Shown here: positions 1 through 64,000 of the stretch, in pieces
Numbering within the stretch: the stretch's first letter is position 1
How the letters are laid out: every line of letters starts with the position of its first letter
Assembly (NCBI RefSeq): GCF_900606115.1
Contig: NZ_UWPJ01000005.1
Location: forward strand, 124,001 to 188,000
DNA length: 64,000 nt
Direction: 5' to 3'
DNA from: Pigmentiphaga humi
Lineage (GTDB): Bacteria; Pseudomonadota; Gammaproteobacteria; Burkholderiales; Burkholderiaceae_B
Notes under the pieces: model-generated
What the model was told of the DNA's origin: nothing
Databases searched by the model: none
What the model saw: the letters and a program-made list of their open reading frames with translations, nothing else
Position numbers and translations under genes: made by a program

Positions 1-205
1 CCACGAAGGCGGGATTGATTTCGAGGAATCGGTAATCGACCGGCTCGCCGTGCTCGAACAGCATCTGCACGACGCAGAAACCCTGGTCGGTGGACTCGAA
101 CAACAAGCGGTAGCGGTCCTCGCTGCGCTGCAGGATCCGGGCCGCGGAAGCATCGTCGGCCATCAGGCATTCGGTCCGCGGGGCCGCCGGCTCGCTGGGC
201 TGCAT
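1..205 (-). CDS. PAS-domain signalling protein, N-terminal part
   Basis: Only the first 68 residues lie in the window; the gene runs off the left edge. It starts with a short polar leader and, from about residue 26, has the opening of a PAS sensor domain (SEDRYRLLFESTDQGFCVVQ, then a stretch ending EINPAFV). PAS domains of this kind usually sit ahead of histidine kinase or GGDEF output modules, but the output is not visible here. The start is supported by an AGGAGG sequence 8-9 nt upstream on the minus strand. It is transcribed away from the ferredoxin gene at 358. Confidence 0.75.
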   Translation of the reverse strand, partial: MQPSEPAAPRTECLMADDASAARILQRSEDRYRLLFESTDQGFCVVQMLFEHGEPVDYRFLEINPAFV

Positions 206-357
206 AGCGGATGCTCCTCCTGCGGATCGACGTTGGAAGCGGCAGTGTACCGAGAGCATTCCCGCCTAGTTGTATCAAGGCATGTCGAGCCGGCGGCGCA
301 GGAGATGCTAGGATCGCATCCGCGGCGCGCCGCCCCGCTTTCCGTACCCACCTTGCC

Positions 358-681
358 TTGACCGATTCCGCCTCCCCCGCCGCGATCCATGCGGTCACGC
401 TGCTGCCGCAGCAATGGACCTTCACCGCAGGCGACCAGGAAAGCCTGGTCGCGGCCGCGCGCCGCGCCGGCATACGCCTGCCCACCATTTGCCGCAACGG
501 CACCTGCCGCACCTGCTTCTCGCGCCTGGAAAGCGGCAGCGTGCGCTACCTGGTGGAGCGGCCCGGACTGAGCGCGCAGGAAAAGGCGGAAGGCTTCATC
601 CTGCCCTGCGTGGCGGTAGCGACGGCGCCCATCGTCATGGTCAATCCGCACGCCGAGCGGCTGGACGGCGCGGCCGGCTGA
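358..681 (+). CDS. small [2Fe-2S] ferredoxin
   Basis: A plant-type ferredoxin of about 107 residues, a soluble one-electron carrier. The iron-sulphur ligands are visible as C-x4-C-x2-C (Cys45, Cys50, Cys53 in CRNGTCRTC) and a distal Cys84 in LPCVA. The reading frame is open further upstream, but only the part from residue 10 onward looks like ferredoxin, so the TTG at 358 is chosen; the start is uncertain because no clear ribosome site precedes it. The last 41 bases overlap the 3' end of the convergent LysR gene. The partner enzyme is not evident; the flavoprotein at 1709 is a single-component type and would not need it. Confidence 0.7.
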   Translation: MTDSASPAAIHAVTLLPQQWTFTAGDQESLVAAARRAGIRLPTICRNGTCRTCFSRLESGSVRYLVERPGLSAQEKAEGFILPCVAVATAPIVMVNPHAERLDGAAG

Positions 682-1594
682 CCGCCGCCGCGGCCGGCGC
701 GCCGCCCTGCAGGAACAGCTCGGCCAGCATCTGGCGCAGCCAGGCATGGCCGGGGTCGCGATGCCAGCGCGCGTGCCAGTACTGGTTGACCGCGTAGCGC
801 TCGATGGCGATCGGCGGCGCATACAGCGCCAGACCTTCCTGCCGCGCGCAGATCTCGCCCAGCAGCCCGGGCACCGTGGCGACCAGGTCGGTCTGCGCGA
901 GCACCGCCGCCAGCCCCAGGTAGCTGGGCAGGCGCAGCACCACCTCGCGCGCCAGCCCGGCCCGGCGGATGGCCTGTTCGACGATCAATTGGCTGGTGGT
1001 GGACGGCGATACGTCGATATGTCCCTCGCGCGCGAAATCCTCGGCGGTGAGGACCTTGCCGATGCGCGGATGGCGCAGCGCGGCCACGCACACGAAATCC
1101 TGCTCGAACAGGCGCTGGCGATAGAAACCGGCGTCGAGCTGCGGCATGAAACCGATGGAAAGATCGGCCTCGCCTTCCTCCATGCGCGCCGGCGTGTCGG
1201 GGCCGATGCGCTGGACCTCGATGCGCGCCGCCGGCGCCGCCTCGCGCAGCCGGTTGACGATGCGCGGCAGCAGCACGATGTGGCTGATGTCCGTCATGCA
1301 CAGGCGGAACACGCGCGCGGAGGTTGCGGGATCGAAGACAGTGGGCGCCATCAGCGCCTGCATGGCCGCGAGCGCGGCGGCCACCGGCGGCTCCAGTTCC
1401 CTGGCGCGGGCCGTGGGCTCCATGCCCGCGCTCGTGCGCACGAACAGCGGATCGTCGAACAGTGCGCGCAGCCTGGCCAGGAAGAAGCTCATGGTGGACT
1501 GGCTCATGCCCATGCGCTCGGCCGCCGCCGAGACGCTGCCGGTGCGGCGGATCTCGTCGAACACCCGCAACAGTTTGGTATCGATGTTCTGCAA
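641..1594 (-). CDS. LysR-family transcriptional regulator
   Basis: A 317-residue LysR regulator of usual length. The N-terminal winged helix-turn-helix is clear (about residues 5-63, with SVSAAAERMGMSQSTMS), followed by a periplasmic-binding-protein-like effector domain. The Ala/Arg-rich tail after about residue 295 is probably unstructured. It is divergent from the 3-hydroxybenzoate hydroxylase-like gene at 1709, with a 114-bp gap holding a perfect inverted repeat at 1609-1627. This suggests it controls that gene and itself in response to an aromatic acid (inference). Its N-terminal half resembles NahR/NodD-type regulators that act on aromatic pathways. Confidence 0.9.
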   Translation of the reverse strand: MQNIDTKLLRVFDEIRRTGSVSAAAERMGMSQSTMSFFLARLRALFDDPLFVRTSAGMEPTARARELEPPVAAALAAMQALMAPTVFDPATSARVFRLCMTDISHIVLLPRIVNRLREAAPAARIEVQRIGPDTPARMEEGEADLSIGFMPQLDAGFYRQRLFEQDFVCVAALRHPRIGKVLTAEDFAREGHIDVSPSTTSQLIVEQAIRRAGLAREVVLRLPSYLGLAAVLAQTDLVATVPGLLGEICARQEGLALYAPPIAIERYAVNQYWHARWHRDPGHAWLRQMLAELFLQGGAPAAAAVSRPRRPAARRAD

Positions 1595-1608
1595 TTTCCT
1601 GGCGGCCC

Positions 1609-1627
1609 GAATCGAAAATATCGATTC
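1609..1627. promoter_or_regulatory. probable LysR operator
   Basis: GAATCGAAAATATCGATTC has perfect 7-bp arms around a 5-bp AT centre and contains the T-N11-A core of LysR boxes. It lies 15 bp upstream of the LysR start and 82 bp upstream of the flavoprotein start, in the divergent gap. Confidence 0.6.
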
Positions 1628-1708
1628 AGGCTATCGATGCCGTTCCATGGAGTCAAGCGCGCGGGCTCACTAAGATGGCCGCCATCCCGCTTCAGGAGGA
1701 GACATACC

Positions 1709-2902
1709 ATGACGACACCAACCCACCCCACCGCCATCGTGGTCGGCGGCGGCATCGGCGGCCTGGCGGCCGCGCTCGCGCTGGCCCGGGAAGGCGTGGC
1801 CGTCGAACTGCTGGAGCAGAGCCCCACCATAGGCGAGATCGGCGCGGGCATCCAGCTCGGCCCCAACGCCTTCGCCGCGCTCGACGCGCTGGGCGCGGGC
1901 GAGGCGGCGCGCCGCCGCGCCGTTTTCACCGAACGCCTGATCATGATGGATGCGGTCGATGCCACCGAAATCGGCGGCTTCGAGGTCGGCGAGGCGTTTC
2001 GCCAGCGCTTCCGCAATCCCTACGCGGTCATCCACCGGGCCGACATCCACTTGTCCATCCTCGAGGCGGTGCAAGGCCATCCGCTGATCCGCTTCAAGAC
2101 CTCCACCCGGGTGGCCGCGCTGGAACTGGGCGACGGCAAGGCCACCGTGATCGACCAGCGAGGCGGCCGCCACACCGCCGACGCCGTGGTGGGCGCCGAC
2201 GGCGTCAAATCGGTCATACGCGACACGGTGATCGGCGACGAAGCGCGCGTGACGGGCCACGTGGTCTATCGCGCCGTGGTCGACGAGGCCGACATGCCGG
2301 ACGACCTGAAGATCAACGCCCCGGTGGTATGGGCCGGCCCCGACTGCCACCTGGTCCACTATCCGCTGCGCGGCGGCCATCAATACAACCTGGTGGTCAC
2401 TTTCCACAGCCGCGACGTCGAAGTCTGGGGCGTGCGCGAAGGCAGCAAGGAAGAAGTGCTGTCCTACTTCGAAGGCATCCACCCTCGCCCGCACCAGATG
2501 CTGCACCGTCCCACGTCGTGGAAGCGCTGGGCCACCGCCGACCGTGATCCGCAGCCGCGCTGGGGCCGGGGCCGCGCCACCGTGCTGGGCGACGCCGCCC
2601 ATCCCATGACCCAATACCTCGCCCAGGGCGCCTGCATGGCCCTGGAGGACGCCGCCACCCTGGGCGCCGCGGTGCGCCACACCCAGGGCGATCTGGAAGC
2701 GGCCTTCCGTCTCTACGAAAACTCCCGCATCACCCGCACCGCCCGCGTCGTGCTCTCCACCCGCGCCATGGGCACGCTGTACCACGCCAAGGGCGTCGAG
2801 CGGCTGGTGCGCAACTCGCTATGGGTCGGCCGCACGCAGGAGCAGTATTACGACGCGATGCAATGGCTGTATGGATGGCGGGTGGAGACCTGCTTGAGTT
2901 AA
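1709..2902 (+). CDS. FAD monooxygenase, 3-hydroxybenzoate 6-hydroxylase-like
   Basis: A 397-residue class A flavoprotein monooxygenase. Visible motifs are the N-terminal dinucleotide fold GGGIGG (residues 13-18), the DG motif VGADGVKS (about 161-168) and the GD motif GDAAHPMTQYLAQGACMALE (about 294-313). The wording of that last motif matches 3-hydroxybenzoate 6-hydroxylases of the NagX/XlnD group, which convert 3-hydroxybenzoate to gentisate with NADH and oxygen. The exact substrate is inferred. AGGAGGA at 1694-1700 fixes the ATG at 1709, so the longer upstream reading frame is rejected. No gentisate dioxygenase is adjacent, so the rest of the pathway must be elsewhere. Confidence 0.85.
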   Translation: MTTPTHPTAIVVGGGIGGLAAALALAREGVAVELLEQSPTIGEIGAGIQLGPNAFAALDALGAGEAARRRAVFTERLIMMDAVDATEIGGFEVGEAFRQRFRNPYAVIHRADIHLSILEAVQGHPLIRFKTSTRVAALELGDGKATVIDQRGGRHTADAVVGADGVKSVIRDTVIGDEARVTGHVVYRAVVDEADMPDDLKINAPVVWAGPDCHLVHYPLRGGHQYNLVVTFHSRDVEVWGVREGSKEEVLSYFEGIHPRPHQMLHRPTSWKRWATADRDPQPRWGRGRATVLGDAAHPMTQYLAQGACMALEDAATLGAAVRHTQGDLEAAFRLYENSRITRTARVVLSTRAMGTLYHAKGVERLVRNSLWVGRTQEQYYDAMQWLYGWRVETCLS

Positions 2903-2980
2903 GCCCCCCCCTACGCGCTTCGCGCGCGCCCCGGGGGCAAAACTGGCGGACTGGCGAAGCCAGATCCGCGGTTTTCTGGG
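2903..2980 (+). repeat. intergenic hairpin element, copy 1
   Basis: It begins immediately after the stop codon of the flavoprotein gene. A C-tract plus CTACGCGC and a GC hairpin are followed by a 37-nt hairpin at 2939-2975 with outer arms AAAAC / GTTTT, middle arms GCGGA / TCCGC and inner arms CTGGC / GCCAG around a GAA loop. It shares its layout with the copies near 15.7, 20.0, 25.8, 36.0 and 44.0 kb. It lies between convergent genes. Confidence 0.75.
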
Positions 2981-3029
2981 GCTATGCGCGCTGCGTTGAA
3001 GGGGGGGTCCTCCTGCCCAGCCCGCTCGT

Positions 3030-3977
3030 TCAGCGGCTGGCGTGGTCCAGCAGGGACAGGGCGTCCGCGTCCAGTTTCAGGTTGGCGGCGGCTTGGAGGG
3101 AGTCCAGCTGGGCTTCGGAAGTCGCGCTGGCGATGGGCGCCGTCACCGCCGGCTGGTGCAGCAGCCAGGCCAGGGCCACGGCGGCCTGGGTCGTGCCCAG
3201 GCGCGACGAGACCTGGTCCAGCGCCGCCAGGATGGCCATGCCGCGCTCGTTCAGGTAGCCGCCCACGCGGCCGCCGCGGGCCTTGCCTTCCAGGTCGGCG
3301 GCGGTGCGGTATTTCCCGCTCAGGAAGCCGCTCGCCAGCGCGTAGTAATTGATCACCGCCAGGCCGTTCCGCTGTACCACCGGCGCAAGATCGGTCTCGA
3401 AAGCCTGGCGTTCGACCAGGTTGTATTCGGGCTGTAGCGTGGCGTAGGCCGCCAGGCCGTTAGCCCGGCTCACGTCGAGCGCCTGCTGCAGCCGCGCGCC
3501 CGAATAGTTGGAGGCGCCGATGGCGCGCACCTTGCCCGCGCGGACCAGTTTGTCGAACGCCTCGAGCGTGGCTTCCAGCGGCGTGTCCGGATCGTCGCGG
3601 TGCGCCTGGTAGAGGTCGATATAGTCGGTCTGCAGGCGCTTGAGCGACCCTTCCACCGACTTGGCGATATAGGCCGGATCCAGCCCGCCCTGGCTGCCCA
3701 GCGCCGGCGTCCCGACCTTGGTGGCCAGCACCACGCTGTCGCGCTTGCCCGAGCGCTTGAGCCATTTGCCGATCAGCGCCTCGGACTCGCCGCCCTGGTT
3801 GCCCGGCACCCAGCGCGAATAGGCGTCCGCCGTGTCGATGAAATTCATGCCGCGCTCGGCCAGCGCATCCAGGATCCGGAACGACGCCGCCTCGTTCAAG
3901 GTCCAGCCGAATACGTTGCCGCCGAAGGCGACGGGAAACACCTGCAGCCCGGTCGTGCCGAGCGGTCGATAAGTCAT
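3030..3977 (-). CDS. aldo/keto reductase
   Basis: A 315-residue NADPH-dependent oxidoreductase with the (alpha/beta)8 barrel of the aldo/keto reductase superfamily. The catalytic Asp51 and Tyr53 are visible in FIDTADAY, the lysine strand is VVLATKVG and the histidine is in LYQAHRDD. The sequence resembles the YajO/Tas-like stress-oxidoreductase branch, whose natural substrates are usually unknown. The gene stands alone between convergent and divergent neighbours. Hairpin element copy 1 lies just beyond its 3' end. Confidence 0.88.
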   Translation of the reverse strand: MTYRPLGTTGLQVFPVAFGGNVFGWTLNEAASFRILDALAERGMNFIDTADAYSRWVPGNQGGESEALIGKWLKRSGKRDSVVLATKVGTPALGSQGGLDPAYIAKSVEGSLKRLQTDYIDLYQAHRDDPDTPLEATLEAFDKLVRAGKVRAIGASNYSGARLQQALDVSRANGLAAYATLQPEYNLVERQAFETDLAPVVQRNGLAVINYYALASGFLSGKYRTAADLEGKARGGRVGGYLNERGMAILAALDQVSSRLGTTQAAVALAWLLHQPAVTAPIASATSEAQLDSLQAAANLKLDADALSLLDHASR

Positions 3978-4053
3978 GGCTGCCTCTGCGGAAAAAGAGT
4001 GGAGAACCCCGACGATAGCAGGGAGCGGGGCGCTCGCCCGTCTCCTGCTTTCC

Positions 4054-4551
4054 TTATGCGGCGGGCGGCGTCTTGATTTCCTTGATCATCTGCTGGCGCC
4101 GCTCCATCTCCTGGCGCAGTTCGCGCCGCAACTGCGCCGCCTCGAAGCGCTGGCGCTCTTCCGCGGTCCGCGGCTGGAGCGGCGGAACCGCGGCCGGGAC
4201 GCCGTCGTCGTCCACCGCCACCATCGTGAAGTAGCAGCTATTGGCGTGGCGCACGGATTTATTGCGGATGTCCTCGGCGACGACCTTGATGCCGATCTCC
4301 ATGGACGTGCGGCCGGTGTAGTTGACCGATGCATAGAAGGTCACCAGCTCGCCGACGTGGATGGGCTGGCGGAACATGACCTGGTCCACCGACAGCGTGA
4401 CGACGTAGCGGCCCGCGTACCGGCTGGCACAGGCGTAGGCGACCTGGTCCAGGTACTTGAGAACGGTGCCGCCGTGGACGTTGCCCGAAAAGTTCGCCAT
4501 GTCGGGCGTCATCAGGATGGTCATGGAAAGCTGGTGCTGGGAATCGTTCAT
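4054..4551 (-). CDS. acyl-CoA thioesterase, hot-dog fold
   Basis: A 165-residue single hot-dog domain of the YciA/BACH-like type, which hydrolyses acyl-CoA esters. The diagnostic stretch NFSGNVHGGTVLKYLDQVA is present at about residues 21-39. The last 30 residues form an Arg/Glu/Gln-rich helix (RRELRQEMERRQQMIKE), common as a C-terminal tail in this group. The start at 4551 (MNDSQHQ) is preferred because the longer upstream reading frame is only shadow sequence of the divergent gene at 4682. It is probably a housekeeping gene; the acyl chain preference cannot be read from sequence. Confidence 0.87.
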   Translation of the reverse strand: MNDSQHQLSMTILMTPDMANFSGNVHGGTVLKYLDQVAYACASRYAGRYVVTLSVDQVMFRQPIHVGELVTFYASVNYTGRTSMEIGIKVVAEDIRNKSVRHANSCYFTMVAVDDDGVPAAVPPLQPRTAEERQRFEAAQLRRELRQEMERRQQMIKEIKTPPAA

Positions 4552-4681
4552 GGCGCACCCGCGCGCGAAATGGGATGCGGAAATTGTAGCCGCCGCGATG
4601 GCGTAAGATGGGCCGCTGCGGCCCGGATTCCGGGGCGCTCCCCGCGCCGGCAGGATCCGGTGCCCACAGCAAGGAAGGATC

Positions 4682-5518
4682 ATGACGTCACCGACACTCG
4701 CCATCCTACATCCCGGCGCCATGGGCGCCGCCGTCGGCGCCAGCCTGCGCGCGGCCGGCCGCCGCGTGGTGTGGGCCAGCGCGGGCCGCAGCGCCGCCAC
4801 CGTGCAGCGCGCCCAGGCCGCCGGGCTGGAAGACCTGGGCACCCTGGAAGCGGCGGTCCGCGCCGCCGACATCGTGTTCTCCATCTGCCCGCCGCACAAT
4901 GCCGTCGACCTGGCGCGCACGGTGGCAGGGCTCGGCTTTCGCGGCATCTATGCCGACGCCAACGCGGTCTCGCCCTCCACCGCGCAGGAGATCCGCGCCG
5001 TAGCCGAAGGCGCGGGCGCCCGCTTCCTGGACGGCGGCATCATCGGCCTGCCGCCGCGCAAACCGGGCACCACCCGGCTGTTCCTGGCCGGCCCGGACGC
5101 CGCCGCCACGGCGGCGCTGTTCGAGGGCGGCCTGCTGCACGCGGTCGCGCTGGACGGGCCGCCGGGCAGCGCATCGGCGCTGAAGATATGCTTTGCCGCA
5201 TGGAGCAAGGGCTCGACGGCGCTGCTGGGCGCCATCCGCGCCCTGGCGCGGCACGAAGGGGCCGAGCAGGCGCTGCTCGCGGAATGGGAACGGACCAATC
5301 CCGGCCTGGTGGCGCGCTCAGAAGAAATCGCGCAGAAGGCCGAAAAAGCCTGGCGTTGGGTGGGAGAAATGGAAGAAATCGCGGCGACGTTCCGTCAGGC
5401 CGGGCTGCCGGACGGCTTCCACCTCGCGGCGGCGGACATCTATACCCGGCTCCAGCCCTACAAGGATGCGGAGCAGGCGCCGCCCATGGATGGCGTGGTG
5501 GAGCGGCTGCTCAAATAG
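4682..5518 (+). CDS. NAD(P)-binding dehydrogenase of the 6-phosphogluconate dehydrogenase type
   Basis: A 278-residue protein with an N-terminal Rossmann fold (LHPGAMGAAVGASL, residues 8-21) like beta-hydroxyacid dehydrogenases, and a C-terminal helical domain of the DUF1932 type (from about residue 165, SASALKICFAAWSKG). Members of this group are annotated as 6-phosphogluconate dehydrogenase-like, but their reaction is mostly untested. AAGGA a few bases ahead of the ATG supports the start. Its last 8 bases overlap the convergent histidine kinase gene. It shares a promoter gap of about 130 bp with the divergent thioesterase. Confidence 0.82.
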   Translation: MTSPTLAILHPGAMGAAVGASLRAAGRRVVWASAGRSAATVQRAQAAGLEDLGTLEAAVRAADIVFSICPPHNAVDLARTVAGLGFRGIYADANAVSPSTAQEIRAVAEGAGARFLDGGIIGLPPRKPGTTRLFLAGPDAAATAALFEGGLLHAVALDGPPGSASALKICFAAWSKGSTALLGAIRALARHEGAEQALLAEWERTNPGLVARSEEIAQKAEKAWRWVGEMEEIAATFRQAGLPDGFHLAAADIYTRLQPYKDAEQAPPMDGVVERLLK

Positions 5519-6911
5519 CCATCGGCAGGTGGAGGCTGACCAGCAGGCCGCCGCCGGGGCGCAGCGCCGCCTCGGCCCGTCCGCCATGGCGGCGCATCGC
5601 GGCAGCGGTGATCGCCAGCCCCAGCCCGGTTCCGCCGCTCTCGCGGTCGCGCGCATCGCCGAGACGGAAGAACGCTTCGAACAGATGCGGCAAGACCGCC
5701 GCGGGCACGCCCGGCCCGCGATCGGCCACGGCGATGCGCAGGGTGCCGTCGGCTTGCGTCAGCGTCACGTCCACCTCGCCTCCCCGCGGCGAAAAACGCA
5801 GCGCGTTGCGCAAGACATTGTCGAGCGCGCTCGCCAGTTCCGCCCGGTCCGCGCGCACGGCGGCTGCGCTGTCGCAGCCGGCAGCCCGGATCCGGAGTTG
5901 CTTGGCCTGCGCCTCGAAACGGGCATTTTCCACCACTTCGCGCACCAGCTCGCCCAGCACGACGTCCTCCATTTCATGCGGCGGCTGGCCGCGCAGCCGG
6001 GCGACCTCCAGAATCTGCCCGATCATCTGGTCGAGCCGCTCGCACTCCCGCTCGATGCGGTCGAGCTGCGTCGCCTGGCGCGGTCCGCCGCGGCGCGCCA
6101 GGTCGAGCGCGACGCGCAGCCGGGCCAGCGGCGAACGCAATTCGTGCGACACGTCGCGCAGCAGCCGCTCTTTGAGCACCACCAGCCCATGGATGCGATC
6201 GGCCATGGTGTTGAAATCGCGCGCCAGCATGCCGAGTTCGTCGCTGCGCCTGTCCAGCCCCGGCTCCGCCCTCGCGGCCAGGTCGCCGAAGGCCAGCTTG
6301 CGCACGCCGTCGCGCAGCAGGCCGACCGGGCCGCTGATGTTGCGCGCGAGCAGCCAGCATATCGGGGCGCTCACCGCAAAGCAGAACAGCAGTAAGAACC
6401 ACGAAGTCTGGGGATGATCGAATACGTCCAGCTCGGAAAGCGCAAAAGGATCGAACAAAAGCTCGTAGCGGGTGCCGTCCTCCAGTACGATCCGCCGAAT
6501 GTTCCACCAGGATGGGCGATAGGCCGACGCTTCGGACGGCGGCTCGGCGGTCGCCTCGGCACGCTGTTGCGCCTGGGCTATGCGCAAGGGGGCGCGGGCG
6601 CGGTAGAAGCCCAACCTGTCGGCGCTCAGCGCCGACAGGGTCTGCCCCGCGATCTCGCGGTCCTGGGTGTCGACGATGTACGCGCCCAGCGCCGGATGGC
6701 GCCGATGGAGCCGCAGCACCCATTCGCGCAGGGCCGCCTCGCCCTGGAGCGCCGCGGCGCGCGCCTCGCGCGTGAGATCGTCGGGATTGACGTCGTAGAG
6801 CTTCTTGACGTGGTAGGCCAGCACGGTCCCGACGATTGCCATGCCGCCCGCGAGAATCAGCCCCATCGCGATCCAGAACGACAGGAAAATCCTCAGGAAC
6901 AGGGACTTCAC
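5511..6911 (-). CDS. sensor histidine kinase, CpxA/OmpR-system type
   Basis: A 466-residue inner-membrane kinase with two membrane segments (about 7-33 and 171-189) flanking a periplasmic sensor of about 135 residues, then HAMP (about 190-245), the phospho-acceptor His256 in RDVSHELRSPLARL, and an ATPase domain with GGTGLGLAI. The wording around the histidine is typical of CpxA-like kinases. It starts with GTG at 6911, and its start overlaps the stop codon of the response regulator gene (GTGA), so the two are translationally coupled. The pair lies back to back with a TonB receptor operon. The signal is unknown; envelope stress or metal is plausible. Confidence 0.92.
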   Translation of the reverse strand: MKSLFLRIFLSFWIAMGLILAGGMAIVGTVLAYHVKKLYDVNPDDLTREARAAALQGEAALREWVLRLHRRHPALGAYIVDTQDREIAGQTLSALSADRLGFYRARAPLRIAQAQQRAEATAEPPSEASAYRPSWWNIRRIVLEDGTRYELLFDPFALSELDVFDHPQTSWFLLLFCFAVSAPICWLLARNISGPVGLLRDGVRKLAFGDLAARAEPGLDRRSDELGMLARDFNTMADRIHGLVVLKERLLRDVSHELRSPLARLRVALDLARRGGPRQATQLDRIERECERLDQMIGQILEVARLRGQPPHEMEDVVLGELVREVVENARFEAQAKQLRIRAAGCDSAAAVRADRAELASALDNVLRNALRFSPRGGEVDVTLTQADGTLRIAVADRGPGVPAAVLPHLFEAFFRLGDARDRESGGTGLGLAITAAAMRRHGGRAEAALRPGGGLLVSLHLPMAI

Positions 6912-7678
6912 GCCTTGCCCGCCAGCAGCATGTAGCCGAGGTTGCGCAGGCCGCGGATCGCGGGCGCGCCGGCGCCCGCCGCGGCCTGCCGCAGCTTGCG
7001 GCGCAGGTTGCTGACATGGGTGTCGAGACTGCGGTCGTAGGCTTCCAGCTGGCGGCCCAGCGCGGCCTCGGTCAGGTGCTCGCGCGTGACCGCCGTGCCG
7101 GCATGGCGCATCAGTATCTCCAGGACGCGCAGTTCGGCCGAGGTCAGCGCCAGCGGCCGGCCATCGACGAACGCCTGCTGCACCTGGGGCAGCAGGCGCA
7201 GCGGCCCGATCGCCAGGCCGGCCTCGGCCTGCGGCGCGCGGCCGGCCGAGCGGCGCATGACGGCGCGCATGCGCGCCAGCAGCTCGGCGGGGCTGAAAGG
7301 CTTGCAGACATAGTCGTCGGCGCCGGACTCCAGCCCCTGGATGCGGTCTTCCTGCGCGCTGCGCGCAGTCATCATGATGACCGGCGTATCGCACGAGCGC
7401 CGCACCTGCCTGAGCACCTCGAACCCGGACATGCCCGGCAGCATCACGTCCAGCAGGACCAGGTCGAAGTCGCGCTGCGCCAGCAGGCCGGCCGTTGCCG
7501 TTCCATCCTGCGAGAAATGCAGGTCGAAGGGCTCGTCGGCGAAGAATTCGGCCAGCATCTGCGCCAATTCGGCGTCGTCATCGGCCAGCAGGACGGCCGG
7601 CTGCGCATGGACCTGCACGGCGTCGGCGGAAAAAGTTCCGCCTGAAGGCAGTCCGCCTGGATGTGGCCTGTACCGCAC
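6908..7678 (-). CDS. OmpR-family response regulator, CpxR-like
   Basis: A 256-residue regulator with a receiver domain (about 26-140, phospho-acceptor Asp77 in LVLLDVML, acid pocket DDD at 33-35) and a winged-helix DNA-binding domain (about 155-255, ending in NLRRKL...GYMLL). The usual methionine-free N-terminus would suggest a start near residue 21. However, AGGGAGGA lies about 6 nt upstream of the GTG at 7678, so that start is chosen and gives a 20-residue polar leader. It is the first gene of the two-component operon. Its promoter must lie in the same gap as the Fur box at 7779-7797. Confidence 0.92.
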   Translation of the reverse strand: MRYRPHPGGLPSGGTFSADAVQVHAQPAVLLADDDAELAQMLAEFFADEPFDLHFSQDGTATAGLLAQRDFDLVLLDVMLPGMSGFEVLRQVRRSCDTPVIMMTARSAQEDRIQGLESGADDYVCKPFSPAELLARMRAVMRRSAGRAPQAEAGLAIGPLRLLPQVQQAFVDGRPLALTSAELRVLEILMRHAGTAVTREHLTEAALGRQLEAYDRSLDTHVSNLRRKLRQAAAGAGAPAIRGLRNLGYMLLAGKA

Positions 7679-7778
7679 AGTTCCTCCCTATTTATCCAAA
7701 GATAGCCAAAGAAACGTCAAGAAATCCAAAGATCCAAACCTTGATGCCGGATCGTGGTCGCCGGGCAATTATAGTCAA

Positions 7779-7797
7779 TAGCAATCATTCTCATTCA
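7779..7797. promoter_or_regulatory. Fur box
   Basis: Read on the minus strand, GAATGAGAATGATTGCTAT closely follows the Fur consensus of repeated GATAAT hexamers. It sits about 95-110 bp ahead of the TonB receptor start and about 100 bp upstream of the divergent response regulator. Iron repression of the receptor operon is expected; an effect on the two-component genes is possible. Confidence 0.65.
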
Positions 7798-7890
7798 TTC
7801 CCTCGATACATGCCCGATCCTGGCTTGCGCAGAAACCGGGCAGCTTGCCACAAACCTCCCATGACCCACGACTCCTTCCCGGCGGCACGC

Positions 7891-10014
7891 ATGTCCCGCA
7901 CCAGCTTATTCGCGTTTTCCACCCTCTGCGCCGCCCTGGCGGCCGGCTTTTCCGCAAACGCCGCGGCCCAGTCCGCCGGCGGCGGCTCGCAAACCCTGGA
8001 CACCGTGGTGGTGACCGCCTCGGGCTTCGAGCAGGACATCAAGGAAGCGCCCGCCTCGATCAGCGTCATCACGCGCGAAGAACTCGAGCAGGGCGCATTC
8101 CGCGACCTGACCGACGCGCTGCGCTCGGTGGAGGGCGTCAGCGTGACCGGCGCGGCGGCGCAGGCCGGCGGCGGCGGGCAGGACATCAGCATCCGCGGCA
8201 TGCCCGGCGCATATACCCTGATCCTGGTCGACGGCAAGCGCCAGAGCACCCGCGAGGCCCGCACCAACGGCAACGCCGGCTATGAACAGGGCTGGATCCC
8301 GCCGCTGGAGGCGATCGACCGCATCGAGGTCATCCGCGGCCCGATGTCCTCGCTGTACGGTTCGGATGCCATGGGCGGCGTGATCAACATCATCACGCGC
8401 AAGGTCGCCACCCGCTGGGGCGGCTCGGTCAAGGTCGACGGCACGCTCCAGGAGCGTTCGAGCGCCGGCAATTCCTACGGCACCAATTTCTACCTGAGCG
8501 GCCCGATCAAGGAAGACATGCTGGGAATTGCCATCTACGGCGGCTATTTCCACCGATCCGAAGACGCCATCGTCAACGGCTTCAACGGCGCCCGCAACTA
8601 CAACCTCAACGGCCGCCTGGCGCTGACGCCGACCCGCGACCACGACATCGTGCTGGACTTCGGCCGCGGCCGCCAGGACAGCATTTATCACCGCGACCAG
8701 TCCGTCAACGCCACCACCGCCTCCACGCGCAGCATGAACGAGCGCGAGAACGTCTCGCTGACGCATACCGGCCGCTGGGGCCAGTGGGGCACGTCCACCA
8801 TCAGCCTGGCCCACGAGCAGGCCTTCCGCCGCAACTTCAACCTCGAAACCGACGCGGTGCCGGCCGACCCCAACGTTCTGCGCAACACCGTGCTGGACGG
8901 CAAGTGGACGCTGCCGGTCAAGAACCACCTGGTCACCCTGGGCGGCCAATACCGCAAGGAAGCCTTCACCGCCAGCAACTACGTCGGCCGCGAATGCATC
9001 CGGACCAATCCGTCCGACCCGTACTATGGCTGCGTCGACGCCAACGGCGATCCGTTCCCCGGCATGCCCAACAACAATAGTTCTTGGCGCGCCGTCAGCG
9101 TGGCCGACGCCAAGCTCTCGACCGTCATGAAAGCGGTGTTCATCGAAGATGAATGGCGCGTCACCGACAAGCTCGCCCTGACCGGCGGCCTGCGCCTGGA
9201 CGACCACGAAGTCTTCGGCCGCGAATGGACGCCCCGCGCCTACGCCGTCTACAACCTGACCGACAACTGGACGCTCAAGGGCGGCGTCTCCAAGGGCTAC
9301 AAGGCCCCCTCCGCGCGCGACATCCTGCCCGGGTACGCGCTGTCCTCGGGCGGCGGCAACGGCGGCGGCTCCATCGTGATCCGCTCCAACCCCGACCTGC
9401 AGCCCGAAACCAGCATCAACCAGGAAATCGGCCTGCAATACGGCGACGGCGGCCGGTTGAGCGGCGGCGTGACGCTGTTCAACAACGATTTCAAGAACAA
9501 GATCACCGAAGTGACGCTGCCCGGCGTGCAAGACCCCAACTTCCCGGGCGCCACCATCCGTTCGCGGGTGAACGTGGGCAAGGCCGTCATCCGCGGCGTC
9601 GAAGGCAACCTGAAGTGGGCGCTTACCGACACGCTTTCGCTGCGCACTACGTATACCTACCTGCGTTCGAAGATCACCGACGATCCGGTCAACGGCCAGA
9701 CCGGCCTGCAACTGGCGGGCACGCCCAAGCAGATCTTCAGCGGCACGCTGGAGTGGAAGCCGAACCAGGCCGTGACCGGCTGGACCCGCGTCTGGGCCTA
9801 CGACAGGCAGATGAAGCTGAACCGCACCAGCGCGGTGCCGACGATGTCGCCGGGATACGTGCAGGTGGACCTGGGCGGCTCGTACCGGGTCAACAAGACC
9901 GTCACGCTGCACGCGGCGATCTACAACCTGGCCGACAAGCGCCTGGACTACGACGTCGCCAACCTGTACCTGGACGGCCGCCGCCTGTGGGTGGGGATGA
10001 ATGTCAACTTCTAA
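7891..10014 (+). CDS. TonB-dependent siderophore receptor
   Basis: A 707-residue outer-membrane receptor that would import a ferric siderophore using TonB energy. It has a signal peptide ending AAAQ (about residue 27), a TonB box TLDTVVVTAS (35-44), a plug domain with RGPMSSLYGSDAMGG, and a beta-barrel ending in WVGMNVNF with the expected terminal Phe. The plug resembles the FepA/Cir/Bfr group of catecholate-type receptors; the ligand is not known. Starts at 7861 and 7810 are also possible, since no site is preceded by a strong ribosome site. A Fur box lies upstream. It is the first gene of a four-gene iron operon. Confidence 0.92.
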   Translation: MSRTSLFAFSTLCAALAAGFSANAAAQSAGGGSQTLDTVVVTASGFEQDIKEAPASISVITREELEQGAFRDLTDALRSVEGVSVTGAAAQAGGGGQDISIRGMPGAYTLILVDGKRQSTREARTNGNAGYEQGWIPPLEAIDRIEVIRGPMSSLYGSDAMGGVINIITRKVATRWGGSVKVDGTLQERSSAGNSYGTNFYLSGPIKEDMLGIAIYGGYFHRSEDAIVNGFNGARNYNLNGRLALTPTRDHDIVLDFGRGRQDSIYHRDQSVNATTASTRSMNERENVSLTHTGRWGQWGTSTISLAHEQAFRRNFNLETDAVPADPNVLRNTVLDGKWTLPVKNHLVTLGGQYRKEAFTASNYVGRECIRTNPSDPYYGCVDANGDPFPGMPNNNSSWRAVSVADAKLSTVMKAVFIEDEWRVTDKLALTGGLRLDDHEVFGREWTPRAYAVYNLTDNWTLKGGVSKGYKAPSARDILPGYALSSGGGNGGGSIVIRSNPDLQPETSINQEIGLQYGDGGRLSGGVTLFNNDFKNKITEVTLPGVQDPNFPGATIRSRVNVGKAVIRGVEGNLKWALTDTLSLRTTYTYLRSKITDDPVNGQTGLQLAGTPKQIFSGTLEWKPNQAVTGWTRVWAYDRQMKLNRTSAVPTMSPGYVQVDLGGSYRVNKTVTLHAAIYNLADKRLDYDVANLYLDGRRLWVGMNVNF

Positions 10015-10306
10015 CCGCAACGCGGTAACCCCCGGCTACCGGGTGGACATCGCATTGCGCAGCACGGTCGCCATCGCCGGGGGATATTTCCTGGCGCTGG
10101 CGGCCGGGCGGCTGGCGGCGCTCGCGCTGCCGCTGACGCCGGTGGACGCCGTCCTGGCGGCCGCCATGCTGGCCTTTGCGGTCTACGCCTGGCTCGCCTT
10201 GTGGGCATTCCGCTGCCGCAGCGCCACCAAGCTTTGCATTGTCACGGCCGTGCTCTACGGCCTTTGCCTGGCGCTCGCCCGAGTCGCCGAAGGAATCCTC
10301 CAATGA
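10001..10306 (+). CDS. DUF3649 small inner-membrane iron-uptake protein
   Basis: A 101-residue hydrophobic protein with about three membrane segments, matching the DUF3649 family that regularly follows TonB receptor genes together with PepSY proteins. It overlaps the 3' end of the receptor gene by 14 bases and ends in an ATGA overlap with the PepSY gene, so the set is probably one transcript. Its role is not established; a part in moving or reducing iron at the inner membrane is inferred from context. Confidence 0.75.
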   Translation: MSTSNRNAVTPGYRVDIALRSTVAIAGGYFLALAAGRLAALALPLTPVDAVLAAAMLAFAVYAWLALWAFRCRSATKLCIVTAVLYGLCLALARVAEGILQ

Positions 10307-11952
10307 GACCGGACGGCAAGCAGGAAGGACTGCGCCAGTCCATGGCCTGGGCCCATACGTGGTCGGGCCTGGTGCTGGGCTGGCTGCTCTACGCCGTGTT
10401 CCTGACCGGCACCCTGAGCTTCTTCCTCGACGAGATCAACCAATGGATGCGGCCCGAGCTGCATCGTTCCGTGGCCGGCCCCGGCACGGCCCAGACGGCC
10501 GTCGACGCCATGCAGCGGCTCGCGCCCGACGCCAGCACCTGGACAGTGACGCTGCCGGGCGCGCGCCAGGCCGAGGTCCAGGCCTCCTGGCGGCCGCCGG
10601 GCGCCGCACAGGGGCGCGCCGGCATCCAGCGCGCCTACCTCGATGCCGCGACCGGCGACACCATCGAAACGCGCGACACGCGTGCCGGCAACTTCCTGTA
10701 CCGGTTCCACTTCGAGCTGTACGGGATGCCGCGCATCTGGGGCCGCTGGATCGTCGGCGCGGCGACCATGTTCATGTTCGCGGCCATCATCAGCGGCGTC
10801 ATCACGCACCGCAAGATCTTCGCGGACTTCTTCACCTTCCGCCGCAACAAGGGACAGCGCAGCTGGCTGGACGCGCACAATGCCACGGCGGTGTTCGCGC
10901 TGCCCTTCCACCTGGTGATCACCTTCAGCGGATTGCTGCTGCTGATGGGCACGCTGATGCCATCGCCGCGGGAGGCGCTGTACGGCACCGAGAACGCAGG
11001 CCGTTTCATCGCCGAGCTGCGCGGCATGAACGCGAGCGCCGCGCCGGCAGGCGGCGGCGCGGGTGGCCGCGCCGGTCGGAACGGCGGCGCGCCGCAAGCG
11101 GTGCAGGCCGACGTCGCCGCCCTGCTGGCCCAGGCCCACGCACGCTGGGACGGTTCGCCGGTGGGCGCCATCGTCATGACCCGCCAGGGCAGCCAGCCCA
11201 TTCTGGAGCTGCGCGAAGAGCACGGACAAAGCCTCGCCAACCGCGGCCAGCCGCGCCGGCTGCGCTTCGACGGCGTCAGCGGCGGCGAACTGGAATCCCC
11301 CGCCACGCCCGCGGTCAGCGCCGTGCGCGCCACCTACAACACCATGGCCAGCCTGCACCTGGGACGCTTCGCCGATCCGATCGTGCGCTGGGCGCTGTTC
11401 CTGTCTGGCGTGCTGGGCACGCTGATGGTCGCCACCGGCATGATGCTGTGGGTGTCCAAGCGCCTGCCCGAGCGGGCCAAGCTGGGCCGCACGCCGGCCG
11501 GACACCGCCTGGTCGAGGTCCTGAACGTAGCCGCCATCGCCGGCATGGCCGTGGCGACCGCCGCCTACTTCTTCCTCAACCGGCTGCTGCCCACCGGCCT
11601 GGCCGGCCGCGCCGACTGGGAGATCAACGGCTTTTTCATCGTCTGGGCCCTGACGCTGGCCCACGCGGCGGTGCGTCCCGACCGGTGCGCCTGGCGCGAG
11701 CAGCTGGGCGCCGCCACCGCGCTGTTCGCGGCGATCCCGCTGCTCAATGCCTGGACTGGCGGACAAGGGCTGGCGGCCAGCATCCCGGCCGGGCAGTGGG
11801 CGGTGGCCGGCTTCGACCTGGCCGCGCTCCTGACCGGCCTGCTGCTGGCGTGGGCGGCCGTGCGCATAGGCAAGCCCCGTGCCGGCAAACCCGCGCGCCA
11901 GCCTGCGCGCGCGCAGGCGCTTGCCCCCGCCGCCGGGGAGGCCGCATCGTGA
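10303..11952 (+). CDS. PepSY-domain inner-membrane protein (siderophore-iron reductase type)
   Basis: A 549-residue PepSY-associated membrane protein with about five membrane helices: near residues 25-45, 145-170, 200-225, 365-390 and several after 405. Conserved histidines occur in WAHTWSGLVLGW and in DAHNATAVFALPFHLVITFSGLLLL. Members of this family act in the periplasm and inner membrane next to TonB receptors, and some have been linked to iron reduction from siderophores. A Gly/Ala-rich linker near residues 245-265 separates two periplasmic parts. AGGAATC ahead of the ATG supports the start. It overlaps DUF3649 upstream and DUF3325 downstream by four bases each. Confidence 0.87.
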   Translation: MRPDGKQEGLRQSMAWAHTWSGLVLGWLLYAVFLTGTLSFFLDEINQWMRPELHRSVAGPGTAQTAVDAMQRLAPDASTWTVTLPGARQAEVQASWRPPGAAQGRAGIQRAYLDAATGDTIETRDTRAGNFLYRFHFELYGMPRIWGRWIVGAATMFMFAAIISGVITHRKIFADFFTFRRNKGQRSWLDAHNATAVFALPFHLVITFSGLLLLMGTLMPSPREALYGTENAGRFIAELRGMNASAAPAGGGAGGRAGRNGGAPQAVQADVAALLAQAHARWDGSPVGAIVMTRQGSQPILELREEHGQSLANRGQPRRLRFDGVSGGELESPATPAVSAVRATYNTMASLHLGRFADPIVRWALFLSGVLGTLMVATGMMLWVSKRLPERAKLGRTPAGHRLVEVLNVAAIAGMAVATAAYFFLNRLLPTGLAGRADWEINGFFIVWALTLAHAAVRPDRCAWREQLGAATALFAAIPLLNAWTGGQGLAASIPAGQWAVAGFDLAALLTGLLLAWAAVRIGKPRAGKPARQPARAQALAPAAGEAAS

Positions 11953-12269
11953 AACTGTTCGCGCTTGCCGCCCTGCTCTACGCCGCCGTGAGCCTGCTCG
12001 CCATGGCGTCCGAACGCTACCGGCACGACATGGCCGGCGGCCGGCCCGCCTCGCCGTGGCTGCGCGCGGCCGGATGGGCACTGCTCGCGCTGGCCGCGCT
12101 GCCCGCCGTGTGGGGATGGGGGCCGTCCATCGGCGTGTCCCTGTGGCTGGGCGCGATCGGTCTCGCCGCCTTCTGCTGCACGCTGCTGATCAGCTTCCGG
12201 CCCCGCTGGGTGCCGTGGGCCGGACTGGCGGGTTTGCTGCTCGGACTGCCCGGCCTGGCGCTGGCCTGA
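11949..12269 (+). CDS. DUF3325 small membrane protein
   Basis: A 106-residue hydrophobic protein with about three to four membrane helices, resembling DUF3325 proteins that accompany PepSY and DUF3649 genes in iron operons. It begins with GTG in a GTGA overlap with the end of the PepSY gene, so it is probably translated by coupling. It is the last gene of the receptor operon; the next gene is convergent and only 12 bp away. No catalytic residues are recognisable. Confidence 0.7.
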   Translation: MKLFALAALLYAAVSLLAMASERYRHDMAGGRPASPWLRAAGWALLALAALPAVWGWGPSIGVSLWLGAIGLAAFCCTLLISFRPRWVPWAGLAGLLLGLPGLALA

Positions 12270-12281
12270 ACCAGGCCGGCC

Positions 12282-13079
12282 CTAGCCCGCCAGCCACCCG
12301 GCGCGCTTGCGCGCCCGCATGCGCTGCTCCACCTCGCCGCAGGCGGTGCGCAGCAATTCCGCAATGGCGCGGATGCGCGGCGCCGTCATTCGCTGCGACA
12401 AGGCTGCCGCGCTCAGTGCGCCGACGGGTTGGCCCATGCCGTCGCGGAAATGGTGGCCGACGGCGGTCACGCCCAGGTTGATCGTGCCGTCGATCACTGC
12501 CGCGCCGCGTTCGCGCGTCGCGGCGCACGCCTCGGCCAGGGCTTCGGCGCTCAGGTGGCCGAACGCCTCCAGGTTCGGTCCCACGCGCTCGATGATTTCG
12601 GCGCGCTCCTCGTCGCCCAGCGCCGCCAGGATCGCCAGCCCGCCGGCGCCGACCCCGAGCGGCCGCCGGCTGCCCACCTCCAGCACCAGCGTCCGGATCG
12701 GGAACGAACCTTCGTGCCGGTGCATGCACACCGCGTCGAAGCCGCTGCGTATGACCAGGTAGATCGTGTCTTCGGTCAGCCTGGCCAGCGTATCCATGGC
12801 CGGCCCGCACAGATCGCGGATGTCGTGCATCGTCGAACCCGCGACACCCAGCTCGAATGCCAGCGGGCCCAGGCGATAGCGCTTGAGTTCGGGGTGGCGC
12901 TCCACCAGGCGCTCTGCGCCCAGCTGTTTCAGGACGCGGTGCACGGAGGGGTGCGGCAGGTCGGCATGGGCGGCGATCTCCGTCAGCGGCAATCCGCGCG
13001 ATCCGGCCGTGGCCAGCAGCTTGAGTATCAATACGCCCCGCTTGAGGGATCCGGCATCGGAAGAAGACGTAGCAGGCAT
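12282..13079 (-). CDS. IclR-family transcriptional regulator
   Basis: A 265-residue IclR regulator with an N-terminal winged helix (about 10-75, including LTEIAAHADLPHPSVHRVLKQL) and a C-terminal effector domain (about 85-255). It is divergent from the SDR-VOC-Bug operon, and the 202-bp gap has two related 17-bp sites. One of these covers the start codon of this gene, which suggests autorepression. Control of the divergent catabolic operon is inferred from this layout. No ribosome site is visible ahead of the ATG, so translation may be inefficient or the transcript leaderless. Confidence 0.9.
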   Translation of the reverse strand: MPATSSSDAGSLKRGVLILKLLATAGSRGLPLTEIAAHADLPHPSVHRVLKQLGAERLVERHPELKRYRLGPLAFELGVAGSTMHDIRDLCGPAMDTLARLTEDTIYLVIRSGFDAVCMHRHEGSFPIRTLVLEVGSRRPLGVGAGGLAILAALGDEERAEIIERVGPNLEAFGHLSAEALAEACAATRERGAAVIDGTINLGVTAVGHHFRDGMGQPVGALSAAALSQRMTAPRIRAIAELLRTACGEVEQRMRARKRAGWLAG

Positions 13080-13095
13080 GTCCGTTAAAAGAACA
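13079..13095. promoter_or_regulatory. probable IclR operator, weak copy
   Basis: TGTCCGTTAAAAGAACA is an imperfect palindrome of the same length as the strong site at 13181-13197 and overlaps the IclR start codon. Confidence 0.5.
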
Positions 13096-13180
13096 GTTAT
13101 TCGGGAAATCCCAAGCGTGCCATAACCGGCGGTGCAGATAAACCGTCACGCAACGGAACACCCCCGGCGCGGCGAGTTCA

Positions 13181-13197
13181 TGTCCGATTAACGGACA
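13181..13197. promoter_or_regulatory. probable IclR operator, strong copy
   Basis: TGTCCGATTAACGGACA has perfect 6-bp arms TGTCCG / CGGACA around a 5-bp AT centre. It lies 85 bp upstream of the SDR start and 102 bp from the IclR start, in the divergent gap. Confidence 0.6.
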
Positions 13198-13281
13198 AGC
13201 CGGCGACGAAACCTCACGGACTCTTTAGAGTTCGGCCCAGGACATCGCTTCGACCTCTTTTCCCCGCGAACTCGCCAGTAC

Positions 13282-14031
13282 ATGAACTCGAAAGCATTGA
13301 ATGGAAAAACCGCCGTCGTCACCGGCGGCAGCAGCGGCATCGGCGCCGCCTGCGCGCAAGCGCTCGCGGCCGAAGGCGCGCGCGTGGCCGTGGGCTACCA
13401 CACCGGCCGCGAACGCGCCGAGGCGCTGCTGGCCGAACTGCCCGGCCAGGGCCACTTCGCGGTCCGGATCGCGCTCGACGAGATCCACGAGCACGGCCGG
13501 ATCGCCGAGCAGGTCGGCCGCGAGCTCGGCCGCGTGGACATCCTGGTCAATTCGGCCGGCTACACGCGGCGCATTCCCCACGACGACCTCGACCGCATGG
13601 ACGCGGCCGCCTTCGGCGAGATCCTGAACGCCAACGCCGTCGGCCCGTTCTCCATCATCCGCGCCTTCCTGCCGCTGCTGCGCCAGAGCGGCGACGGCCT
13701 GGTGGTGAACGTCTCCTCGGTGTCGGCCTTCACCGGCTCGGGCAGCAACGTCGCCTACTGCGCCGCCAAGGCCGCGCTGGACACGCTCACCATCTCGATG
13801 GCCCGGGCCTTCGGGCCCGAGGTGCGCTGCCTGAGCGTGTCGCCGGCCTCGGTGGACACGCAATTCGTCGCGGGGCGCAGCCGCGAGGAACTGCAGAAGA
13901 AAGCGGCGCAGACGCCGCTGGGCCGCGTCGTCACGCCGCAAGACGTGGCGATGGCGGTGCTGGCCTGCGCCACGCACCTGAAGACGGCCACCGGCACGCG
14001 CATCGTCATCGACGGCGGACACACGCTGTGA
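13282..14031 (+). CDS. short-chain dehydrogenase/reductase
   Basis: A 249-residue classical SDR, a cytosolic NAD(P)-dependent oxidoreductase. It has the cofactor motif TGGSSGIG (about 15-22), the NSAG strand (about 91-94), the catalytic serine in VNVSSVSAF and the Y-x3-K pair in YCAAK. The end IVIDGGHTL is the usual FabG-like finish. The substrate is unknown. It is the first gene of an operon with a VOC enzyme and a Bug receptor, regulated in all likelihood by the divergent IclR protein. Confidence 0.9.
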   Translation: MNSKALNGKTAVVTGGSSGIGAACAQALAAEGARVAVGYHTGRERAEALLAELPGQGHFAVRIALDEIHEHGRIAEQVGRELGRVDILVNSAGYTRRIPHDDLDRMDAAAFGEILNANAVGPFSIIRAFLPLLRQSGDGLVVNVSSVSAFTGSGSNVAYCAAKAALDTLTISMARAFGPEVRCLSVSPASVDTQFVAGRSREELQKKAAQTPLGRVVTPQDVAMAVLACATHLKTATGTRIVIDGGHTL

Positions 14032-14063
14032 CCCCGTCCCCGCAACCCTCGAGGAGCCCCGCC

Positions 14064-14624
14064 ATGCTGTGCAAGAAACTCCACCATGCCGCCTTCCGCT
14101 GCAAGGATGCGGCCGAAACCGTCAAGTTCTACACCGAGGTGCTGGGCCTGAAGTTCACGCACGCCATGGGCGAGGACCACGTGCCGTCCACCGGCAAGTA
14201 CAGCCCGCACGTGCACATCTTCTTCGAAATGGAAGACGGCAGCCACATCGCCTTCTTCGAATGCCCGCTGGACGAGGGCGAGCCCTCCGGACGCGATCCG
14301 AAAACGCCCGGCTGGGTCCAGCACTTCGCCTTCGAGGTCGACAGCATGGAAACGCTGCTGCGGGCCAGGCAGGAGCTGCAGGCGAAAGGGTTGAACGTGG
14401 TCGGCCCCACCAACCACGACGACTTCATCACGTCGATCTACTTCTTCGACCCGTCCGGCCATCGTCTCGAACTGACCGTGCGCACCTGCCTCGACCCGGT
14501 GCGGCTCCGGCATTTCGCCGACGAGGCGCCGCAGGTCCTGGCCCTCTGGAACCAGACCCACGACTGGTCGCAGCGGGAAAAACTATTCGGCGCGCAGTCC
14601 GGCTACGCGCGGCAGGACGCCTGA
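14064..14624 (+). CDS. VOC-fold metalloenzyme (glyoxalase/dioxygenase family)
   Basis: A 186-residue protein of the vicinal oxygen chelate superfamily, with paired beta-alpha-beta3 units. Likely metal-binding residues are in KLHHAAFRCKD (start), VQHFAFEVDS (middle) and HRLELT (end), as in glyoxalase I and extradiol dioxygenases. Which reaction it performs is not clear. GAGGAG at 14051-14056 selects the ATG at 14064 over the GTG at 14028. It lies between the SDR and Bug genes and probably handles the same substrate pathway. Confidence 0.82.
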   Translation: MLCKKLHHAAFRCKDAAETVKFYTEVLGLKFTHAMGEDHVPSTGKYSPHVHIFFEMEDGSHIAFFECPLDEGEPSGRDPKTPGWVQHFAFEVDSMETLLRARQELQAKGLNVVGPTNHDDFITSIYFFDPSGHRLELTVRTCLDPVRLRHFADEAPQVLALWNQTHDWSQREKLFGAQSGYARQDA

Positions 14625-14676
14625 GACGGCCCCGCGCGGTTTCACCCCACCATCCAGAACACGATAGGAGACGACC

Positions 14677-15642
14677 ATGCCTTCCACTTCCCTTATCCGC
14701 GCGGCCCTGGCCGCAGCCGCCTTGCTGGCGACCTCTGCCGCGGCCGCCCAGCCGGCCTATCCCGCCAAGCCGATCACCTTGGTGCACGGCTTCGGCGCCG
14801 GCGGCAACGCCGACGTCGTGGCGCGCCTGATGGCGCGCAAACTTCAGGAGGCCCTGGGCCAGCCCGTGGTGGTCGAGATCAAGACCGGCGCGGGCGGCGC
14901 GATCGCCACCGACTACGCGGCCAAGGCCGCGCCGGACGGCTACACCCTGGTCATGCTCACCGGCGCGCACACGGTCACGGGCGCGCTGCGCAAGAACCTG
15001 CCCTACGACTCGGTCAAGGACTTCGCCTTCATCTCGACGGTGTCGTCCTTCCCCTTCGTGGTGGCGGTGCGGGCCGAGCATCCGGCGCGCACGCTCAAGG
15101 AATTGCTGGACAGCGCCAAGAAGGGCCAAGTCACCTTCTCGTCGGTGGGCGTGGGATCGACGCAGCACATGGTGGGCGAACTGCTCGGCGCCTCCGCCGG
15201 CGTGCCCTTGCAGCATATTCCGTATCGCGGCGGCGGCGCGCCCATCCAGGCCGTGCTGGCGGGCGACGTCGACGTGCTGTCGGACACGCTGACGGTGGCC
15301 ACGCCGCACATCGAATCGGGCAAGCTGCGCGCGCTGGCGGTGACCAGCGCGGCCGAATGGCCCTCGATGCCCGGCGTGCCGCCGGTCTCGGCCACCCTGC
15401 CCGGTTTCGAGGTGCGCTCGTGGCTGGGGCTGGCGGCGCCGGCCGGCACGCCCGAACCCATCGTGCAGCGCTTGAATGCCGAGACGCGCAAGGCCCTGGC
15501 CAGCGCCGACGTGCAGCAGGCGCTGGGCCGGGTGGGCAGCCTGGCCACGCCCAGCTCGCCGGCCGAGATGCAGGACCGGGTCCGGACCGAGATCGAACGC
15601 TGGAACGGCGTCATCAAGGCCCGCCAGATCTCGGTGGACTGA
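14677..15642 (+). CDS. Bug-family periplasmic solute-binding protein
   Basis: A 321-residue tripartite tricarboxylate receptor-type binding protein. It has a signal peptide (about 1-24, ending AAAQP), the start of the mature fold YPAKPITLVHGFGAGGNADVV, and the family stretch LPYDSVKDF. Bug proteins bind small carboxylates in the periplasm; most in Bordetella lack nearby membrane subunits, as here. An AGGAGA sequence precedes the ATG. Its position as third gene after SDR and VOC suggests that it delivers, or senses, their substrate. Confidence 0.92.
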   Translation: MPSTSLIRAALAAAALLATSAAAAQPAYPAKPITLVHGFGAGGNADVVARLMARKLQEALGQPVVVEIKTGAGGAIATDYAAKAAPDGYTLVMLTGAHTVTGALRKNLPYDSVKDFAFISTVSSFPFVVAVRAEHPARTLKELLDSAKKGQVTFSSVGVGSTQHMVGELLGASAGVPLQHIPYRGGGAPIQAVLAGDVDVLSDTLTVATPHIESGKLRALAVTSAAEWPSMPGVPPVSATLPGFEVRSWLGLAAPAGTPEPIVQRLNAETRKALASADVQQALGRVGSLATPSSPAEMQDRVRTEIERWNGVIKARQISVD

Positions 15643-15680
15643 AACTCAGTTTTCCATGGCGCTGCGCGCCACCTACAATC

Positions 15681-15756
15681 CAGGGGCGCCGCGGATCCGG
15701 CTCCGCCGGTCCGCCAGCGCCGCCCCCTGGGGGCGCGCGTAAGCGCGCAGGTGGGG
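15681..15756 (-). repeat. intergenic hairpin element, copy 2
   Basis: In minus orientation it starts directly after the stop of the NarL-type regulator gene. The 37-nt hairpin is at 15685-15721, with outer arms GGCGC / GCGCC, middle GCGGA / TCCGC, inner CCGGC / GCCGG and a GGA loop. It sits between convergent genes. Confidence 0.75.
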
Positions 15757-16383
15757 CTAGATCAGCCCGAGCGATTTCGCCCGCAGCGCCGCCTCGGCGC
15801 GCGAGGCGATGTTGAGCTTTTCGTAGATGTGCTTGACGTGGTCGCCCACGGTATAGCGCGAAATGCCGAGCTCCACGCCGATCTCGTTGAGCCGCAGGCC
15901 GCGCGCCAGCAGCACCAGCACCTCGTTCTCGCGCGCCGACAGCGGGCTGATCATGGTGGCCGGCTGCTGGCGGAAATGCCCCAGCAGCCGGCGCGCGATC
16001 GCCGGCGAGAGCGGCGGCTGACCCTGGGCGATGCCGGTCAGCAGCGCGGCGAGCTGGTCCGGCGGGTGCTCTTTGAGCACGTAGCCCTGGGCGCCCGCCT
16101 GGAGCGCCGCGAACAGCTTGCTGTCCTCCCCGGTGATGCTCGACACCACCGCGGTGCAGCGCGGGTGGCGCAGCGTCAGCGTGCCGATCAGCTCGGTGCC
16201 GTCGCCGTCCGGCAGCCCGAGGTCCACCAGCGCCAGGTCGGGCACCCGCTCGGCCAGCGCCGCCGCGGCCTGCGCCAGGTCGCACGCCACCCGGACACAG
16301 GCCTCGGGAAAGGCCATCGCCACGGCCTCGATCAACAGCGACGCCGCCTCGGGCAGGTCTTCGACGATCAGCACGTCCTTCAT
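15757..16383 (-). CDS. NarL/LuxR-family response regulator
   Basis: A 208-residue regulator with a receiver domain (Asp54 in LALVDLGLPDGDG, acid residue in IVEDL) and a LuxR-type helix-turn-helix (about 145-205, LSARENEVLVLLARGL...HVKHIYEKLNI). Its start overlaps the stop codon of the kinase gene upstream (ATGA), so the kinase and regulator are coupled. This is the second gene of the operon and is followed directly by hairpin element copy 2. Confidence 0.92.
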   Translation of the reverse strand: MKDVLIVEDLPEAASLLIEAVAMAFPEACVRVACDLAQAAAALAERVPDLALVDLGLPDGDGTELIGTLTLRHPRCTAVVSSITGEDSKLFAALQAGAQGYVLKEHPPDQLAALLTGIAQGQPPLSPAIARRLLGHFRQQPATMISPLSARENEVLVLLARGLRLNEIGVELGISRYTVGDHVKHIYEKLNIASRAEAALRAKSLGLI

Positions 16384-18626
16384 GCACCGCCCTCCAGTGC
16401 CGGCACGCCGACCGGCGCGCCCGCAAGCGGCAGCGACAGGTGCAGCCTGCAGCCGCTGCCCGTCCGCTCCAGCACCACGCTGCCGCGATACTCGGCCAGG
16501 CGCCGCTTCATTCCCGTCAGCCCCAGGCCTACCCCGGCCGTGCCGTCCGGCACCACGGCGGCCTGTCCGGGATCGCCGGCCAGGCGGTCGTCGAGCATGA
16601 CGATGTCCAGCCCCTGCTCGCCGGCCAGGACCTGCACCGACACCCGTTCCGGCCGGCCGTGTTTGAGCGCATTGGACAAGCCCTCGCGCAAGGCGCGCTC
16701 CAGCGTCGCCTTCATGCGCGCCGGAATGGCCGGCTGCGTGTCCGTCCAGCCACGGGCGGACAGCGTGCCCTGCCATTCGAAAGCGACCCCGGCCGCCTCG
16801 CAGCGCGCCGCCATCTCCGCACGCCAGTCGGCCAGGGCGTCGGCCAGCGGCAGGCTGCGGCCCTCCAGCGCGGACAGCGTGGTGCGCAGGTCGCCCATGG
16901 CGGCCCGCGCCACGTCGGCGGCCACCCCGTCCCCGGCGCGCGAGGCATGGTGGATCAGCATGAGCAGCCGCGCGCCGATGTCGTCGTGCATGTCCTGGGC
17001 GATGCGGTGGCGCTCCTCGCGTACGCCGCGCTCGTAGGAATCGCGCCCCTCGCTGGATTTGTGCATCAGGCTGGCGAGCGAATCGGCCAGCTCGGCGTCG
17101 CGCGGCGCGAACAGCCTGCGCCCCCGGTCGGCCAGCCGCAGCGTGCGGCCCGCCATGCCGCCGCAGGCGGGCACCCACAGCGCCTGTCCCGACTCCATCA
17201 GGCAGGCCGCGGCATCCCCGGGGGCGGCGCCGTCCGCGCGGCGGGTTTCCACCGGATCGAACAAGCTCGCCAGCAGCGCGTCCCAACGTTGTTCCTGCTC
17301 CCCCCGCGACGCCGAGAACGCAATGCGGATCAACTCCGGCAAGGTGCTTTCCACCCGCGCTTCGCGCGAACCGGTCAGGCGCCGCCACAGCCACTGCCGG
17401 AACGGGAAGTACAGCCAGCCGCACACCAACAGGCTCACGCCCAGCGAAAACGCCGGGTTCCAGCGCATCCAGACGATCAGCGCCACGTCCATCAGCACCA
17501 CCGCCAGCGCGCCGGCCATCCACAGCAGGATCCGGTAGGCCCAGCGGTCGAGATCGAACAGCCGGTAGCGGCGCAGGCCGAACGCCAGGCCGATGTAGAT
17601 GATCAGGAAATAGCCGAAGGCGTAGCCCTGGGCGATCGGCGGGAAGAAGCCCAGGACCTTGGAGCCGATCGTGGAGAACACGAACAGCCCGCTGCCCACC
17701 AGCATGGACAGCGCCAGCCAGCGCAGCGCGGCGCGGTCGAGCGGCCGGCCCCGGCTGGCGCGCCACTGCACGCCGGCCAGCACCATGGCCCCGACCATCT
17801 CGGACAGGATGCCCAGGCGGCTCCAGTTCTGGTCGGGCACCCATTGCAGCGCGTCGGCCGCCCACAGCGCGCCGTAGAACAGCGGCAGCAGCGCCAGCGT
17901 CCAGGCCGGCACCAGCCGGCGCGGATAGCTCAGGAACACCGCCAGCAAGGCGCACCCGAACAGGAAGGCGCCGCCGTGGTTCATTGCCGACAGGACGCGG
18001 AACAGGCCGCCGTCGAGCGCCAGCTCGCGGCTGCTGTAGACCGCGGCGGGCAGCGCGAATGCCGGGAAGGCGATGCCCGTGAGCGCGAACATCGCCGCGC
18101 CCAGGTCGCCCGGCCGCAGCGCCCAGACCCAGCACGCGATCAGGCAGCCGGTGCAGCTGACCACGAGCTGGAACCAGAAGGTCAGCGGCAGCGATGGCAG
18201 CGGCCGCGCCTGCGGCGTCCAGGTCGCCTCGCGGACGCTGCCGTCCGCGTCCAGCCAGCTCGCCTGCACCGGCCCGTCGAGCAGACTGCGCAACGCGGAC
18301 TGGCGCGCGAAGAAGCGATTCATGTCGGCGAACTCGTCGAAGAAATCCGGCTCCTCGATCAGGTCCTGCGCTTCGATCTCCACGCGTCCCTGGCCGTCCG
18401 GCCGCGCCAGCGCCAGCCGCGCGGCATCCGGTCCGAGCTGTTGCGCCGGAGCATCGGAGCGGCCGGCAGCCATGATCGCGCCGCCCGGCTCGGCCACGGT
18501 GAACGCCACGCCCAGCCAAGGCGTCTGCAGCGCGCCCCAGATGGCCGCGCCGGCGGCGCCCAGGCATAGTGCCAGCGCTGCCAGCAGGAGACGGGCGGGA
18601 ACAGCCAGGAAACGGGTGGCGAACAT
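16380..18626 (-). CDS. multi-pass membrane histidine kinase, NarL-partner type
   Basis: A 748-residue sensor kinase. It has one N-terminal membrane helix (about 5-28), an extracytoplasmic region of about 120 residues, then about nine more membrane helices (about 155-415). A cytoplasmic linker leads to a HisKA_3 dimerisation region with phospho-acceptor His about 547 in EERHRIAQDMHDDIGARL, and an ATPase domain (GVGLGLTGMKRR). Such long multi-span input regions usually sense membrane-embedded or lipid-like signals, but no known sensor domain is recognised. The start at 18626 is chosen because the membrane helix follows at once. It is coupled to the response regulator by ATGA. Confidence 0.88.
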   Translation of the reverse strand: MFATRFLAVPARLLLAALALCLGAAGAAIWGALQTPWLGVAFTVAEPGGAIMAAGRSDAPAQQLGPDAARLALARPDGQGRVEIEAQDLIEEPDFFDEFADMNRFFARQSALRSLLDGPVQASWLDADGSVREATWTPQARPLPSLPLTFWFQLVVSCTGCLIACWVWALRPGDLGAAMFALTGIAFPAFALPAAVYSSRELALDGGLFRVLSAMNHGGAFLFGCALLAVFLSYPRRLVPAWTLALLPLFYGALWAADALQWVPDQNWSRLGILSEMVGAMVLAGVQWRASRGRPLDRAALRWLALSMLVGSGLFVFSTIGSKVLGFFPPIAQGYAFGYFLIIYIGLAFGLRRYRLFDLDRWAYRILLWMAGALAVVLMDVALIVWMRWNPAFSLGVSLLVCGWLYFPFRQWLWRRLTGSREARVESTLPELIRIAFSASRGEQEQRWDALLASLFDPVETRRADGAAPGDAAACLMESGQALWVPACGGMAGRTLRLADRGRRLFAPRDAELADSLASLMHKSSEGRDSYERGVREERHRIAQDMHDDIGARLLMLIHHASRAGDGVAADVARAAMGDLRTTLSALEGRSLPLADALADWRAEMAARCEAAGVAFEWQGTLSARGWTDTQPAIPARMKATLERALREGLSNALKHGRPERVSVQVLAGEQGLDIVMLDDRLAGDPGQAAVVPDGTAGVGLGLTGMKRRLAEYRGSVVLERTGSGCRLHLSLPLAGAPVGVPALEGGA

Positions 18627-18832
18627 GGAGGGCCTGGGGAGCGGAATCGCGGCAGCGTATCGCACGATGATGAACAAAGCCGATGCGCAGTACAAGCCAT
18701 TGCTGCGTCCGCGGCAACCCCGCATTCGCGGGATTGTGCGGGCCGCAGGCCGCGGGAAGAATTGGCCCACCCGGCGCTCCCCCGGACCAGGAGGGCGCGA
18801 GGCTACCTTCCACCCAGCACCCGAGGACCTCC

Positions 18833-19930
18833 ATGATCACGATTCCCTTCGACCTGCCGCGCCTGGCCCGCTACGCCGCGGCAGCTTGTATCGCACTGGC
18901 CGTCAGCGCCTGCGGCGGCGGCGACGGTTCGAGCACCCCCGCCGCCGGCAGCGGCGGTTCCGGCGGCTCTGCCGAGACCGTCACCCTCTCCGGCACCGCG
19001 GCCACGGGCGCGCCGGTCAAGGGCGGCACCGTCGTGGCCATCAACGCCAACGGCAACACCGTGGAAGCCAAGACCAAGGACAATGGCGACTACGAACTGA
19101 CGATAGGCTCCGCTCCCCCCTACCTGCTCAAGATCACCACGACCGCCAGCGGTACGCTGTACTCGTTCGCCTCGGCCGGCGGCCGGGCCAACCTGACGCC
19201 GCTGACCACGCTGGCGCTGCACGACGCCAACGGGAAAAAGCCGCTGGCCGCGCTGTTCGAAGGCTGGAAGAGCACGCGCCTGGCCGCCGACGCGGTCACC
19301 GCTGCCGCCAAGCGGGTCAACGCCAACTTCCAGGCAAGCTATACCGCCCAAGGCGTCGACTACAAGACCTTCGATTTCTTCGGCAGCGCCTTCTCCGCCA
19401 ACGGCAAGGGCTTCGACGCGGTGCTCGACGGCATCTCGGTTTCACTGAGCTGCTCGACCAATTCCTGCTCGGAAACCATCAAGGTCGGCGATACGGTCTA
19501 CACCTATAACTTCACGATCGACACCACGGGCATCTCGTTCACGTCCGGCGGCGGCAGCTCCGGCGGCGCGACCTCGACGATCCCGGCCGGATCGACCTGG
19601 GACCTGACCCTGTCTGGCACGGCCAGCGGCCAGTCGATCAACCAGACGATCCAGAACATCGAACTCGCCGCGGTGCCGACCTCGGTCGACGGCGCGCAGA
19701 GCGCGGTCGCGCAGTTCGGCGGCCAGGGCGGCACGGTGACCACTCCCGACATGACCATCAAGTACAACCTCGGCAGCAGCAGCTACCAAGGCTGCGGCAG
19801 CTGCGGCGTGGGCAGCACCATCGTCATGAAGGTCAAGGGCAGCATCACGGTGTCCGGCACGGTCAACGGCTTCCCGGTCAACCAGAGCAGCGACTTCGAC
19901 TACACCTATACCTATAAACGCGTGAAGTAG
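18833..19930 (+). CDS. Gly/Ser/Thr-rich lipoprotein of unknown function
   Basis: A 365-residue exported lipoprotein: a signal peptide with lipobox LAVSAC (Cys27), then a GGGDGSSTPAAGSGGSGGS linker. A domain starting VTLSGTAATGAPVKGGTVVA resembles a carboxypeptidase-like or Ig-like beta-sandwich (about 45-120). Later parts have Gly/Ser-rich spacers and two short cysteine-bearing segments (LSCSTNSC and YQGCGSCGVG). Similar beta-sandwich lipoproteins are common at the outer surface of Burkholderiales, without known roles. GAGGA ahead of the ATG supports the start. Hairpin element copy 3 follows the stop codon. Confidence 0.75.
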   Translation: MITIPFDLPRLARYAAAACIALAVSACGGGDGSSTPAAGSGGSGGSAETVTLSGTAATGAPVKGGTVVAINANGNTVEAKTKDNGDYELTIGSAPPYLLKITTTASGTLYSFASAGGRANLTPLTTLALHDANGKKPLAALFEGWKSTRLAADAVTAAAKRVNANFQASYTAQGVDYKTFDFFGSAFSANGKGFDAVLDGISVSLSCSTNSCSETIKVGDTVYTYNFTIDTTGISFTSGGGSSGGATSTIPAGSTWDLTLSGTASGQSINQTIQNIELAAVPTSVDGAQSAVAQFGGQGGTVTTPDMTIKYNLGSSSYQGCGSCGVGSTIVMKVKGSITVSGTVNGFPVNQSSDFDYTYTYKRVK

Positions 19931-19943
19931 GCCCACGAGGTAA

Positions 19944-20022
19944 GCCCCCCCCTACGCGCTTCGCGCGCCCCCCAGGGGGCGATGCGGGTGGACCGGCGGA
20001 GCCGGATCCACCGCATCCTGGG
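19944..20022 (+). repeat. intergenic hairpin element, copy 3
   Basis: It starts 13 nt after the stop of the lipoprotein gene. The 37-nt hairpin at 19981-20017 has outer arms GATGCGG / CCGCATC, middle GTGGA / TCCAC, inner CCGGC / GCCGG and a GGA loop. The gap 19931-20305 is otherwise filled by three terminator-like repeats. Confidence 0.78.
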
Positions 20023-20051
20023 GAACACAAGCGTGCGTAGCGTAGTGTTAT

Positions 20052-20090
20052 GCCCGGCCTGGCAATCCCCCGGAGGCTGGGCTTTTTTTT
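20052..20090 (+). terminator. Rho-independent terminator, first unit of a tandem set
   Basis: Arms GCCC-GG-CCT and AGG-CT-GGGC are followed by eight T residues (20083-20090). It is the first of three related T-run units in a row downstream of the lipoprotein gene. Confidence 0.7.
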
Positions 20091-20160
20091 GCTCGGACGC
20101 CCTACGGCAAAAGGTGTCCCCTCGGGGTAGCGTAGTCGAAGACGTAGCGTGGGTTTTTTT
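20091..20160 (+). repeat. terminator-like repeat, second unit
   Basis: A 70-bp unit with CGGCAAAA, a CCCCTCGGGG hairpin, GTAGCGTAG and GCGTGGG followed by seven T residues. It is related to the unit at 20161-20236 and to the one at 23564-23620. Confidence 0.6.
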
Positions 20161-20236
20161 ACCGCCGGGCCGCCCCAAGGCAAAAACGCCGCTCGGGGGT
20201 AACGTAGCCGGAGGCTTGGCGTGGGGGCCTTTTTGT
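20161..20236 (+). repeat. terminator-like repeat, third unit
   Basis: This unit has GGCCGCCCCAAGGC pairing imperfectly with GGCTTGGCGTGGGGGCC, an inner CGCTCGGGGG segment and a final T-run (20230-20234). It shares a long identical stretch, from CCGGGCCGCC onward, with the terminator at 23564-23620. Confidence 0.65.
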
Positions 20237-20305
20237 CCGCGGGCAGCTACTAGGCACGTAAGAGGCACGGGTCTTGCTGAGGGAAGTATTTTCAGGAGAC
20301 TTCCC

Positions 20306-20530
20306 ATGACCAGCCGCCCGTCCGAGCCCGCCGCCAAGCCGGGCACCGTCATACGCGAACGTCCCGCCGATCCCAACTGGCTGGGCGTCGGGTCCGAAGA
20401 CCCGCCGCGCGAGCGGGTCGAACCTCAAACCGGCGTTGAGCCTGCCGACGTGGGCAGGAAGATGCCGGGTGAAGTGCCGCCCGGGGGCAAGCCTCCATCG
20501 CATCCGGGACGCGATCCGGACCTGGCCTGA
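20306..20530 (+). CDS. small hydrophilic Pro/Glu-rich protein, unknown
   Basis: A 74-residue protein with no hydrophobic segment. It is rich in Pro, Glu, Arg and Gly (for example REPPADPNWLGVGSEDPP-like composition) and probably disordered. CAGGAGA at 20294-20300 gives a good ribosome site for the ATG at 20306. I do not recognise a family. It converges with another small polar protein at 20594-20872. Similar short proteins in Burkholderiales are often stress-induced, but nothing here proves that. Confidence 0.55.
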   Translation: MTSRPSEPAAKPGTVIRERPADPNWLGVGSEDPPRERVEPQTGVEPADVGRKMPGEVPPGGKPPSHPGRDPDLA

Positions 20531-20593
20531 CATCCAGCCTCCTTGCGCACCGAGCCGCGCCCCCAAAGGGGCGGTTCGGTCGCGCCGTCGTGC

Positions 20594-20872
20594 CTATTCT
20601 TCTTCCCCGTTGCGCCGCTCGTTGCCCGCCGCGCCGTCGCTGCGCACTTCCACGTCGGCGCCCTGCTGGCCACGCTGCGCGGGGGTGAAATCGTCGGATC
20701 CGGGCAGCGTCCCGGTCCTGGCTTCGCGGCTGGCCTCTGCCGTCCCCTGGTCGAATTCGGTCGTGGCGCCCGGCGGGCCGGGGGGATGGTCCATGTCGGG
20801 ACGCGGCGCGTCGTCGGAGGAAACATGCTTCGGGCGCGGCGCGCCGGCATTCGGATCTGGAGTGGGTTTCAT
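20594..20872 (-). CDS. small acidic Pro-rich protein, unknown
   Basis: A 92-residue hydrophilic protein, rich in Pro, Asp, Gly and Glu, ending in NGEEE, with no membrane segment or cysteine. CAGGAG about 7 nt upstream of the ATG supports translation. No family is recognised, and the composition suggests disorder. The 224 bp between it and the toxin gene at 21097 show no gene; only the AT-rich operator at 21064-21086 stands out there. Confidence 0.5.
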   Translation of the reverse strand: MKPTPDPNAGAPRPKHVSSDDAPRPDMDHPPGPPGATTEFDQGTAEASREARTGTLPGSDDFTPAQRGQQGADVEVRSDGAAGNERRNGEEE

Positions 20873-21063
20873 GGTCGGCTCCTGCTCGATTGGCGCTCCG
20901 AGGCAGCAGCTTTCATGCCTGCGCAGCAGTGCGCATCCACAGATGCGCGATCCAGAAAGCGTGACATTTTCATCCCGGGCAACGCACTTGCCGCCCCCGG
21001 CATGCGGTGAAATCAGGGCGCGACGATCCAGCAGAGGCAGATCGTTCTTAAATATATGTCTGT

Positions 21064-21086
21064 GTACTATAGTTTCCTGTACTATA
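21064..21086. promoter_or_regulatory. direct-repeat promoter/operator of toxin-antitoxin genes
   Basis: GTACTATA occurs twice (21064-21071 and 21079-21086), 15 bp apart, the first containing the palindrome ACTATAGT. It ends 10 bp upstream of the toxin GTG in an AT-rich island, and is the likely site for autoregulation by the antitoxin. Confidence 0.55.
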
Positions 21087-21096
21087 AAAAGGCGTC

Positions 21097-21480
21097 GTGC
21101 GGGTATTCAAGACCAAGGGTGTGAAGCGATTCGCCCGCCGTGAACACATCACCGATGCCAGCCTGAGACTGGCCATCGAACGGGCTCGCCAAGGCGCTAT
21201 CGACGCAGATCTGGGTAGCGGACTCATCAAACAACGCGTCGCGCGTCCCGGACAAGGCCGCTCCGGTGGGTTTCGTATGGTCGTGGCCTACCGCGAAGCC
21301 GATCGGGCGGTATTTTTGTACGGATTTGCCAAGAATGACCGCGAAAACATCAGCGGCGACGAATTGCAAACGTTGCGCACCATCGGGGCAAATTGGCTCG
21401 CAGCATCAGCCTCGGTGATTCGGCAAGCGCTGAGCGATGGCGACCTGCAGGAGATTGACGATGACGACGACCAAGCGTAG
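21097..21480 (+). CDS. RelE/HigB-type toxin of a type II toxin-antitoxin pair
   Basis: A 127-residue protein whose first 100 residues match the RelE-like toxin family (PF06296 type), with the core RVARPGQGRSGGFRMVVAY and LYGFAKNDRENIS. Such toxins are mRNA interferases, or bind the ribosome, and stop translation. The acidic tail EIDDDDDQA is unusual. It starts with GTG after an AAAAAGG ribosome site. The toxin gene comes first and overlaps the antitoxin gene by 20 bases, the order usual for HigBA-like systems. The lower GC of the region suggests horizontal origin. Confidence 0.83.
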   Translation: MRVFKTKGVKRFARREHITDASLRLAIERARQGAIDADLGSGLIKQRVARPGQGRSGGFRMVVAYREADRAVFLYGFAKNDRENISGDELQTLRTIGANWLAASASVIRQALSDGDLQEIDDDDDQA

Positions 21481-21793
21481 CCGCCTTTCCAATGAGCTCG
21501 TAGAGATGGCGGACGCGCAGCGCCGGTTGGGAATCATGGACCAGGCGACACACGAAAAAATCACCGCTCGCCATCTCGGAACGGCTGCATTGCCGACGGC
21601 CGAACCCATCACGGCCCAACAGGTGCGCGAAGTGCGCGAGAACGCCCGCCTGAGCCAAGCAGCACTGGCGCGCTATCTCAACATGACGGCTGGTTATGTA
21701 TCGCAGCTCGAGCGCGGTGCAACGCAGGCCAAAGGTCCGGCTCTGGCACTGCTGAACATCATCCGGCGCAAGGGAATCGCCGCGCTTTCTTGA
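21461..21793 (+). CDS. HigA/NadS-type antitoxin with Xre helix-turn-helix
   Basis: A 110-residue protein with a helix-turn-helix of the Xre type (about 50-105, including REVRENARLSQAALARYLNMTAGYVSQLE). The N-terminal 45 residues probably bind the toxin. It would neutralise the RelE-like toxin and repress the shared promoter at the GTACTATA repeats. CAGGAG 7 nt ahead of the ATG lies inside the toxin gene, so the two products are translationally linked. Confidence 0.85.
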   Translation: MTTTKRSRLSNELVEMADAQRRLGIMDQATHEKITARHLGTAALPTAEPITAQQVREVRENARLSQAALARYLNMTAGYVSQLERGATQAKGPALALLNIIRRKGIAALS

Positions 21794-21868
21794 GCCGCTG
21801 CCCAAAAAGAGTCGGGCAAAATAGAGGCTGGCGGTCCGCCGCCGTTTTCCCGTTTTTCCGGATTGCCC

Positions 21869-23008
21869 ATGCCTGCCATTACCTGCATCGAAGACCTGCG
21901 CCAGCTCGCCAGGAAGCGCGTGCCCCGCGCCTTCTACGACTACGCGGACAGCGGTTCCTACACGGAGTGCACTTATCGCGCCAACGCCGACGACCTCGCG
22001 GCCATCAAGCTGCGCCAGCGCGTGGCGATCAATGTCGAGGACCGTTCGACCCGCGCCACCATGCTGGGGCAGGAAGTCAGCATGCCGGTGGCGATCTCGC
22101 CCACCGGGCTGGCGGGCATGCAGTGGGCCGACGGCGAGATACTGGGCGCGCAGGCGGCCGAAGCGTTCGGCATCCCGTTCACGCTGTCCACCATGAGCAT
22201 CTGCTCGATCGAGGACGTCGCGGCGGCCACCACCCGGCCGTTCTGGTTCCAGCTCTACGTGATGCGCGACCGCGGGTTCATCGCCGATCTGATCCAGCGC
22301 GCCAAGGCCGCGCGCTGCTCGGCGCTGGTGCTGACCCTGGACCTGCAGATCCTCGGCCAGCGCCACAAGGACATCCGCAACGGCATGACCGTGCCGCTGC
22401 GGCCCACGCTGGCCAACCTGCTGGACGTGGCCGGCAAGCCCGGCTGGGCGCTGCGCATGCTGGGCGCCAAACGCAAGACCTTCGGCAACCTGGCGGGCTA
22501 CGTCAAGGACGCCAGCGACATCAACAGCCTGGGCCGCTGGACCGCCCGCCAGTTCGATCCCACGCTGTCGTGGAAGGACGTGGAGTGGATCCGCCAACAA
22601 TGGGGCGGCAAGCTGATCATGAAGGGCATCCTCGACGCCGAGGACGCGAGCATCGCCGCGTCCTGCGGCGCCGACGCCATCGTGGTGAGCAACCACGGCG
22701 GCCGCCAGCTGGACGGCGCGCTGTCCTCGATCGCCGCGCTGCCCGCCGTGGTCGAGGCGGTCGGCCACCAGACCGAGGTGCTGTTCGACGGCGGCGTGCG
22801 CAGCGGCCAGGACGTGCTCAAGGCGCTGGCGCTGGGCGCGCGCGGCGCGATGATCGGCCGGGCCTTCCTCTACGGGCTGGGCGCGATGGGCAAGCCCGGC
22901 GTGTCGGCCGCGCTCGACATCATCCAGAAAGAGCTCGACGTGAGCATGGCGCTGACCGGCACCCGAACCATCGGCGAGATCGGCCCCCACATCCTGGCCG
23001 GCCGCTGA
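21869..23008 (+). CDS. lldD: FMN-dependent L-lactate dehydrogenase
   Basis: A 379-residue alpha-hydroxyacid dehydrogenase with the FMN-binding (alpha/beta)8 barrel. The active site is visible in SNHGGRQLDGALSS (catalytic His and Arg), phosphate binding in GGVRSGQDVLKALALGARGAMIGR, and LGQRHKDIRNGM is the typical LldD loop. It oxidises L-lactate to pyruvate and passes electrons to the respiratory chain at the inner face of the membrane. A glycolate or mandelate oxidase role is possible but less likely. The start is the ATG at 21869. It stands alone after the toxin-antitoxin pair. Confidence 0.87.
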   Translation: MPAITCIEDLRQLARKRVPRAFYDYADSGSYTECTYRANADDLAAIKLRQRVAINVEDRSTRATMLGQEVSMPVAISPTGLAGMQWADGEILGAQAAEAFGIPFTLSTMSICSIEDVAAATTRPFWFQLYVMRDRGFIADLIQRAKAARCSALVLTLDLQILGQRHKDIRNGMTVPLRPTLANLLDVAGKPGWALRMLGAKRKTFGNLAGYVKDASDINSLGRWTARQFDPTLSWKDVEWIRQQWGGKLIMKGILDAEDASIAASCGADAIVVSNHGGRQLDGALSSIAALPAVVEAVGHQTEVLFDGGVRSGQDVLKALALGARGAMIGRAFLYGLGAMGKPGVSAALDIIQKELDVSMALTGTRTIGEIGPHILAGR

Positions 23009-23127
23009 AGGGAAGGCCCGCCACGGTTGCCCTGCGGCGGCAAAGCGCCGGATAATGGCGGCGGTTCGAGGCGCGGCCGGGGGAAGGCCGGCGCTTGCGA
23101 GGCCTCCCATCCGCTCTGGAGCATCCC

Positions 23128-23550
23128 ATGAAGGTTTTGTTGTCCGGCCTGGCTGCCGCGCTGCTGCTGGTGGCCGGTTGCGCCACCACCGAAGAAACCA
23201 ATACGGCCATACGGACGCGCTGGATAGGACAGCCCAGCGACGTGTTCTTTGCCCAATACGGCCCGCCGCAGCGCTCGTACAAGCTCGCCGACGGCAGCGC
23301 CGTCTACAACTGGCGCGGCGGCGAGAAGTCCATCCAGCATGCCGCGCAGTACCGCGACGTCCCGCGCGACAAGGATCCCAAGAAGACCGACCGGGTGATG
23401 GTCGCTCCGGCGCGCACGGTGGAGCTGTTCTGCGAGCTGCAGATCAACGTCGATGCCGGCGGCCGCATCTCCGCCATCCAGACCCAGCGCGAATCGTCGG
23501 GGGCGGGCTTCAGCTTCTCGCGCTGCGCCGAAGTCTTCGAAGGACGCTAG
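23128..23550 (+). CDS. small lipoprotein, unknown function
   Basis: A 140-residue lipoprotein with a clear signal peptide and lipobox (LVAGC, Cys18). The body has GQPSDVFFAQYGPPQRSYKLADGSAVYNWRGG, reminiscent of small outer-membrane assembly-type (BamE/SmpA-like) repeats found in periplasmic lipoproteins, followed by a likely disulphide pair (FCEL and SRCAEVF). No function is assigned. It is probably transcribed alone and is ended by the strong terminator at 23564-23620. Confidence 0.75.
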   Translation: MKVLLSGLAAALLLVAGCATTEETNTAIRTRWIGQPSDVFFAQYGPPQRSYKLADGSAVYNWRGGEKSIQHAAQYRDVPRDKDPKKTDRVMVAPARTVELFCELQINVDAGGRISAIQTQRESSGAGFSFSRCAEVFEGR

Positions 23551-23563
23551 GGCTTTTGCCGCC

Positions 23564-23620
23564 GGGCCGCCCCAAGGCAAAACGCCCCCTCGGGGGCAGC
23601 GAAGCGTGGGGGCCCTTTTT
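23564..23620 (+). terminator. Rho-independent terminator with nested hairpin
   Basis: Outer arms GGGCC(G)CCCC and GGGGGCCC, an inner CCCCCTCGGGGG hairpin, then five T residues (23616-23620). It ends the lipoprotein transcript and lies 5 bp before the 3' end of the convergent cardiolipin synthase gene. It is the third member of the repeat family near 20.1 kb. Confidence 0.75.
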
Positions 23621-23624
23621 GAGC

Positions 23625-25061
23625 TCAGAGCACGGGTGCGAACAGCCGCACCACGTGCATGACCACGCGTTGCAGCAGCGGGATGGAGCCCCATTCGCCG
23701 CGGTCGACTTCGATCGACTGCGCGAAGTCGGCCAGCAGCATCGCCTCCACGTCCGCGGCGAAGGCCGGACTCACGGTCAGCACCGTCAGTTCGAAATTGA
23801 GGCGGAACGAGCGGTTGTCCAGGTTGGCGCTGCCCACCGCGGCGGCGTCCTCGTCGATCAGGATCACCTTCTGGTGCTGGAAGCCGGGCTGATAGCGGTA
23901 GACCTTGACCCCGGCGCGCACCGCATCGTAGGTATTGAGCAGCGAAGCCTGATAGACCATGAAATGGTCGGGCCGGCAAGGCAGCAGCACGCGCACGTCC
24001 ACGCCGCGCAGCACCGCCAGCCGCAGCGCGGACTGCACCGCCGAATCCGGCACGAAGTACGGAGACGTCAGCCAGATGCGCCGCTGCGCGGCGTGGATGG
24101 CCTGCACGATGATGAGCGATCCGGTCTCCTGGAGATCGGCCGGACCGCTGTGCAAGGCCAGGCAGCTCATGTCGCCGGGCGCGGATACCGGCGTGCGCAG
24201 CGCCGGCATGGACTCGGTCACCCAGTACCAGTCTTCGGCGAACGCGCGCTGCACCTGCGCGACGATGGGCCCGCAGAGCCGGATGTGCGTGTCGCGCCAC
24301 GGCGATAGCCGCGGATTGTCGCCCAGGTACTCGATGCCGACGTTGTGCCCGCCGACGAAGGCGGTCTGGCCATCGACCACGACGATCTTGCGGTGATTGC
24401 GGAAGTTGAGCTGGAAGCGGTTGCTGACGCGGCGTATGGCGAAGGCATGGATCTGCACGCCGCCGGCGCGCAGCGTCTCGACGTACCGGCGCGCCAGCGC
24501 ATGGCTGCCGATTCCATCGTAGAGGAAGTACACCTTGACCCCCTCGGCCGCGCGCGCCAGCAAGCGGCGCTGCAGTTCCTGCCCCAGCGCGTCGTCGCGC
24601 ACGATGAAGAACTGCACCAGCACGTAGTGCCTGGCCTCGTCGATGGCCCGGAAGATCGCCTCGAAGGTGGCCGTGCCGTCCTTGAGCAGGCGCACCTCGT
24701 TGCCGGCCAGGAAGCGGCGTCCGACCAGTTGGTCCAGGGCCAGGAAGCGGCGCAGTTCCGGCACGGCCGACGCGTCGCGGCGCAAGCCCGCGATGACGTC
24801 GGAGCGGTTCAGGTCTGCATCGCTGCGCACCTGGGCGCGCGCCTGGTTGAAGCGGTGCTCGTCCACATAGCCGGCGAAACGGCTGCGGCCGAGGAACAGG
24901 TAGGGAATCAGCGTCAGGTAGGGAGCGGAAACCAGCGCCACGGCCCACGCCACCGCCCCCTGCGAGGTACGCGTATTCATGATCGCGTGGCATGCGGCGA
25001 CGATGCCCAGCACGTGCAGCGCCGCGACTTCCAGACCGATCGACAGCAGTGTTTCCGCCAT
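23625..25061 (-). CDS. cls: cardiolipin synthase
   Basis: A 478-residue phospholipase D-family membrane enzyme that joins two phosphatidylglycerols into cardiolipin. Two N-terminal membrane helices (about 5-25 and 35-57) anchor it. The two HKD motifs are complete: H223-x-K225-x4-D230 in NHRKIVVVDG and H396-x-K398-x4-D403 in QHQKVILIDE, each followed by GGHN or GSANLD. Length and layout match ClsA-type enzymes. The next gene, for peptide deformylase, lies 96 bp upstream on the same strand. Confidence 0.93.
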   Translation of the reverse strand: MAETLLSIGLEVAALHVLGIVAACHAIMNTRTSQGAVAWAVALVSAPYLTLIPYLFLGRSRFAGYVDEHRFNQARAQVRSDADLNRSDVIAGLRRDASAVPELRRFLALDQLVGRRFLAGNEVRLLKDGTATFEAIFRAIDEARHYVLVQFFIVRDDALGQELQRRLLARAAEGVKVYFLYDGIGSHALARRYVETLRAGGVQIHAFAIRRVSNRFQLNFRNHRKIVVVDGQTAFVGGHNVGIEYLGDNPRLSPWRDTHIRLCGPIVAQVQRAFAEDWYWVTESMPALRTPVSAPGDMSCLALHSGPADLQETGSLIIVQAIHAAQRRIWLTSPYFVPDSAVQSALRLAVLRGVDVRVLLPCRPDHFMVYQASLLNTYDAVRAGVKVYRYQPGFQHQKVILIDEDAAAVGSANLDNRSFRLNFELTVLTVSPAFAADVEAMLLADFAQSIEVDRGEWGSIPLLQRVVMHVVRLFAPVL

Positions 25062-25157
25062 GCCTGGCCGACCTCCCCCTATGCCGCCCGTAATGTAACT
25101 GGCCCGGCCTCAATCTTATCGTCTTCTGCCCCGGGTTTACCCGGAAAGCGTGCCTGG

Positions 25158-25691
25158 CTAGTCGTCGCGGCCGGGATCGAGCCCCGGAAACAACACTTCG
25201 GTGTAGCCGAACTTGGAGAAGTCCTCGATGCGCGAGGGATACAGCCGTCCGATCAGGTGGTCGCATTCATGCTGCACGACCCGCGCGTGGAAGCCCTCGG
25301 CCACCCGGTCGATCGGATTGCCCTGCGGATCCAGCCCCTGGTAGCGGATGGACACGTAGCGCGGCACCGCGCCGCGCAGCCCGGGCACCGACAGACAGCC
25401 TTCCCACCCTTCCTCGCGCGCTTCGGACAGCGGCGTGATGACCGGATTGAGCAATATGGTGCGCGGTACGGCCGGGGCGTCCGGATAGCGCTCGCTGCTG
25501 TCGAAGCCGAAGATGACCAGCTGCAGGTCCACCCCGATCTGCGGCGCGGCCAGCCCCACGCCGCCGGCCGCCTCCATGGTGTCGAACATGTCGGCGATCA
25601 ACGCATCGAGTTCCGACGTCCCCACCTGCTCCACCGGCTGCGCCACGCGCAGCAGCCGGGCATCGCCCATCTTTAAAATTTCACGAATCAT
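25158..25691 (-). CDS. def: peptide deformylase
   Basis: A 177-residue metallohydrolase that removes the formyl group from nascent proteins. All three signature motifs are intact: GVGLAAPQ (about 44-51), EGCLSVPG (Cys99) and QHECDHLIG (His141, Glu142, His145). It is slightly longer than the 168-residue enzyme of E. coli, with an acidic C-terminus. No fmt gene lies next to it, so it may be a second copy, as is common in Burkholderiales. Confidence 0.95.
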
Positions 25692-25752
25692 TCCGCGCGT
25701 CTCTCATGCTGATTTCTTCCGGCACTCATCGCGCCATCATTCATCGTATTGC

Positions 25753-25826
25753 ACCCAGGAAACCGCGGATCTGGCCCTGCCAGTCCGCCGGTTTTGCCCC
25801 CTGTGGGGGCATAGGGGGGACGGTCT
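25753..25826 (-). repeat. intergenic hairpin element, copy 4
   Basis: In minus orientation it begins directly after the stop of the glutathione transferase gene. The 37-nt hairpin at 25759-25795 has outer arms AAAACC / GGTTTC, middle GCGGA / TCCGC and inner CTGGC / GCCAG around an AGG loop. Confidence 0.75.
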
Positions 25827-26453
25827 CTATTGCAGCGGTTGCCCGAGGATGCCTTGCGCCGCCGGGCGGCTCGCCACGCGCTGGTGCCACGCCGCCAGGG
25901 CCGGCGTCTCGGGGCGTTCCACCGGCAGCAGGAACCAGCGGTCCACCGCGCAGCCGACGGCAATGTCGCCCATCGTGAAACTCTCGCCGGCGATGAAGGT
26001 GCGGCCATCGGCGAACACGCCCTCCAGCAGCAGGAGCAGGCGGCCGACCTGCTCGACCGAGCTGGCGATGGCCTGCGGGTTGCGCTGCGCCTCGGGCGTG
26101 CGCACCAGCCCGACGAAAGCCGGACCCATGGCCGGGCCGAACGAGGTGGCCTGCCAGTCCAGCCAGCGGTCGGACAGGCCGCGGGCGCGCGGATCGGCGG
26201 GCCATAGCGTGCCGGCTGCGCCGTATCGGGCCGCGAGGTAGCGCACGATGCTGTTGGATTCCCACAGGATGTAGCCGTCGTCGTCCAGGGTCGGAATGCG
26301 GCGGTTGGGGTTGAGCGCGCCGTACTCGGGCGTATCGAGCCCGCCGTACGGGCCGCCGACGTCGATGCGTTCGAACTGCAGGCCCAGCTCGCGGGCCGCC
26401 CATACCGCCTTGGCCACGTTGATGGAAGTCAGGCGGCCCCAGATGGTCATCAT
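25827..26453 (-). CDS. glutathione S-transferase family protein
   Basis: A 208-residue cytosolic GST with an N-terminal thioredoxin-like domain (ending in the conserved ESNSIVRYLAARYG, about 63-76) and a helical C-terminal domain. The first residues MMTIWGRLTSINVAKAV place Ser or Asn at the glutathione-activating position. The reaction is unknown; GSTs of this type conjugate, reduce or isomerise electrophiles. It follows a CbiX-like gene (gap 55 bp) and precedes def, all on the minus strand, though hairpin element copy 4 may end its transcript. Confidence 0.88.
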   Translation of the reverse strand: MMTIWGRLTSINVAKAVWAARELGLQFERIDVGGPYGGLDTPEYGALNPNRRIPTLDDDGYILWESNSIVRYLAARYGAAGTLWPADPRARGLSDRWLDWQATSFGPAMGPAFVGLVRTPEAQRNPQAIASSVEQVGRLLLLLEGVFADGRTFIAGESFTMGDIAVGCAVDRWFLLPVERPETPALAAWHQRVASRPAAQGILGQPLQ

Positions 26454-26508
26454 GATGGAAGTCTCCGTATGCGTATCGAGCAACTCGAATGAAGGGGAAG
26501 AGAAGGTA

Positions 26509-26919
26509 CTAACTCGGGTCCGCCGTCGGCGGGAGGGCCGCCGCGGCGATGGCATCCAGCACGCCGGGCAATTCGGACAGCACCGGCAGCGCCGCGAACC
26601 GCACGGCGGGATGCGCCGCCCGCGCCTCGTCCAGGAGGCGGGCCAGATCGCGCGTCACATGCGCGCCCGCCGCCCAGAATACCGGCAGCACGGCGATCTC
26701 GGCCATGCCCTGGCCGGCCAGGCCCGCGATGGCTTCGGGCAGCGTGGGCGACATCAGCTCCAGGAACGCGGCCGCGACCGGCGTGCCGGGATCGCGCGCG
26801 CGCAGCGCCTGGGCCAGGTGTTCCATGGGACGCGCCCACTGCGGGTCGCGCGAACCGTGGGCGAACAGGACGACGCCGCGGCGGGCCTCGCGGGCGGACG
26901 GCGCGCAGGACGGATTCAT
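26509..26919 (-). CDS. CbiX/SirB-like chelatase domain protein
   Basis: A 136-residue single-domain protein of the short CbiX type, the ancestral form of class II chelatases that insert cobalt or iron into sirohydrochlorin. The metal-binding histidine is in LFAHGSRDPQW and a second is in AGAHVTRDL. Two such domains normally dimerise to form the active unit. No tetrapyrrole genes are adjacent, so the metal and role are uncertain. It sits between a GST and an IclR regulator on the same strand. Confidence 0.8.
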   Translation of the reverse strand: MNPSCAPSAREARRGVVLFAHGSRDPQWARPMEHLAQALRARDPGTPVAAAFLELMSPTLPEAIAGLAGQGMAEIAVLPVFWAAGAHVTRDLARLLDEARAAHPAVRFAALPVLSELPGVLDAIAAAALPPTADPS

Positions 26920-26959
26920 GGGCCCTCCCGGTAGCTGGGCATGCAGGAATCCTCCAAGC

Positions 26960-27820
26960 TTACACGCGCCGCATCAGATCGTTGATGCGCTCGGCGGCGC
27001 GGCACAACAGCGGCAGCAGTTCCTGCTGCATCTGCGCGGCCGTGACGCGGTGGGCCTGGCCGCTCAGGTTCAGGGCCGCCACCGTGCGGCCGCTGCGGTC
27101 GCGGATGGGCGCGGCGATGGCCACCAGTCCCGTTTCCAGTTCGCGGTCCACCAGCGACCAGCCCTGTTCGCGCACCTGGAGCACGATGCGCTTGAGCTGG
27201 ACGGGGTCGGTGACGGTCAGCGGCGTATGCGCGCGCAGCTCCGAGCGCGCCAGCACCGCGTCGATCTCCGCGTCGGCCAGCCCGGCCAGCAGCACCCTTC
27301 CCATGGCCGAACAATAGGCCGGCAAGCGGCTGCCTATGCCCAGGTTGATGGACATGATGCGGCCGGTGGGAATGCGCAGCACGTAGACGATGTCGGTGCC
27401 GTCCAGCACCGTGGCCGAGCAGGATTGATGGGCCTCGTTGGCGAGGTCTTCCATGATGGGCTCGGCCAGGTCCCAGAACGGCATGGAAGTCAGGTAGGCG
27501 AAGCCGAGCTCGAGGATGCGCGGCGTCAGCCGGAACAGGCGCCCCTCGGCCGCCACGTAGCCCAGCTGCACCAGGGTCAGCAGGATGCGGCGGGCGCCGG
27601 CGCGGGTCAGGCCTGCCGCCTCGGCCACCTCGGTCAGCGTCATGGCGGGCCGGTCGGCATTGAAGGCGCGGATCACCGCCAGCCCACGCGCGAACGACTG
27701 CACGTAGGCGTCGCCGGGCTTGACCGCGCCGGCGGCTTCGTCCGCCCCGGCGCGCGCGGGCGGGTGGCCCGCCGCGGCCGTGCCCGCCGGACGGGCGCCG
27801 GCCGTGGGAGCTTGCGTCAT
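26960..27820 (-). CDS. IclR-family regulator, PcaR/PobR-like
   Basis: A 286-residue IclR regulator. A 35-residue Pro/Ala-rich leader precedes the winged helix (about 40-105, with LTEVAEAAGLTRAGARRILLTL), then the effector domain (about 115-285). The sequence YVQSFARGLAVIRAFNADRPAMTLTEVA is typical of PcaR/PobR-type activators of beta-ketoadipate and related aromatic pathways. It starts 10 bp after the thiolase gene, in the same direction, which supports control of thiolytic steps of aromatic breakdown (inference). Confidence 0.9.
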   Translation of the reverse strand: MTQAPTAGARPAGTAAAGHPPARAGADEAAGAVKPGDAYVQSFARGLAVIRAFNADRPAMTLTEVAEAAGLTRAGARRILLTLVQLGYVAAEGRLFRLTPRILELGFAYLTSMPFWDLAEPIMEDLANEAHQSCSATVLDGTDIVYVLRIPTGRIMSINLGIGSRLPAYCSAMGRVLLAGLADAEIDAVLARSELRAHTPLTVTDPVQLKRIVLQVREQGWSLVDRELETGLVAIAAPIRDRSGRTVAALNLSGQAHRVTAAQMQQELLPLLCRAAERINDLMRRV

Positions 27821-27830
27821 GCAGCCGGGC

Positions 27831-29012
27831 TTAGACGAGCTCGAACGCCATGGCCACGGCCTCGCCGCCGCCGATGCACAGCGACGCCACGCCGCGCTTG
27901 AGCTGGCGGGCGCGCAGCGCGCCGATCAGCGTGGCGATCAGGCGCGCGCCGCTGGCGCCGATCGGGTGGCCCAGCGCGGTGGCGCCGCCGTTCACGTTGA
28001 CCTTCTCGTGCGGCAGCTTGTGGTCGGCCATGGCGGCCATGGTCACCACGGCGAAGGCTTCGTTGATCTCGTAGAGATCGACGTCCTCGGGCTTCCAGCC
28101 GGTCTTGGCGAACAGATTGGCCATCGCGCCCACCGGCGCGGTGGTGAACCACTGCGGCTCTTGCGAGTGCTGGGCATGGCCGACGACGCGGGCCAGCGGC
28201 TTCAGGCCGAGCTTCTCGGCGGTCGAGGCGCGCATCAGCACCAGCGCGGCGGCGCCGTCGGAAATCGACGACGAATTGGCGGCGGTGACGGTGCCGTCCT
28301 TCTTGAAGGCCGGCTTGAGCGAGGGAATCTTCTCGGGCATGGCCTTGAACGGCGACTCGTCGCGGGCGATGACCTTTTCGCCCTTGCGGTCGGCGACCGT
28401 GACCGGCGCGATTTCCCATTCGAAGCTGCCGCTCTCGATGGCGGCCTTGGCGCGGCGCAGCGACTCCAGCGAGAAGGCGTCCTGCTGTTCGCGGGTGAAA
28501 CTGTACTTGGCGGCGCAATCCTCGGCGAACACGCCCATGGCGCGGCCGCGGTCGTAGGCGTCTTCCAGGCCGTCCAGCGCCATGTGGTCGTACATGGTGG
28601 TGTGGCCGTAGCGATAGCCCTGGCGGGCCTTGGGCAGCAGGTACGGGGCGTTGGTCATGCTCTCCATGCCGCCGGCCACGGCGATGTCGATGCTGCCGGC
28701 GACCAACAGGTCGTGCGCCAGCATCGCCGCCTTCATGCCGGAACCGCAGATCTTGTTGAGGGTGGAGCAGCTCACGTTCAGCGGCAGGCCCGCGCCCAGC
28801 GCGGCCTGGCGGGCAGGCGCCTGGCCTTGGCCCGCCTGCAGGACGTTGCCCATGATGACTTCCTGAACCTGTTCGGGTTTCAGGCCCGCCCGCTCGACCG
28901 CCGCCTTGATCGCGACGGCGCCCAATTGATTGGCGGACAAGCCGGCTAGTTCGCCCAGCATGGCACCCATGGGGGTGCGGGCGACCGATACAACGACTAC
29001 GGGATCCGACAT
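27831..29012 (-). CDS. acetyl-CoA C-acetyltransferase (thiolase)
   Basis: A 393-residue thiolase of typical length. The nucleophile Cys89 lies in STLNKICGSGMKA, and the catalytic His and second Cys are in ALGHPIGASGAR and SLCIGGGEAVAM. It either condenses two acetyl-CoA or cleaves beta-ketoacyl-CoA; the direction depends on pathway. AGGAG ahead of the ATG at 29012 fixes the start and excludes the longer upstream frame. It is the first gene of an operon with the PcaR-like regulator. A poly-beta-hydroxybutyrate role is possible. Confidence 0.92.
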   Translation of the reverse strand: MSDPVVVVSVARTPMGAMLGELAGLSANQLGAVAIKAAVERAGLKPEQVQEVIMGNVLQAGQGQAPARQAALGAGLPLNVSCSTLNKICGSGMKAAMLAHDLLVAGSIDIAVAGGMESMTNAPYLLPKARQGYRYGHTTMYDHMALDGLEDAYDRGRAMGVFAEDCAAKYSFTREQQDAFSLESLRRAKAAIESGSFEWEIAPVTVADRKGEKVIARDESPFKAMPEKIPSLKPAFKKDGTVTAANSSSISDGAAALVLMRASTAEKLGLKPLARVVGHAQHSQEPQWFTTAPVGAMANLFAKTGWKPEDVDLYEINEAFAVVTMAAMADHKLPHEKVNVNGGATALGHPIGASGARLIATLIGALRARQLKRGVASLCIGGGEAVAMAFELV

Positions 29013-29249
29013 CTTCGACTCCTGGTTCTGGAATGATCTTCTGGCGGCGTCCGGAAAGCTCCGCCGATCGCGCGTCCGGAACGGCGGCAACGCGCTTGCC
29101 GGGCACATGGGTAAACTAGAGCGTCTTCCCCGCAGTCCGGCGGATGAGCGGGGGCCGCGCGCCAGGCAACTGTAACAATAAGTCGCGCGTCCATTTTAGT
29201 CCGCCGCAAGCCGGGCCGCACGAGCCGCGCCCGACATCACGAACCAGCC

Positions 29250-30308
29250 ATGAATCCTCTCGAACACCAACTCCAATACCCGCTGGGCGACACCCTGCCG
29301 GCGGCCGGCATGGCCTTGGACGTCGCCCCGGGCATACGCTGGGTGCGCATGCCCCTGCCCTTCGCCCTGGACCACATCAACCTCTGGCTGATGCGCGACA
29401 CCTGGGCGGGCCGCGAAGGCTGGACCATCGTCGATTGCGGCGTGGCCCGCGACGAGGTCAGGACGCTCTGGGAAGAGGTGTTCGCGACCCAGCTCGACGG
29501 ACTGCCGGTGGTGCGGGTGATCGTCACCCACATGCATCCCGACCACATCGGCCTGGCCCACTGGCTGACCGAGAAATGGAACGCGCCGCTGCAGATGAGC
29601 GCGACCGACTTCCTGACCGCCCACCTGTTCGTCGAAGGCCGGGCCATCTCGGGCGGCGAGCGCATGGCGGCGCACTTCGAACGCAACGGCATGACCGACC
29701 CGCAGGGCCTGGCCGGCGTGCGCGCCCGCACCCGCTATTATTCGCAGCTCGTGCCGCAGGTGCCGGCCCATTTCGGCCGCATCCTCCACGGCGACACGCT
29801 GCGCATCGGCGGCCACGACTGGCAGGCCATCACCGGCTACGGGCACGCGCCCGAGCACATCTCGCTGTACAGCCCCGGCCTGAACATCGTGATTTCCGGC
29901 GACATGGTGCTGCCGCGCATTTCCACCAACGTCAGCGTCACCGACATCGACCCGGACAGCAACCCGCTGCAGCTCTACCTGGATTCGCTGGGCGGCTATG
30001 GCCACGTCCCGGCCGACGCGCTGGTGCTGCCTTCGCACGGCCGGCCCTTCGTCGGCATCCATACCCGCATCGCCCAGCAGCATGCCCACCATGCCGACCA
30101 CCTGGAACGCGTCAGGCGGGCCTGTGCCGAGCAGCCCCGTTCCGGCTACGACATCGTGCCGGTGCTGTTCAGGCGCAAGCTCGACCTGCACCAGATGACT
30201 TTCGCGCTGGGCGAAGCCATCGCGCATCTGCACATGCTCTATTACCGCGGCGACGTGGTCCGCGAGACGGGAGAAGACGGCATCGTCCGCTTCCGCGCGG
30301 CGGGCTAG
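29250..30308 (+). CDS. metallo-beta-lactamase-fold hydrolase
   Basis: A 352-residue hydrolase with the zinc motif HMHPDH (residues 94-99), further ligands in GHAPEHISLYSPGLNIVISGDMVLP, and a C-terminal helical extension of about 100 residues with a histidine-rich segment (AQQHAHHADHLERV). This architecture is found in MBL proteins annotated as putative thioesterases or glyoxalase II relatives. The substrate is unknown. It is divergent from the thiolase gene; the 237-bp gap shows no clear operator. Confidence 0.85.
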   Translation: MNPLEHQLQYPLGDTLPAAGMALDVAPGIRWVRMPLPFALDHINLWLMRDTWAGREGWTIVDCGVARDEVRTLWEEVFATQLDGLPVVRVIVTHMHPDHIGLAHWLTEKWNAPLQMSATDFLTAHLFVEGRAISGGERMAAHFERNGMTDPQGLAGVRARTRYYSQLVPQVPAHFGRILHGDTLRIGGHDWQAITGYGHAPEHISLYSPGLNIVISGDMVLPRISTNVSVTDIDPDSNPLQLYLDSLGGYGHVPADALVLPSHGRPFVGIHTRIAQQHAHHADHLERVRRACAEQPRSGYDIVPVLFRRKLDLHQMTFALGEAIAHLHMLYYRGDVVRETGEDGIVRFRAAG

Positions 30309-30437
30309 GGTCCAGGCGGGATACGCCCCCTCACATCTGTACAACCGTGTTGCGGCGCCAGGCCGCGCCACGACCCGGTACTGCTGCTATGCTTGGCGCC
30401 GCGCGCCGCAGCACCGTTCCGGCCGCAGGAGTCCCCG

Positions 30438-31103
30438 ATGAAATCCCTCTACAAGTATTTTTTCCGCGGCCTGATCGCCATCCTTCCGCTGGTGCTCACG
30501 CTGTACGTGCTCTACGTCATCGTCGCCTGGATGGAATCCCTGGCGCTGGGCGTGCTGCATCCGTTCATCGGCAGCTTCTACTTCCCGGGGATGGGGCTGG
30601 TGCTGGCCGTGGCGGCCATCGTCGCGGTCGGCATGATGCTGTCCAAAGAACGCGTACGCCGGCTGATGTCCTACGTGGAATGGCCTTTCACCAGCATCCC
30701 GGTGATCAAGAGCATCTATTCCTCGCTCAAGAGCTTCGCCGACTATTTCTCGCCGGCCAACGCGACGCGGGAAAGCGCGCAGCAGGTCGTGATCCTGCGC
30801 ATGCCCGGCAATGAAATGGAAGTGGTGGGCCTGGTCACCCGCCGCAGCACGGCGGGGCTGCCCGAAGGCTTTCTGCCCGGCGACCGGGTCGCCGTCTACC
30901 TGCCGATGGGCTACATGATAGGCGGGTATACCGTGTTCGTGCCCTCCTCCTGGCTCACCCCGATCGACATGTCGGTCGAGGAAGCCATGCGGTCGTCCCT
31001 GATCGCCTGGATGGCGCGCACGGAACCGGCGCCTGGAGCGAGCGTGGACGACACCCCTCCCGCCGCTGCGCCGGCCGCGCCCCAGGACCAGGGACGGGCC
31101 TAG
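30438..31103 (+). CDS. DUF502 inner-membrane protein
   Basis: A 221-residue protein of the widespread DUF502 family. It has two N-terminal membrane helices (about 8-30 and 52-72), the conserved IPVIKSIYSSLKSFADYF segment, and the family stretch GFLPGDRVAVYLPMGYMIGGYTVFVP (divided by an MGYM turn), with a Pro/Ala-rich disordered tail. The function is unknown. CAGGAG ahead of ATG 30438 supports the start. It stands alone, convergent with the aldehyde dehydrogenase operon. Confidence 0.88.
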   Translation: MKSLYKYFFRGLIAILPLVLTLYVLYVIVAWMESLALGVLHPFIGSFYFPGMGLVLAVAAIVAVGMMLSKERVRRLMSYVEWPFTSIPVIKSIYSSLKSFADYFSPANATRESAQQVVILRMPGNEMEVVGLVTRRSTAGLPEGFLPGDRVAVYLPMGYMIGGYTVFVPSSWLTPIDMSVEEAMRSSLIAWMARTEPAPGASVDDTPPAAAPAAPQDQGRA

Positions 31104-31122
31104 GGAGCGCTCCGGCCGGCCC

Positions 31123-32589
31123 TCAGCGGCTCCACGGCAGCGGCGCAGCGTTCGTCCCCCAGTAATAGCTCTTCTGGTTCATGTACTCGAGGATGCCCAG
31201 CCGGCCCTTCTCGCGGCCGACGCCGCTCATCTTCACGCCGCCGAACGGCGTGCTGACCGAGAACAGCTTGTAGGTGTTGATCCACACCGTGCCGGTCTGC
31301 AGGGCGGCGCCCAGGCGCCAGGCGGCCTTGTAGTCGCTGGTCCAGATGCCCGAGGCCAGGCCGTAGGCGCTGTCGTTGCACTGGGCGATCAGGTCGGCTT
31401 CGTCGGTCCAGGGCAGCAGCGCCAGCACCGGGCCGAAGATTTCTTCCTGGCACATGCGCGCCTGATTGGGCAGCCCCTCGATAATGGTCGGCAGGTAATA
31501 GCTGCCGCGGTCGTAGATGCCGCCCACGGGCCGCTGCCCGCCCGCCAGCACCTTGCCGCCCTCGTCCACGCCCAGTTGCACGTAGCGCTCCACCGACTCG
31601 CGGTGCGAGCGGCTGACCAGCGGACCCATCTGGGTCTGTTCGCTGGCCGGGTCGCCCACGCGAAGCTGGCCTACCGCCGCCACCAGGCGACGCTTGAATT
31701 CCTCGTAAACGCTGGCATGCACGAAGGCGCGCGAGCCGGCAATGCACGATTCGCCCGAGGAACTGAAGATGCCGAACAGCACGCCGGCCACGGCATGGTC
31801 GAGGTCGGCATCGGCGCAGACGATGGTGGGCGACTTGCCGCCCAGTTCCAGCGACACCGGCATCAGGCGTTCGGCCGCCAGGCGGGCGATGCCCAAACCG
31901 ACGGTGGTGCCGCCGGTGAAGGCGATGCGGCGGACCAGCGGATGGCGCACCAGCGCATCGCCCACCACCGAGCCCTTGCCGGGCAGCACGCTGATGATGC
32001 CGTCGGGCACGCCCGCCTGCTGGGCGATGCGGGCCAGCTCGATGGCCATGCGCGGCGTGATCTCGGCCGGCTTGAACACCACGGCGCAGCCGGCGGCCAG
32101 CGCCGGCGCGAGCTTCTGCGCTTCGCTGGCGATGGGCGAGTTCCAGGGCGTGATCGCGCCCACCACGCCCAGCGGCTCGTGCACGCTCATGCTGACGTAG
32201 TCGCCGCGCGAAGGCGTGATGCTGTCCTCCAGGGTCTCGGCCGCGGCGGCGAAGAACTGGAAGGTGCCCGCCGCGCTGGCCACCAGCGCGCGCGTCTCGT
32301 TGACGGGCTTGCCGTTGTCCAGGCGCTGCAGCTGGGCCAGTTCCTCGGCGCGCGCGCGAATGCCGGCGGCGATGCGGTAAAGGATGCCGGCGCGCTCGTG
32401 CGGCTTGAGCCCGGCCCAGGCGGGCTGCAGGCGCGCCCGCTCGGCGGCCTGGACGGCCTCGTCCACGTCCGCGGCGGTGGCCGCGTGCAAGGTGGCGACC
32501 TGGCTGCCGTCGGCCGGGTATTCGGTGGCGTACTTCGGACCCGAGGCATTGCGCCAGGCGCCGGCGATGAAAGTCTCGATGTGTTCCAT
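31123..32589 (-). CDS. NAD(P)-dependent aldehyde dehydrogenase
   Basis: A 488-residue aldehyde dehydrogenase of the standard superfamily fold. The cofactor motif is IAFTGGTTVGLGIA, the general-base glutamate is in SLELGGKSP, and the catalytic cysteine is in SSSGESCIAGSRAF. It resembles the semialdehyde or hydroxymuconic-semialdehyde branch, but the aldehyde is not known. It is the last gene of a Bug - alcohol dehydrogenase - aldehyde dehydrogenase set with a 10-bp gap to the alcohol dehydrogenase, so the pair probably oxidises an alcohol to an acid in two steps. Confidence 0.92.
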   Translation of the reverse strand: MEHIETFIAGAWRNASGPKYATEYPADGSQVATLHAATAADVDEAVQAAERARLQPAWAGLKPHERAGILYRIAAGIRARAEELAQLQRLDNGKPVNETRALVASAAGTFQFFAAAAETLEDSITPSRGDYVSMSVHEPLGVVGAITPWNSPIASEAQKLAPALAAGCAVVFKPAEITPRMAIELARIAQQAGVPDGIISVLPGKGSVVGDALVRHPLVRRIAFTGGTTVGLGIARLAAERLMPVSLELGGKSPTIVCADADLDHAVAGVLFGIFSSSGESCIAGSRAFVHASVYEEFKRRLVAAVGQLRVGDPASEQTQMGPLVSRSHRESVERYVQLGVDEGGKVLAGGQRPVGGIYDRGSYYLPTIIEGLPNQARMCQEEIFGPVLALLPWTDEADLIAQCNDSAYGLASGIWTSDYKAAWRLGAALQTGTVWINTYKLFSVSTPFGGVKMSGVGREKGRLGILEYMNQKSYYWGTNAAPLPWSR

Positions 32590-32599
32590 GGAATGGCTC

Positions 32600-33754
32600 C
32601 TAGAATGCCTGGGTGTAGATGGCGAGCGCGTCGCGCTGCGCCAGTTCGCGCGGATTGTTCATCAGCAGCCGGTCCACGGTCATGGCGGCCTCGGCCAGCA
32701 CCGGCAGGTCGGCTTCGCCCACCCCCACCTCGCGCAGGCGCTGCGGAATCGGCGAACCCTGCACGTGCCCGCGCATGGCCGCGATGAATGCTTGGGCGGC
32801 CTCCGCATCGGCGGCATCGCGCAGCGCCGGGTCGAGCGCGCGGCCCAGCTCGGCATACAGATGGCCCGCCGCCGGCAGGTTGAACACCAGCGTGGGCGCC
32901 ATCACCAGCGCGTTGGCCAATCCGTGCGGTACGTGGAAGTGGCTGCCCAGCGGATGTGCCAGAGCGTGGATGGCAGCTACCGGCGCGTTGGCGAAGGCCA
33001 TGCCCGCCAGCAGCGAGCCGAGCAGCATGGCCTCGCGCGCCGCGATGTCGCTGCCGTCGGCCACCGCGCGGCCGAGGTGGGCATGCAGCAATTGCAGCGC
33101 GCGCACCGCCAACATGTCCGAGATGGGATTCTTCCTGTGCCGCGTCGTATAGGCCTCGATGGCATGGACCATGGCGTCTATCCCGGTCATCGCCGTGGGT
33201 CCGGCGGGCAGGGCGGCGGTCAGTTCCGCGTCCAGCACGGCCAGGTCGGGATACAGCAGCGAGCTGATCACGCCGCGCTTCTGGTGATCGGGGGTGGAGA
33301 CCACCGCGGTGGGCGTCGCCTCCGAGCCGGTGCCCGCCGTGGTCGGGACCTGGATCAGCGGCAGGCGCGGCCCGGCGGCGCGCTGGACGCCATAGATGTC
33401 CTCCAGGCGCTGCGGACGCGCAGCCAGCAGCGCGACCAGCTTGGCGGTGTCGAGCGAACTGCCGCCGCCCAGGCCGATCACGCAGTCGGCGCCGTCGTCC
33501 CGGGCCGCCTGCGCCGCCTCCAGCACCACGTGCTCGGGCGGATCGGCCTCGACGCGGTCGTAGACCGTAGCGTGCAGGCCGGCGGCGCGCAGGGCTGCGG
33601 CCGGCGCCTCGACCAGGCCGGCGCGCACCAGGCCGGGATCGGTCACGATGAAGGCGCGGCGCTGTCCGCCCGCCTGGAGAGTCTGGGCCAGCTTGAGCGC
33701 GGCCCCGCGCTCGCAAACGATGCGAGGCGTGGTTTCGAATTGGAAGCTAGGCAT
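32600..33754 (-). CDS. iron-containing alcohol dehydrogenase
   Basis: A 384-residue group III (metal-dependent) alcohol dehydrogenase. The nucleotide-binding stretch is GLGGGSSLDTAKLVA and the metal-binding histidines are in AIHALAHPLGSHFHVPHGLANAL. It resembles maleylacetate reductases and butanol-type dehydrogenases; context with an aldehyde dehydrogenase favours alcohol oxidation. It lies 143 bp after the Bug gene, and a strong hairpin separates them, suggesting lower expression than the Bug protein. Confidence 0.9.
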   Translation of the reverse strand: MPSFQFETTPRIVCERGAALKLAQTLQAGGQRRAFIVTDPGLVRAGLVEAPAAALRAAGLHATVYDRVEADPPEHVVLEAAQAARDDGADCVIGLGGGSSLDTAKLVALLAARPQRLEDIYGVQRAAGPRLPLIQVPTTAGTGSEATPTAVVSTPDHQKRGVISSLLYPDLAVLDAELTAALPAGPTAMTGIDAMVHAIEAYTTRHRKNPISDMLAVRALQLLHAHLGRAVADGSDIAAREAMLLGSLLAGMAFANAPVAAIHALAHPLGSHFHVPHGLANALVMAPTLVFNLPAAGHLYAELGRALDPALRDAADAEAAQAFIAAMRGHVQGSPIPQRLREVGVGEADLPVLAEAAMTVDRLLMNNPRELAQRDALAIYTQAF

Positions 33755-33856
33755 GGGGCATCGGCTCCGTCAGGGGCTACACGGCGCGGCTGGAAAAGGC
33801 GAACGCCGTCCTCACCGCTCGCGCAGTGATGCAAGTCGATTCGAGGGAAGCGAAGA

Positions 33857-33888
33857 GAGGGCGGACCGGCGCAACGCCAACCGCCCTC
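33857..33888 (-). terminator. intercistronic hairpin, possible partial terminator
   Basis: Nested arms GAGGGCGG / CCGCCCTC and GGCG / CGCC around a 3-nt loop begin 10 nt after the Bug stop codon. There is no strong T-run, so partial termination or 3'-end protection of the Bug message is more likely than a full stop. Confidence 0.5.
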
Positions 33889-33897
33889 GGGACACGA

Positions 33898-34863
33898 TCA
33901 GTCGATCGAGATCTTGGTCTTGGCGATCAGCTCGCCGAAGTTCTTGTACTCGGTGCGCAGCGCGCTGCCGAGCTCCTCGGGCGAGGTGGCCACGCTTTCG
34001 AAGCCCATGGCCTGGACCTTCTCGATGGACTCGGGCTTCTTCAGGCTCTTGTTGAACTCCGCGTTCAGGCGCTTGATCACGTCGGCGGGCGTGCCGGCCG
34101 GGGCGAACACGCCGTGCCAACCGGTCACCTTCTCCATCTCGGGCAGGCCCAGTTCGCGGAAGGTCGGCACTTCGGGCAGCGCGCTCGAGCGCTTGGGACC
34201 GATCACGGCCAACGCGTTGAGCTTGCCCGACTTGACGTGCGCCGCGCTGCCCGAATCGAAGGTGAAATCCACCTGGCCGGCCAGCAGGTCCTGGATGGAC
34301 GGCGCCAGGCCCTTGTAGGGAACGTGGGCGGCGTGGGTGCCGGTGTCCAGGTTCAGCAGCGCGCCGGCCACGTGCGGGAACGAGCCGTTGCCGGTGGACG
34401 AATAGTTCAGCTTGTCGGGATTGGCCTTCATCTTGGCGACCAGGCCCTTCAGGTCGGTCACGCCGACCTTGGGGTTGGCCAGCAGCACCATGTTCAGGCC
34501 GGCGGTCATGGCCACCGGCGCGAAATCCTTGACCGGATCGAAAGGCACGTTCTGCATCACGTACGGCCCCAGCGTCAGGGTGCTCGACGCCAGCATCAGC
34601 AGCGTGTAGCCGTCGGCGGGGGCGCGGCGCACGTAGTCGGCGGCGATGTTGCCGTTGGCGCCCGGGCGGTTCTCGACCACGAATTGCCGGCCCAGCGATT
34701 CGCCCATGTCCTTGGCGACCATGCGCGCGATCGCGTCGATGGTACCGCCGGCCGGCACCGACACCACGATGGTGACCGGCTTGGACGGGAAGGCGTCGGC
34801 CGCCGCGGCGACCGACGGAACGAGTGCGGACAGGACCAGCACGGGAAGCAGCTTGCGCATCAT
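33898..34863 (-). CDS. Bug-family periplasmic solute-binding protein
   Basis: A 321-residue tripartite tricarboxylate receptor-type protein. It has a signal peptide (about 1-24, VPSVAAAADAF) and the fold start FPSKPVTIVVSVPAGGTIDAI, with VPFDPVKDF later. It is the first gene of an operon with the alcohol and aldehyde dehydrogenases, transcribed divergently from a LysR gene. A GAGG sequence precedes two consecutive ATG codons; either could start it. The ligand is probably an organic acid linked to the dehydrogenase pathway. Confidence 0.92.
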   Translation of the reverse strand: MMRKLLPVLVLSALVPSVAAAADAFPSKPVTIVVSVPAGGTIDAIARMVAKDMGESLGRQFVVENRPGANGNIAADYVRRAPADGYTLLMLASSTLTLGPYVMQNVPFDPVKDFAPVAMTAGLNMVLLANPKVGVTDLKGLVAKMKANPDKLNYSSTGNGSFPHVAGALLNLDTGTHAAHVPYKGLAPSIQDLLAGQVDFTFDSGSAAHVKSGKLNALAVIGPKRSSALPEVPTFRELGLPEMEKVTGWHGVFAPAGTPADVIKRLNAEFNKSLKKPESIEKVQAMGFESVATSPEELGSALRTEYKNFGELIAKTKISID

Positions 34864-34995
34864 CACACTAAACCTCGGGGGTATTGGGATAAGGGGTATA
34901 TCGGATCGATTGACTCGGGACCGGCGCCGCCTGCCGGCCGGCCCGTCCATATTGAAAATTGTAGGCATCGACGTTATGTGACAATGGGGTTTCTT

Positions 34996-35012
34996 GTTAA
35001 CCTCAGGTTAAC
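34996..35012. promoter_or_regulatory. probable LysR operator
   Basis: GTTAACCTCAGGTTAAC is a perfect palindrome with 8-bp arms and a 1-bp centre, ending 20 bp before the LysR ATG and 133 bp from the Bug start. It is expected to mediate autorepression. Confidence 0.6.
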
Positions 35013-35032
35013 GATTCGCTCGCTTGCCCCCC

Positions 35033-35977
35033 ATGTCCCGACTGCTCAACAGCCGCCATTTCCAGATCTTCACTACCGTCATGCATAGCCGCGGCATGGC
35101 CGAAGCGGCGCTCAAGCTGGGGATTTCCAAGGCGGCCGTGAGCAAGGCCCTGAGCCTGATGGAGCGCGAGACCGGCGTGGCGCTGTTCACGCTGGCGCGC
35201 GGCAGGCTGGAACCCACCGCCGCGGCCCGCCGCCTGCTGCCGCGCGCCGAGCAGGCCGCCAAGCACCTGGAATGGGCGCTGGACGAAGCCTACACGCTCG
35301 ACCAGGGCTCCGCGCGCAGCGTCATCGTGGCGGCGCACGCGCCGCCGCTGATCGCCATCCTGCCCAGCGCCATCCAGCGTTTTCGCCAGACGCACCCCGA
35401 TGCCAACGTGCACCTGCGCGTAGAGGGGCCGCCCAAGGTGCTGGAGTCGGTCGCCCACCACGAGGTGGACCTGGGCGTCACGAATCCGCCCGCGCCGAAT
35501 ACCGTCAGCGCGGTGGATCTCTGCGAGCGCTACACCATTTCGGAGGAACTGCTGGTCGTGGTCCTGCACCGCCGCCATCCGCTGGTGGCCAAGTCGGTGG
35601 TCCGCCCCGCGGATCTGGTCGATCACACGGTGATCGCGCTGCCCGAAGAGTCGCCCACCTCCAGCCTGGTGCGCGCCACCCTGCAGGAAGCCGGGGTCGT
35701 CCTGCCCAAGAACATCGTCGCCAGCACGTCGATGGGCGTGTGCGCGCTGGTGCAGCAGAACGTGGGCATCGGCCTGATCAATCCCATGCTGCTGTCCACC
35801 GGCATCTTTCCCGACATCGTCACGCGGCCCTTCCGGCCGCGCATCGAGCTGTGGACCGAGATCTACTATTCCTCGATACGGCCGCTGAGCCCCGAGGCGC
35901 GCGCGCTGGCCGACTACATCGAAGAAGCCGCCGCCGCGCTGCGCGGCTATAGGCCGATCCCACCCCCTACCCGCTGA
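35033..35977 (+). CDS. LysR-family transcriptional regulator
   Basis: A 314-residue LysR regulator with the winged helix in the first 65 residues (MAEAALKLGISKAAVSKALSLME) and a two-lobed effector domain. It is divergent from the Bug-dehydrogenase operon, and the shared gap contains an 8-1-8 palindrome, so it probably controls that operon and itself. The ATG at 35033 is used; a TTG at 35024 is less likely. The last few codons (RPIPPPTR) and the stop codon lie inside hairpin element copy 5, so this C-terminus was apparently supplied by the repeat. Confidence 0.92.
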   Translation: MSRLLNSRHFQIFTTVMHSRGMAEAALKLGISKAAVSKALSLMERETGVALFTLARGRLEPTAAARRLLPRAEQAAKHLEWALDEAYTLDQGSARSVIVAAHAPPLIAILPSAIQRFRQTHPDANVHLRVEGPPKVLESVAHHEVDLGVTNPPAPNTVSAVDLCERYTISEELLVVVLHRRHPLVAKSVVRPADLVDHTVIALPEESPTSSLVRATLQEAGVVLPKNIVASTSMGVCALVQQNVGIGLINPMLLSTGIFPDIVTRPFRPRIELWTEIYYSSIRPLSPEARALADYIEEAAAALRGYRPIPPPTR

Positions 35978-36040
35978 CGCGGGCCCCCTCGAGGGGGCGG
36001 CGCCAGCGGACCGGCGGAGCCGGATCCGCGGCGCCCTGGG
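35960..36040 (+). repeat. intergenic hairpin element, copy 5
   Basis: It overlaps the end of the LysR gene and continues between convergent genes. The 37-nt hairpin at 35999-36035 has outer arms GGCGCC / GGCGCC, middle GCGGA / TCCGC and inner CCGGC / GCCGG around GGA. Confidence 0.75.
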
Positions 36041-36064
36041 TAAAACCCGGCCCGCTTCGCCGCG

Positions 36065-36373
36065 TCAGCCGCAGTGGATGGCGGTGACGGTGTCGGCGCG
36101 GTTCACGGTGACGTTGACGCGCTGGCTGTTGAACTCCATGGTGGCGGCCTGTCCCGGCCGCATCACGCGCGCCGCCTTGGCGCCGGAAAGCTGGCGGGCT
36201 TCTTCCGCGAGCACCGAGGTCAGCTTCTGGCCCACCAGGACCTGGGCCGGCTGGGCCGAGCATGCGCCGGCCACCGGCGCGGGCGTGTCGGCCGCGGGGG
36301 CCGGCGCGGGCACCGTATTGCAGCCGGCGGCCAGCGCCGCCGACACGATTGCCATGGCTATTCCGTGCTTCAT
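36065..36373 (-). CDS. I78-family peptidase inhibitor lipoprotein
   Basis: A 102-residue lipoprotein with signal peptide and lipobox LAAGC (Cys18), followed by a Pro/Ala linker and a compact domain whose features match the I78 (elastase-type) peptidase inhibitor family: VGQKLTSVLAEEARQLSGAKAARVM, RPGQAATMEF and a final NRADTVTAIHCG. It would act in the periplasm or at the cell surface. AAGGAG ahead of the ATG fixes the start, which overlaps the stop of the phosphoesterase gene (ATGA). Confidence 0.75.
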   Translation of the reverse strand: MKHGIAMAIVSAALAAGCNTVPAPAPAADTPAPVAGACSAQPAQVLVGQKLTSVLAEEARQLSGAKAARVMRPGQAATMEFNSQRVNVTVNRADTVTAIHCG

Positions 36374-37554
36374 GATTGCTCCTTGCCTTGATCGGGTCCG
36401 GCCGGCACCAGCCGCAACAGGGTGATTTCCGACGGCACGCCGAAGCGCGTCGGCGGCCCCCAATAGCCGGACCCGCGATTGATGTACAGCCACATGCGCC
36501 CCACGCGGTGCAGGCCCGCGACGAAAGGCTGCTGCAGCGGCACGAAAAAATTCCAGGGCAAGAATTGCCCGCCGTGCGTATGGCCGGAAAGCTGCAGGTC
36601 GGCGCCGGCCTCGGCGGCGGCCACGCAGCTGCGCGGCTGGTGGGCCAGCAGCAGCTTCGGCGCGCCGGGCGGCGCGCCCGCCAGCGCCGCGGCCGGATCG
36701 CTGCGATGCGCCGGCAGGAAGTGATGCGCGCCGTAGTCGGCGATGCCCGCGACCACCAGCGGCGCGCCGCCGTGGCGCAGCACCGCGTGTTCGTTGAGCA
36801 GCACGCGCAGCCCCGCTTCGCGCAGGAAGTCGACCCACGCCTGCGCGCCGGCATAGTACTCGTGGTTGCCGGTGACGAAAAACGTGCCGTGCCGCGAAAC
36901 CAGCTGCGCCAGCGGCCGCACGTGGTCGGCCAGATCCTCCACGGAACCGTCGACCAGGTCGCCGGTCAGCGCCACCATGTCCGCCTCCAGGCGGTTCACC
37001 ACGTTCACCATGGCCCGCACCTGGCGCGCGCGTATCGTCGGCCCCACGTGCACGTCGCTGAGCTGGGCGATACGGAAACCGTGGAGTTCGGCCGGCAGCC
37101 CCGCCAGGGGCACGTCCACCCGCAGCACCGCCGGCGGCCGGCGCGCCATGAAGAACCCGATGGCGGACATGGCCAGCGCGGCCGCGACGACCGCATAGGC
37201 CGAAACCGGCACCAGGCCCGGTCCGCCCCACAGCGAGCCCGAAAGCAGGAATACGCCCGCGCGCGCCAGCAACGCCACGTCGCGCGCCAGGGTCAGCACG
37301 AACAGGGAAGAGAACAGGCCCATGCACAGCAGGCCGGCCCACACCGCCAGCCGTGCCCGGCCGCTGCCCGACTGGCGCCGCAGCAGCATGCTGGCCGGCA
37401 TCAGCACCACCGACGCCAGCAGGAACGCGCCGAGCAGGCCCGCCAGCCACGGCGCCGACAGCAAGGCCGGCACCAGCCGTACGCCAACGTACAGATGCAC
37501 CAGGCCAATCAGCCCGAAGAACATGGAGCGATGCAGACGGCGCCGCTGGCTCAC
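36370..37554 (-). CDS. membrane-anchored metallophosphoesterase
   Basis: A 394-residue protein with about four N-terminal membrane helices (about 10-28, 35-55, 70-95, 115-135) and a calcineurin-like phosphoesterase domain. Metal ligands are visible in QLSDVHVG, LTGDLVDG, GNHEYY and LSGHTHGGQF. It resembles YkuE/YaeI-type membrane phosphodiesterases, which in some bacteria act on UDP-diacylglucosamine or phosphatidylglycerol-type lipids; the substrate here is unknown. It is co-transcribed with the I78 lipoprotein gene. Confidence 0.88.
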   Translation of the reverse strand: MSQRRRLHRSMFFGLIGLVHLYVGVRLVPALLSAPWLAGLLGAFLLASVVLMPASMLLRRQSGSGRARLAVWAGLLCMGLFSSLFVLTLARDVALLARAGVFLLSGSLWGGPGLVPVSAYAVVAAALAMSAIGFFMARRPPAVLRVDVPLAGLPAELHGFRIAQLSDVHVGPTIRARQVRAMVNVVNRLEADMVALTGDLVDGSVEDLADHVRPLAQLVSRHGTFFVTGNHEYYAGAQAWVDFLREAGLRVLLNEHAVLRHGGAPLVVAGIADYGAHHFLPAHRSDPAAALAGAPPGAPKLLLAHQPRSCVAAAEAGADLQLSGHTHGGQFLPWNFFVPLQQPFVAGLHRVGRMWLYINRGSGYWGPPTRFGVPSEITLLRLVPAGPDQGKEQS

Positions 37555-37641
37555 TGGTGGACCCTCCTGTCGCTGCGCGACTCCTCCCCGGGGGAGAACG
37601 CGCTCATCGCCCCGACTCCGCCGCCGCAGCCAAGCGCGCGC

Positions 37642-38249
37642 TCAGGCCGCTTCGCGCGGCGAGGCGAAGCGGTAGACGGCCAGCGTGCTGCGCCATCCCG
37701 GCAGCCAGGATACTTCCCGGCCGTCCGCGAACGTGACGCGCGTCAGGATGCGCAGCCCCAGCTTGGCGGCCAGCGCCTCGAAATCCTTCATGGTGCACAA
37801 ATGGATGTTGGGCGTGTTGTACCACTGGTAGGGCATCTGCCCGGTCACCGGCATGTGCCCGCGCAGGATCGACAGGCCGTGCGTCCAGTGGCCGAAATTG
37901 GGGAAGGACACGATGCCCTCGCGCGCCACTCGCGCCATCTCCAGCAGGATGCGTTCGGTGTTGTGCACCGCCTGCAGCGTCTGCGACAGCACCACGGTAT
38001 CGAACTGGCCGTCCTCGAACAGCGCCAGTCCGTCTTCCAGGTTCTGCTGGATCACGTTGACGCCCTTGCGCGCGCATTCGATCACGTGCTGGTCGCTGAT
38101 CTCCACGCCTACGGTGCGCGCCCGGCGGGCATCGCGCAGGTGCGCCAGCAGCGTGCCGTCGCCGCAGCCCAGGTCGAGCACGCGCGAGCCGTCGGCGATC
38201 CAGCCGGCGATGCGCGCCAGGTCGGGACGCAGGTTCTGCCTCGTTGCCG

Positions 38250-38253
<4 letters not shown>
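37642..38253 (-). CDS. metW: methionine biosynthesis protein MetW
   Basis: A 203-residue methyltransferase-fold protein of the MetW family. The SAM-binding motif [15 protein letters not shown] (about 25-39) and [31 protein letters not shown] (split by the family-specific turn) are diagnostic. MetW works with MetX in homoserine activation in many proteobacteria and is thought to support its activity. Its start overlaps the stop of metX (ATGA), so the two are translationally coupled and share the riboswitch upstream. Confidence 0.93.
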
Positions 38254-39482
<1,229 letters not shown>

Positions 39483-39490
39483 GATGGACG

Positions 39491-39547
39491 GAACTCTTTA
39501 GCAGGATTTATCGGGCGCCCGCAAGCGGACCAGGCAAATCGGCGCCA
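39491..39547 (-). promoter_or_regulatory. SAM-II riboswitch
   Basis: Upstream of metX the transcript has P1 arms GGCGCC / GGCGCC (39541-39546 and 39514-39519), the conserved CGATTT after the first arm, GATAAAT (39506-39512) and GCTAAAGA (39495-39502). These match the S-adenosylmethionine-binding pseudoknot of the SAM-II class. The only ribosome-site-like AAAGAG for the metX GTG lies inside the pseudoknot. A likely -10 box TACAAT is at 39562-39567. Confidence 0.85.
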
Positions 39548-39611
39548 ATGAAAGTCTTGGAATTGTAGCACCGCGCCCTCCCGGCCCTGCGGGGGCCCGC
39601 GCCTGGCTGCG

Positions 39612-40391
39612 CTACAGCAAGCCCTGCAGGATGGCCTGCGCCACCGCGGCCTGCTTGTTGTTCACGTTGAGCTTGGCAAAGGCGTTGCCCAGGTGGAAAT
39701 TCACCGTGCGCTCGCTCACGCCGATGATGTGGGCGGTCTCCCAGCTCGTCTTGCCCACCGAGGCCCAGCGCAGGCATTCGGCTTCGCGCGCCGACAGGCG
39801 GGTCCTGGCCTGCGGCGGATCCTCCAGGCGCAAACAGGCGTCGAGCACGAGCGAGGCGGCATGGTGGCACAGGCGCGCCAGGCCGCGCTGCCAGGACAAT
39901 CGGGCGGCGCCCCGGCCGCGCTCGAACAACAATGCGAAACACGCTGCCGTATCGCCCGGCTCGCGCATCTCGGCCACCAGCAGCAGCAGGGAATGGGCGT
40001 CCAGGCGGCGCAATTCTTCCTGGACCCGCCCTTTCGGCAAGTCGTCCACCGTATGCAGGGCGGTCCGGATGGCGCCGCCCACCCCCGGCGCCTGCGGGCG
40101 CAGCAATTGCCGGCACGAGTCGCGGAACGCCCGGCACCAGCCCTGCTCGTCCTCGAACAGGCTATGCACTGTGTTCTGCGCCGGCCCGCGCTCGACGATG
40201 CCGAGCGCATGATGGATCGCGCCGAAAGCCCGCGAGAAATCCCGTACGACCTGGCCGACTTCCTGGAAAGACGAGGCATCCATGAGCGGGCGCAACGCCC
40301 GTAGCGCGCCGACGACCATTTGCTGCTCGTTCCCGGACGGAACCGGCGCGTCGGGGGAAAGCGGCGGAGAAGCGATCGGTGTTCTGGCCAT
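39612..40391 (-). CDS. LuxR-type transcriptional regulator without a cognate synthase
   Basis: A 259-residue protein with a C-terminal LuxR helix-turn-helix (about 190-255, LSAREAECLRWASVGKTSWETAHIIGVSERTVNFHLGNAFAKL broken by family-typical turns). A preceding region of about 160 residues is laid out like an autoinducer-binding domain. No luxI gene is nearby, so it may be a solo regulator, or may not bind lactones at all. A start at 40421 would add ten residues. It lies upstream of metX on the same strand, but the riboswitch and its promoter separate them. Confidence 0.8.
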   Translation of the reverse strand: MARTPIASPPLSPDAPVPSGNEQQMVVGALRALRPLMDASSFQEVGQVVRDFSRAFGAIHHALGIVERGPAQNTVHSLFEDEQGWCRAFRDSCRQLLRPQAPGVGGAIRTALHTVDDLPKGRVQEELRRLDAHSLLLLVAEMREPGDTAACFALLFERGRGAARLSWQRGLARLCHHAASLVLDACLRLEDPPQARTRLSAREAECLRWASVGKTSWETAHIIGVSERTVNFHLGNAFAKLNVNNKQAAVAQAILQGLL

Positions 40392-40533
40392 GCCGCCTGT
40401 CGTGATGATGTCGCGTAACATTCTATGACAGGTAATGTGGATGCGAAACCATCGATTGACGGGCGTGCACCCATTATGTCCGAGTGCTTTCCCGCCAATG
40501 CGCCCGCGGATCGCCGCCCGCCGACGCCCGGAT

Positions 40534-42270
40534 TTACTGGTTCAACAGCGACAGGTCGATTTCCGCGGCACGGTTCAGCGCCGCCGCCACCCTGGTGCGC
40601 AGCGCATTGGAATGCGCCCCCAGGATCTCGCGCTTGACGTCCAGCAATTGCTGCGGATGCATCGAGAACTGGGTCAGGCCCAGACCCAGCAGCAGCCGGG
40701 TCAATTCGGTGTCGCCGGCCATTTCGCCGCATACCGAGACCGGCTTGCCGGAACGCGCGCCGGCGTTGATGGTGTTGGCCACCAGCCTCAGCACGGCCGG
40801 ATGCAGCGATTCGTACAGCCCCGCCACGTCGGGATCGGCGCGGTCGATGGCCAGCGTGTACTGGATCAGGTCGTTGGTGCCGATGGAGAGGAAATCGAAC
40901 GCTTCCACGAAGGGTTCGATGGCGATGGCCACCGCCGGCACCTCCACCATGGCGCCGATCTGGATGTTCTGGCTGCAGGCCTGGCCGCGCACGGTCAGCT
41001 CGTGCCTGGCTGCGGCCAGCGCCGTGCAGGCCGCGCGCGCCTCGCGCAGGTGGGCCACCATGGGGATCAGCACCTTGACCGGGCCGTGCGCCGATGCGCG
41101 CAGGATGGCGCGCAGCTGCGTGGCGAACAGCTCGGGATGCGCCAGGCAATAGCGGATGCCGCGCAGGCCCAGCGCGGGATTGGTCGCCACCGTGGCCTCG
41201 CCGTCCAGTTCTTTGTCGGCGCCGATGTCCAGCGTGCGTATCGTCACCGGCCGGCCCGCCATGGTGCGCACTACCGAGGCATAGGCCTCGTACTGCTCGT
41301 CCTCTCCAGGCAGGTCGTTGCGGCCCATGAACAGGAATTCGCTGCGGAACAGGCCGATGCCCTCGGCGCCGGCCTGCATGGCCGCCTCGGCCTCTTCCGG
41401 CAGCTCGATGTTGGCCAGCATCGAGACCATCACGCCATCCAGCGTGATCGCCGGCACGTCGCGCAGCGCCGCCAGCGTGGCGCGCTCGCGCGCGTAGTCG
41501 GCCTGGCGGGCGCGATACTCGTCGACCACCCGGTCGGGCGGGTTGACCAGCAGCACGCCCTGCTCGCCGTCGACGATCACCACGTCGCCGTCGCGCAGCA
41601 GCGGCCGCGCCACGCCTAGCGCCACCACTGCCGGCACGCCCATGCTGCGCGCCACGATCGCCGTGTGCGAAGTCGCCCCGCCCAGGTCGGTGGCGAACGC
41701 GGCAAAGCGCGCGCCGCGCAGCTTGAGCATGTCGGCCGGGGAAATGTCGTGCGCCACCACCACCAGCGGGTCGCCATGCTCGGCCAGGGTGGAGGCGCGC
41801 AGGCTGCGCGGCTTGCCGTCCGCCTCGGCCAGCGCATGCAGCACGCGCTCGATCACCTGGCGCACGTCGCTGCCGCGCTCGCGCATGTACTCGTCGTCCA
41901 TTTGCGCGAACTGCTCGGCCAGCGCCTGGCCCTGGGCGGTCAGCGCCCATTCGGCGTTGTAGTGGCGGGTGCGGATGATGCCGAGCGGCTCCTGCGAGAT
42001 CATCGCGTCCGCCAGGATCATGCCGTGCACCTGCAGGATGGCGCCCAACTCGCGCGGCACGTCGGCCGGCAAGTGGGATTCCAGGTAGGCCAGTTCATCG
42101 GCGGCCGCGCGGAAAGCCGCCCGCAGCCGCGCGCATTCGGCTTCGACGTCCTCTTCGGCGATCCGGTAGTGCGAAACCTCGAGCGCCGCCGCGCCGATGA
42201 CCACGGCCCGCCCGATGGCGTAGCCGCGCGATACGCCCAATCCGTGCAGGGCCAGCATCGAGGTTTCCAT
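40534..42270 (-). CDS. ptsI: phosphoenolpyruvate-protein phosphotransferase (enzyme I)
   Basis: A 578-residue cytosolic enzyme I that takes phosphate from phosphoenolpyruvate and gives it to HPr. The active His is in GGATSHTAIVARSMGVPAVV. The PEP-binding barrel contains GIGLFRSEFLFMGR, SIGTNDLIQY and the conserved CGEMAGD. Length matches E. coli EI. It is the last gene of gshB-EIIA-ptsH-ptsI, with no sugar-specific membrane component nearby, so the chain probably serves regulation rather than sugar uptake. Confidence 0.95.
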   Translation of the reverse strand: METSMLALHGLGVSRGYAIGRAVVIGAAALEVSHYRIAEEDVEAECARLRAAFRAAADELAYLESHLPADVPRELGAILQVHGMILADAMISQEPLGIIRTRHYNAEWALTAQGQALAEQFAQMDDEYMRERGSDVRQVIERVLHALAEADGKPRSLRASTLAEHGDPLVVVAHDISPADMLKLRGARFAAFATDLGGATSHTAIVARSMGVPAVVALGVARPLLRDGDVVIVDGEQGVLLVNPPDRVVDEYRARQADYARERATLAALRDVPAITLDGVMVSMLANIELPEEAEAAMQAGAEGIGLFRSEFLFMGRNDLPGEDEQYEAYASVVRTMAGRPVTIRTLDIGADKELDGEATVATNPALGLRGIRYCLAHPELFATQLRAILRASAHGPVKVLIPMVAHLREARAACTALAAARHELTVRGQACSQNIQIGAMVEVPAVAIAIEPFVEAFDFLSIGTNDLIQYTLAIDRADPDVAGLYESLHPAVLRLVANTINAGARSGKPVSVCGEMAGDTELTRLLLGLGLTQFSMHPQQLLDVKREILGAHSNALRTRVAAALNRAAEIDLSLLNQ

Positions 42271-42272
42271 GA

Positions 42273-42548
42273 TTACTCGGCCTCTCCGAATTTCTGCGCG
42301 AACAGCGCCTCGATCTGGTCCAGCGCCTCCTGGGCGTCTTCGCCGACCGCGTCCACGGTTACCTTGCTACCCATGCCGGCCGCCAGCATCATGACGCCCA
42401 TGATGCTCTTGGCGTTGACCCGGCGCGCGCCGCGGGCGATGTGGATCTCGCTGCGGAACTTGCTGGCGAGCTGGGTCAGCTTGGCCGATGCCCGCGCGTG
42501 CAGGCCCAGCTTGTTGATAACGGCGATGTCGATGCTCGGCATGGTCAT
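42273..42548 (-). CDS. ptsH: phosphocarrier protein HPr
   Basis: A 91-residue HPr with the phospho-His in KLGLHARASA (His17 from this start, His15 from the next ATG) and the regulatory serine region NAKSIMGVM (Ser48). The serine site is the target of HPr kinase in many betaproteobacteria. The first ATG overlaps the EIIA stop codon (ATGA), so it is chosen; the ATG two codons later is also possible. It lies 2 bp from ptsI. Confidence 0.93.
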   Translation of the reverse strand: MTMPSIDIAVINKLGLHARASAKLTQLASKFRSEIHIARGARRVNAKSIMGVMMLAAGMGSKVTVDAVGEDAQEALDQIEALFAQKFGEAE

Positions 42549-42958
42549 GATTCTTCAGGTTCGCCATCGATACGCAGGATGCCCTGCGTGCCTCCGGCCA
42601 GCGCGCGCTGCGCCAGGTCGTCTAGGGAAAGATGTCGGTACGGCAGGGTTCGCAGCAGCATCGGGACGTTGACCCCGGAGAGCACCGTCACGGCCGCGCC
42701 GCGCCGCGCCGCCGCGCGCGCCGCGCGGCCCGTCTGGTTGGCCGGCGTGGCGCCCACGACGTCGGTCAGCACCAGCACGCCTCCCTCCCCTTCGGCCGAC
42801 TCGATGCGCGCCAGCACCTCCCGGCACAACTGGTCGGGATCCAGGTCGCTCTGCGCGTCATAGGCCACCACGCCCGGCAGTTCCCCGAAGATATGCGTGG
42901 CGCAGGACAGCAGCGAAGAAGCGAGCGGTGCATGCGCCACGATGACTACCCCGGTCAT
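42545..42958 (-). CDS. PTS mannose-family EIIA component
   Basis: A 137-residue soluble EIIA of the mannose/fructose/sorbose family. Phospho-acceptor His9 is in VVIVAHAPLASSLL, and VLVLTDVVGATPANQ is the usual active-site loop. It would accept phosphate from HPr and either modify a regulator or feed an unlinked EIIB/EIIC pair. It is coupled by ATGA overlaps to gshB upstream and ptsH downstream. Confidence 0.9.
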   Translation of the reverse strand: MTGVVIVAHAPLASSLLSCATHIFGELPGVVAYDAQSDLDPDQLCREVLARIESAEGEGGVLVLTDVVGATPANQTGRAARAAARRGAAVTVLSGVNVPMLLRTLPYRHLSLDDLAQRALAGGTQGILRIDGEPEES

Positions 42959-43929
42959 GCGATAGCCGCCTCCGGCCCGGCTACCGCGCGCTCCAGCGCC
43001 TGGGCGAACATCGCGCCGACGTCGAATCCCGTTTGTTCGGTAATTTCGCAGAAGGTGGTCGGACTGGTGACGTTGATCTCGGTCACGTAGTCGCCGATCA
43101 CGTCCAGCCCCACCAGCAGCAGCCCGCGCGCGGCCAGGGTCGGCCCCAGCTCGCGCGCGATCGCCAGGTCGCGTCCGGACAGCGGCCGCGCCTCGCCCCG
43201 GCCGCCGGCCGCCAGGTTGCCGCGCGTCTCGCCGGCCTGCGGAATGCGCGCCAGGCAATACGGCACGGGCTCGCCGGCGATCAGCAGCACCCGCTTGTCG
43301 CCCTGCAGGATTTCGGGAATATAGCGCTGCGCCATGATGCTGCGGTGACCGTCGTCGGTCAGGGTTTCCAGAATGGCATTCAGGTTACGCTCGGCCGGCG
43401 CCAGGCGGAAGATACCGGTTCCCCCCATGCCGTCCAGCGGCTTGACGATGACGTCGTGGTGCTCGGCATGGAAGGCCTTGAGCCGGTCCAGGTCGCGCGT
43501 CACCAGCGTGGGCACCGTCAGGTGGGGGAACTCGGCGATCGCCAGCTTCTCGGGGTGGTTGCGGATCGCCGCCCCCGAATTGAACACGCGGGCGCCTTGC
43601 GCCTCGGCGCGTTCCAGCAGGTGGGTGGCGTACACGTATTCCATGTCGAACGGCGGATCCTTGCGCATCAGCACCGCGTCGAAGGCGGTGAGCGGGAAGT
43701 CGCCGGACGCGCCCTCTTCCCACCAGGCATGGCCGTGCAGGTCGGCGCCCGGCACCAGCGAAACCGGCACCGCGGCCGTGCGCACCGCGCCGTCGATGAC
43801 GTAGAGATCGCCCTGCAGCGCCACGCTCAGGCTGTGCCCGCGCGCGACCAGCGCGCGCATCATGGCCACGGAAGTGTCCTTGTAGGCCTTCAGGCCGGGG
43901 AGCGGATCAACGATGAAAAGTACGTGCAT
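42955..43929 (-). CDS. gshB: glutathione synthetase
   Basis: A 324-residue ATP-grasp ligase that joins glycine to gamma-glutamylcysteine. The family stretches MRKDPPFDMEYVYATHLLERAE, VKPLDGMGGTGIF and NVTSPTTFCEI are intact, and the length matches E. coli GshB. It is the first gene of the overlapping gshB-EIIA-ptsH-ptsI operon, an order conserved in many betaproteobacteria. Confidence 0.95.
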   Translation of the reverse strand: MHVLFIVDPLPGLKAYKDTSVAMMRALVARGHSLSVALQGDLYVIDGAVRTAAVPVSLVPGADLHGHAWWEEGASGDFPLTAFDAVLMRKDPPFDMEYVYATHLLERAEAQGARVFNSGAAIRNHPEKLAIAEFPHLTVPTLVTRDLDRLKAFHAEHHDVIVKPLDGMGGTGIFRLAPAERNLNAILETLTDDGHRSIMAQRYIPEILQGDKRVLLIAGEPVPYCLARIPQAGETRGNLAAGGRGEARPLSGRDLAIARELGPTLAARGLLLVGLDVIGDYVTEINVTSPTTFCEITEQTGFDVGAMFAQALERAVAGPEAAIA

Positions 43930-43995
43930 GGATGGCCTTGACTATCCGCAGAATGCGGATGCGGAAAGAGACACCGATTCTAACAAGAGGAAGGT

Positions 43996-44071
43996 CCCCC
44001 CTACGCGCTGGCGCGCGCCCCCCCGGGGCGAGGCGGGTGGACCGGCGGAACCGGATCCACCGCCTCCGGGG
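43996..44071 (+). repeat. intergenic hairpin element, copy 6
   Basis: The 37-nt hairpin at 44030-44066 has outer arms GAGGCGG / CCGCCTC, middle GTGGA / TCCAC and inner CCGG / CCGG. Unlike the other five, it does not follow a gene on its own strand: it lies upstream of gshB and beyond the 3' end of guaD, both on the minus strand. Confidence 0.72.
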
Positions 44072-44113
44072 TGGGGGCTGGATCCACGGCATTCTGAGTT
44101 GGATGTGGCCGGC

Positions 44114-45523
44114 TCAGTCATGCGGAATCGGGTCTTGACTGCCATCGGCATAGCGGAACGGCTGGGCGAGGGTCCGGTCGTAGACGGGGCGGCCGGCGAC
44201 GTAGGTGGCGCGCACCGCCCGGTCGTCGCCCAGGGTCATCAGCACGAACAGGCGCTCCATCAGGTCCGCGCAATGGCTCATGCGGAATTTCAAGAGCGGC
44301 GTGGCGTGCAGGTCCAGCACCGTCAGGTCGGCTTCGTAGCCGGCTTCGATCGCCCCCAGCCTGTCGTCCAGGTACAGGGCGTGGGCGCCGCCGCGCGTGG
44401 CCAGGTAGAAGGCGTGGGCGGCGGTCAGGCGCGTGCGGTTCAGCGCCGCTACCTTGTAGGCCTCGTTCAGCGTCTGCAGCGGCGAGAACGACGTGCCGCC
44501 GCCTATGTCGGTCCCCAGCCCCACCCGCACTGGCCGATCGGCCCGCCTGGCCTCGAACAGCTTGAACAGCCCGCTGCCCAGGAACAGGTTGGACGTCGGG
44601 CAATGCGCCAGCGCCACGCCGTCGGCATGGCAGGCGCACAATTCGCTTTCCGACAGGTGCACGCCGTGCGCAAAAATCGCGCGCGGCCCCGCCAGCCCGG
44701 CCTGGCGGTAGACGTCGAAGTAGTCGCAGCATGCCGGGAACAGACCCTCGACCCAGCCCACCTCGCCCAGGTTTTCGCTCAGGTGCGTTTGCATATAGGT
44801 GCCGGGATGCTCGCGCCAGAGCCGCGCCGCCGCTTCCAGCTGAGCCGGCGTCGACGTCGCCGCGAAGCGCGGCGTGACGCAATAGAGCTGCCGGCCGCGC
44901 CCATGCCATTTCTCGAGCAAAGCCCGGGATTCCTCGTAGCCGCTCTGCGCGGTGTCCAGCAGCGCGGGAGGCGCGTTCCGGTCCATCATCACCTTGCCGG
45001 CGATCATGCGCGTGCCGAAACGCTCCGACGCCTCGAAGAACGCGTCCACCGACTGCGGATGCACCGTGCAATACACCGCCGCCGTCGTCGTTCCCGCCCG
45101 CAGCAGCTCGCGCAGGAACAGTCCGCTCACCGCTTCCGCATGCGCGCGGTCGGCGAACTGCTGCTCGGCCACATAGGTGTACTTGTTCAGCCAATCCAGC
45201 AATTCCTCGCCGAACGCGCCGATCATCTGCGTCTGCGGATAGTGGATGTGGGTATCGATGAAGCCGGGCAGGATCAGCGCATCGGGATAATGCGCCAGCG
45301 GCATCGCCCCCTCCACCCGGCCGCGCAGCCGCGCATAGGGGCCGGCTTCCGCGATGCGGCCATCCTCGATCACCACCAGCGCATCGGGCCAGTGCGTATA
45401 CGAGGACTGCGGATCCGCCAGGAACGGATCGGCATGGAAACTGAGCATCGCGCCGCGCAGCGCGTGGCGGCCGGGGCCGAAGGGCGGCGTGCTGGCGTGG
45501 ACCTGGGTGGAACGTGGCGTCAT
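44114..45523 (-). CDS. guaD: guanine deaminase
   Basis: A 469-residue amidohydrolase that converts guanine to xanthine. Zinc and substrate motifs are clear: FIDTHIHYPQ (about 88-97), YMQTHLSEN, FAHGVHLSE and GLGTDIGGGTSFS. The start at 45523 follows GAGGA by 5 nt; a start two codons earlier is too close to that site. It overlaps the stop of the LysR gene (ATGA), so regulator and enzyme are co-transcribed. Confidence 0.92.
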   Translation of the reverse strand: MTPRSTQVHASTPPFGPGRHALRGAMLSFHADPFLADPQSSYTHWPDALVVIEDGRIAEAGPYARLRGRVEGAMPLAHYPDALILPGFIDTHIHYPQTQMIGAFGEELLDWLNKYTYVAEQQFADRAHAEAVSGLFLRELLRAGTTTAAVYCTVHPQSVDAFFEASERFGTRMIAGKVMMDRNAPPALLDTAQSGYEESRALLEKWHGRGRQLYCVTPRFAATSTPAQLEAAARLWREHPGTYMQTHLSENLGEVGWVEGLFPACCDYFDVYRQAGLAGPRAIFAHGVHLSESELCACHADGVALAHCPTSNLFLGSGLFKLFEARRADRPVRVGLGTDIGGGTSFSPLQTLNEAYKVAALNRTRLTAAHAFYLATRGGAHALYLDDRLGAIEAGYEADLTVLDLHATPLLKFRMSHCADLMERLFVLMTLGDDRAVRATYVAGRPVYDRTLAQPFRYADGSQDPIPHD

Positions 45524-46446
45524 GGGCATCCTCGGACCGGCGGCGGGCCGGACAGCACTTCGGCGATCGTATCGCGCAGCCATTGATTGCCGGGATCATG
45601 GTGCGTGCGCTCGTGCCAGAGCAGGCGAATATCCATGACCTCCGCCTTGAAGGGCAGGGGCAGGAACTTCACCCCGGCCAGTTCGCCTTGCAGGAATTGC
45701 GTGTGCGCAGGCACGGACATGATGTGGTTGGTACGGCGCACGATGAGCGGACCCGCGAAGATGTTCGGCAGGCGCATCACCGCATTGCGTTGCAGCCTGG
45801 CGCGGGCCAGGGCTTTTTCCACGACCCCGGGCCCGCGCCCCGGGGGATCGACCACGATGTGCGTGGCGGCCAGGTATTGCTCCAGTGAAATGGAATCGCG
45901 TATGTGCGGATGGTCCGCGCGCACCATGCAGACGTGCTGCGCTTCGAACAGTTTACGGTGGTGAAAGCCGCTGTACAGCGTGGGCAGATAGCCGATGGCC
46001 ATATCCGCCACGCCGTTGATGAAAGCCTCGGGATAGCCGTCGAACGGCAGGTGCAGCACGTCGATGCCGAGCTGCGGGGCATGCGTGCTCAGGTACTCCT
46101 GCAAGGGCGGCAGATAGCTCAATTGTCCGACGTCGGTCAGCAACAGGGTGAAGCGGCGTTCGCTCGTGGCGGCGTCGAAGGGCGTGGCGCTGCTCAGGCT
46201 GCTGCGCACCGTCTTGAGGGCCTGCTCCAGCGGCTCGACCATCGCCAGCGCCGCCGCCGTGGGAACCATGCCGCCGCTGGAACGCACGAACAACGCATCC
46301 TTGCACAGCGTGCGCAAGCGCGCCAGCGAATGGCTCACGCTCGATTGCGTCAGGTGCAGCTGCTTGCTGGCTTCCGTGACGTTGCGATGCTTGGCGATGG
46401 CCAAGAACACCCGGATCAGGTTGAGGTCGAAGTTATCGAGATTCAT
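45520..46446 (-). CDS. LysR-family transcriptional regulator, NahR/NodD-like
   Basis: A 308-residue LysR regulator with winged helix in residues 5-65 (VTEASKQLHLTQSSVSHSLARLR) and an effector domain resembling the NahR/NodD branch. It is divergent from the Bug-CocE operon at 46566 and co-transcribed with guaD downstream. The gap holds an inverted repeat CGATATG / CATATCG. Control of the Bug-CocE genes, or of guaD, are both possible. Confidence 0.92.
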   Translation of the reverse strand: MNLDNFDLNLIRVFLAIAKHRNVTEASKQLHLTQSSVSHSLARLRTLCKDALFVRSSGGMVPTAAALAMVEPLEQALKTVRSSLSSATPFDAATSERRFTLLLTDVGQLSYLPPLQEYLSTHAPQLGIDVLHLPFDGYPEAFINGVADMAIGYLPTLYSGFHHRKLFEAQHVCMVRADHPHIRDSISLEQYLAATHIVVDPPGRGPGVVEKALARARLQRNAVMRLPNIFAGPLIVRRTNHIMSVPAHTQFLQGELAGVKFLPLPFKAEVMDIRLLWHERTHHDPGNQWLRDTIAEVLSGPPPVRGCP

Positions 46447-46482
46447 GGAAACACGCGCTCATTCATGAATTCAAACCATACC

Positions 46483-46514
46483 CGATATGACAACTATCTG
46501 TTGGACTCATATCG
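46483..46514. promoter_or_regulatory. possible LysR operator
   Basis: CGATATG (46483-46489) and CATATCG (46508-46514) are perfect complements 18 bp apart in the divergent gap. A separate 10-bp palindrome ATTCATGAAT lies at 46461-46470. Confidence 0.45.
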
Positions 46515-46565
46515 AAACGCTCTCTACCATGCGGGCCTATTCGACCACATTGCCGGAGACACACC

Positions 46566-47555
46566 ATGGAACGCCGTTTTTCTCTCGCGCATTTCCTGGG
46601 CCGGGCCGCATTTGCCCTGGCCGCCGCTACCACCGCATCGACCAGTTTCAGCCAGCCGGCGGATTGGCCCAAGGGCCCGATCGTCTTCGTGGCGCCGTTC
46701 TCGCCCGGCGGCGGCGGGGATTCCCTGACACGCCTGTTCGGCAATGAACTCAACAAGGTCACGGGAACGCCATTCATCGTGGAAAACCGGCCCGGCGCCG
46801 GCGGCAACATCGGCACGGCCGCCGTGGCCCGCGCCGCGGCGGACGGCAACACGGTCGTTTTCGGCACCATGGGCACGATGGGCACGAACCACGCGCTCTA
46901 CAAGAATCCCGGCTTCTCGATCGGCGACTTCGAACCCGTCGCCCTGTTCGGAAGCACCCCGCTCGCGCTGGTCGTCAGCAAGGACTCGCCATTCCGCAAG
47001 CCCGCCGACATCATTGCCCATGCCAGGCAGCATCCGGGCGAGCTGAGCTGCGCTTCCGGCGGCAATGGCACGGTTTCCCACCTGGCCTGCGCGCTCCTGC
47101 AGCAGATGACCGGCATCGAGCTCAGCCATGTTCCCTACCGCAGCTCATCCGCGGCCTACGTCGACATACGGGCGGGCCGGGTGTCCTTCATGATCGACGT
47201 CACGCCCCCGCTCATGCCGCAGATCAAGGACGGCAACCTGCGCGCGCTGGCCGTATCGATGAAGCAGCCGGTCCCCGCCCTGCCCGACGCCCCGCCGCTG
47301 GCCGACACGGTGCCGGGCTATGAAATCTTCTCCTGGGACGGCATGTTCGCCCCCAAGGGCACTCCCGCCGCGCGCCTGGACAGGCTGCACGACATCGTGG
47401 CCACCGCCGTCGGCAATCCGGAATTCCGCCAGGCCATGAGCGAACGCGGCTACATGCTGGCCGCCATGCCGCGCAAGGAATTCGCGGATTTCGTGAAGAA
47501 GGAATCCGTCCGCATGGTCGAACTGGTGCGCAAGATGGGCGTGACGCTGGACTGA
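46566..47555 (+). CDS. Bug-family periplasmic solute-binding protein
   Basis: A 329-residue binding protein with an N-terminal export signal (about 1-34, including a hydrophobic FALAAATTASTSFS segment) and the Bug fold start WPKGPIVFVAPFSPGGGGD, then ENRPGAGGN. Two cysteines in the middle (LSCASGG and LACALLQ) could form a disulphide. It is followed after 47 bp by a CocE-type hydrolase, so the pair may take up and cleave the same ester or amide. Confidence 0.92.
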   Translation: MERRFSLAHFLGRAAFALAAATTASTSFSQPADWPKGPIVFVAPFSPGGGGDSLTRLFGNELNKVTGTPFIVENRPGAGGNIGTAAVARAAADGNTVVFGTMGTMGTNHALYKNPGFSIGDFEPVALFGSTPLALVVSKDSPFRKPADIIAHARQHPGELSCASGGNGTVSHLACALLQQMTGIELSHVPYRSSSAAYVDIRAGRVSFMIDVTPPLMPQIKDGNLRALAVSMKQPVPALPDAPPLADTVPGYEIFSWDGMFAPKGTPAARLDRLHDIVATAVGNPEFRQAMSERGYMLAAMPRKEFADFVKKESVRMVELVRKMGVTLD

Positions 47556-47602
47556 ACCTCACGACGAAATATCCAACCGAAGACACGCGATTGAAGCTAG
47601 AC

Positions 47603-49324
47603 ATGAGCACACAAGAAACACGTGAAACGCGGCAGGCGGGCGATCTGACCATCGCCGTGCGCAAAGACATCCGCGTGCCGATGCGCGACGGGGTCGAACT
47701 GGCCATCGACGCCTACCATGGCGTGGAGGACAAACCGCGCCCCGCGCTGATCGCGATGAGCGCCTATGGCAAGGAATTGCAGGCGCTGGCCTTGACCATG
47801 CCGCCGCAGCGGCGGCCCAGCCCCATGTGGGACGGCTGCATCGAAGCCGGCGATATCGCACGCGTGGTCAAGGAAGACTACGTCCACGTCATCGGCGACA
47901 TGCGCGGCACGGGCGACTCCGGCGGCGTGATGATCGGGAACTACAACTTCGGCGGCGTCTCGCAGGGGCAGGACCTCTACGACCTCGTCGAGTGGGTGGC
48001 CGCGCAGCCGTGGTGCGACGGCAATGTGGGAATGATCGGCATTTCCTACTTCGGCTCCATGCAGGTGCTGGCGGCGGCCGAGCGGCCGCCGCATTTGAAG
48101 GCCATATTTGTCAGCGGCGGGCATTTCGATTTCTACGAAACCACCTACCATGGCGGCATCATGTGGTTCATGCCGCGCGCCGCGCGCGAAGGGCGCGGCG
48201 GCGACTCCGGCATCGCCCACACCAACGTCAAGTCGCGCATGCAGGAGGTGTACTCGCCCGAGGAGCTGAAAAAGCTCGTCGATGCTCGGCTGCGGGATCC
48301 GGACGTGGCCGCCTGGCCCAACCTGCTCCACGTCCTCAAGTACCCCAAGAACCGCGAGTTCTGGTTCGACATCGTCATGAATCAGTTCGACGGCCCCTGG
48401 TACGAGGAACGCAACCCCGTCACGCTGGCCAGGAACATCGACATCCCGGTGTACCTGCAGATCAACCAGGGGCGCGGCTGGACGGTGGACGGCCATATCG
48501 AACTGTTCGAGGTGCTCAAGGGACCGAAGAAGCTCGACATCGGCCCCTACCCGCCCATGCAGTCGCGCCCCTGGATCGAGGAGCACGACAAGATGTTCCG
48601 CTGGTACGACTACTGGCTCAAGGGCAAGGACAACGGCATCATGGACGAACCGGATGTCAGCGTCTATGTCGAGGGCTCGCGCCAGGTGATCGGCGCGCAG
48701 CAATGGCCGCCGAAGGAGGTGGACTACCAGCCGCTCTACCTTCGCACGCGCCGCAAGCTCGCGCCCGAGCCCGAGCTCATGGGTCCGGAACACGCGACGC
48801 CCGACGGCTTCCACCAGGCGCCGCTCACCGTCACCGACAAGGTCGAGATCCTGTCCTGGAGCACCGAACCGTTCACCGAGGCGGTCGAGATGATAGGCAC
48901 GGGCGCCGCGCATCTGTTCGTGGCGATCGACCAGGACGACACCAACCTCATCATGCGCGTGTGGGACGAGGTGCCGGGCGGCAAGCGCCAGCTCCTCACC
49001 ACGGGCTTCCTGAAGGCGTCGCACCGCGAGCTGGACCCGCGCACGACCGAAGGCAATCCTTATCATCCGCACACCCGGGCCGTGCCGGTGACGCCGGGCA
49101 AGATCGAAGAGTACGTACTGCGCCTCTACCCCTTCGCCGCGACCCTGCTGCCGGGCCATCGCCTCGTGGTGGAGCTGATGAACGACGAGCCGCTGATCGA
49201 CGACCACAACGCGCTGCTGCCGCCCGATGCCTACCACCTGCCGGTGGGCCGTCCGGTCACGCACCAGGTCTATCGCGACGCCCTGCATCCATCGAGGCTG
49301 GTGCTGCCGTTCACGAAACGCTGA
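47603..49324 (+). CDS. CocE/NonD-family acyl hydrolase
   Basis: A 573-residue serine hydrolase of the CocE/NonD family, with an alpha/beta-hydrolase domain (about 20-380) and a C-terminal jelly-roll domain (about 400-570). The nucleophile is Ser148 in GMIGISYFGS. The family start VPMRDGVELAIDAY and the oxyanion tyrosine in SAYGK are present. Family members cleave esters or beta-lactam-like amides; there is no signal peptide, so it is cytoplasmic. The ATG at 47603 is preferred over an upstream TTG. The substrate is likely the ligand of the preceding Bug protein. Confidence 0.88.
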   Translation: MSTQETRETRQAGDLTIAVRKDIRVPMRDGVELAIDAYHGVEDKPRPALIAMSAYGKELQALALTMPPQRRPSPMWDGCIEAGDIARVVKEDYVHVIGDMRGTGDSGGVMIGNYNFGGVSQGQDLYDLVEWVAAQPWCDGNVGMIGISYFGSMQVLAAAERPPHLKAIFVSGGHFDFYETTYHGGIMWFMPRAAREGRGGDSGIAHTNVKSRMQEVYSPEELKKLVDARLRDPDVAAWPNLLHVLKYPKNREFWFDIVMNQFDGPWYEERNPVTLARNIDIPVYLQINQGRGWTVDGHIELFEVLKGPKKLDIGPYPPMQSRPWIEEHDKMFRWYDYWLKGKDNGIMDEPDVSVYVEGSRQVIGAQQWPPKEVDYQPLYLRTRRKLAPEPELMGPEHATPDGFHQAPLTVTDKVEILSWSTEPFTEAVEMIGTGAAHLFVAIDQDDTNLIMRVWDEVPGGKRQLLTTGFLKASHRELDPRTTEGNPYHPHTRAVPVTPGKIEEYVLRLYPFAATLLPGHRLVVELMNDEPLIDDHNALLPPDAYHLPVGRPVTHQVYRDALHPSRLVLPFTKR

Positions 49325-49351
49325 ACGCCGGCGCCGCGAGGCCGCGGCCGC

Positions 49352-51124
49352 TCACAGCCCGCTCGATGCCGCGGCGGGAGACCCCGGCCGCTCGCCGATC
49401 TGCTGGCGCCACATCGCGTAGTACAGGCCCTTGCCGGCCAGCAGTTCGTCATGGCTGCCCTGCTCTACGATGCGGCCCTTCTCCAGCACGAAGATGGTGT
49501 CGGCCTGCATCACCGTCGATAGCCGGTGCGCGATCATTATCGTGATCTGCGTGCGGCGCTCGCAGATGCGCCGCACCGTCTCGTTGATCTGTTCCTCGGT
49601 CAGCGAATCGAGGGCCGAGGTGGCTTCGTCGAAGATCAGCAGCCGCGGCTGGCGGATCAGCGCGCGCGCGATCGACAGGCGCTGTTTCTCGCCGCCGGAC
49701 AGCTTCATGCCCATCTCGCCTATGGTGGTGTCCAGCCCGGCGGACGACTTCTCGAGCAGGTAGGCGCACGAGGCCTGCTCCATCGCGGCCACCATCTCCT
49801 CGTCCGAGGCGTCGGACTTGACCAGTTGCAGGTTCTCGCGGATCGTGCCGGCGAACATGTGCGCTTCCTGCGTCACGAAGCCGATCTGCCGCCGCACCCG
49901 GTTGAAGCGCAGCGACGTGGTGGGCTGGCCGTTGTAGCGCACGGTGCCCCGGTCCGGGTGGTACAGGCCGACCAGCAGCTTGACCAGGGTGGACTTGCCG
50001 GAACCCGACGGCCCCACGAACGCGACGGTCCGGCCCACCTCGACGCCGAAGCTGACGTCCGCCAGCGCCCAATCCGCGGCGCCGTTGTGGCGAAAGCTCA
50101 CGCCCTCGAACCGCACGTCGTGCAAAGGCCCGACGTCGACCGCGCCGGGCGCGCGCCGCTCCACCGGCTTTTCCATCAAGGCGGCGAAGTTCGACAGCGA
50201 TGCATCGACCTCCCGGTAGGCCAGGATGATGTTGCCCAGCTCCTGCAAGGGCGCGAAGATCGCCACCGAGATGAACTGCATCGCAATCAACTCGCCCGTG
50301 CTCAGCACGTCGCGGAAGATCAGCCACAGCAGCGCGAACAGGATGGACAGCCGCAGGAGGCTCAGCGTCATCCCCTGCAGGAAAGACAGCATCCGTATGC
50401 GCTTGACCTTCTCCATCTCCAGCGCGAAGATCGCCATGGTCCGCGCCTGCAGGCGGCGGATCTCGGGATAGGTCAGCCCCAGGCTCTTGATCAGCTCCAC
50501 GTTGCGCAGCGATTCGGTGATAAACCCCGAATTGCGGTTGGTCTCGCGCACGATGGAGCGCTGCTGGCCCTTGATCTCGCGGCTCAGCAAGCCGGTCAGC
50601 CCGCCCAGCACCAGCACGCCGACCAGGAACACGGGCACCAATAGCCAGCTCTTGGCGAACGAATACCACACCAGGAAACCCACGCCCACCACCGCGGCGA
50701 ACACCGTGTTGACGAAGGTGTTGATGAAGCGCTCGCAATCGGCGCGGACCTTCTGCAGCAGGGACAGGACCTCGCCGCTGCGCAAATCCTCGAACTCCTG
50801 GAAGCGCAGCCGCAGCACCTGGCGCAGGCCGTCGTTGAAAAGCTGGGTGCCGAGCTTCTGCACCATGAGGCGGGTCAGGTATTCCTGCACGGCACGCGCC
50901 AGGCGGGACAGCACGGCGATCAGCACGGCCAGGCCCAGCAGCGCGAGCACGCCGGTGACGAGTTCGTGTTCGGTCTTGCCGGCGCGATGGACGGCGTACT
51001 CGTCGATGATGCGGCCGAAGATGATGGGGTCGACCAGGGCCAGGATCTGCGAGGCGCCGGCCAGCAGCAAGGCCAGCAGGGCCAGGGAGCGATGGGGCTT
51101 GAGATAGGTCCACAGGAGGTGCAT
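49352..51124 (-). CDS. ABC exporter half-transporter, fused membrane and ATPase domains
   Basis: A 590-residue type IV ABC exporter. Six membrane helices fall in the first 310 residues. The ATPase has Walker A GPSGSGKST (371-379), signature LSGGE (475-479), Walker B LLIFDE (495-500) and the H-loop AHRLST. It works as a homodimer or with a partner at the inner membrane. No substrate domain or accessory genes are seen. It lies 16 bp after the methyltransferase gene and could be in its operon. Confidence 0.92.
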   Translation of the reverse strand: MHLLWTYLKPHRSLALLALLLAGASQILALVDPIIFGRIIDEYAVHRAGKTEHELVTGVLALLGLAVLIAVLSRLARAVQEYLTRLMVQKLGTQLFNDGLRQVLRLRFQEFEDLRSGEVLSLLQKVRADCERFINTFVNTVFAAVVGVGFLVWYSFAKSWLLVPVFLVGVLVLGGLTGLLSREIKGQQRSIVRETNRNSGFITESLRNVELIKSLGLTYPEIRRLQARTMAIFALEMEKVKRIRMLSFLQGMTLSLLRLSILFALLWLIFRDVLSTGELIAMQFISVAIFAPLQELGNIILAYREVDASLSNFAALMEKPVERRAPGAVDVGPLHDVRFEGVSFRHNGAADWALADVSFGVEVGRTVAFVGPSGSGKSTLVKLLVGLYHPDRGTVRYNGQPTTSLRFNRVRRQIGFVTQEAHMFAGTIRENLQLVKSDASDEEMVAAMEQASCAYLLEKSSAGLDTTIGEMGMKLSGGEKQRLSIARALIRQPRLLIFDEATSALDSLTEEQINETVRRICERRTQITIMIAHRLSTVMQADTIFVLEKGRIVEQGSHDELLAGKGLYYAMWRQQIGERPGSPAAASSGL

Positions 51125-51140
51125 GGAACGCCTCGGGGGC

Positions 51141-52004
51141 CTAGATCGACGCGACCAGCAATTCTTCGGCGTTGTTCGGCGGCCGCAGGCCGTCGGCCCT
51201 GTCCTTGAAATAGCGCCGGGCCAGATCCGCCGCCGATACGTGGCGAGCCTCGGCGAAGCCCGCTTCGCGGGCCAGGCCGAGGATCTCCGGCGGCCGGAAG
51301 AAACTGACGAAGGGCGTGCCGCTCGCCCGCGCGCCCCGCTCCGCCATCTCCAGGCCCGGGCGCACGTCGTCGTCCGCCATGTCCAGCGGCAGCAGGAAGG
51401 TCATGACGAAGGTCGAGCCGTGCGCCAGCGCCGCGACCTGCCGCAGCGTCTGCCGGTTCGCCTCGCGCGTCAGGTACATGCTGACGCCGGTGGAAACCAC
51501 GACGGCCGGCTTGCCGGCGTCGAAACCCGCGGCCTGCAGGCCCTCGCGCCAGGAACCGCCAGCCTCGAAATCCACCGGCACGAAGCGCAGCCAGTCCGGC
51601 ACGCCCCAGCCGAGTTCGATCAGGCGCCGCCGCTTCCAGGCCTGGGGGCCCGGTTGATCGACCTCGAACACCCGCAGGCGCGAGGCCAGCTCCGGCCGGC
51701 GCTGGACGAAGCTATCGAGGCCCGCGCCCAGGATCACGTACTGGTCTACCCGCCCCTGGCCGGCCTGCTCCGCCACCAGGTCTTCGATGTAGCGGGCGCG
51801 CGCCACGATAGACGCGCGGAACGGCCGGGTGAACGCAGGATCCATGTCGCCGCGCTGCTCCCAGCCCGCGTCGGGCGCCAGCAGCTGCAGGCCGATCTCG
51901 TCCTCGAGCACGTGCGGCGGCGCATCCGCCCGCGCGTGCAGGGCCCGCCACAACGCCACGCGTGCCGCGGTGCTGTCGGGAACCTCGTCGAATCGCTCGG
52001 TCAT
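51141..52004 (-). CDS. class I SAM-dependent methyltransferase, Ppm1/LCMT type
   Basis: A 287-residue protein of the leucine carboxyl methyltransferase-like family. The SAM-binding stretch is QYVILGAGLDSFVQRRPE and the family FEVDQPGPQAWKRRRL follows. Such bacterial enzymes are often annotated with polyketide or secondary metabolism, with unknown targets. It starts 34 bp after the IclR gene and precedes the ABC exporter, so methylation and export of one compound is conceivable but unproven. Confidence 0.85.
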   Translation of the reverse strand: MTERFDEVPDSTAARVALWRALHARADAPPHVLEDEIGLQLLAPDAGWEQRGDMDPAFTRPFRASIVARARYIEDLVAEQAGQGRVDQYVILGAGLDSFVQRRPELASRLRVFEVDQPGPQAWKRRRLIELGWGVPDWLRFVPVDFEAGGSWREGLQAAGFDAGKPAVVVSTGVSMYLTREANRQTLRQVAALAHGSTFVMTFLLPLDMADDDVRPGLEMAERGARASGTPFVSFFRPPEILGLAREAGFAEARHVSAADLARRYFKDRADGLRPPNNAEELLVASI

Positions 52005-52038
52005 GGTCGTCGGTCCGGAAATGGGCAGGCTCCGGCCA

Positions 52039-52863
52039 TCATAGCCGCGCGCCCGGCGCCGCCTTGTTTCCATCGGCAAGCACGGGCCGCGGCGCAGGCG
52101 CCATGACGGCCTGGAGCGTTGCGCGCCCCTGCAGCGCCACGCCTATCTGCCGCAGGCGCTCGACCAGTTGGTCGCGCTGGCGGACGATCTCGTCTTCAGG
52201 GCCGCCCAGCCCGATGGCCAGGTCCATCTGGCCCGGCACCGGCGGCAGGGCCATGGCGATGACGTTGCGCCCGGGCACGACCCGCCCCCGGCTTTCGGCC
52301 CAACCCCGCTGGCGGCAAACCTCGATGTCGGCCAGCAGTTCGGGCACCGCCACCTTGCAAGCGGGATCGGCCTCCTGCGCATTGGCGCGGCGGGCGATCA
52401 GCGAGATCTCGGCATTGCGCAGCCCGGCCAACAGTATCTTGCCCACTGCCGCGCGGCACACCGGCCGCAGGATGCCGGTCGCATAAGGCGGCAGGCCGGT
52501 GGTTTCGGCGCACAGCGTCACGATGTAGCGCACGTAGATGCCCTGGCGCATGCCCAGCAGCACCGAATGCCCGAATTCGCGCCGCAGCCCTTCGAGCAAT
52601 GAGATCAGGCTGCCGTTGCCGAAGATCTCGTCGTGCACCCATGAACCCAGCAGCATCACCCGCAGGGTCGGGTAGTAAGCGCGCGTGGACGGGTCGTAGC
52701 GCAGGTAGTCCTGCGCCAGCAGGCTCTTGAGCAGCAGCGAGGTGCTGGACTGCGGATAGCCCAGGCACTGCGACAGTTCCTTGACCGTCGCGGCGGCGTG
52801 GGTCTGAGCGAAGAACTCGAAGATTTCCAGCACCCGCCGCGCCGACTTGATCGTCCCTTCCAT
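52039..52863 (-). CDS. IclR-family transcriptional regulator
   Basis: A 274-residue IclR regulator with a winged helix at about 5-70 (VKELSQCLGYPQSSTSLLLKSL) and an effector domain to about 250; the last 25 residues are Pro/Ala-rich. It is 43 bp downstream of the lyase gene in the same direction and probably the last catabolic gene of the Bug-CoA transferase operon. It is the natural candidate to bind the 20-bp palindrome at 57138-57157. Confidence 0.9.
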   Translation of the reverse strand: MEGTIKSARRVLEIFEFFAQTHAAATVKELSQCLGYPQSSTSLLLKSLLAQDYLRYDPSTRAYYPTLRVMLLGSWVHDEIFGNGSLISLLEGLRREFGHSVLLGMRQGIYVRYIVTLCAETTGLPPYATGILRPVCRAAVGKILLAGLRNAEISLIARRANAQEADPACKVAVPELLADIEVCRQRGWAESRGRVVPGRNVIAMALPPVPGQMDLAIGLGGPEDEIVRQRDQLVERLRQIGVALQGRATLQAVMAPAPRPVLADGNKAAPGARL

Positions 52864-52906
52864 TGTCTCCACGCCTCGTACCGTCCGGCGTGGCGGCTCG
52901 GGGCCA

Positions 52907-54001
52907 CTATTTGCCGGCCGGCGCGGCCGGTTTGATCCAGGGCCGCGCGTTGCCTTCATAGACCGAGGGCCCCAGCCGGAAATGCTGGGCCTCCTGGAAA
53001 GTGTAGACCACCGGGACCTCCGGGCTGTAGAGACGGTCCGCCGAAGGCAGCGGGCCATTGCGCGCCACCTGCGAATGCAAGGGCCGGCCCAGTATCTCGG
53101 ACAGCCGCGCCGACGCATCGACCAGGCGGTCGAGGTCGATGCCCGAGTCCACGCCCAGCACCTGCAGCAACTGGACGAAATCCTCGGTCGGGATCATGCC
53201 GGTGGCCTGGCCGTTGCCGCAGTACGGGCACCCGCCTATGCCGCCCAGCGCCGTATCCGCCACCAGGGTGTCGCTGGCGTCGAGCAATTTGAGCGCCTCG
53301 TACATGGACAGCATCGCCATGCCCCGGGCGTTGTGCAGATGAAGGTGGAAGATGTCGATGGAGGGAAAGCGCCGCTTGATCGCTTCCAGATCGCCCGCCA
53401 CCTCCAGCGGGGTGTTCCACGCCATCGGGTCGGCCAGATCCACGCGCCTGACCTCGATGCCGGCCTCCTGCCACGCGTCGACCTGGCGCTGCAGCGTATC
53501 CAGCCGCGCCGACTGCGTGAATTTGCCGCTCCAGTTCGATCCCCAGCCGGCGCTCAGCCCGACCGCCGCCTGCGTCGCGCCCGCCGCGCGGGCCTTCTCC
53601 ACCGGCGCGCGCCAGATCCGCTCCTGCCCCTCCATGGTCTGGTTGGTATTGCGCTGCAGGAATACTTCGCACATGTGCAAATGCGTGGCCGGCAAGGGCT
53701 CCACGCTCAGCGGGGGGACATGCCGCTTGCGGTCCTCGCGGCCGCGCTCGTTCAGCGCCAGCGCGAAGAACTCCACGCCCGGCACCGGCCGCAGCCGCTC
53801 GACCAGGCGCAGCGTGTCGGCCATCTGCGGACTCCACTTGGGATTGACGAAAGCCCCCACGACGAGGCGCCGTATGCCGGCGCCGACCAGCATCTCCAGC
53901 AGTTCCAGCTTTTCGTCGACGGTCACGCCTTCGCGTTCGATCTGCAATCCGTCGCGCAGCGTTTCGTCGGTGATCAACACCTTGGGCCATGCGGTCTTCA
54001 T
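52907..54001 (-). CDS. hydroxymethylglutaryl-CoA lyase-like aldolase
   Basis: A 364-residue HMGL-like TIM-barrel lyase. The first-strand motif ITDETLRDGLQ (metal aspartate and arginine), the metal histidines in HLHLHNARGMA and the cysteine loop GGIGGCPYCGNGQATG match this family, which splits acyl-CoA compounds to acetyl-CoA and an acid. It is longer than classical HMG-CoA lyase (about 300 residues), with a C-terminal extension, and is closer to uncharacterised HMGL-like proteins. It is 10 bp from enoyl-CoA hydratase, in one operon with a CoA transferase. Confidence 0.87.
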   Translation of the reverse strand: MKTAWPKVLITDETLRDGLQIEREGVTVDEKLELLEMLVGAGIRRLVVGAFVNPKWSPQMADTLRLVERLRPVPGVEFFALALNERGREDRKRHVPPLSVEPLPATHLHMCEVFLQRNTNQTMEGQERIWRAPVEKARAAGATQAAVGLSAGWGSNWSGKFTQSARLDTLQRQVDAWQEAGIEVRRVDLADPMAWNTPLEVAGDLEAIKRRFPSIDIFHLHLHNARGMAMLSMYEALKLLDASDTLVADTALGGIGGCPYCGNGQATGMIPTEDFVQLLQVLGVDSGIDLDRLVDASARLSEILGRPLHSQVARNGPLPSADRLYSPEVPVVYTFQEAQHFRLGPSVYEGNARPWIKPAAPAGK

Positions 54002-54011
54002 CTGTCTGCTC

Positions 54012-54812
54012 CTATCGATTACGCCATACCGGCTTGCGCTTCTCCAGGCGCGCGCGTATGCCTTCCTTGCGATCCTCGCTCAGGTAGGGATTGGCGCCGG
54101 GGTCCTGGCGCAGCGCCGCCGCCACCGGCAGTTCCAGCCCGCGCAGCGCCACGGCCTTGACGCGCCGGACCGAGATCGGCGCATTCTCGGCGATCTTGCG
54201 CGCCATCTCCAGCGCTACCGGCAGCACCTCGCTCTCGGCCACCACGCGGTTGAGCAGCCCGATCCGGTGCGCTTCGGCCGCGTCGATATATTCGCCGGTG
54301 AACAGCATTTCCAGCGCGATGCCCGGCGCCACCCGCCGGGGCAGCAGCACCGAGCCGAAATTCGCGCCCATGCCGATCTTGGTCTCGGGCAGGCCGAAGC
54401 GCGCCCCGGCATGCGAGATGCGCAGATCGCAAGCCAGCGCCAGTTCGAAGCCGCCGGCGACCGCGCTGGCGTTGAGCGCCGCGATGGTGGGCTTCTTCGC
54501 TTCCAGCACCACCTCGAACACATTGCGCTCGACCCGGTTCATGGGCGAACGGAAACGCGCCCCGGCCTCGTCGTTGCCGCGCATCTCCTTGAGATCGCCG
54601 CCGGCGCAGAACGCCGCATCGCCGGTGCCGGTCAGCACGATGACGCGCACCTCGTCGTCTTCCTCCGCGTCCAGCACCGCCTCGATGACGGCCATCATCA
54701 GCGAGCGCGACAAGGCGTTGCGCCGTTCGGGGCGGTTCAACCTCAGCAGCCGCACGTGGCCGTCGGTCGATACGACCAATTCCGCCTCGCCGGCGGCATG
54801 GACCTGGTTCAT
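54012..54812 (-). CDS. enoyl-CoA hydratase/isomerase family protein
   Basis: A 266-residue crotonase-fold protein. The oxyanion-hole segments are present (FCAGGDLKEM and ALNASAVAGGFELALACDLR), with ETKIGMGANFGSVLLPR on the third. The residue set fits a hydratase or isomerase that works on a CoA-bound branched or unsaturated acid. It overlaps the CoA transferase gene by ATGA and precedes the lyase, which gives the likely order: CoA activation, hydration, cleavage. Confidence 0.9.
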   Translation of the reverse strand: MNQVHAAGEAELVVSTDGHVRLLRLNRPERRNALSRSLMMAVIEAVLDAEEDDEVRVIVLTGTGDAAFCAGGDLKEMRGNDEAGARFRSPMNRVERNVFEVVLEAKKPTIAALNASAVAGGFELALACDLRISHAGARFGLPETKIGMGANFGSVLLPRRVAPGIALEMLFTGEYIDAAEAHRIGLLNRVVAESEVLPVALEMARKIAENAPISVRRVKAVALRGLELPVAAALRQDPGANPYLSEDRKEGIRARLEKRKPVWRNR

Positions 54813-56044
54813 TGCCGTTCCTCCCGTTCGACGCCATGGACGATGCCGTCGCGCAGGGCCGCATCGATTTCATCCTGGCCGAAGCCGCATTCTCTCAGTA
54901 CCGCGACGGTGTCCTCGCCCAGCCGCGGCGCGGGCCGCGTTTCCGGCCGGTTGCCGCCGGAGAAGGCATTGGGCAGGCCGATCTGCCGGATCGCCCCCTC
55001 GCTGGGATGATCCACGCGGGAGACGAAGCCGGCGTCCTCCAGGTGCGGATCGTCGAGCAGGCTTTCCAGCGTGTTGTAGCGCATGGCCGGCACGTCGATG
55101 CGCTCGAGGATTTCCAGCCATTCGGCCGAGGTCCTGTCCCGCAGCGCGCTCGCGCGCAGCGAGTAGTAGTCCAGGCTGTTGGCCGTGCGCGCGGCCACGC
55201 TGCAAAAGCGCGGATCCGTCTTGAGCTCCGGCCGTCCGATGGCGTCGAAGAAGGCGAAGGCCTGGGCGTCGGTATTGGGGGAAATGGCGATGTAGCCGTC
55301 CTTGGTCGGCACCGGCCGGTTGTCGGCATTGAGGATGCGGGCGTCGCCGACCGGGCCGATGGGCGGGTCGAACGTCAGATTGCCCATGTGCTCGCGCATG
55401 ACGAAGGCCGCCATGGTTTCGAACATCGGCACTTCGATGGACTCGCCCACGCCGGTCCGCGTACGCCGGTACAGCGCGAAGCCGATGGCCTGCGCGGCGA
55501 TCTGGCCGGTGATGTGGTCGGTCATGACGAAAGGCACGAAGCGGGGTTCGCCGCTCGACGCCTCGAACGCGCCGGCCACGCCGGAGACGCTCTGGATGAC
55601 GGTGTCGTAGGCGGGGCGTCCCGCATAGCGCCCCTTGCGGCCGAAAGCCAGCACCAGGCAGTGGATGAGCCGGGGATTGACCGCACGCAGCGATTCCCAG
55701 TCCAGCCCGAGCTTGTCCAGCGCGCTCGCCCTCATGTTGGTAATGAACACGTCGGCGCTTTCCAGCAGGCGCCGCAATACCGCCCGGCCGCCTTCGGTCT
55801 TGAGATCGATGCAGACCGAGCGCTTGTTGCGGTTGAAGTTCATGAACTTGCCGGTCATGCCGCGGTGGCGCGCGCCGCCGCCGAGCTGGCGCATCAGGTC
55901 GCCGTCCGGCGCCTCGACCTTGATGACCTCCGCGCCATGGTCGGCCAGCGCCAGCGTGCATGCCGGCCCGACCACGACGGTCGACAGGTCCACCACCCGC
56001 ACGCCGGCGAGCGGCCCCTGTTCCGCAGTCTTCGTTGCTTCCAT
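54809..56044 (-). CDS. class III CoA transferase (CaiB/BaiF family)
   Basis: A 411-residue family III CoA transferase that moves CoA between acids. Conserved parts are LAGVRVVDLSTVVVGPACTLALADHGAEVIKVE (interrupted by variable residues), the catalytic aspartate near YDTVIQSVSG and the NADNRPVPTKDGYIAI stretch. It would activate the acid captured by the Bug protein, whose gene is only 6 bp upstream. Confidence 0.92.
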   Translation of the reverse strand: MEATKTAEQGPLAGVRVVDLSTVVVGPACTLALADHGAEVIKVEAPDGDLMRQLGGGARHRGMTGKFMNFNRNKRSVCIDLKTEGGRAVLRRLLESADVFITNMRASALDKLGLDWESLRAVNPRLIHCLVLAFGRKGRYAGRPAYDTVIQSVSGVAGAFEASSGEPRFVPFVMTDHITGQIAAQAIGFALYRRTRTGVGESIEVPMFETMAAFVMREHMGNLTFDPPIGPVGDARILNADNRPVPTKDGYIAISPNTDAQAFAFFDAIGRPELKTDPRFCSVAARTANSLDYYSLRASALRDRTSAEWLEILERIDVPAMRYNTLESLLDDPHLEDAGFVSRVDHPSEGAIRQIGLPNAFSGGNRPETRPAPRLGEDTVAVLRECGFGQDEIDAALRDGIVHGVEREERQ

Positions 56045-56050
56045 GATTTC

Positions 56051-57025
56051 CTATTCCTGCTTGATGCCGATCTGCCGCACCAGTTCGCCCGACTTCCTGA
56101 TGTCCGCCAGGAGGAAGCGATTGAACTCGGCGGGAGTATTGCCGACCACTTCCGATCCGTCCGAAGTCAGGCGCGCGCGCACGTCCGGATTCTTGAGCAC
56201 CTGGGCGATGCCGCGGCTGATCTTATCGAGAATGGCCGGCGGCGTCTTGGCCGAGGCCACCACGCCAAACCAATTGAAGAACTCGTAGTCCTTGACGCCG
56301 AGCTCCTGCATGGTGGGCACATCGGGCAGCATCGGCGTGCGCTGCGTGCTGGTGACCGCGAGCGGGCGCAGCTTGCCGGCCTGCATCAATTCCCGGGCGG
56401 TGACCTGCGCCACGAAGGCGAAATCGACGTCGCCCGCCGCCACCGCCGCCGCGGCGGGCGCGGCGCCGCGATAGGGCACATGCACGGCCGGCATGCCGGC
56501 CGCCAGGCGCAGCATTTCGGCGGTCAGGTGGCCGCCGCTGCCCACGCCCGCCGAACCGTAGTTCAGCGACCGCTTGCGCGATAGCTTGACCAGATCGTCG
56601 ATGCTGGAAAGCGAGGACGAGGCGCCCACCACCAATGTGAGCGGCGAGGTCACCACCATGGAGACTCCGGCCACATCCTTGTTGGCGTCGTAGGGCAGAT
56701 CCTTGTAGAGGCTGGGCGCGAGCGTGTAGGACGTATAGACGAACTGCAGCGTGTAGCCATCGGCCGCCGAATTCAGCATGGCGCTGGTGGCCACGATGCC
56801 GCTGGCGCCGGTGCGGTTCTCCACCACCACGTTCTGGCCGAGCACTTTTCCCAGCGGCTCGGCGATGATGCGCGCATAGGTGTCGGTCGAGGCGCCGGGC
56901 GGCGAGCCCACCAGCAGGCGCAACGGCCGCGACGGGAAATCCGCCGCCGCGTCCGCGGCGGCCGCCGGGCCGCCGAACGTGAGCGAGAGCCCCGCCAGCA
57001 TGACGCCCAAGGTCTGTTTCAACAT
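56051..57025 (-). CDS. Bug-family periplasmic solute-binding protein
   Basis: A 324-residue binding protein with signal peptide (about 1-25, GGPAAAADAAADF) and the fold start FPSRPLRLLVGSPPGASTDTYARI, then ENRTGASG. It is the first gene of a Bug-CoA transferase-hydratase-lyase-IclR operon, and it is divergent from a second Bug gene at 57302 across a gap with a perfect 20-bp palindrome. Confidence 0.92.
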   Translation of the reverse strand: MLKQTLGVMLAGLSLTFGGPAAAADAAADFPSRPLRLLVGSPPGASTDTYARIIAEPLGKVLGQNVVVENRTGASGIVATSAMLNSAADGYTLQFVYTSYTLAPSLYKDLPYDANKDVAGVSMVVTSPLTLVVGASSSLSSIDDLVKLSRKRSLNYGSAGVGSGGHLTAEMLRLAAGMPAVHVPYRGAAPAAAAVAAGDVDFAFVAQVTARELMQAGKLRPLAVTSTQRTPMLPDVPTMQELGVKDYEFFNWFGVVASAKTPPAILDKISRGIAQVLKNPDVRARLTSDGSEVVGNTPAEFNRFLLADIRKSGELVRQIGIKQE

Positions 57026-57137
57026 GTGTGCCTCCCTGTCGTGTGATTCGCCGCGGCCGGTGCATCGCCGCTGCCGTGGAGCGGATCATAAGAATCCCCC
57101 GGCGCCGGGGACAATGCAAAACCGCTCCGTCCGCCGC

Positions 57138-57157
57138 GAAATCACATATGTGATTTC
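57138..57157. promoter_or_regulatory. 20-bp perfect palindrome, probable operator
   Basis: GAAATCACATATGTGATTTC reads the same on both strands. It lies between two divergent Bug genes, 113 bp from one start and 145 bp from the other. Confidence 0.65.
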
Positions 57158-57301
57158 ACCCGCTGCACCGCACCAATCCGGTCCACGGCGGCGGCTGTCG
57201 ATCTACAGTCCCGATCTCCCCAGCGTGCCTGCCAGGCCGTGACCGGCCGTTCCGTCCGCGCCGGCGCCGAGGTTCTTCCCAGAAAATCTACAGGAGACAC
57301 C

Positions 57302-58282
57302 ATGCACCGCCACCCCCTATCGTCCGCGCCGCGGTACGCCGCCGCGCTGTTCGCCGCCCTGCTCCTGCCCGTCGCGGCATTCGCCCAGGGTTCCTACCCC
57401 GCCAAGCCGGTGCAGATCATCGTCTCGTGGGCGGCCGGCGGCAGCATCGACACCATGGCGCGCGGCTTCGCCCGCGCCATGAGCCAGGAGCTCGGCCAAT
57501 CGGTCGTGGTGGAGAACCGCGACGGCGCCTCCGGCATGATAGGCACTGCCGCCACGGTGTCCGCTCCGCCCGACGGCTACGTGCTGAACTTCGGCCCCAT
57601 CACGCCCATCACCAACGCGCTGCACCTGATGAGCAAGCCCGCCTACGGCGTGGACTCGCTCGAGTACGTCTGCCAGGTCTTCGAGAACCGCTTCGCGATC
57701 GCCGTCCCGCAGAACTCGCCCTACAAGACCCTGCAGGACTTGTACGCCGCCATCCAGGCCTCGCCGGGCAAGCTGAGCTACGGCCATCTGGGCGTGGGCA
57801 GCATCACGCATCTCTCGCTCGAAACGGCAATACAAGGCCGCAACTTCTCGGTCACCGGCGTACCCTACCGTGGCGAGACCCCGATGTTCCTGGACCTGCA
57901 GACGGCGCGGCTCGATTTCGGCATCGTCACCGTGGGCAACACCCTGGCCACCTCGCGTCCGGTGCGCATACTGGCCGTCATCAGCGACCGCCGCCACCCC
58001 GAAATGCCCGACGTGCCGACGCTCAAGGAACTCGGGCTGCCGTCGCTGCAGCCTGCCCTGGTCGGCCTGATGGCGCCCAAGGGCACGCCCGCGCCGGTGC
58101 TGGCGAAGCTGGAGGGAGCGTGCAAGAAGGCCGTGGAGACCGACGTCATGCAATCCGCGGTCAAGATGCTGCGCGACGAGATCGTCTATAAGGACCGCAA
58201 GGCTTTCACCGCCAGCGTGATGCGCGACTACGAAGAGAAGGGCACGCTGGTCAAGCGGCTCGCGATCCCGCCGCAGAACTGA
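57302..58282 (+). CDS. Bug-family periplasmic solute-binding protein
   Basis: A 326-residue binding protein with signal peptide (about 1-27, LPVAAFAQG) and fold start [31 protein letters not shown] 6 nt ahead of the ATG decides the start. It is the first gene of a three-gene set with a DUF6282 hydrolase-like protein and a CobW GTPase, and lies head to head with another Bug operon. Confidence 0.92.
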
Positions 58283-58344
58283 CGCCGCGCCGGACCAGGC
58301 CCGGTCCGGCCGCCTGCCAACCACACCGCGCCCAGGAGGCAAGC

Positions 58345-59307
58345 ATGACCGACGACTCCACCCTGCACGGCCGCTACGTGCAAGGCCCCTTCGATCTTAC
58401 CGACTGCGTGGACCTGCACGTGCACTCGGCGCCCTGCCTTTTCCCGCGCCTGGGCGACGACCTCGACATGGCACGGCGGGCGCGCGACGCCGGCATGCGG
58501 GCCATTGCGCTCAAGAGCCACCACGAAAACACCGTCTCGCGCGCCTACCACGCCCAGACGGCGGTGCCGGGCCTGCAGGTCATCGGCGGCGTCACGCTCA
58601 ATCAATGCGTGGGCGGCGTCAACCCGGCGGCCGTCGAAGCGGCCTTCATGCTGGGCGGCCGCATCGTCTGGGGGCCGACCGGCCACGCCTGCTACCACGG
58701 CACCATCACCGGCGAATTCGGCAAATGGGGCGTGCCGGGCATGGTGCTGCCGGGCAGCGAGCGGGGCGGCGTCACCGTCCTCGGCGCCGACGGCCGGCTG
58801 ACGCCCGAGATCCTCGACATCCTGGACCTGGTCAAGCAGTACGACGCCCTCTTCTGCACCGCCCACCTCAGCCCCGACGAGATCTCGCTCATCGTCGACC
58901 GCTGCGCGCAGATCGGCGCGCGCGTCCTGGTCAACCACATCTATTACTTTCCACGGGTCGACATCGACTATGCCGAGGACATCACCCGGCGGGGCGCCTA
59001 CGTCGAGTTGTGCTCGACGCTGCTCATCCCGTCGCGGCACCGCAAGGAACTGCGCTACGACTACGAGCTGATGGCCGAGACCATCAAGCGCGTGGGCGCG
59101 GCGCGCTGCGTCATGTCCACCGACGGCGGCGGCATGATCTCGGGGCTGTTCCCCGACGAACAATTCCGCATGTTCGGCCAGCGCCTGCAAGGCTACGACG
59201 TATCGCTGGGGGACATCTACCGCATGATGCGCGACAACCCCACCGAGCTGGCGGCCCTCACCGACAGGGCGCCGCTCGGCCCGCCCGCGCGCGGAGCGGC
59301 GGCATGA
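58345..59307 (+). CDS. DUF6282 amidohydrolase-like protein
   Basis: A 320-residue protein resembling the DUF6282 family, with metal-dependent hydrolase features: [11 protein letters not shown] (about 22-32), ALKSHHENT (about 56-64), CTAHLSPDE (about 173-181), VNHIYY and a late VMSTDGGG. These match the histidines and aspartate of amidohydrolase metal sites. The reaction is unknown. AGGAGG precedes the ATG. It overlaps the CobW gene by ATGA, suggesting that the GTPase supplies its metal. Confidence 0.8.
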
Positions 59308-60437
59308 ACGCGCCCGCCGGGCCGGCCGAAGGGCGCGCGGCGCGCGTGCCGGTCACCGTCCTGACGGGTTTCCTCGGCTCGGGCAAGACCACCCTGCTCA
59401 ACCGCATCCTGACCGAACGCCACGGCCAGCGCATCGCGGTCATCGAAAACGAGTTCGGACCGGAAAGCATAGACACCGACCTGCTGGTGCGCGAGGCCAG
59501 CGAGGAAATCGTCGAAATGAGCAACGGCTGCCTGTGCTGCTCGATGCGCGGCGATCTCGCCCGCGCGCTCGAGGAGCTTGCCCGGCGCCGCGAACAGGGC
59601 AGCCTGCGGTTCGAACGCGTCGTCATCGAGACTACCGGCATGGCCGATCCCGGCCCGGTGGCCCAGACGATATTTCTCGAACCCGGCGTAGCGTCCGCCT
59701 ACCGGCTCGACGCCATTCTGACGGTCGTCGATGCCTGCCACGGCGTGCGCACCCTGGCCGCCCATCCCGAAGCGCGCGCCCAGGTCGGCTATGCCGATCG
59801 CCTGCTGGTCTCCAAGGTGGACCTGGTCGACGGCGCCGAACTGCCGCCCCTGGCCGACGCACTCGCGCGCATCAATCCGCGCGTGCCCATTGCCTGGATG
59901 CGCCGGGGCCTGACCGACCTCGACGCCCTGCTCGACGTGGGCGCCTTCGATGCCGCGGCGGTGTTGCACGACCATGCGGCGCAAGACCGCCTGCATGGCG
60001 ATGACCACGGCGATTGCCGCCACCACGGCCACGGCGCCCACGGCCACGCCGTGGCCGCGGCGGCCGCGGAACACACGCCCGACGTCGGCTCCTTCGCCTT
60101 CGCCACCGACCGCCCCTTCGACGCGGGCCGCCTGGAACAGTTGCTGTCGGCCCTGGCCGAAGGACTGGGCACCGACCTCTATCGCTGCAAGGGCGTCCTG
60201 TGGGTGGCGGGCGAGGCGCGCCAGGTCGTCGTGCAGGCGGTGCAGCTGACGATCGCCATCGACCGGGGGCAGCCATGGGGCGCCGGCCCGCGGCGCAGCC
60301 GCCTGGTATTCATCGGGCGCGATCTTCCGGAAGATGCCATTCTCGACAGCCTCGCCCGGTGCCTGGATCCCGGGCCGGCCGAGCTGTCGGAGGCGCTGCC
60401 GGATGCCTGCTTCACGTCGTCGAGCCGGGAAGAGTAG
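59304..60437 (+). CDS. CobW/COG0523-family GTPase, likely metal chaperone
   Basis: A 377-residue G3E GTPase with Walker [10 protein letters not shown] (about 22-30), the metal motif GCLCC (Cys76, Cys78, Cys79), SKVDLVD and a C-terminal CobW domain. A histidine-rich loop with about nine His residues ([20 protein letters not shown] region, near 222-250) can bind zinc or cobalt. Family members deliver metals to client enzymes; the DUF6282 protein encoded just upstream, with overlapping genes, is the natural client (inference). Its end overlaps the convergent LysR gene by 26 bases. Confidence 0.9.
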
Positions 60438-61404
60438 GCCCGGCGGCATCCCGGCGCTTGCGCGCGCCCGCCTTGCCGGCGTCTTGCACCGAGGCTTCGA
60501 GGCATTCGAACAGGAGCCGGGCGCTGGGAGAAAGAGTGTGCTTGCCGTTCCAGGTAATGCCCACCCGGCCGATCAATGCCGGCATGCGCAGGGGAAGGAT
60601 GTCCACGAGGTCGGGCGTCGCCGGCGTGTTGGCGACGTGGCCGGCCAGGCAGGCGATGGCGTCGGTGCTCTGCAGGTAGGCCAGGGTCAGATGCACGGAC
60701 AGGGTCTCGATGTAGTCGTTGGGCATGGGCACCCCGTGGCGCTCCAGCTCGCGCTCAAGCGGATCCCTCAGCAGGGCTCCCCGCGGCGGCAGGACCCAGG
60801 GATAGCCCTGCAGGTCGCGCCAGCCGAGATTCTCCTTGCCGACCAGCGGATGCGTACGGCGAACGACGAGCATGACGGGCCGTTCGATCAGGATTTTTTC
60901 TTTCAGCTCGTAGTCGGAACGGATCCAGGGCAGCCGGCCGACGACCATGTCCAGATCCCCCTTGCGCAGATCGGGAATCAGGCCGTTGAGGGTGCCTTCC
61001 TTGATGCTGACCGTGGTGGCCGGGGAAAGCGCCTTCATCCTGGTCAGCGCCGCGGGCAGCAGCGTGGAGATGACGCCCTGCATCGCGCCGATCGAAACCC
61101 TGCCGGACGTTCCCTGCACCAGATCGAGCAGTTCGTCGTTGGCCTGGTGCACCTCTTTCAGGATGTTCTTTGCATAGCGGATCAGGCATTTCCCGTATGC
61201 ATTGGGGCTCAGCCCCATCGACGTGCGCTCGAACAGGATGACGCCGAGCCCTTTTTCCAGCTCGCTCAGCGCCTTCGACACGGCGGGCTGGGTGACGTGA
61301 AGGTGGTCGGCAACCAGCCGAATGCCGTGGAACTGGTCGAGCGCGACGAGCAGCCGGAGGTGGCGGGTCTTCAGATTCGTGCGTAGGTAAGCGTCGAGCT
61401 GCAC
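60412..61404 (-). CDS. LysR-family regulator, PcaQ/GbpR-like
   Basis: A 330-residue LysR regulator starting with GTG. The opening [22 protein letters not shown] followed by [23 protein letters not shown] (with linking residues between) is typical of the PcaQ/GbpR branch. Regulators of that branch bind ATAACC-N4-GGTTA-type sites, and exactly such a site is at 61451-61468 in the divergent gap. It probably controls the Bug-amidohydrolase-ThDP enzyme operon. A longer N-terminus in the same frame is shadow sequence. Confidence 0.9.
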
Positions 61405-61450
61405 CAAGTTCCGATCCCCCGTATGCCAACCGATCCGCGAAGCGGGCGGC

Positions 61451-61468
61451 GATAACCAAAAGGTTATC
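61451..61468. promoter_or_regulatory. PcaQ-type LysR operator
   Basis: GATAACCAAAAGGTTATC has perfect 7-bp arms around AAAA. It fits the ATAACC-N4-GGTTA pattern known for PcaQ. It lies 47 bp from the LysR start and 139 bp from the Bug start. Confidence 0.7.
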
Positions 61469-61607
61469 AAAAACACGGTTTTATTCAATGGGTACTCATT
61501 CCCCCCCGGTCTCATAATGCGCGGAAGACGCCCCCCGACGGGCGCAAGGAAGCGCCGCGAGGCCGGACTCCGGTCCGGCACGCGGACGACCAACGAGGAG
61601 ACATGCT

Positions 61608-62603
61608 ATGCAATGGCAGAAACGCAATCGTTCATGGATCTGGAGTGCCCTGGCATTGTTCGCCGCCACGGCGGCGAGCGCCTCGGCGCAGGAAAGAGAG
61701 CACGCGTCGTTTCCGTCCCGTGCCCTGACGCTCGTCGTGCCGCTTGCACCGGGAGGCGTGGCGGACATCACCGCGCGCATGGTCGCGCAGAAGGTCAGCG
61801 AGAGCGTCGGCCAGAGCGTCGTGGTGGAGAACCGTCCCGGCGCCGCCAGCGCGGTGGCGTCGGTGGCGGTGAAGAACGCCAAGCCCGACGGATATACGCT
61901 TTTGCTGAACGGCAACGGCAGCGCGATCAGCGCTTCGCTATTCAAGTCGCTGCCCTACGACGTACAAAAAGACTTCGTCTGCGTCTCGACCATGGGACGC
62001 TTCGACCTCGTCGTGCTGGTCGATGCCCAGTCGCGCTTCAAATCGATCGCCGACATCATCGCGTACGCGAAAGCCAATCCGGGCAAACTGAACATCGGCA
62101 CCGTCACCGCGGGCAGCACGCAGTTCCTGTCCGCAGTGCTCTTCACGTCCATGGCCGGCATACAGGCGCCGGTCGTGCCGTTCAAGTCGACCGCCGAGGT
62201 GGTCAACGCCGTGCGCGGCAGCCAGGTCGACCTCGCGTTCGAAATCGTGCCGCCCGTCCTCAGCCAGCTCCGGGCGCACACCATGCGGGCACTGGCCATT
62301 ACCTCTCCGGAGCGCTTTGCGGGGCTGCCCGAGGTTCCCACGCTGAGCGAAAGCGGCGTGCAAGGTTACGAGGCGTCGTCCTGGAACGGCATTTCGGTGC
62401 CGGCTCAAACGCCGCGCCCCATCGTCGACCGCCTGAGCAAAGAGATCAACCTGGCCCTTGCCGATCCCGCGGTCGCGGAAAAGCTCAAAGAACTCGGCAT
62501 TACGCCGCTCGGAAGCACGTCCGATGAAATGTGCGAGCACATGAAGGCGGAGATCGGGAAGTGGCGGACCGTCATCATGGAGGCGGGCATCCCGCAGCAG
62601 TGA
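61608..62603 (+). CDS. Bug-family periplasmic solute-binding protein
   Basis: A 331-residue binding protein with signal peptide (about 1-28, ATAASASAQ) and fold start FPSRALTLVVPLAPGGVADITAR, then ENRPGAAS and LPYDVQKDF. GAGGAGA precedes the ATG. It is followed after 56 bp by an amidohydrolase and then a ThDP-dependent enzyme, all in the same direction, so its ligand is probably their substrate, an acid that is hydrolysed and decarboxylated. Confidence 0.92.
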   Translation: MQWQKRNRSWIWSALALFAATAASASAQEREHASFPSRALTLVVPLAPGGVADITARMVAQKVSESVGQSVVVENRPGAASAVASVAVKNAKPDGYTLLLNGNGSAISASLFKSLPYDVQKDFVCVSTMGRFDLVVLVDAQSRFKSIADIIAYAKANPGKLNIGTVTAGSTQFLSAVLFTSMAGIQAPVVPFKSTAEVVNAVRGSQVDLAFEIVPPVLSQLRAHTMRALAITSPERFAGLPEVPTLSESGVQGYEASSWNGISVPAQTPRPIVDRLSKEINLALADPAVAEKLKELGITPLGSTSDEMCEHMKAEIGKWRTVIMEAGIPQQ

Positions 62604-62659
62604 CGGCGCCACGGCAGCCTCCCGTTTCCTCCCTCGCCGGCCCCCGTATGGAGCACTTC

Positions 62660-63523
62660 ATGCAACAGCGCATACTCGACATCCACCCTCACGTCATCTC
62701 GCCGGACACGGACAAGTATCCGCGGGCGCCGCTGGGCGGCAACGCATCGGGGTGGTCCCGCGCAAGACCGGCCACCGCCGAACAGCTGGTCGCGGCAATG
62801 GAAGAGGCGGGCGTGGCAGGCGCCGCCATCGTGCAGTCTTCCACCTGCTACGGCTACGACAACGCCTATGTCGCCGATACGGTCGCGGCCCACCCCGACC
62901 GCTTCACGGGGGTGTTCTCCATCGACGTGCTGGCCGAGGACGCCCCTCGGCAGATCCGCCACTGGGTGGACCGGAAGCTGTCGGGACTGCGGCTCTTCAC
63001 GACGGGCAGCACCATGTCGGGACAGGCCGACTGGCTGGCGGACGCGCGGTCGTTTCCCGCATGGGAATGCGCCGCGGAACTGGGCATCCCGGTCTGCGTG
63101 CAGATGCGTCCGGAAGGCGTGCCGCAGCTCGAGGTCCTGCTCGAACGTTTTCCCGGCGTCCGCGTGATCCTGGATCACCTGATGTTCGTCGCCATGGACG
63201 ACGGCCCTCCCTATGCCGCCGCCGGCGTGCTGTTCCGCCTGGCCGAGCACGAGAACGTCTTTCTCAAACTGACGACCAGCTCGGTGCGCAAGGCCGGCAC
63301 GGCCCCCGCCGCGCCGGACACCTTCTTTCCCGAACTGGTGAAGCATTTCGGCGCCGACCGGATCGCCTGGGGTTCGAATTTCCCGGCATCCGAAGGCAGC
63401 TTGAAAGAGATGGTCGGCGAAGCGGTCCGGGCCTTGTCCTGCCTGCCGGACGCCGATCGCGCGCGCATCTTCGGCGGAACCGCCGAAACCCTGTATCCCG
63501 CCTTGAGGAATGCGGGAAAGTAA
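62660..63523 (+). CDS. amidohydrolase 2 family protein (TIM-barrel metal hydrolase)
   Basis: A 287-residue protein of the amidohydrolase 2 type (COG3618-like), with the metal motif ILDIHPHVI near the start, barrel histidine in VILDHLMFV, and the final aspartate replaced by WGSNFPASEG. Family members are lactonases or decarboxylases of aromatic acids, such as 2-pyrone-4,6-dicarboxylate hydrolase. GGAG 7 nt ahead of ATG 62660 selects this start over the ATG at 62648. It is the middle gene of a Bug-hydrolase-ThDP enzyme set. Confidence 0.85.
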   Translation: MQQRILDIHPHVISPDTDKYPRAPLGGNASGWSRARPATAEQLVAAMEEAGVAGAAIVQSSTCYGYDNAYVADTVAAHPDRFTGVFSIDVLAEDAPRQIRHWVDRKLSGLRLFTTGSTMSGQADWLADARSFPAWECAAELGIPVCVQMRPEGVPQLEVLLERFPGVRVILDHLMFVAMDDGPPYAAAGVLFRLAEHENVFLKLTTSSVRKAGTAPAAPDTFFPELVKHFGADRIAWGSNFPASEGSLKEMVGEAVRALSCLPDADRARIFGGTAETLYPALRNAGK

Positions 63524-63556
63524 GGACGGCACTGCAATCACGAGGAATTCCCGGGC

Positions 63557-64000
63557 ATGGCACCGATCCCTTCATCCACCACAGGCGCGGACGCCCTGTG
63601 CGACACCCTGCTGAACAACGGCATCGACGTCTGTTTTGCCAACCCCGGCACATCGGAGATGCACTTCGTCGCGGCCCTGGACCGCAAGCCGCAGATGCGC
63701 TGCATCCTCGGGCTGTTCGAAGGCGTGGTCACGGGGGCTGCGGACGGCTACGCCCGCATGGCCGACAGGCCTGCCGTCACCCTGCTCCACCTCGGGCCGG
63801 GGCTGGCCAATGGCCTGGCCAACCTGCACAACGCGCGGCGTGCCCAGACCCCCGTCGTCAACGTCGTCGGGGAACACGCCACCTACCATGTGAAGTTCGA
63901 CGCACCGCTGACGTCGGACATCGAAGCGCTTGCCGCGCCGATGTCCCATTGGGTCAGGACCATCGCCGCGAGCGACGCGGTCTCGTCCGATGCGGCGGAC
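63557..64000 (+). CDS. thiamine-diphosphate-dependent enzyme, N-terminal part
   Basis: The first 148 residues of a ThDP enzyme that runs off the right edge. The N-terminal pyrimidine-binding domain is recognisable: [28 protein letters not shown], the catalytic Glu in [18 protein letters not shown], and [21 protein letters not shown]. This wording matches acetolactate-synthase-like and benzoylformate- or phosphonopyruvate-decarboxylase-like enzymes. A decarboxylase acting on the amidohydrolase product is likely. GAGGAA lies about 10 nt ahead of the ATG. Confidence 0.85.

What the first reader, a model, noticed from the sequence alone, without database searches (positions are those of the whole stretch)
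2903..44071. Six copies of a 37-nt hairpin element with compensatory base changes
Elements at 2903-2980, 15681-15756, 19944-20022, 25753-25826, 35960-36040 and 43996-44071 share one plan: a C-tract with CTACGCGC, a GC-rich mini-hairpin, a 37-nt hairpin (12- and 5-nt left arms, 3-nt loop, 5 nt, one bulged A, 11 nt), then CTGGG. The inner arms are CTGGC/GCCAG or CCGGC/GCCGG, and the outer arms differ (AAAAC/GTTTT, GATGCGG/CCGCATC, GGCGCC/GGCGCC, GAGGCGG/CCGCCTC), yet pairing is kept. Covariation across copies implies selection on RNA or cruciform structure rather than simple copying. I do not recognise a named family.
Basis: seen in the sequence. Interest (0 to 1): 0.7.

Follow-up and report, generated by a model that had tools for sequence, protein, structure and literature searches.

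The report
Dispersed hairpin repeat at stop codons
A short three-hairpin DNA repeat, present in hundreds of copies in several species of the bacterium Pigmentiphaga and in fewer copies in relatives, often sits just behind the stop codons of genes, where it probably acts as an RNA hairpin; it resembles the known REP repeats, but the transposase that usually goes with those was not found.

Summary
The six elements are real and belong to a large family: the 20-nt core has 265 exact copies in the 5.1-Mb genome (reversed pattern: 0), which appears to be a Pigmentiphaga. A model of the hairpin matches 65 of 268 family genomes (7 of 43 genera); named hosts include Achromobacter and Bordetella petrii.

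It is a REP-like intergenic repeat: C-tract, mini-hairpin, C/G hairpin, then a 37-nt hairpin with a constant bulged A and G. In 828 kb, of 70 copies with a same-strand upstream gene, 43 start 0-15 nt after its stop. Co-directional gaps hold 53 sense and 17 antisense copies. T-tracts are rare and some copies lie inside apparent operons, so it is not an intrinsic terminator. No Y1/RAYT gene was found in the seven element-rich Pigmentiphaga; two Bordetella-group RAYTs lie beside a different repeat.

The covariation is real but seems to travel largely as blocks: between relatives, 8 of 35 matched copies carry other, still complementary arms (4 of these in gaps whose copy number also differs), while all 15 stem changes in 27 same-arm pairs are one-sided.

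Likely role: an RNA hairpin at coding-sequence ends, on a mobile repeat of unknown mobiliser. Identity with Bordetella 'Bor' repeats is untested.

The parts
2903..2980 (+). Element 1 (AAAAC/GTTTT arms); begins at the base after the stop codon of a 3-hydroxybenzoate 6-monooxygenase-like gene ending at 2902
2939..2975 (+). 37-nt hairpin of element 1
15681..15756 (-). Element 2 (GGCGC arms); begins at the base after the stop codon (15757) of a response-regulator-like gene
15685..15721 (-). 37-nt hairpin of element 2
19944..20022 (+). Element 3 (GATGCGG/CCGCATC arms); begins 13 nt after an ORF ending at 19930; a separate terminator-like site (20069-20081) lies downstream, though such sites are no commoner than chance in that scan
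19981..20017 (+). 37-nt hairpin of element 3
25753..25826 (-). Element 4 (AAAACCG/CGGTTTC arms, first mini-hairpin lost); follows the stop (25827) of a GST-like gene and precedes a peptide deformylase gene; flanked by the direct repeat TGCAATA
25759..25795 (-). 37-nt hairpin of element 4
35960..36040 (+). Element 5 (GGCGCC arms); 7 nt after an ORF ending at 35952; the gene finder prefers another frame whose stop lies inside the element (35977)
35999..36035 (+). 37-nt hairpin of element 5
43996..44071 (+). Element 6 (GAGGCGG/CCGCCTC arms); antisense, between glutathione synthase and guanine deaminase genes (both -), 42 nt beyond the guanine deaminase stop (44114)
44030..44066 (+). 37-nt hairpin of element 6

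Best explanation
The elements are copies of a REP-like dispersed palindromic repeat of Alcaligenaceae that can also form BIME-like inverted pairs. Shown here: it is modular, abundant, polymorphic between close relatives, often sits within 15 nt behind stop codons in the sense direction, is rarely followed by a T-tract, and has no RAYT transposase in the element-rich Pigmentiphaga genomes searched. Inferred: when transcribed, the hairpins fold at the end of the coding sequence and act on the mRNA as REPs do, by stopping 3'-to-5' exonucleases (for example after Rho-dependent termination, or inside operons) and/or by slowing ribosomes at the stop codon. Also inferred: copies arise through an unidentified mobiliser plus conversion or inversion between copies, which exchanges whole arms while keeping them complementary.
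For: 265 exact copies against 0 for the reversed pattern; all 150 scored covariance-model candidates match, E at most 8.8e-11. Position: 43 of 70 copies with a same-strand upstream gene start 0-15 nt past its stop, 11 of them at 0, and 7 more have the stop inside the element; uniform placement in their own gaps predicts 14.7 of 65 against 40 observed. Orientation: 53 sense against 17 antisense in co-directional gaps, p = 1.9e-5. Not a terminator: 5 of 98 have 4 or more T in a row in the next 20 nt; in G003 copies that G007 lacks lie between cysT and cysW and between dapE and prmB; separate terminator-like sites follow 11 of 55 sense copies. Structure: pairing kept across 59 distinct hairpins, in 32 aligned ones and in Bordetella and Achromobacter copies; 15 stem changes in 864 bases (1.7%) between 27 same-arm pairs against 5.6% difference between the two genomes. 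Turnover: 19 of 35 matched gaps differ in presence, number or type, one of them probably by label noise. REPs within 15 nt of a stop stall ribosomes in E. coli (passages of PMC12306157 reporting Liang 2015).
Against: No RNA data were available. The G.T-against-A.C test for RNA-strand selection is flat (35 against 30 at the outer pairs without pair 6-32, counted), so selection on DNA structure is not excluded. The position bias could come from insertion preference. 17 of 70 copies in co-directional gaps are antisense, 8 of 98 lie in divergent gaps, and 18 of 70 with a same-strand upstream gene start more than 15 nt past the stop. Gene ends rest on a home-made gene finder. Low stem divergence could reflect homogenising conversion. 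At least one of the 98 rows is a doubtful copy (L056). Pair 6-32 is often unpaired and one arm subfamily is broken.
Confidence: 0.58

Rival explanations
1. A selfish mobile hairpin with no host role: it lands near stop codons because those places tolerate it or because its mobiliser prefers them, and structure is kept because the mobiliser needs the hairpin.
For: Presence, number or type differ at 19 of 35 matched gaps at 94.4% identity; constant bulged A and near-constant bulged G look like a recognition signal; no strand asymmetry of G.T against A.C at the outer pairs.
Against: Tolerance alone does not predict the 53:17 sense bias or the peak at 0 nt after the stop. No mobiliser was found: no Y1/RAYT gene in the element-rich Pigmentiphaga; other transposase families were not searched.
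Confidence: 0.27
2. A DNA-level element: a cruciform or protein-binding site used in chromosome structure or recombination.
For: Both strands fold with similar energy; at one inverted pair the two members have exchanged arm types between relatives (L315); inverted pairs recur at set spacings in G003 (partial list).
Against: Tied to the direction of the upstream gene and to its stop codon, which a DNA-only role does not predict.
Confidence: 0.1
3. Intrinsic (Rho-independent) transcription terminators.
For: GC-rich hairpins just behind stop codons.
Against: T-run of 4 or more in only 5 of 98; copies between adjacent co-directional genes that look co-transcribed; 11 of 55 sense copies have another terminator-like site within 150 nt downstream, against 17 of 171 element-free ends.
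Confidence: 0.03
4. A REP family moved by a RAYT (TnpA_REP), as proposed for E. coli and Pseudomonas.
For: Size, irregular palindrome, intergenic place and inverted pairs resemble REP/REPIN (passages of PMC3116915). Four of 18 element-bearing genomes carry one Y1_Tnp gene.
Against: Y1_Tnp was not found in 14 of 18, among them all 7 Pigmentiphaga with 184-265 exact copies. The two Bordetella-group RAYT loci read have a different hairpin repeat beside them, although L361 also holds a truncated 5' module of the present element.
Confidence: 0.03

Closest known systems
REP / BIME elements of E. coli
   Same: Short irregular intergenic palindromes in hundreds of copies, many close to a stop codon: 446 of 4072 predicted REPs within 15 nt in one study, and 260 of 496 proposed to act in translational regulation in another (both as reported in passages of PMC12306157).
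   Different: Modular unit of about 80 nt with three hairpins; no GTAG tag at the 37-nt hairpin; no RAYT found in the element-rich Pigmentiphaga; in this genome mostly single copies (88 of 98 without an opposite copy within 400 nt).
Bor / Bor-1 repeats of Bordetella (Petrillo 2006, 2008)
   Same: REP-like stem-loops close to coding regions in Bordetellae; Bor-1 is 93-117 bp, intergenic and structured (PMC1590033: passages and its section 10; PMC2267715: passages). Our element occurs in Bordetella petrii and some other Bordetella.
   Different: The published consensus is only in a figure that is not held, so identity is untested. Two Bordetella-group genomes carry a second repeat, beside the RAYT, whose size fits the 26-30 bp of Bor as well.
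REPINs of Pseudomonas (Bertels and Rainey 2011)
   Same: Repeated hairpins, some in inverted doublets, dispersed between genes (passages of PMC3116915).
   Different: REPINs are described as doublets tied to a RAYT, with singlets read as remnants; here single copies dominate in the window's genome (about half of the copies in selected G003 stretches are paired), no RAYT was found in the element-rich Pigmentiphaga, and copies still turn over.
Untagged REP-like families (mentioned in PMC3733652)
   Same: Lack the GTAG/CGTC tags; that paper places the Bordetella repeats among them (passages).
   Different: The passages seen give no gene-end statistics or mechanism for them.

Membership tests
REP (tagged, RAYT-associated) | Irregular palindrome of 20-40 nt, repeated, extragenic | tested here: met
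   37-nt hairpin; 98 copies in 828,375 bases; 91 of 93 copies of the first count lie outside predicted genes
REP (tagged, RAYT-associated) | GTAG or CGTC tag at one end of the palindrome | tested here: not met
   CTAC lies before the first mini-hairpin, away from the 37-nt hairpin, and is absent in 3 of 3 B. petrii copies shown
REP (tagged, RAYT-associated) | A RAYT (Y1 transposase) in the genome with the repeat beside it | tested here: not met
   PF01797: no hit in 14 of 18 element-bearing genomes, one hit in each of 4; in 2 of 2 RAYT loci read a different repeat lies beside the gene
BIME / REPIN | Copies predominantly in inverted pairs | tested here: inconclusive
   10 of 98 in this genome have an opposite copy within 400 nt, but 35 of 63 in 20 dense stretches chosen from G003
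Bor / Bor-1 | Match to the published consensus | not testable with these tools
   Consensus only in a figure; no genome named B. bronchiseptica or B. pertussis among the 80 loci
Bor / Bor-1 | Present in Bordetella, intergenic, structured, about 93-117 bp | tested here: inconclusive
   32 matches in B. petrii BT 1 9.2; 6, 4, 1 and five times 0 in eight other named Bordetella
Intrinsic terminator | GC-rich hairpin followed by a T-tract | tested here: not met
   T-run of 4 or more in 5 of 98
Any Rfam 15 family | Score at or above the gathering threshold | tested here: not met
   0 matches in the window; 0 up to E = 1 around element 1
CsrA/RsmA site | Conserved GGA in the loop (motif recalled) | tested here: not met
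   Loop is GGA in 54 of 98, AAA in 21, AGA in 11, GAA in 7, others in 5

The most novel reading that the evidence does not exclude
A family of mobile hairpins that spreads without any RAYT, is placed at stop codons in the direction of transcription by a process linked to the ends of transcription or translation, and evolves by exchanging complete complementary arms between copies, so that covariation arises by block replacement rather than by point mutation.
Probability: 0.22. Interest if true: 0.75.

Novelty: new variant of a known kind. Interest (0 to 1): 0.5.

Why it matters
REP elements are usually explained by a RAYT that copies them. Here is a REP-like family with hundreds of copies, high turnover between close relatives and no such enzyme found in the element-rich Pigmentiphaga genomes, so either another mobiliser exists or conversion and old copies keep it going. 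Its link to stop codons makes a role at mRNA ends directly testable in a GC-rich lineage. It is also a caution: covariation among dispersed copies can be inherited in blocks and should not be counted as independent compensatory change.

Tried and rejected
Intrinsic terminator: rejected. RAYT-moved REP: not supported for this family; one search also found one partial Y1 match in G009, a relative with a single exact copy. Known RNA family: no Rfam match. CsrA site: loop not conserved. RNA-strand selection by G.T against A.C: the overall excess (104:44) owes much to pair 6-32 and to my search pattern, which admits T more freely than A at some core places; the outer pairs without 6-32 give 35:30, so I do not use it. 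Target-site duplication: element 4 has flanking TGCAATA, but the polymorphic sites aligned (4, 7) show no clean duplication and some 'empty' sites may be deletion remnants. Empty sites of elements 1 and 4 in relatives were of little use, as neighbouring genes differ or the relatives are distant. Stop-codon usage (TAA+TAG 26 of 50 next to elements, 243 of 692 in all predicted genes, p = 0.013) is weak.

Rows dropped and known faults; my first filter dropped some GATGC-type copies (corrected). One search lists one diverged G002 copy as empty; one search shows it filled; of 65 copies in 20 G003 stretches chosen for density, 35 were matched, 11 had no match in G007 and 19 could not be mapped; copies in multi-element gaps may be mispaired, hence the per-gap count, which does not report unmapped gaps; the 5'-module letter is rough; one 'type changed' gap (L314:9477) is probably label noise. 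I gave it 32 of the 46 distinct hairpins listed (59 in all), leaving out those with odd ends or doubtful, which favours pairing; there the number of further pair types was below the shuffles (12 against 14.1) and pairs with double change only mildly above (7 against 5.1, 18 of 500). An earlier count gave two operon names from recall that were wrong; one search shows cysT-cysW and dapE-prmB (the name prmB for the L3 methyltransferase is recalled). Paper searches: for core letters, none; by words. I make no claim that the family is absent from print beyond these.
Full report
What was checked. The six stretches hold one element, four on + and two on -. Reading 5' to 3': a C-tract, often with CTACGCGC; a mini-hairpin with a 3-4 nt loop; a C-run/G-run hairpin; a 37-nt hairpin; then usually CTGGG. 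In the 37-nt hairpin there are 7 outer pairs, an unpaired G, 4 pairs, 5 pairs, a 3-nt loop, and on the way back a bulged A between the 5 and the 4. In 95 copies the bulged A is invariant and the unpaired G is G in 94; the 9 inner pairs are kept in 91-95 of 95; the outer pairs in 84-94, except pair 6-32, kept in 53. Copy 4 in the window has lost its first mini-hairpin.

How many and where. The genome appears to be a Pigmentiphaga: its glutathione synthase is 91% identical to that of Pigmentiphaga sp. NML080357, the best of 80 loci kept, and two of the same-genus genomes have the same copy numbers as that strain and P. litoralis. The core pattern has 133 + 132 exact matches in 5,118,913 bases and none when read backwards. 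Of 11 same-genus genomes, the window's own included, seven have 184-265 exact copies, two have 32 and 35, one has 1 and one has none. With a model of the 37-nt hairpin, 65 of 268 family genomes and 7 of 43 genera match at E <= 1e-4, with at most 24 candidates scored per genome. Of 17 named genomes 8 match: B. petrii BT 1 9.2 (32), A. pulmonis (13), Achromobacter Marseille-Q4962 (8), A. ruhlandii (7), Bordetella genomosp. 13 (6), B. ansorpii (4), Bordetella genomosp. 2 (1) and Achromobacter HZ34 (1). Most copies shown there keep the whole plan, some with other arms or another mini-hairpin (GAAGCGC/GCGCTTC) that still pair.

Place relative to genes. I read 828,375 bases of the genome (window plus 40 stretches) with a home-made gene finder and 98 copies. 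70 have a same-strand upstream gene. The C-tract starts 0-15 nt past its stop in 43 (at 0 in 11); the stop is inside the element in 7, and 2 more lie at -34 and -36; 14 start at 16-100 nt and 4 farther. If each copy were placed uniformly in its own gap, 14.7 of 65 would fall at 0-15; 40 do. In co-directional gaps 53 are sense and 17 antisense (p = 1.9e-5); leaving out copies with an opposite neighbour within 400 nt, 52 and 15. Convergent gaps hold 12, divergent gaps 8.

Not a terminator. 5 of 98 have 4 or more T in a row in the next 20 nt. Terminator-like sites occur separately in the next 150 nt in 11 of 55 sense copies, against 2 of 55 shuffled and 17 of 171 element-free ends. In relative G003 one copy lies between cysT and cysW and another between dapE and prmB, where relative G007 has none; in G007 the dapE stop overlaps the next start codon (the overlap is my reading of the alignment). 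That these gene pairs are co-transcribed is inferred.

Covariation and how it arises. Across 59 distinct hairpins, eight variable pairs are paired in 405 of 472 cells, against 326 +/- 6.9 after shuffling arms. On 32 chosen hairpins 93.8% of cells pair against 84.5% shuffled, 61 cells are changed on both sides against 20, and slid versions give 29-41%; two other measures of that test are weak or against (see Tried and rejected). Rows are related, so these are not probabilities. To see events I compared G003 with G007 (94.4% identical over 67.7 kb). In 35 matched gaps the layout is identical in 16, the number differs in 7, the type differs in 6 (one probably label noise) and the element is absent in G007 in 6. 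Counted per copy, 65 copies in 20 dense stretches gave 35 matched, 11 without a match and 19 unmapped. Of the 35 matched copies, 27 keep the same arms, with 15 stem changes in 864 bases, all one-sided, and 10 loop changes in 81 bases; 8 have wholly different arms with 14-16 of 16 pairs formed. Of these 8, four (L302, L310 and both at L315) lie in gaps of equal layout; the other four lie in gaps where the number differs. At L315 the two members of an inverted pair have exchanged arm types. One in-place compensatory pair, C-G in three relatives against T-A in the fourth, was seen. So stems are constrained or homogenised, but the striking arm differences seem to move as blocks. Against strict compensation: the TCTAC/TCTGC left-arm subfamily (5 of 95; two more) has a broken outer stem.

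Mobility and mobiliser. Copies differ between relatives, so they are gained, lost or replaced. Y1/RAYT (PF01797) was not found in this genome or in the other six Pigmentiphaga with 184 or more copies. It is present once each in 4 of 18 element-bearing genomes, all of genus g16. In two of those four I read the locus: the hairpin beside the RAYT is GGTGTCAGGCACC...GGAGCCTGACACC, not this element. E. coli rang as a positive control in both searches. Other transposase families were not searched. No clean target duplication was found at the 11 polymorphic or variable sites aligned.

What it is and does. It works like a REP: a repeated hairpin at gene ends, sometimes inside apparent operons. It is not a tagged, RAYT-associated REP, since both features were tested and not met. 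Bordetella 'Bor' repeats are the nearest named family; identity is open, because the consensus is only in a figure and because the RAYT-linked repeat is a second candidate. The role at mRNA ends is inferred from position, direction, lack of a T-tract and analogy with E. coli REPs within 15 nt of stop codons, which stall ribosomes (passages of PMC12306157 reporting Liang 2015, itself not held). That Rho-dependent ends are trimmed back to hairpins is recalled, not read. A selfish element that merely prefers these sites remains a serious rival.

Noticed in passing
L360 and L361 (G169:C36:41300-42529; G175:C22:1228000-1229400): A Y1 transposase gene of about 230 codons with copies of its own hairpin repeat (GGTGTCAGGCACC/GGAGCCTGACACC type) beside it; in L361 a truncated 5' module of the present element lies next to it.
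   Followed up: partly
L040:9571, L041:13045, L053:12317, L056:3965 and others: An alternative 5' module (a GGGCCCGCC...GGCGCCGGGCCC hairpin) is joined to the same 37-nt hairpin, so modules seem to be exchanged between repeat families.
   Followed up: no
G000 contigs C4, C7, C11, C15, first 130 bases: Several contigs begin within about 130 bases of a copy, so the assembly seems to break at these repeats.
   Followed up: no
window 25753-25826 and flanks: Element 4 is flanked by the 7-nt direct repeat TGCAATA, a possible target duplication.
   Followed up: partly
G003 contigs C1-C7 (partial list): Inverted pairs recur at spacings of about 91, 136 and 218 nt.
   Followed up: partly
G015:C1 and L341/L348: Direct tandem runs of copies at about 80-135 nt spacing in another genus and at 124 nt in an Achromobacter.
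   Followed up: no
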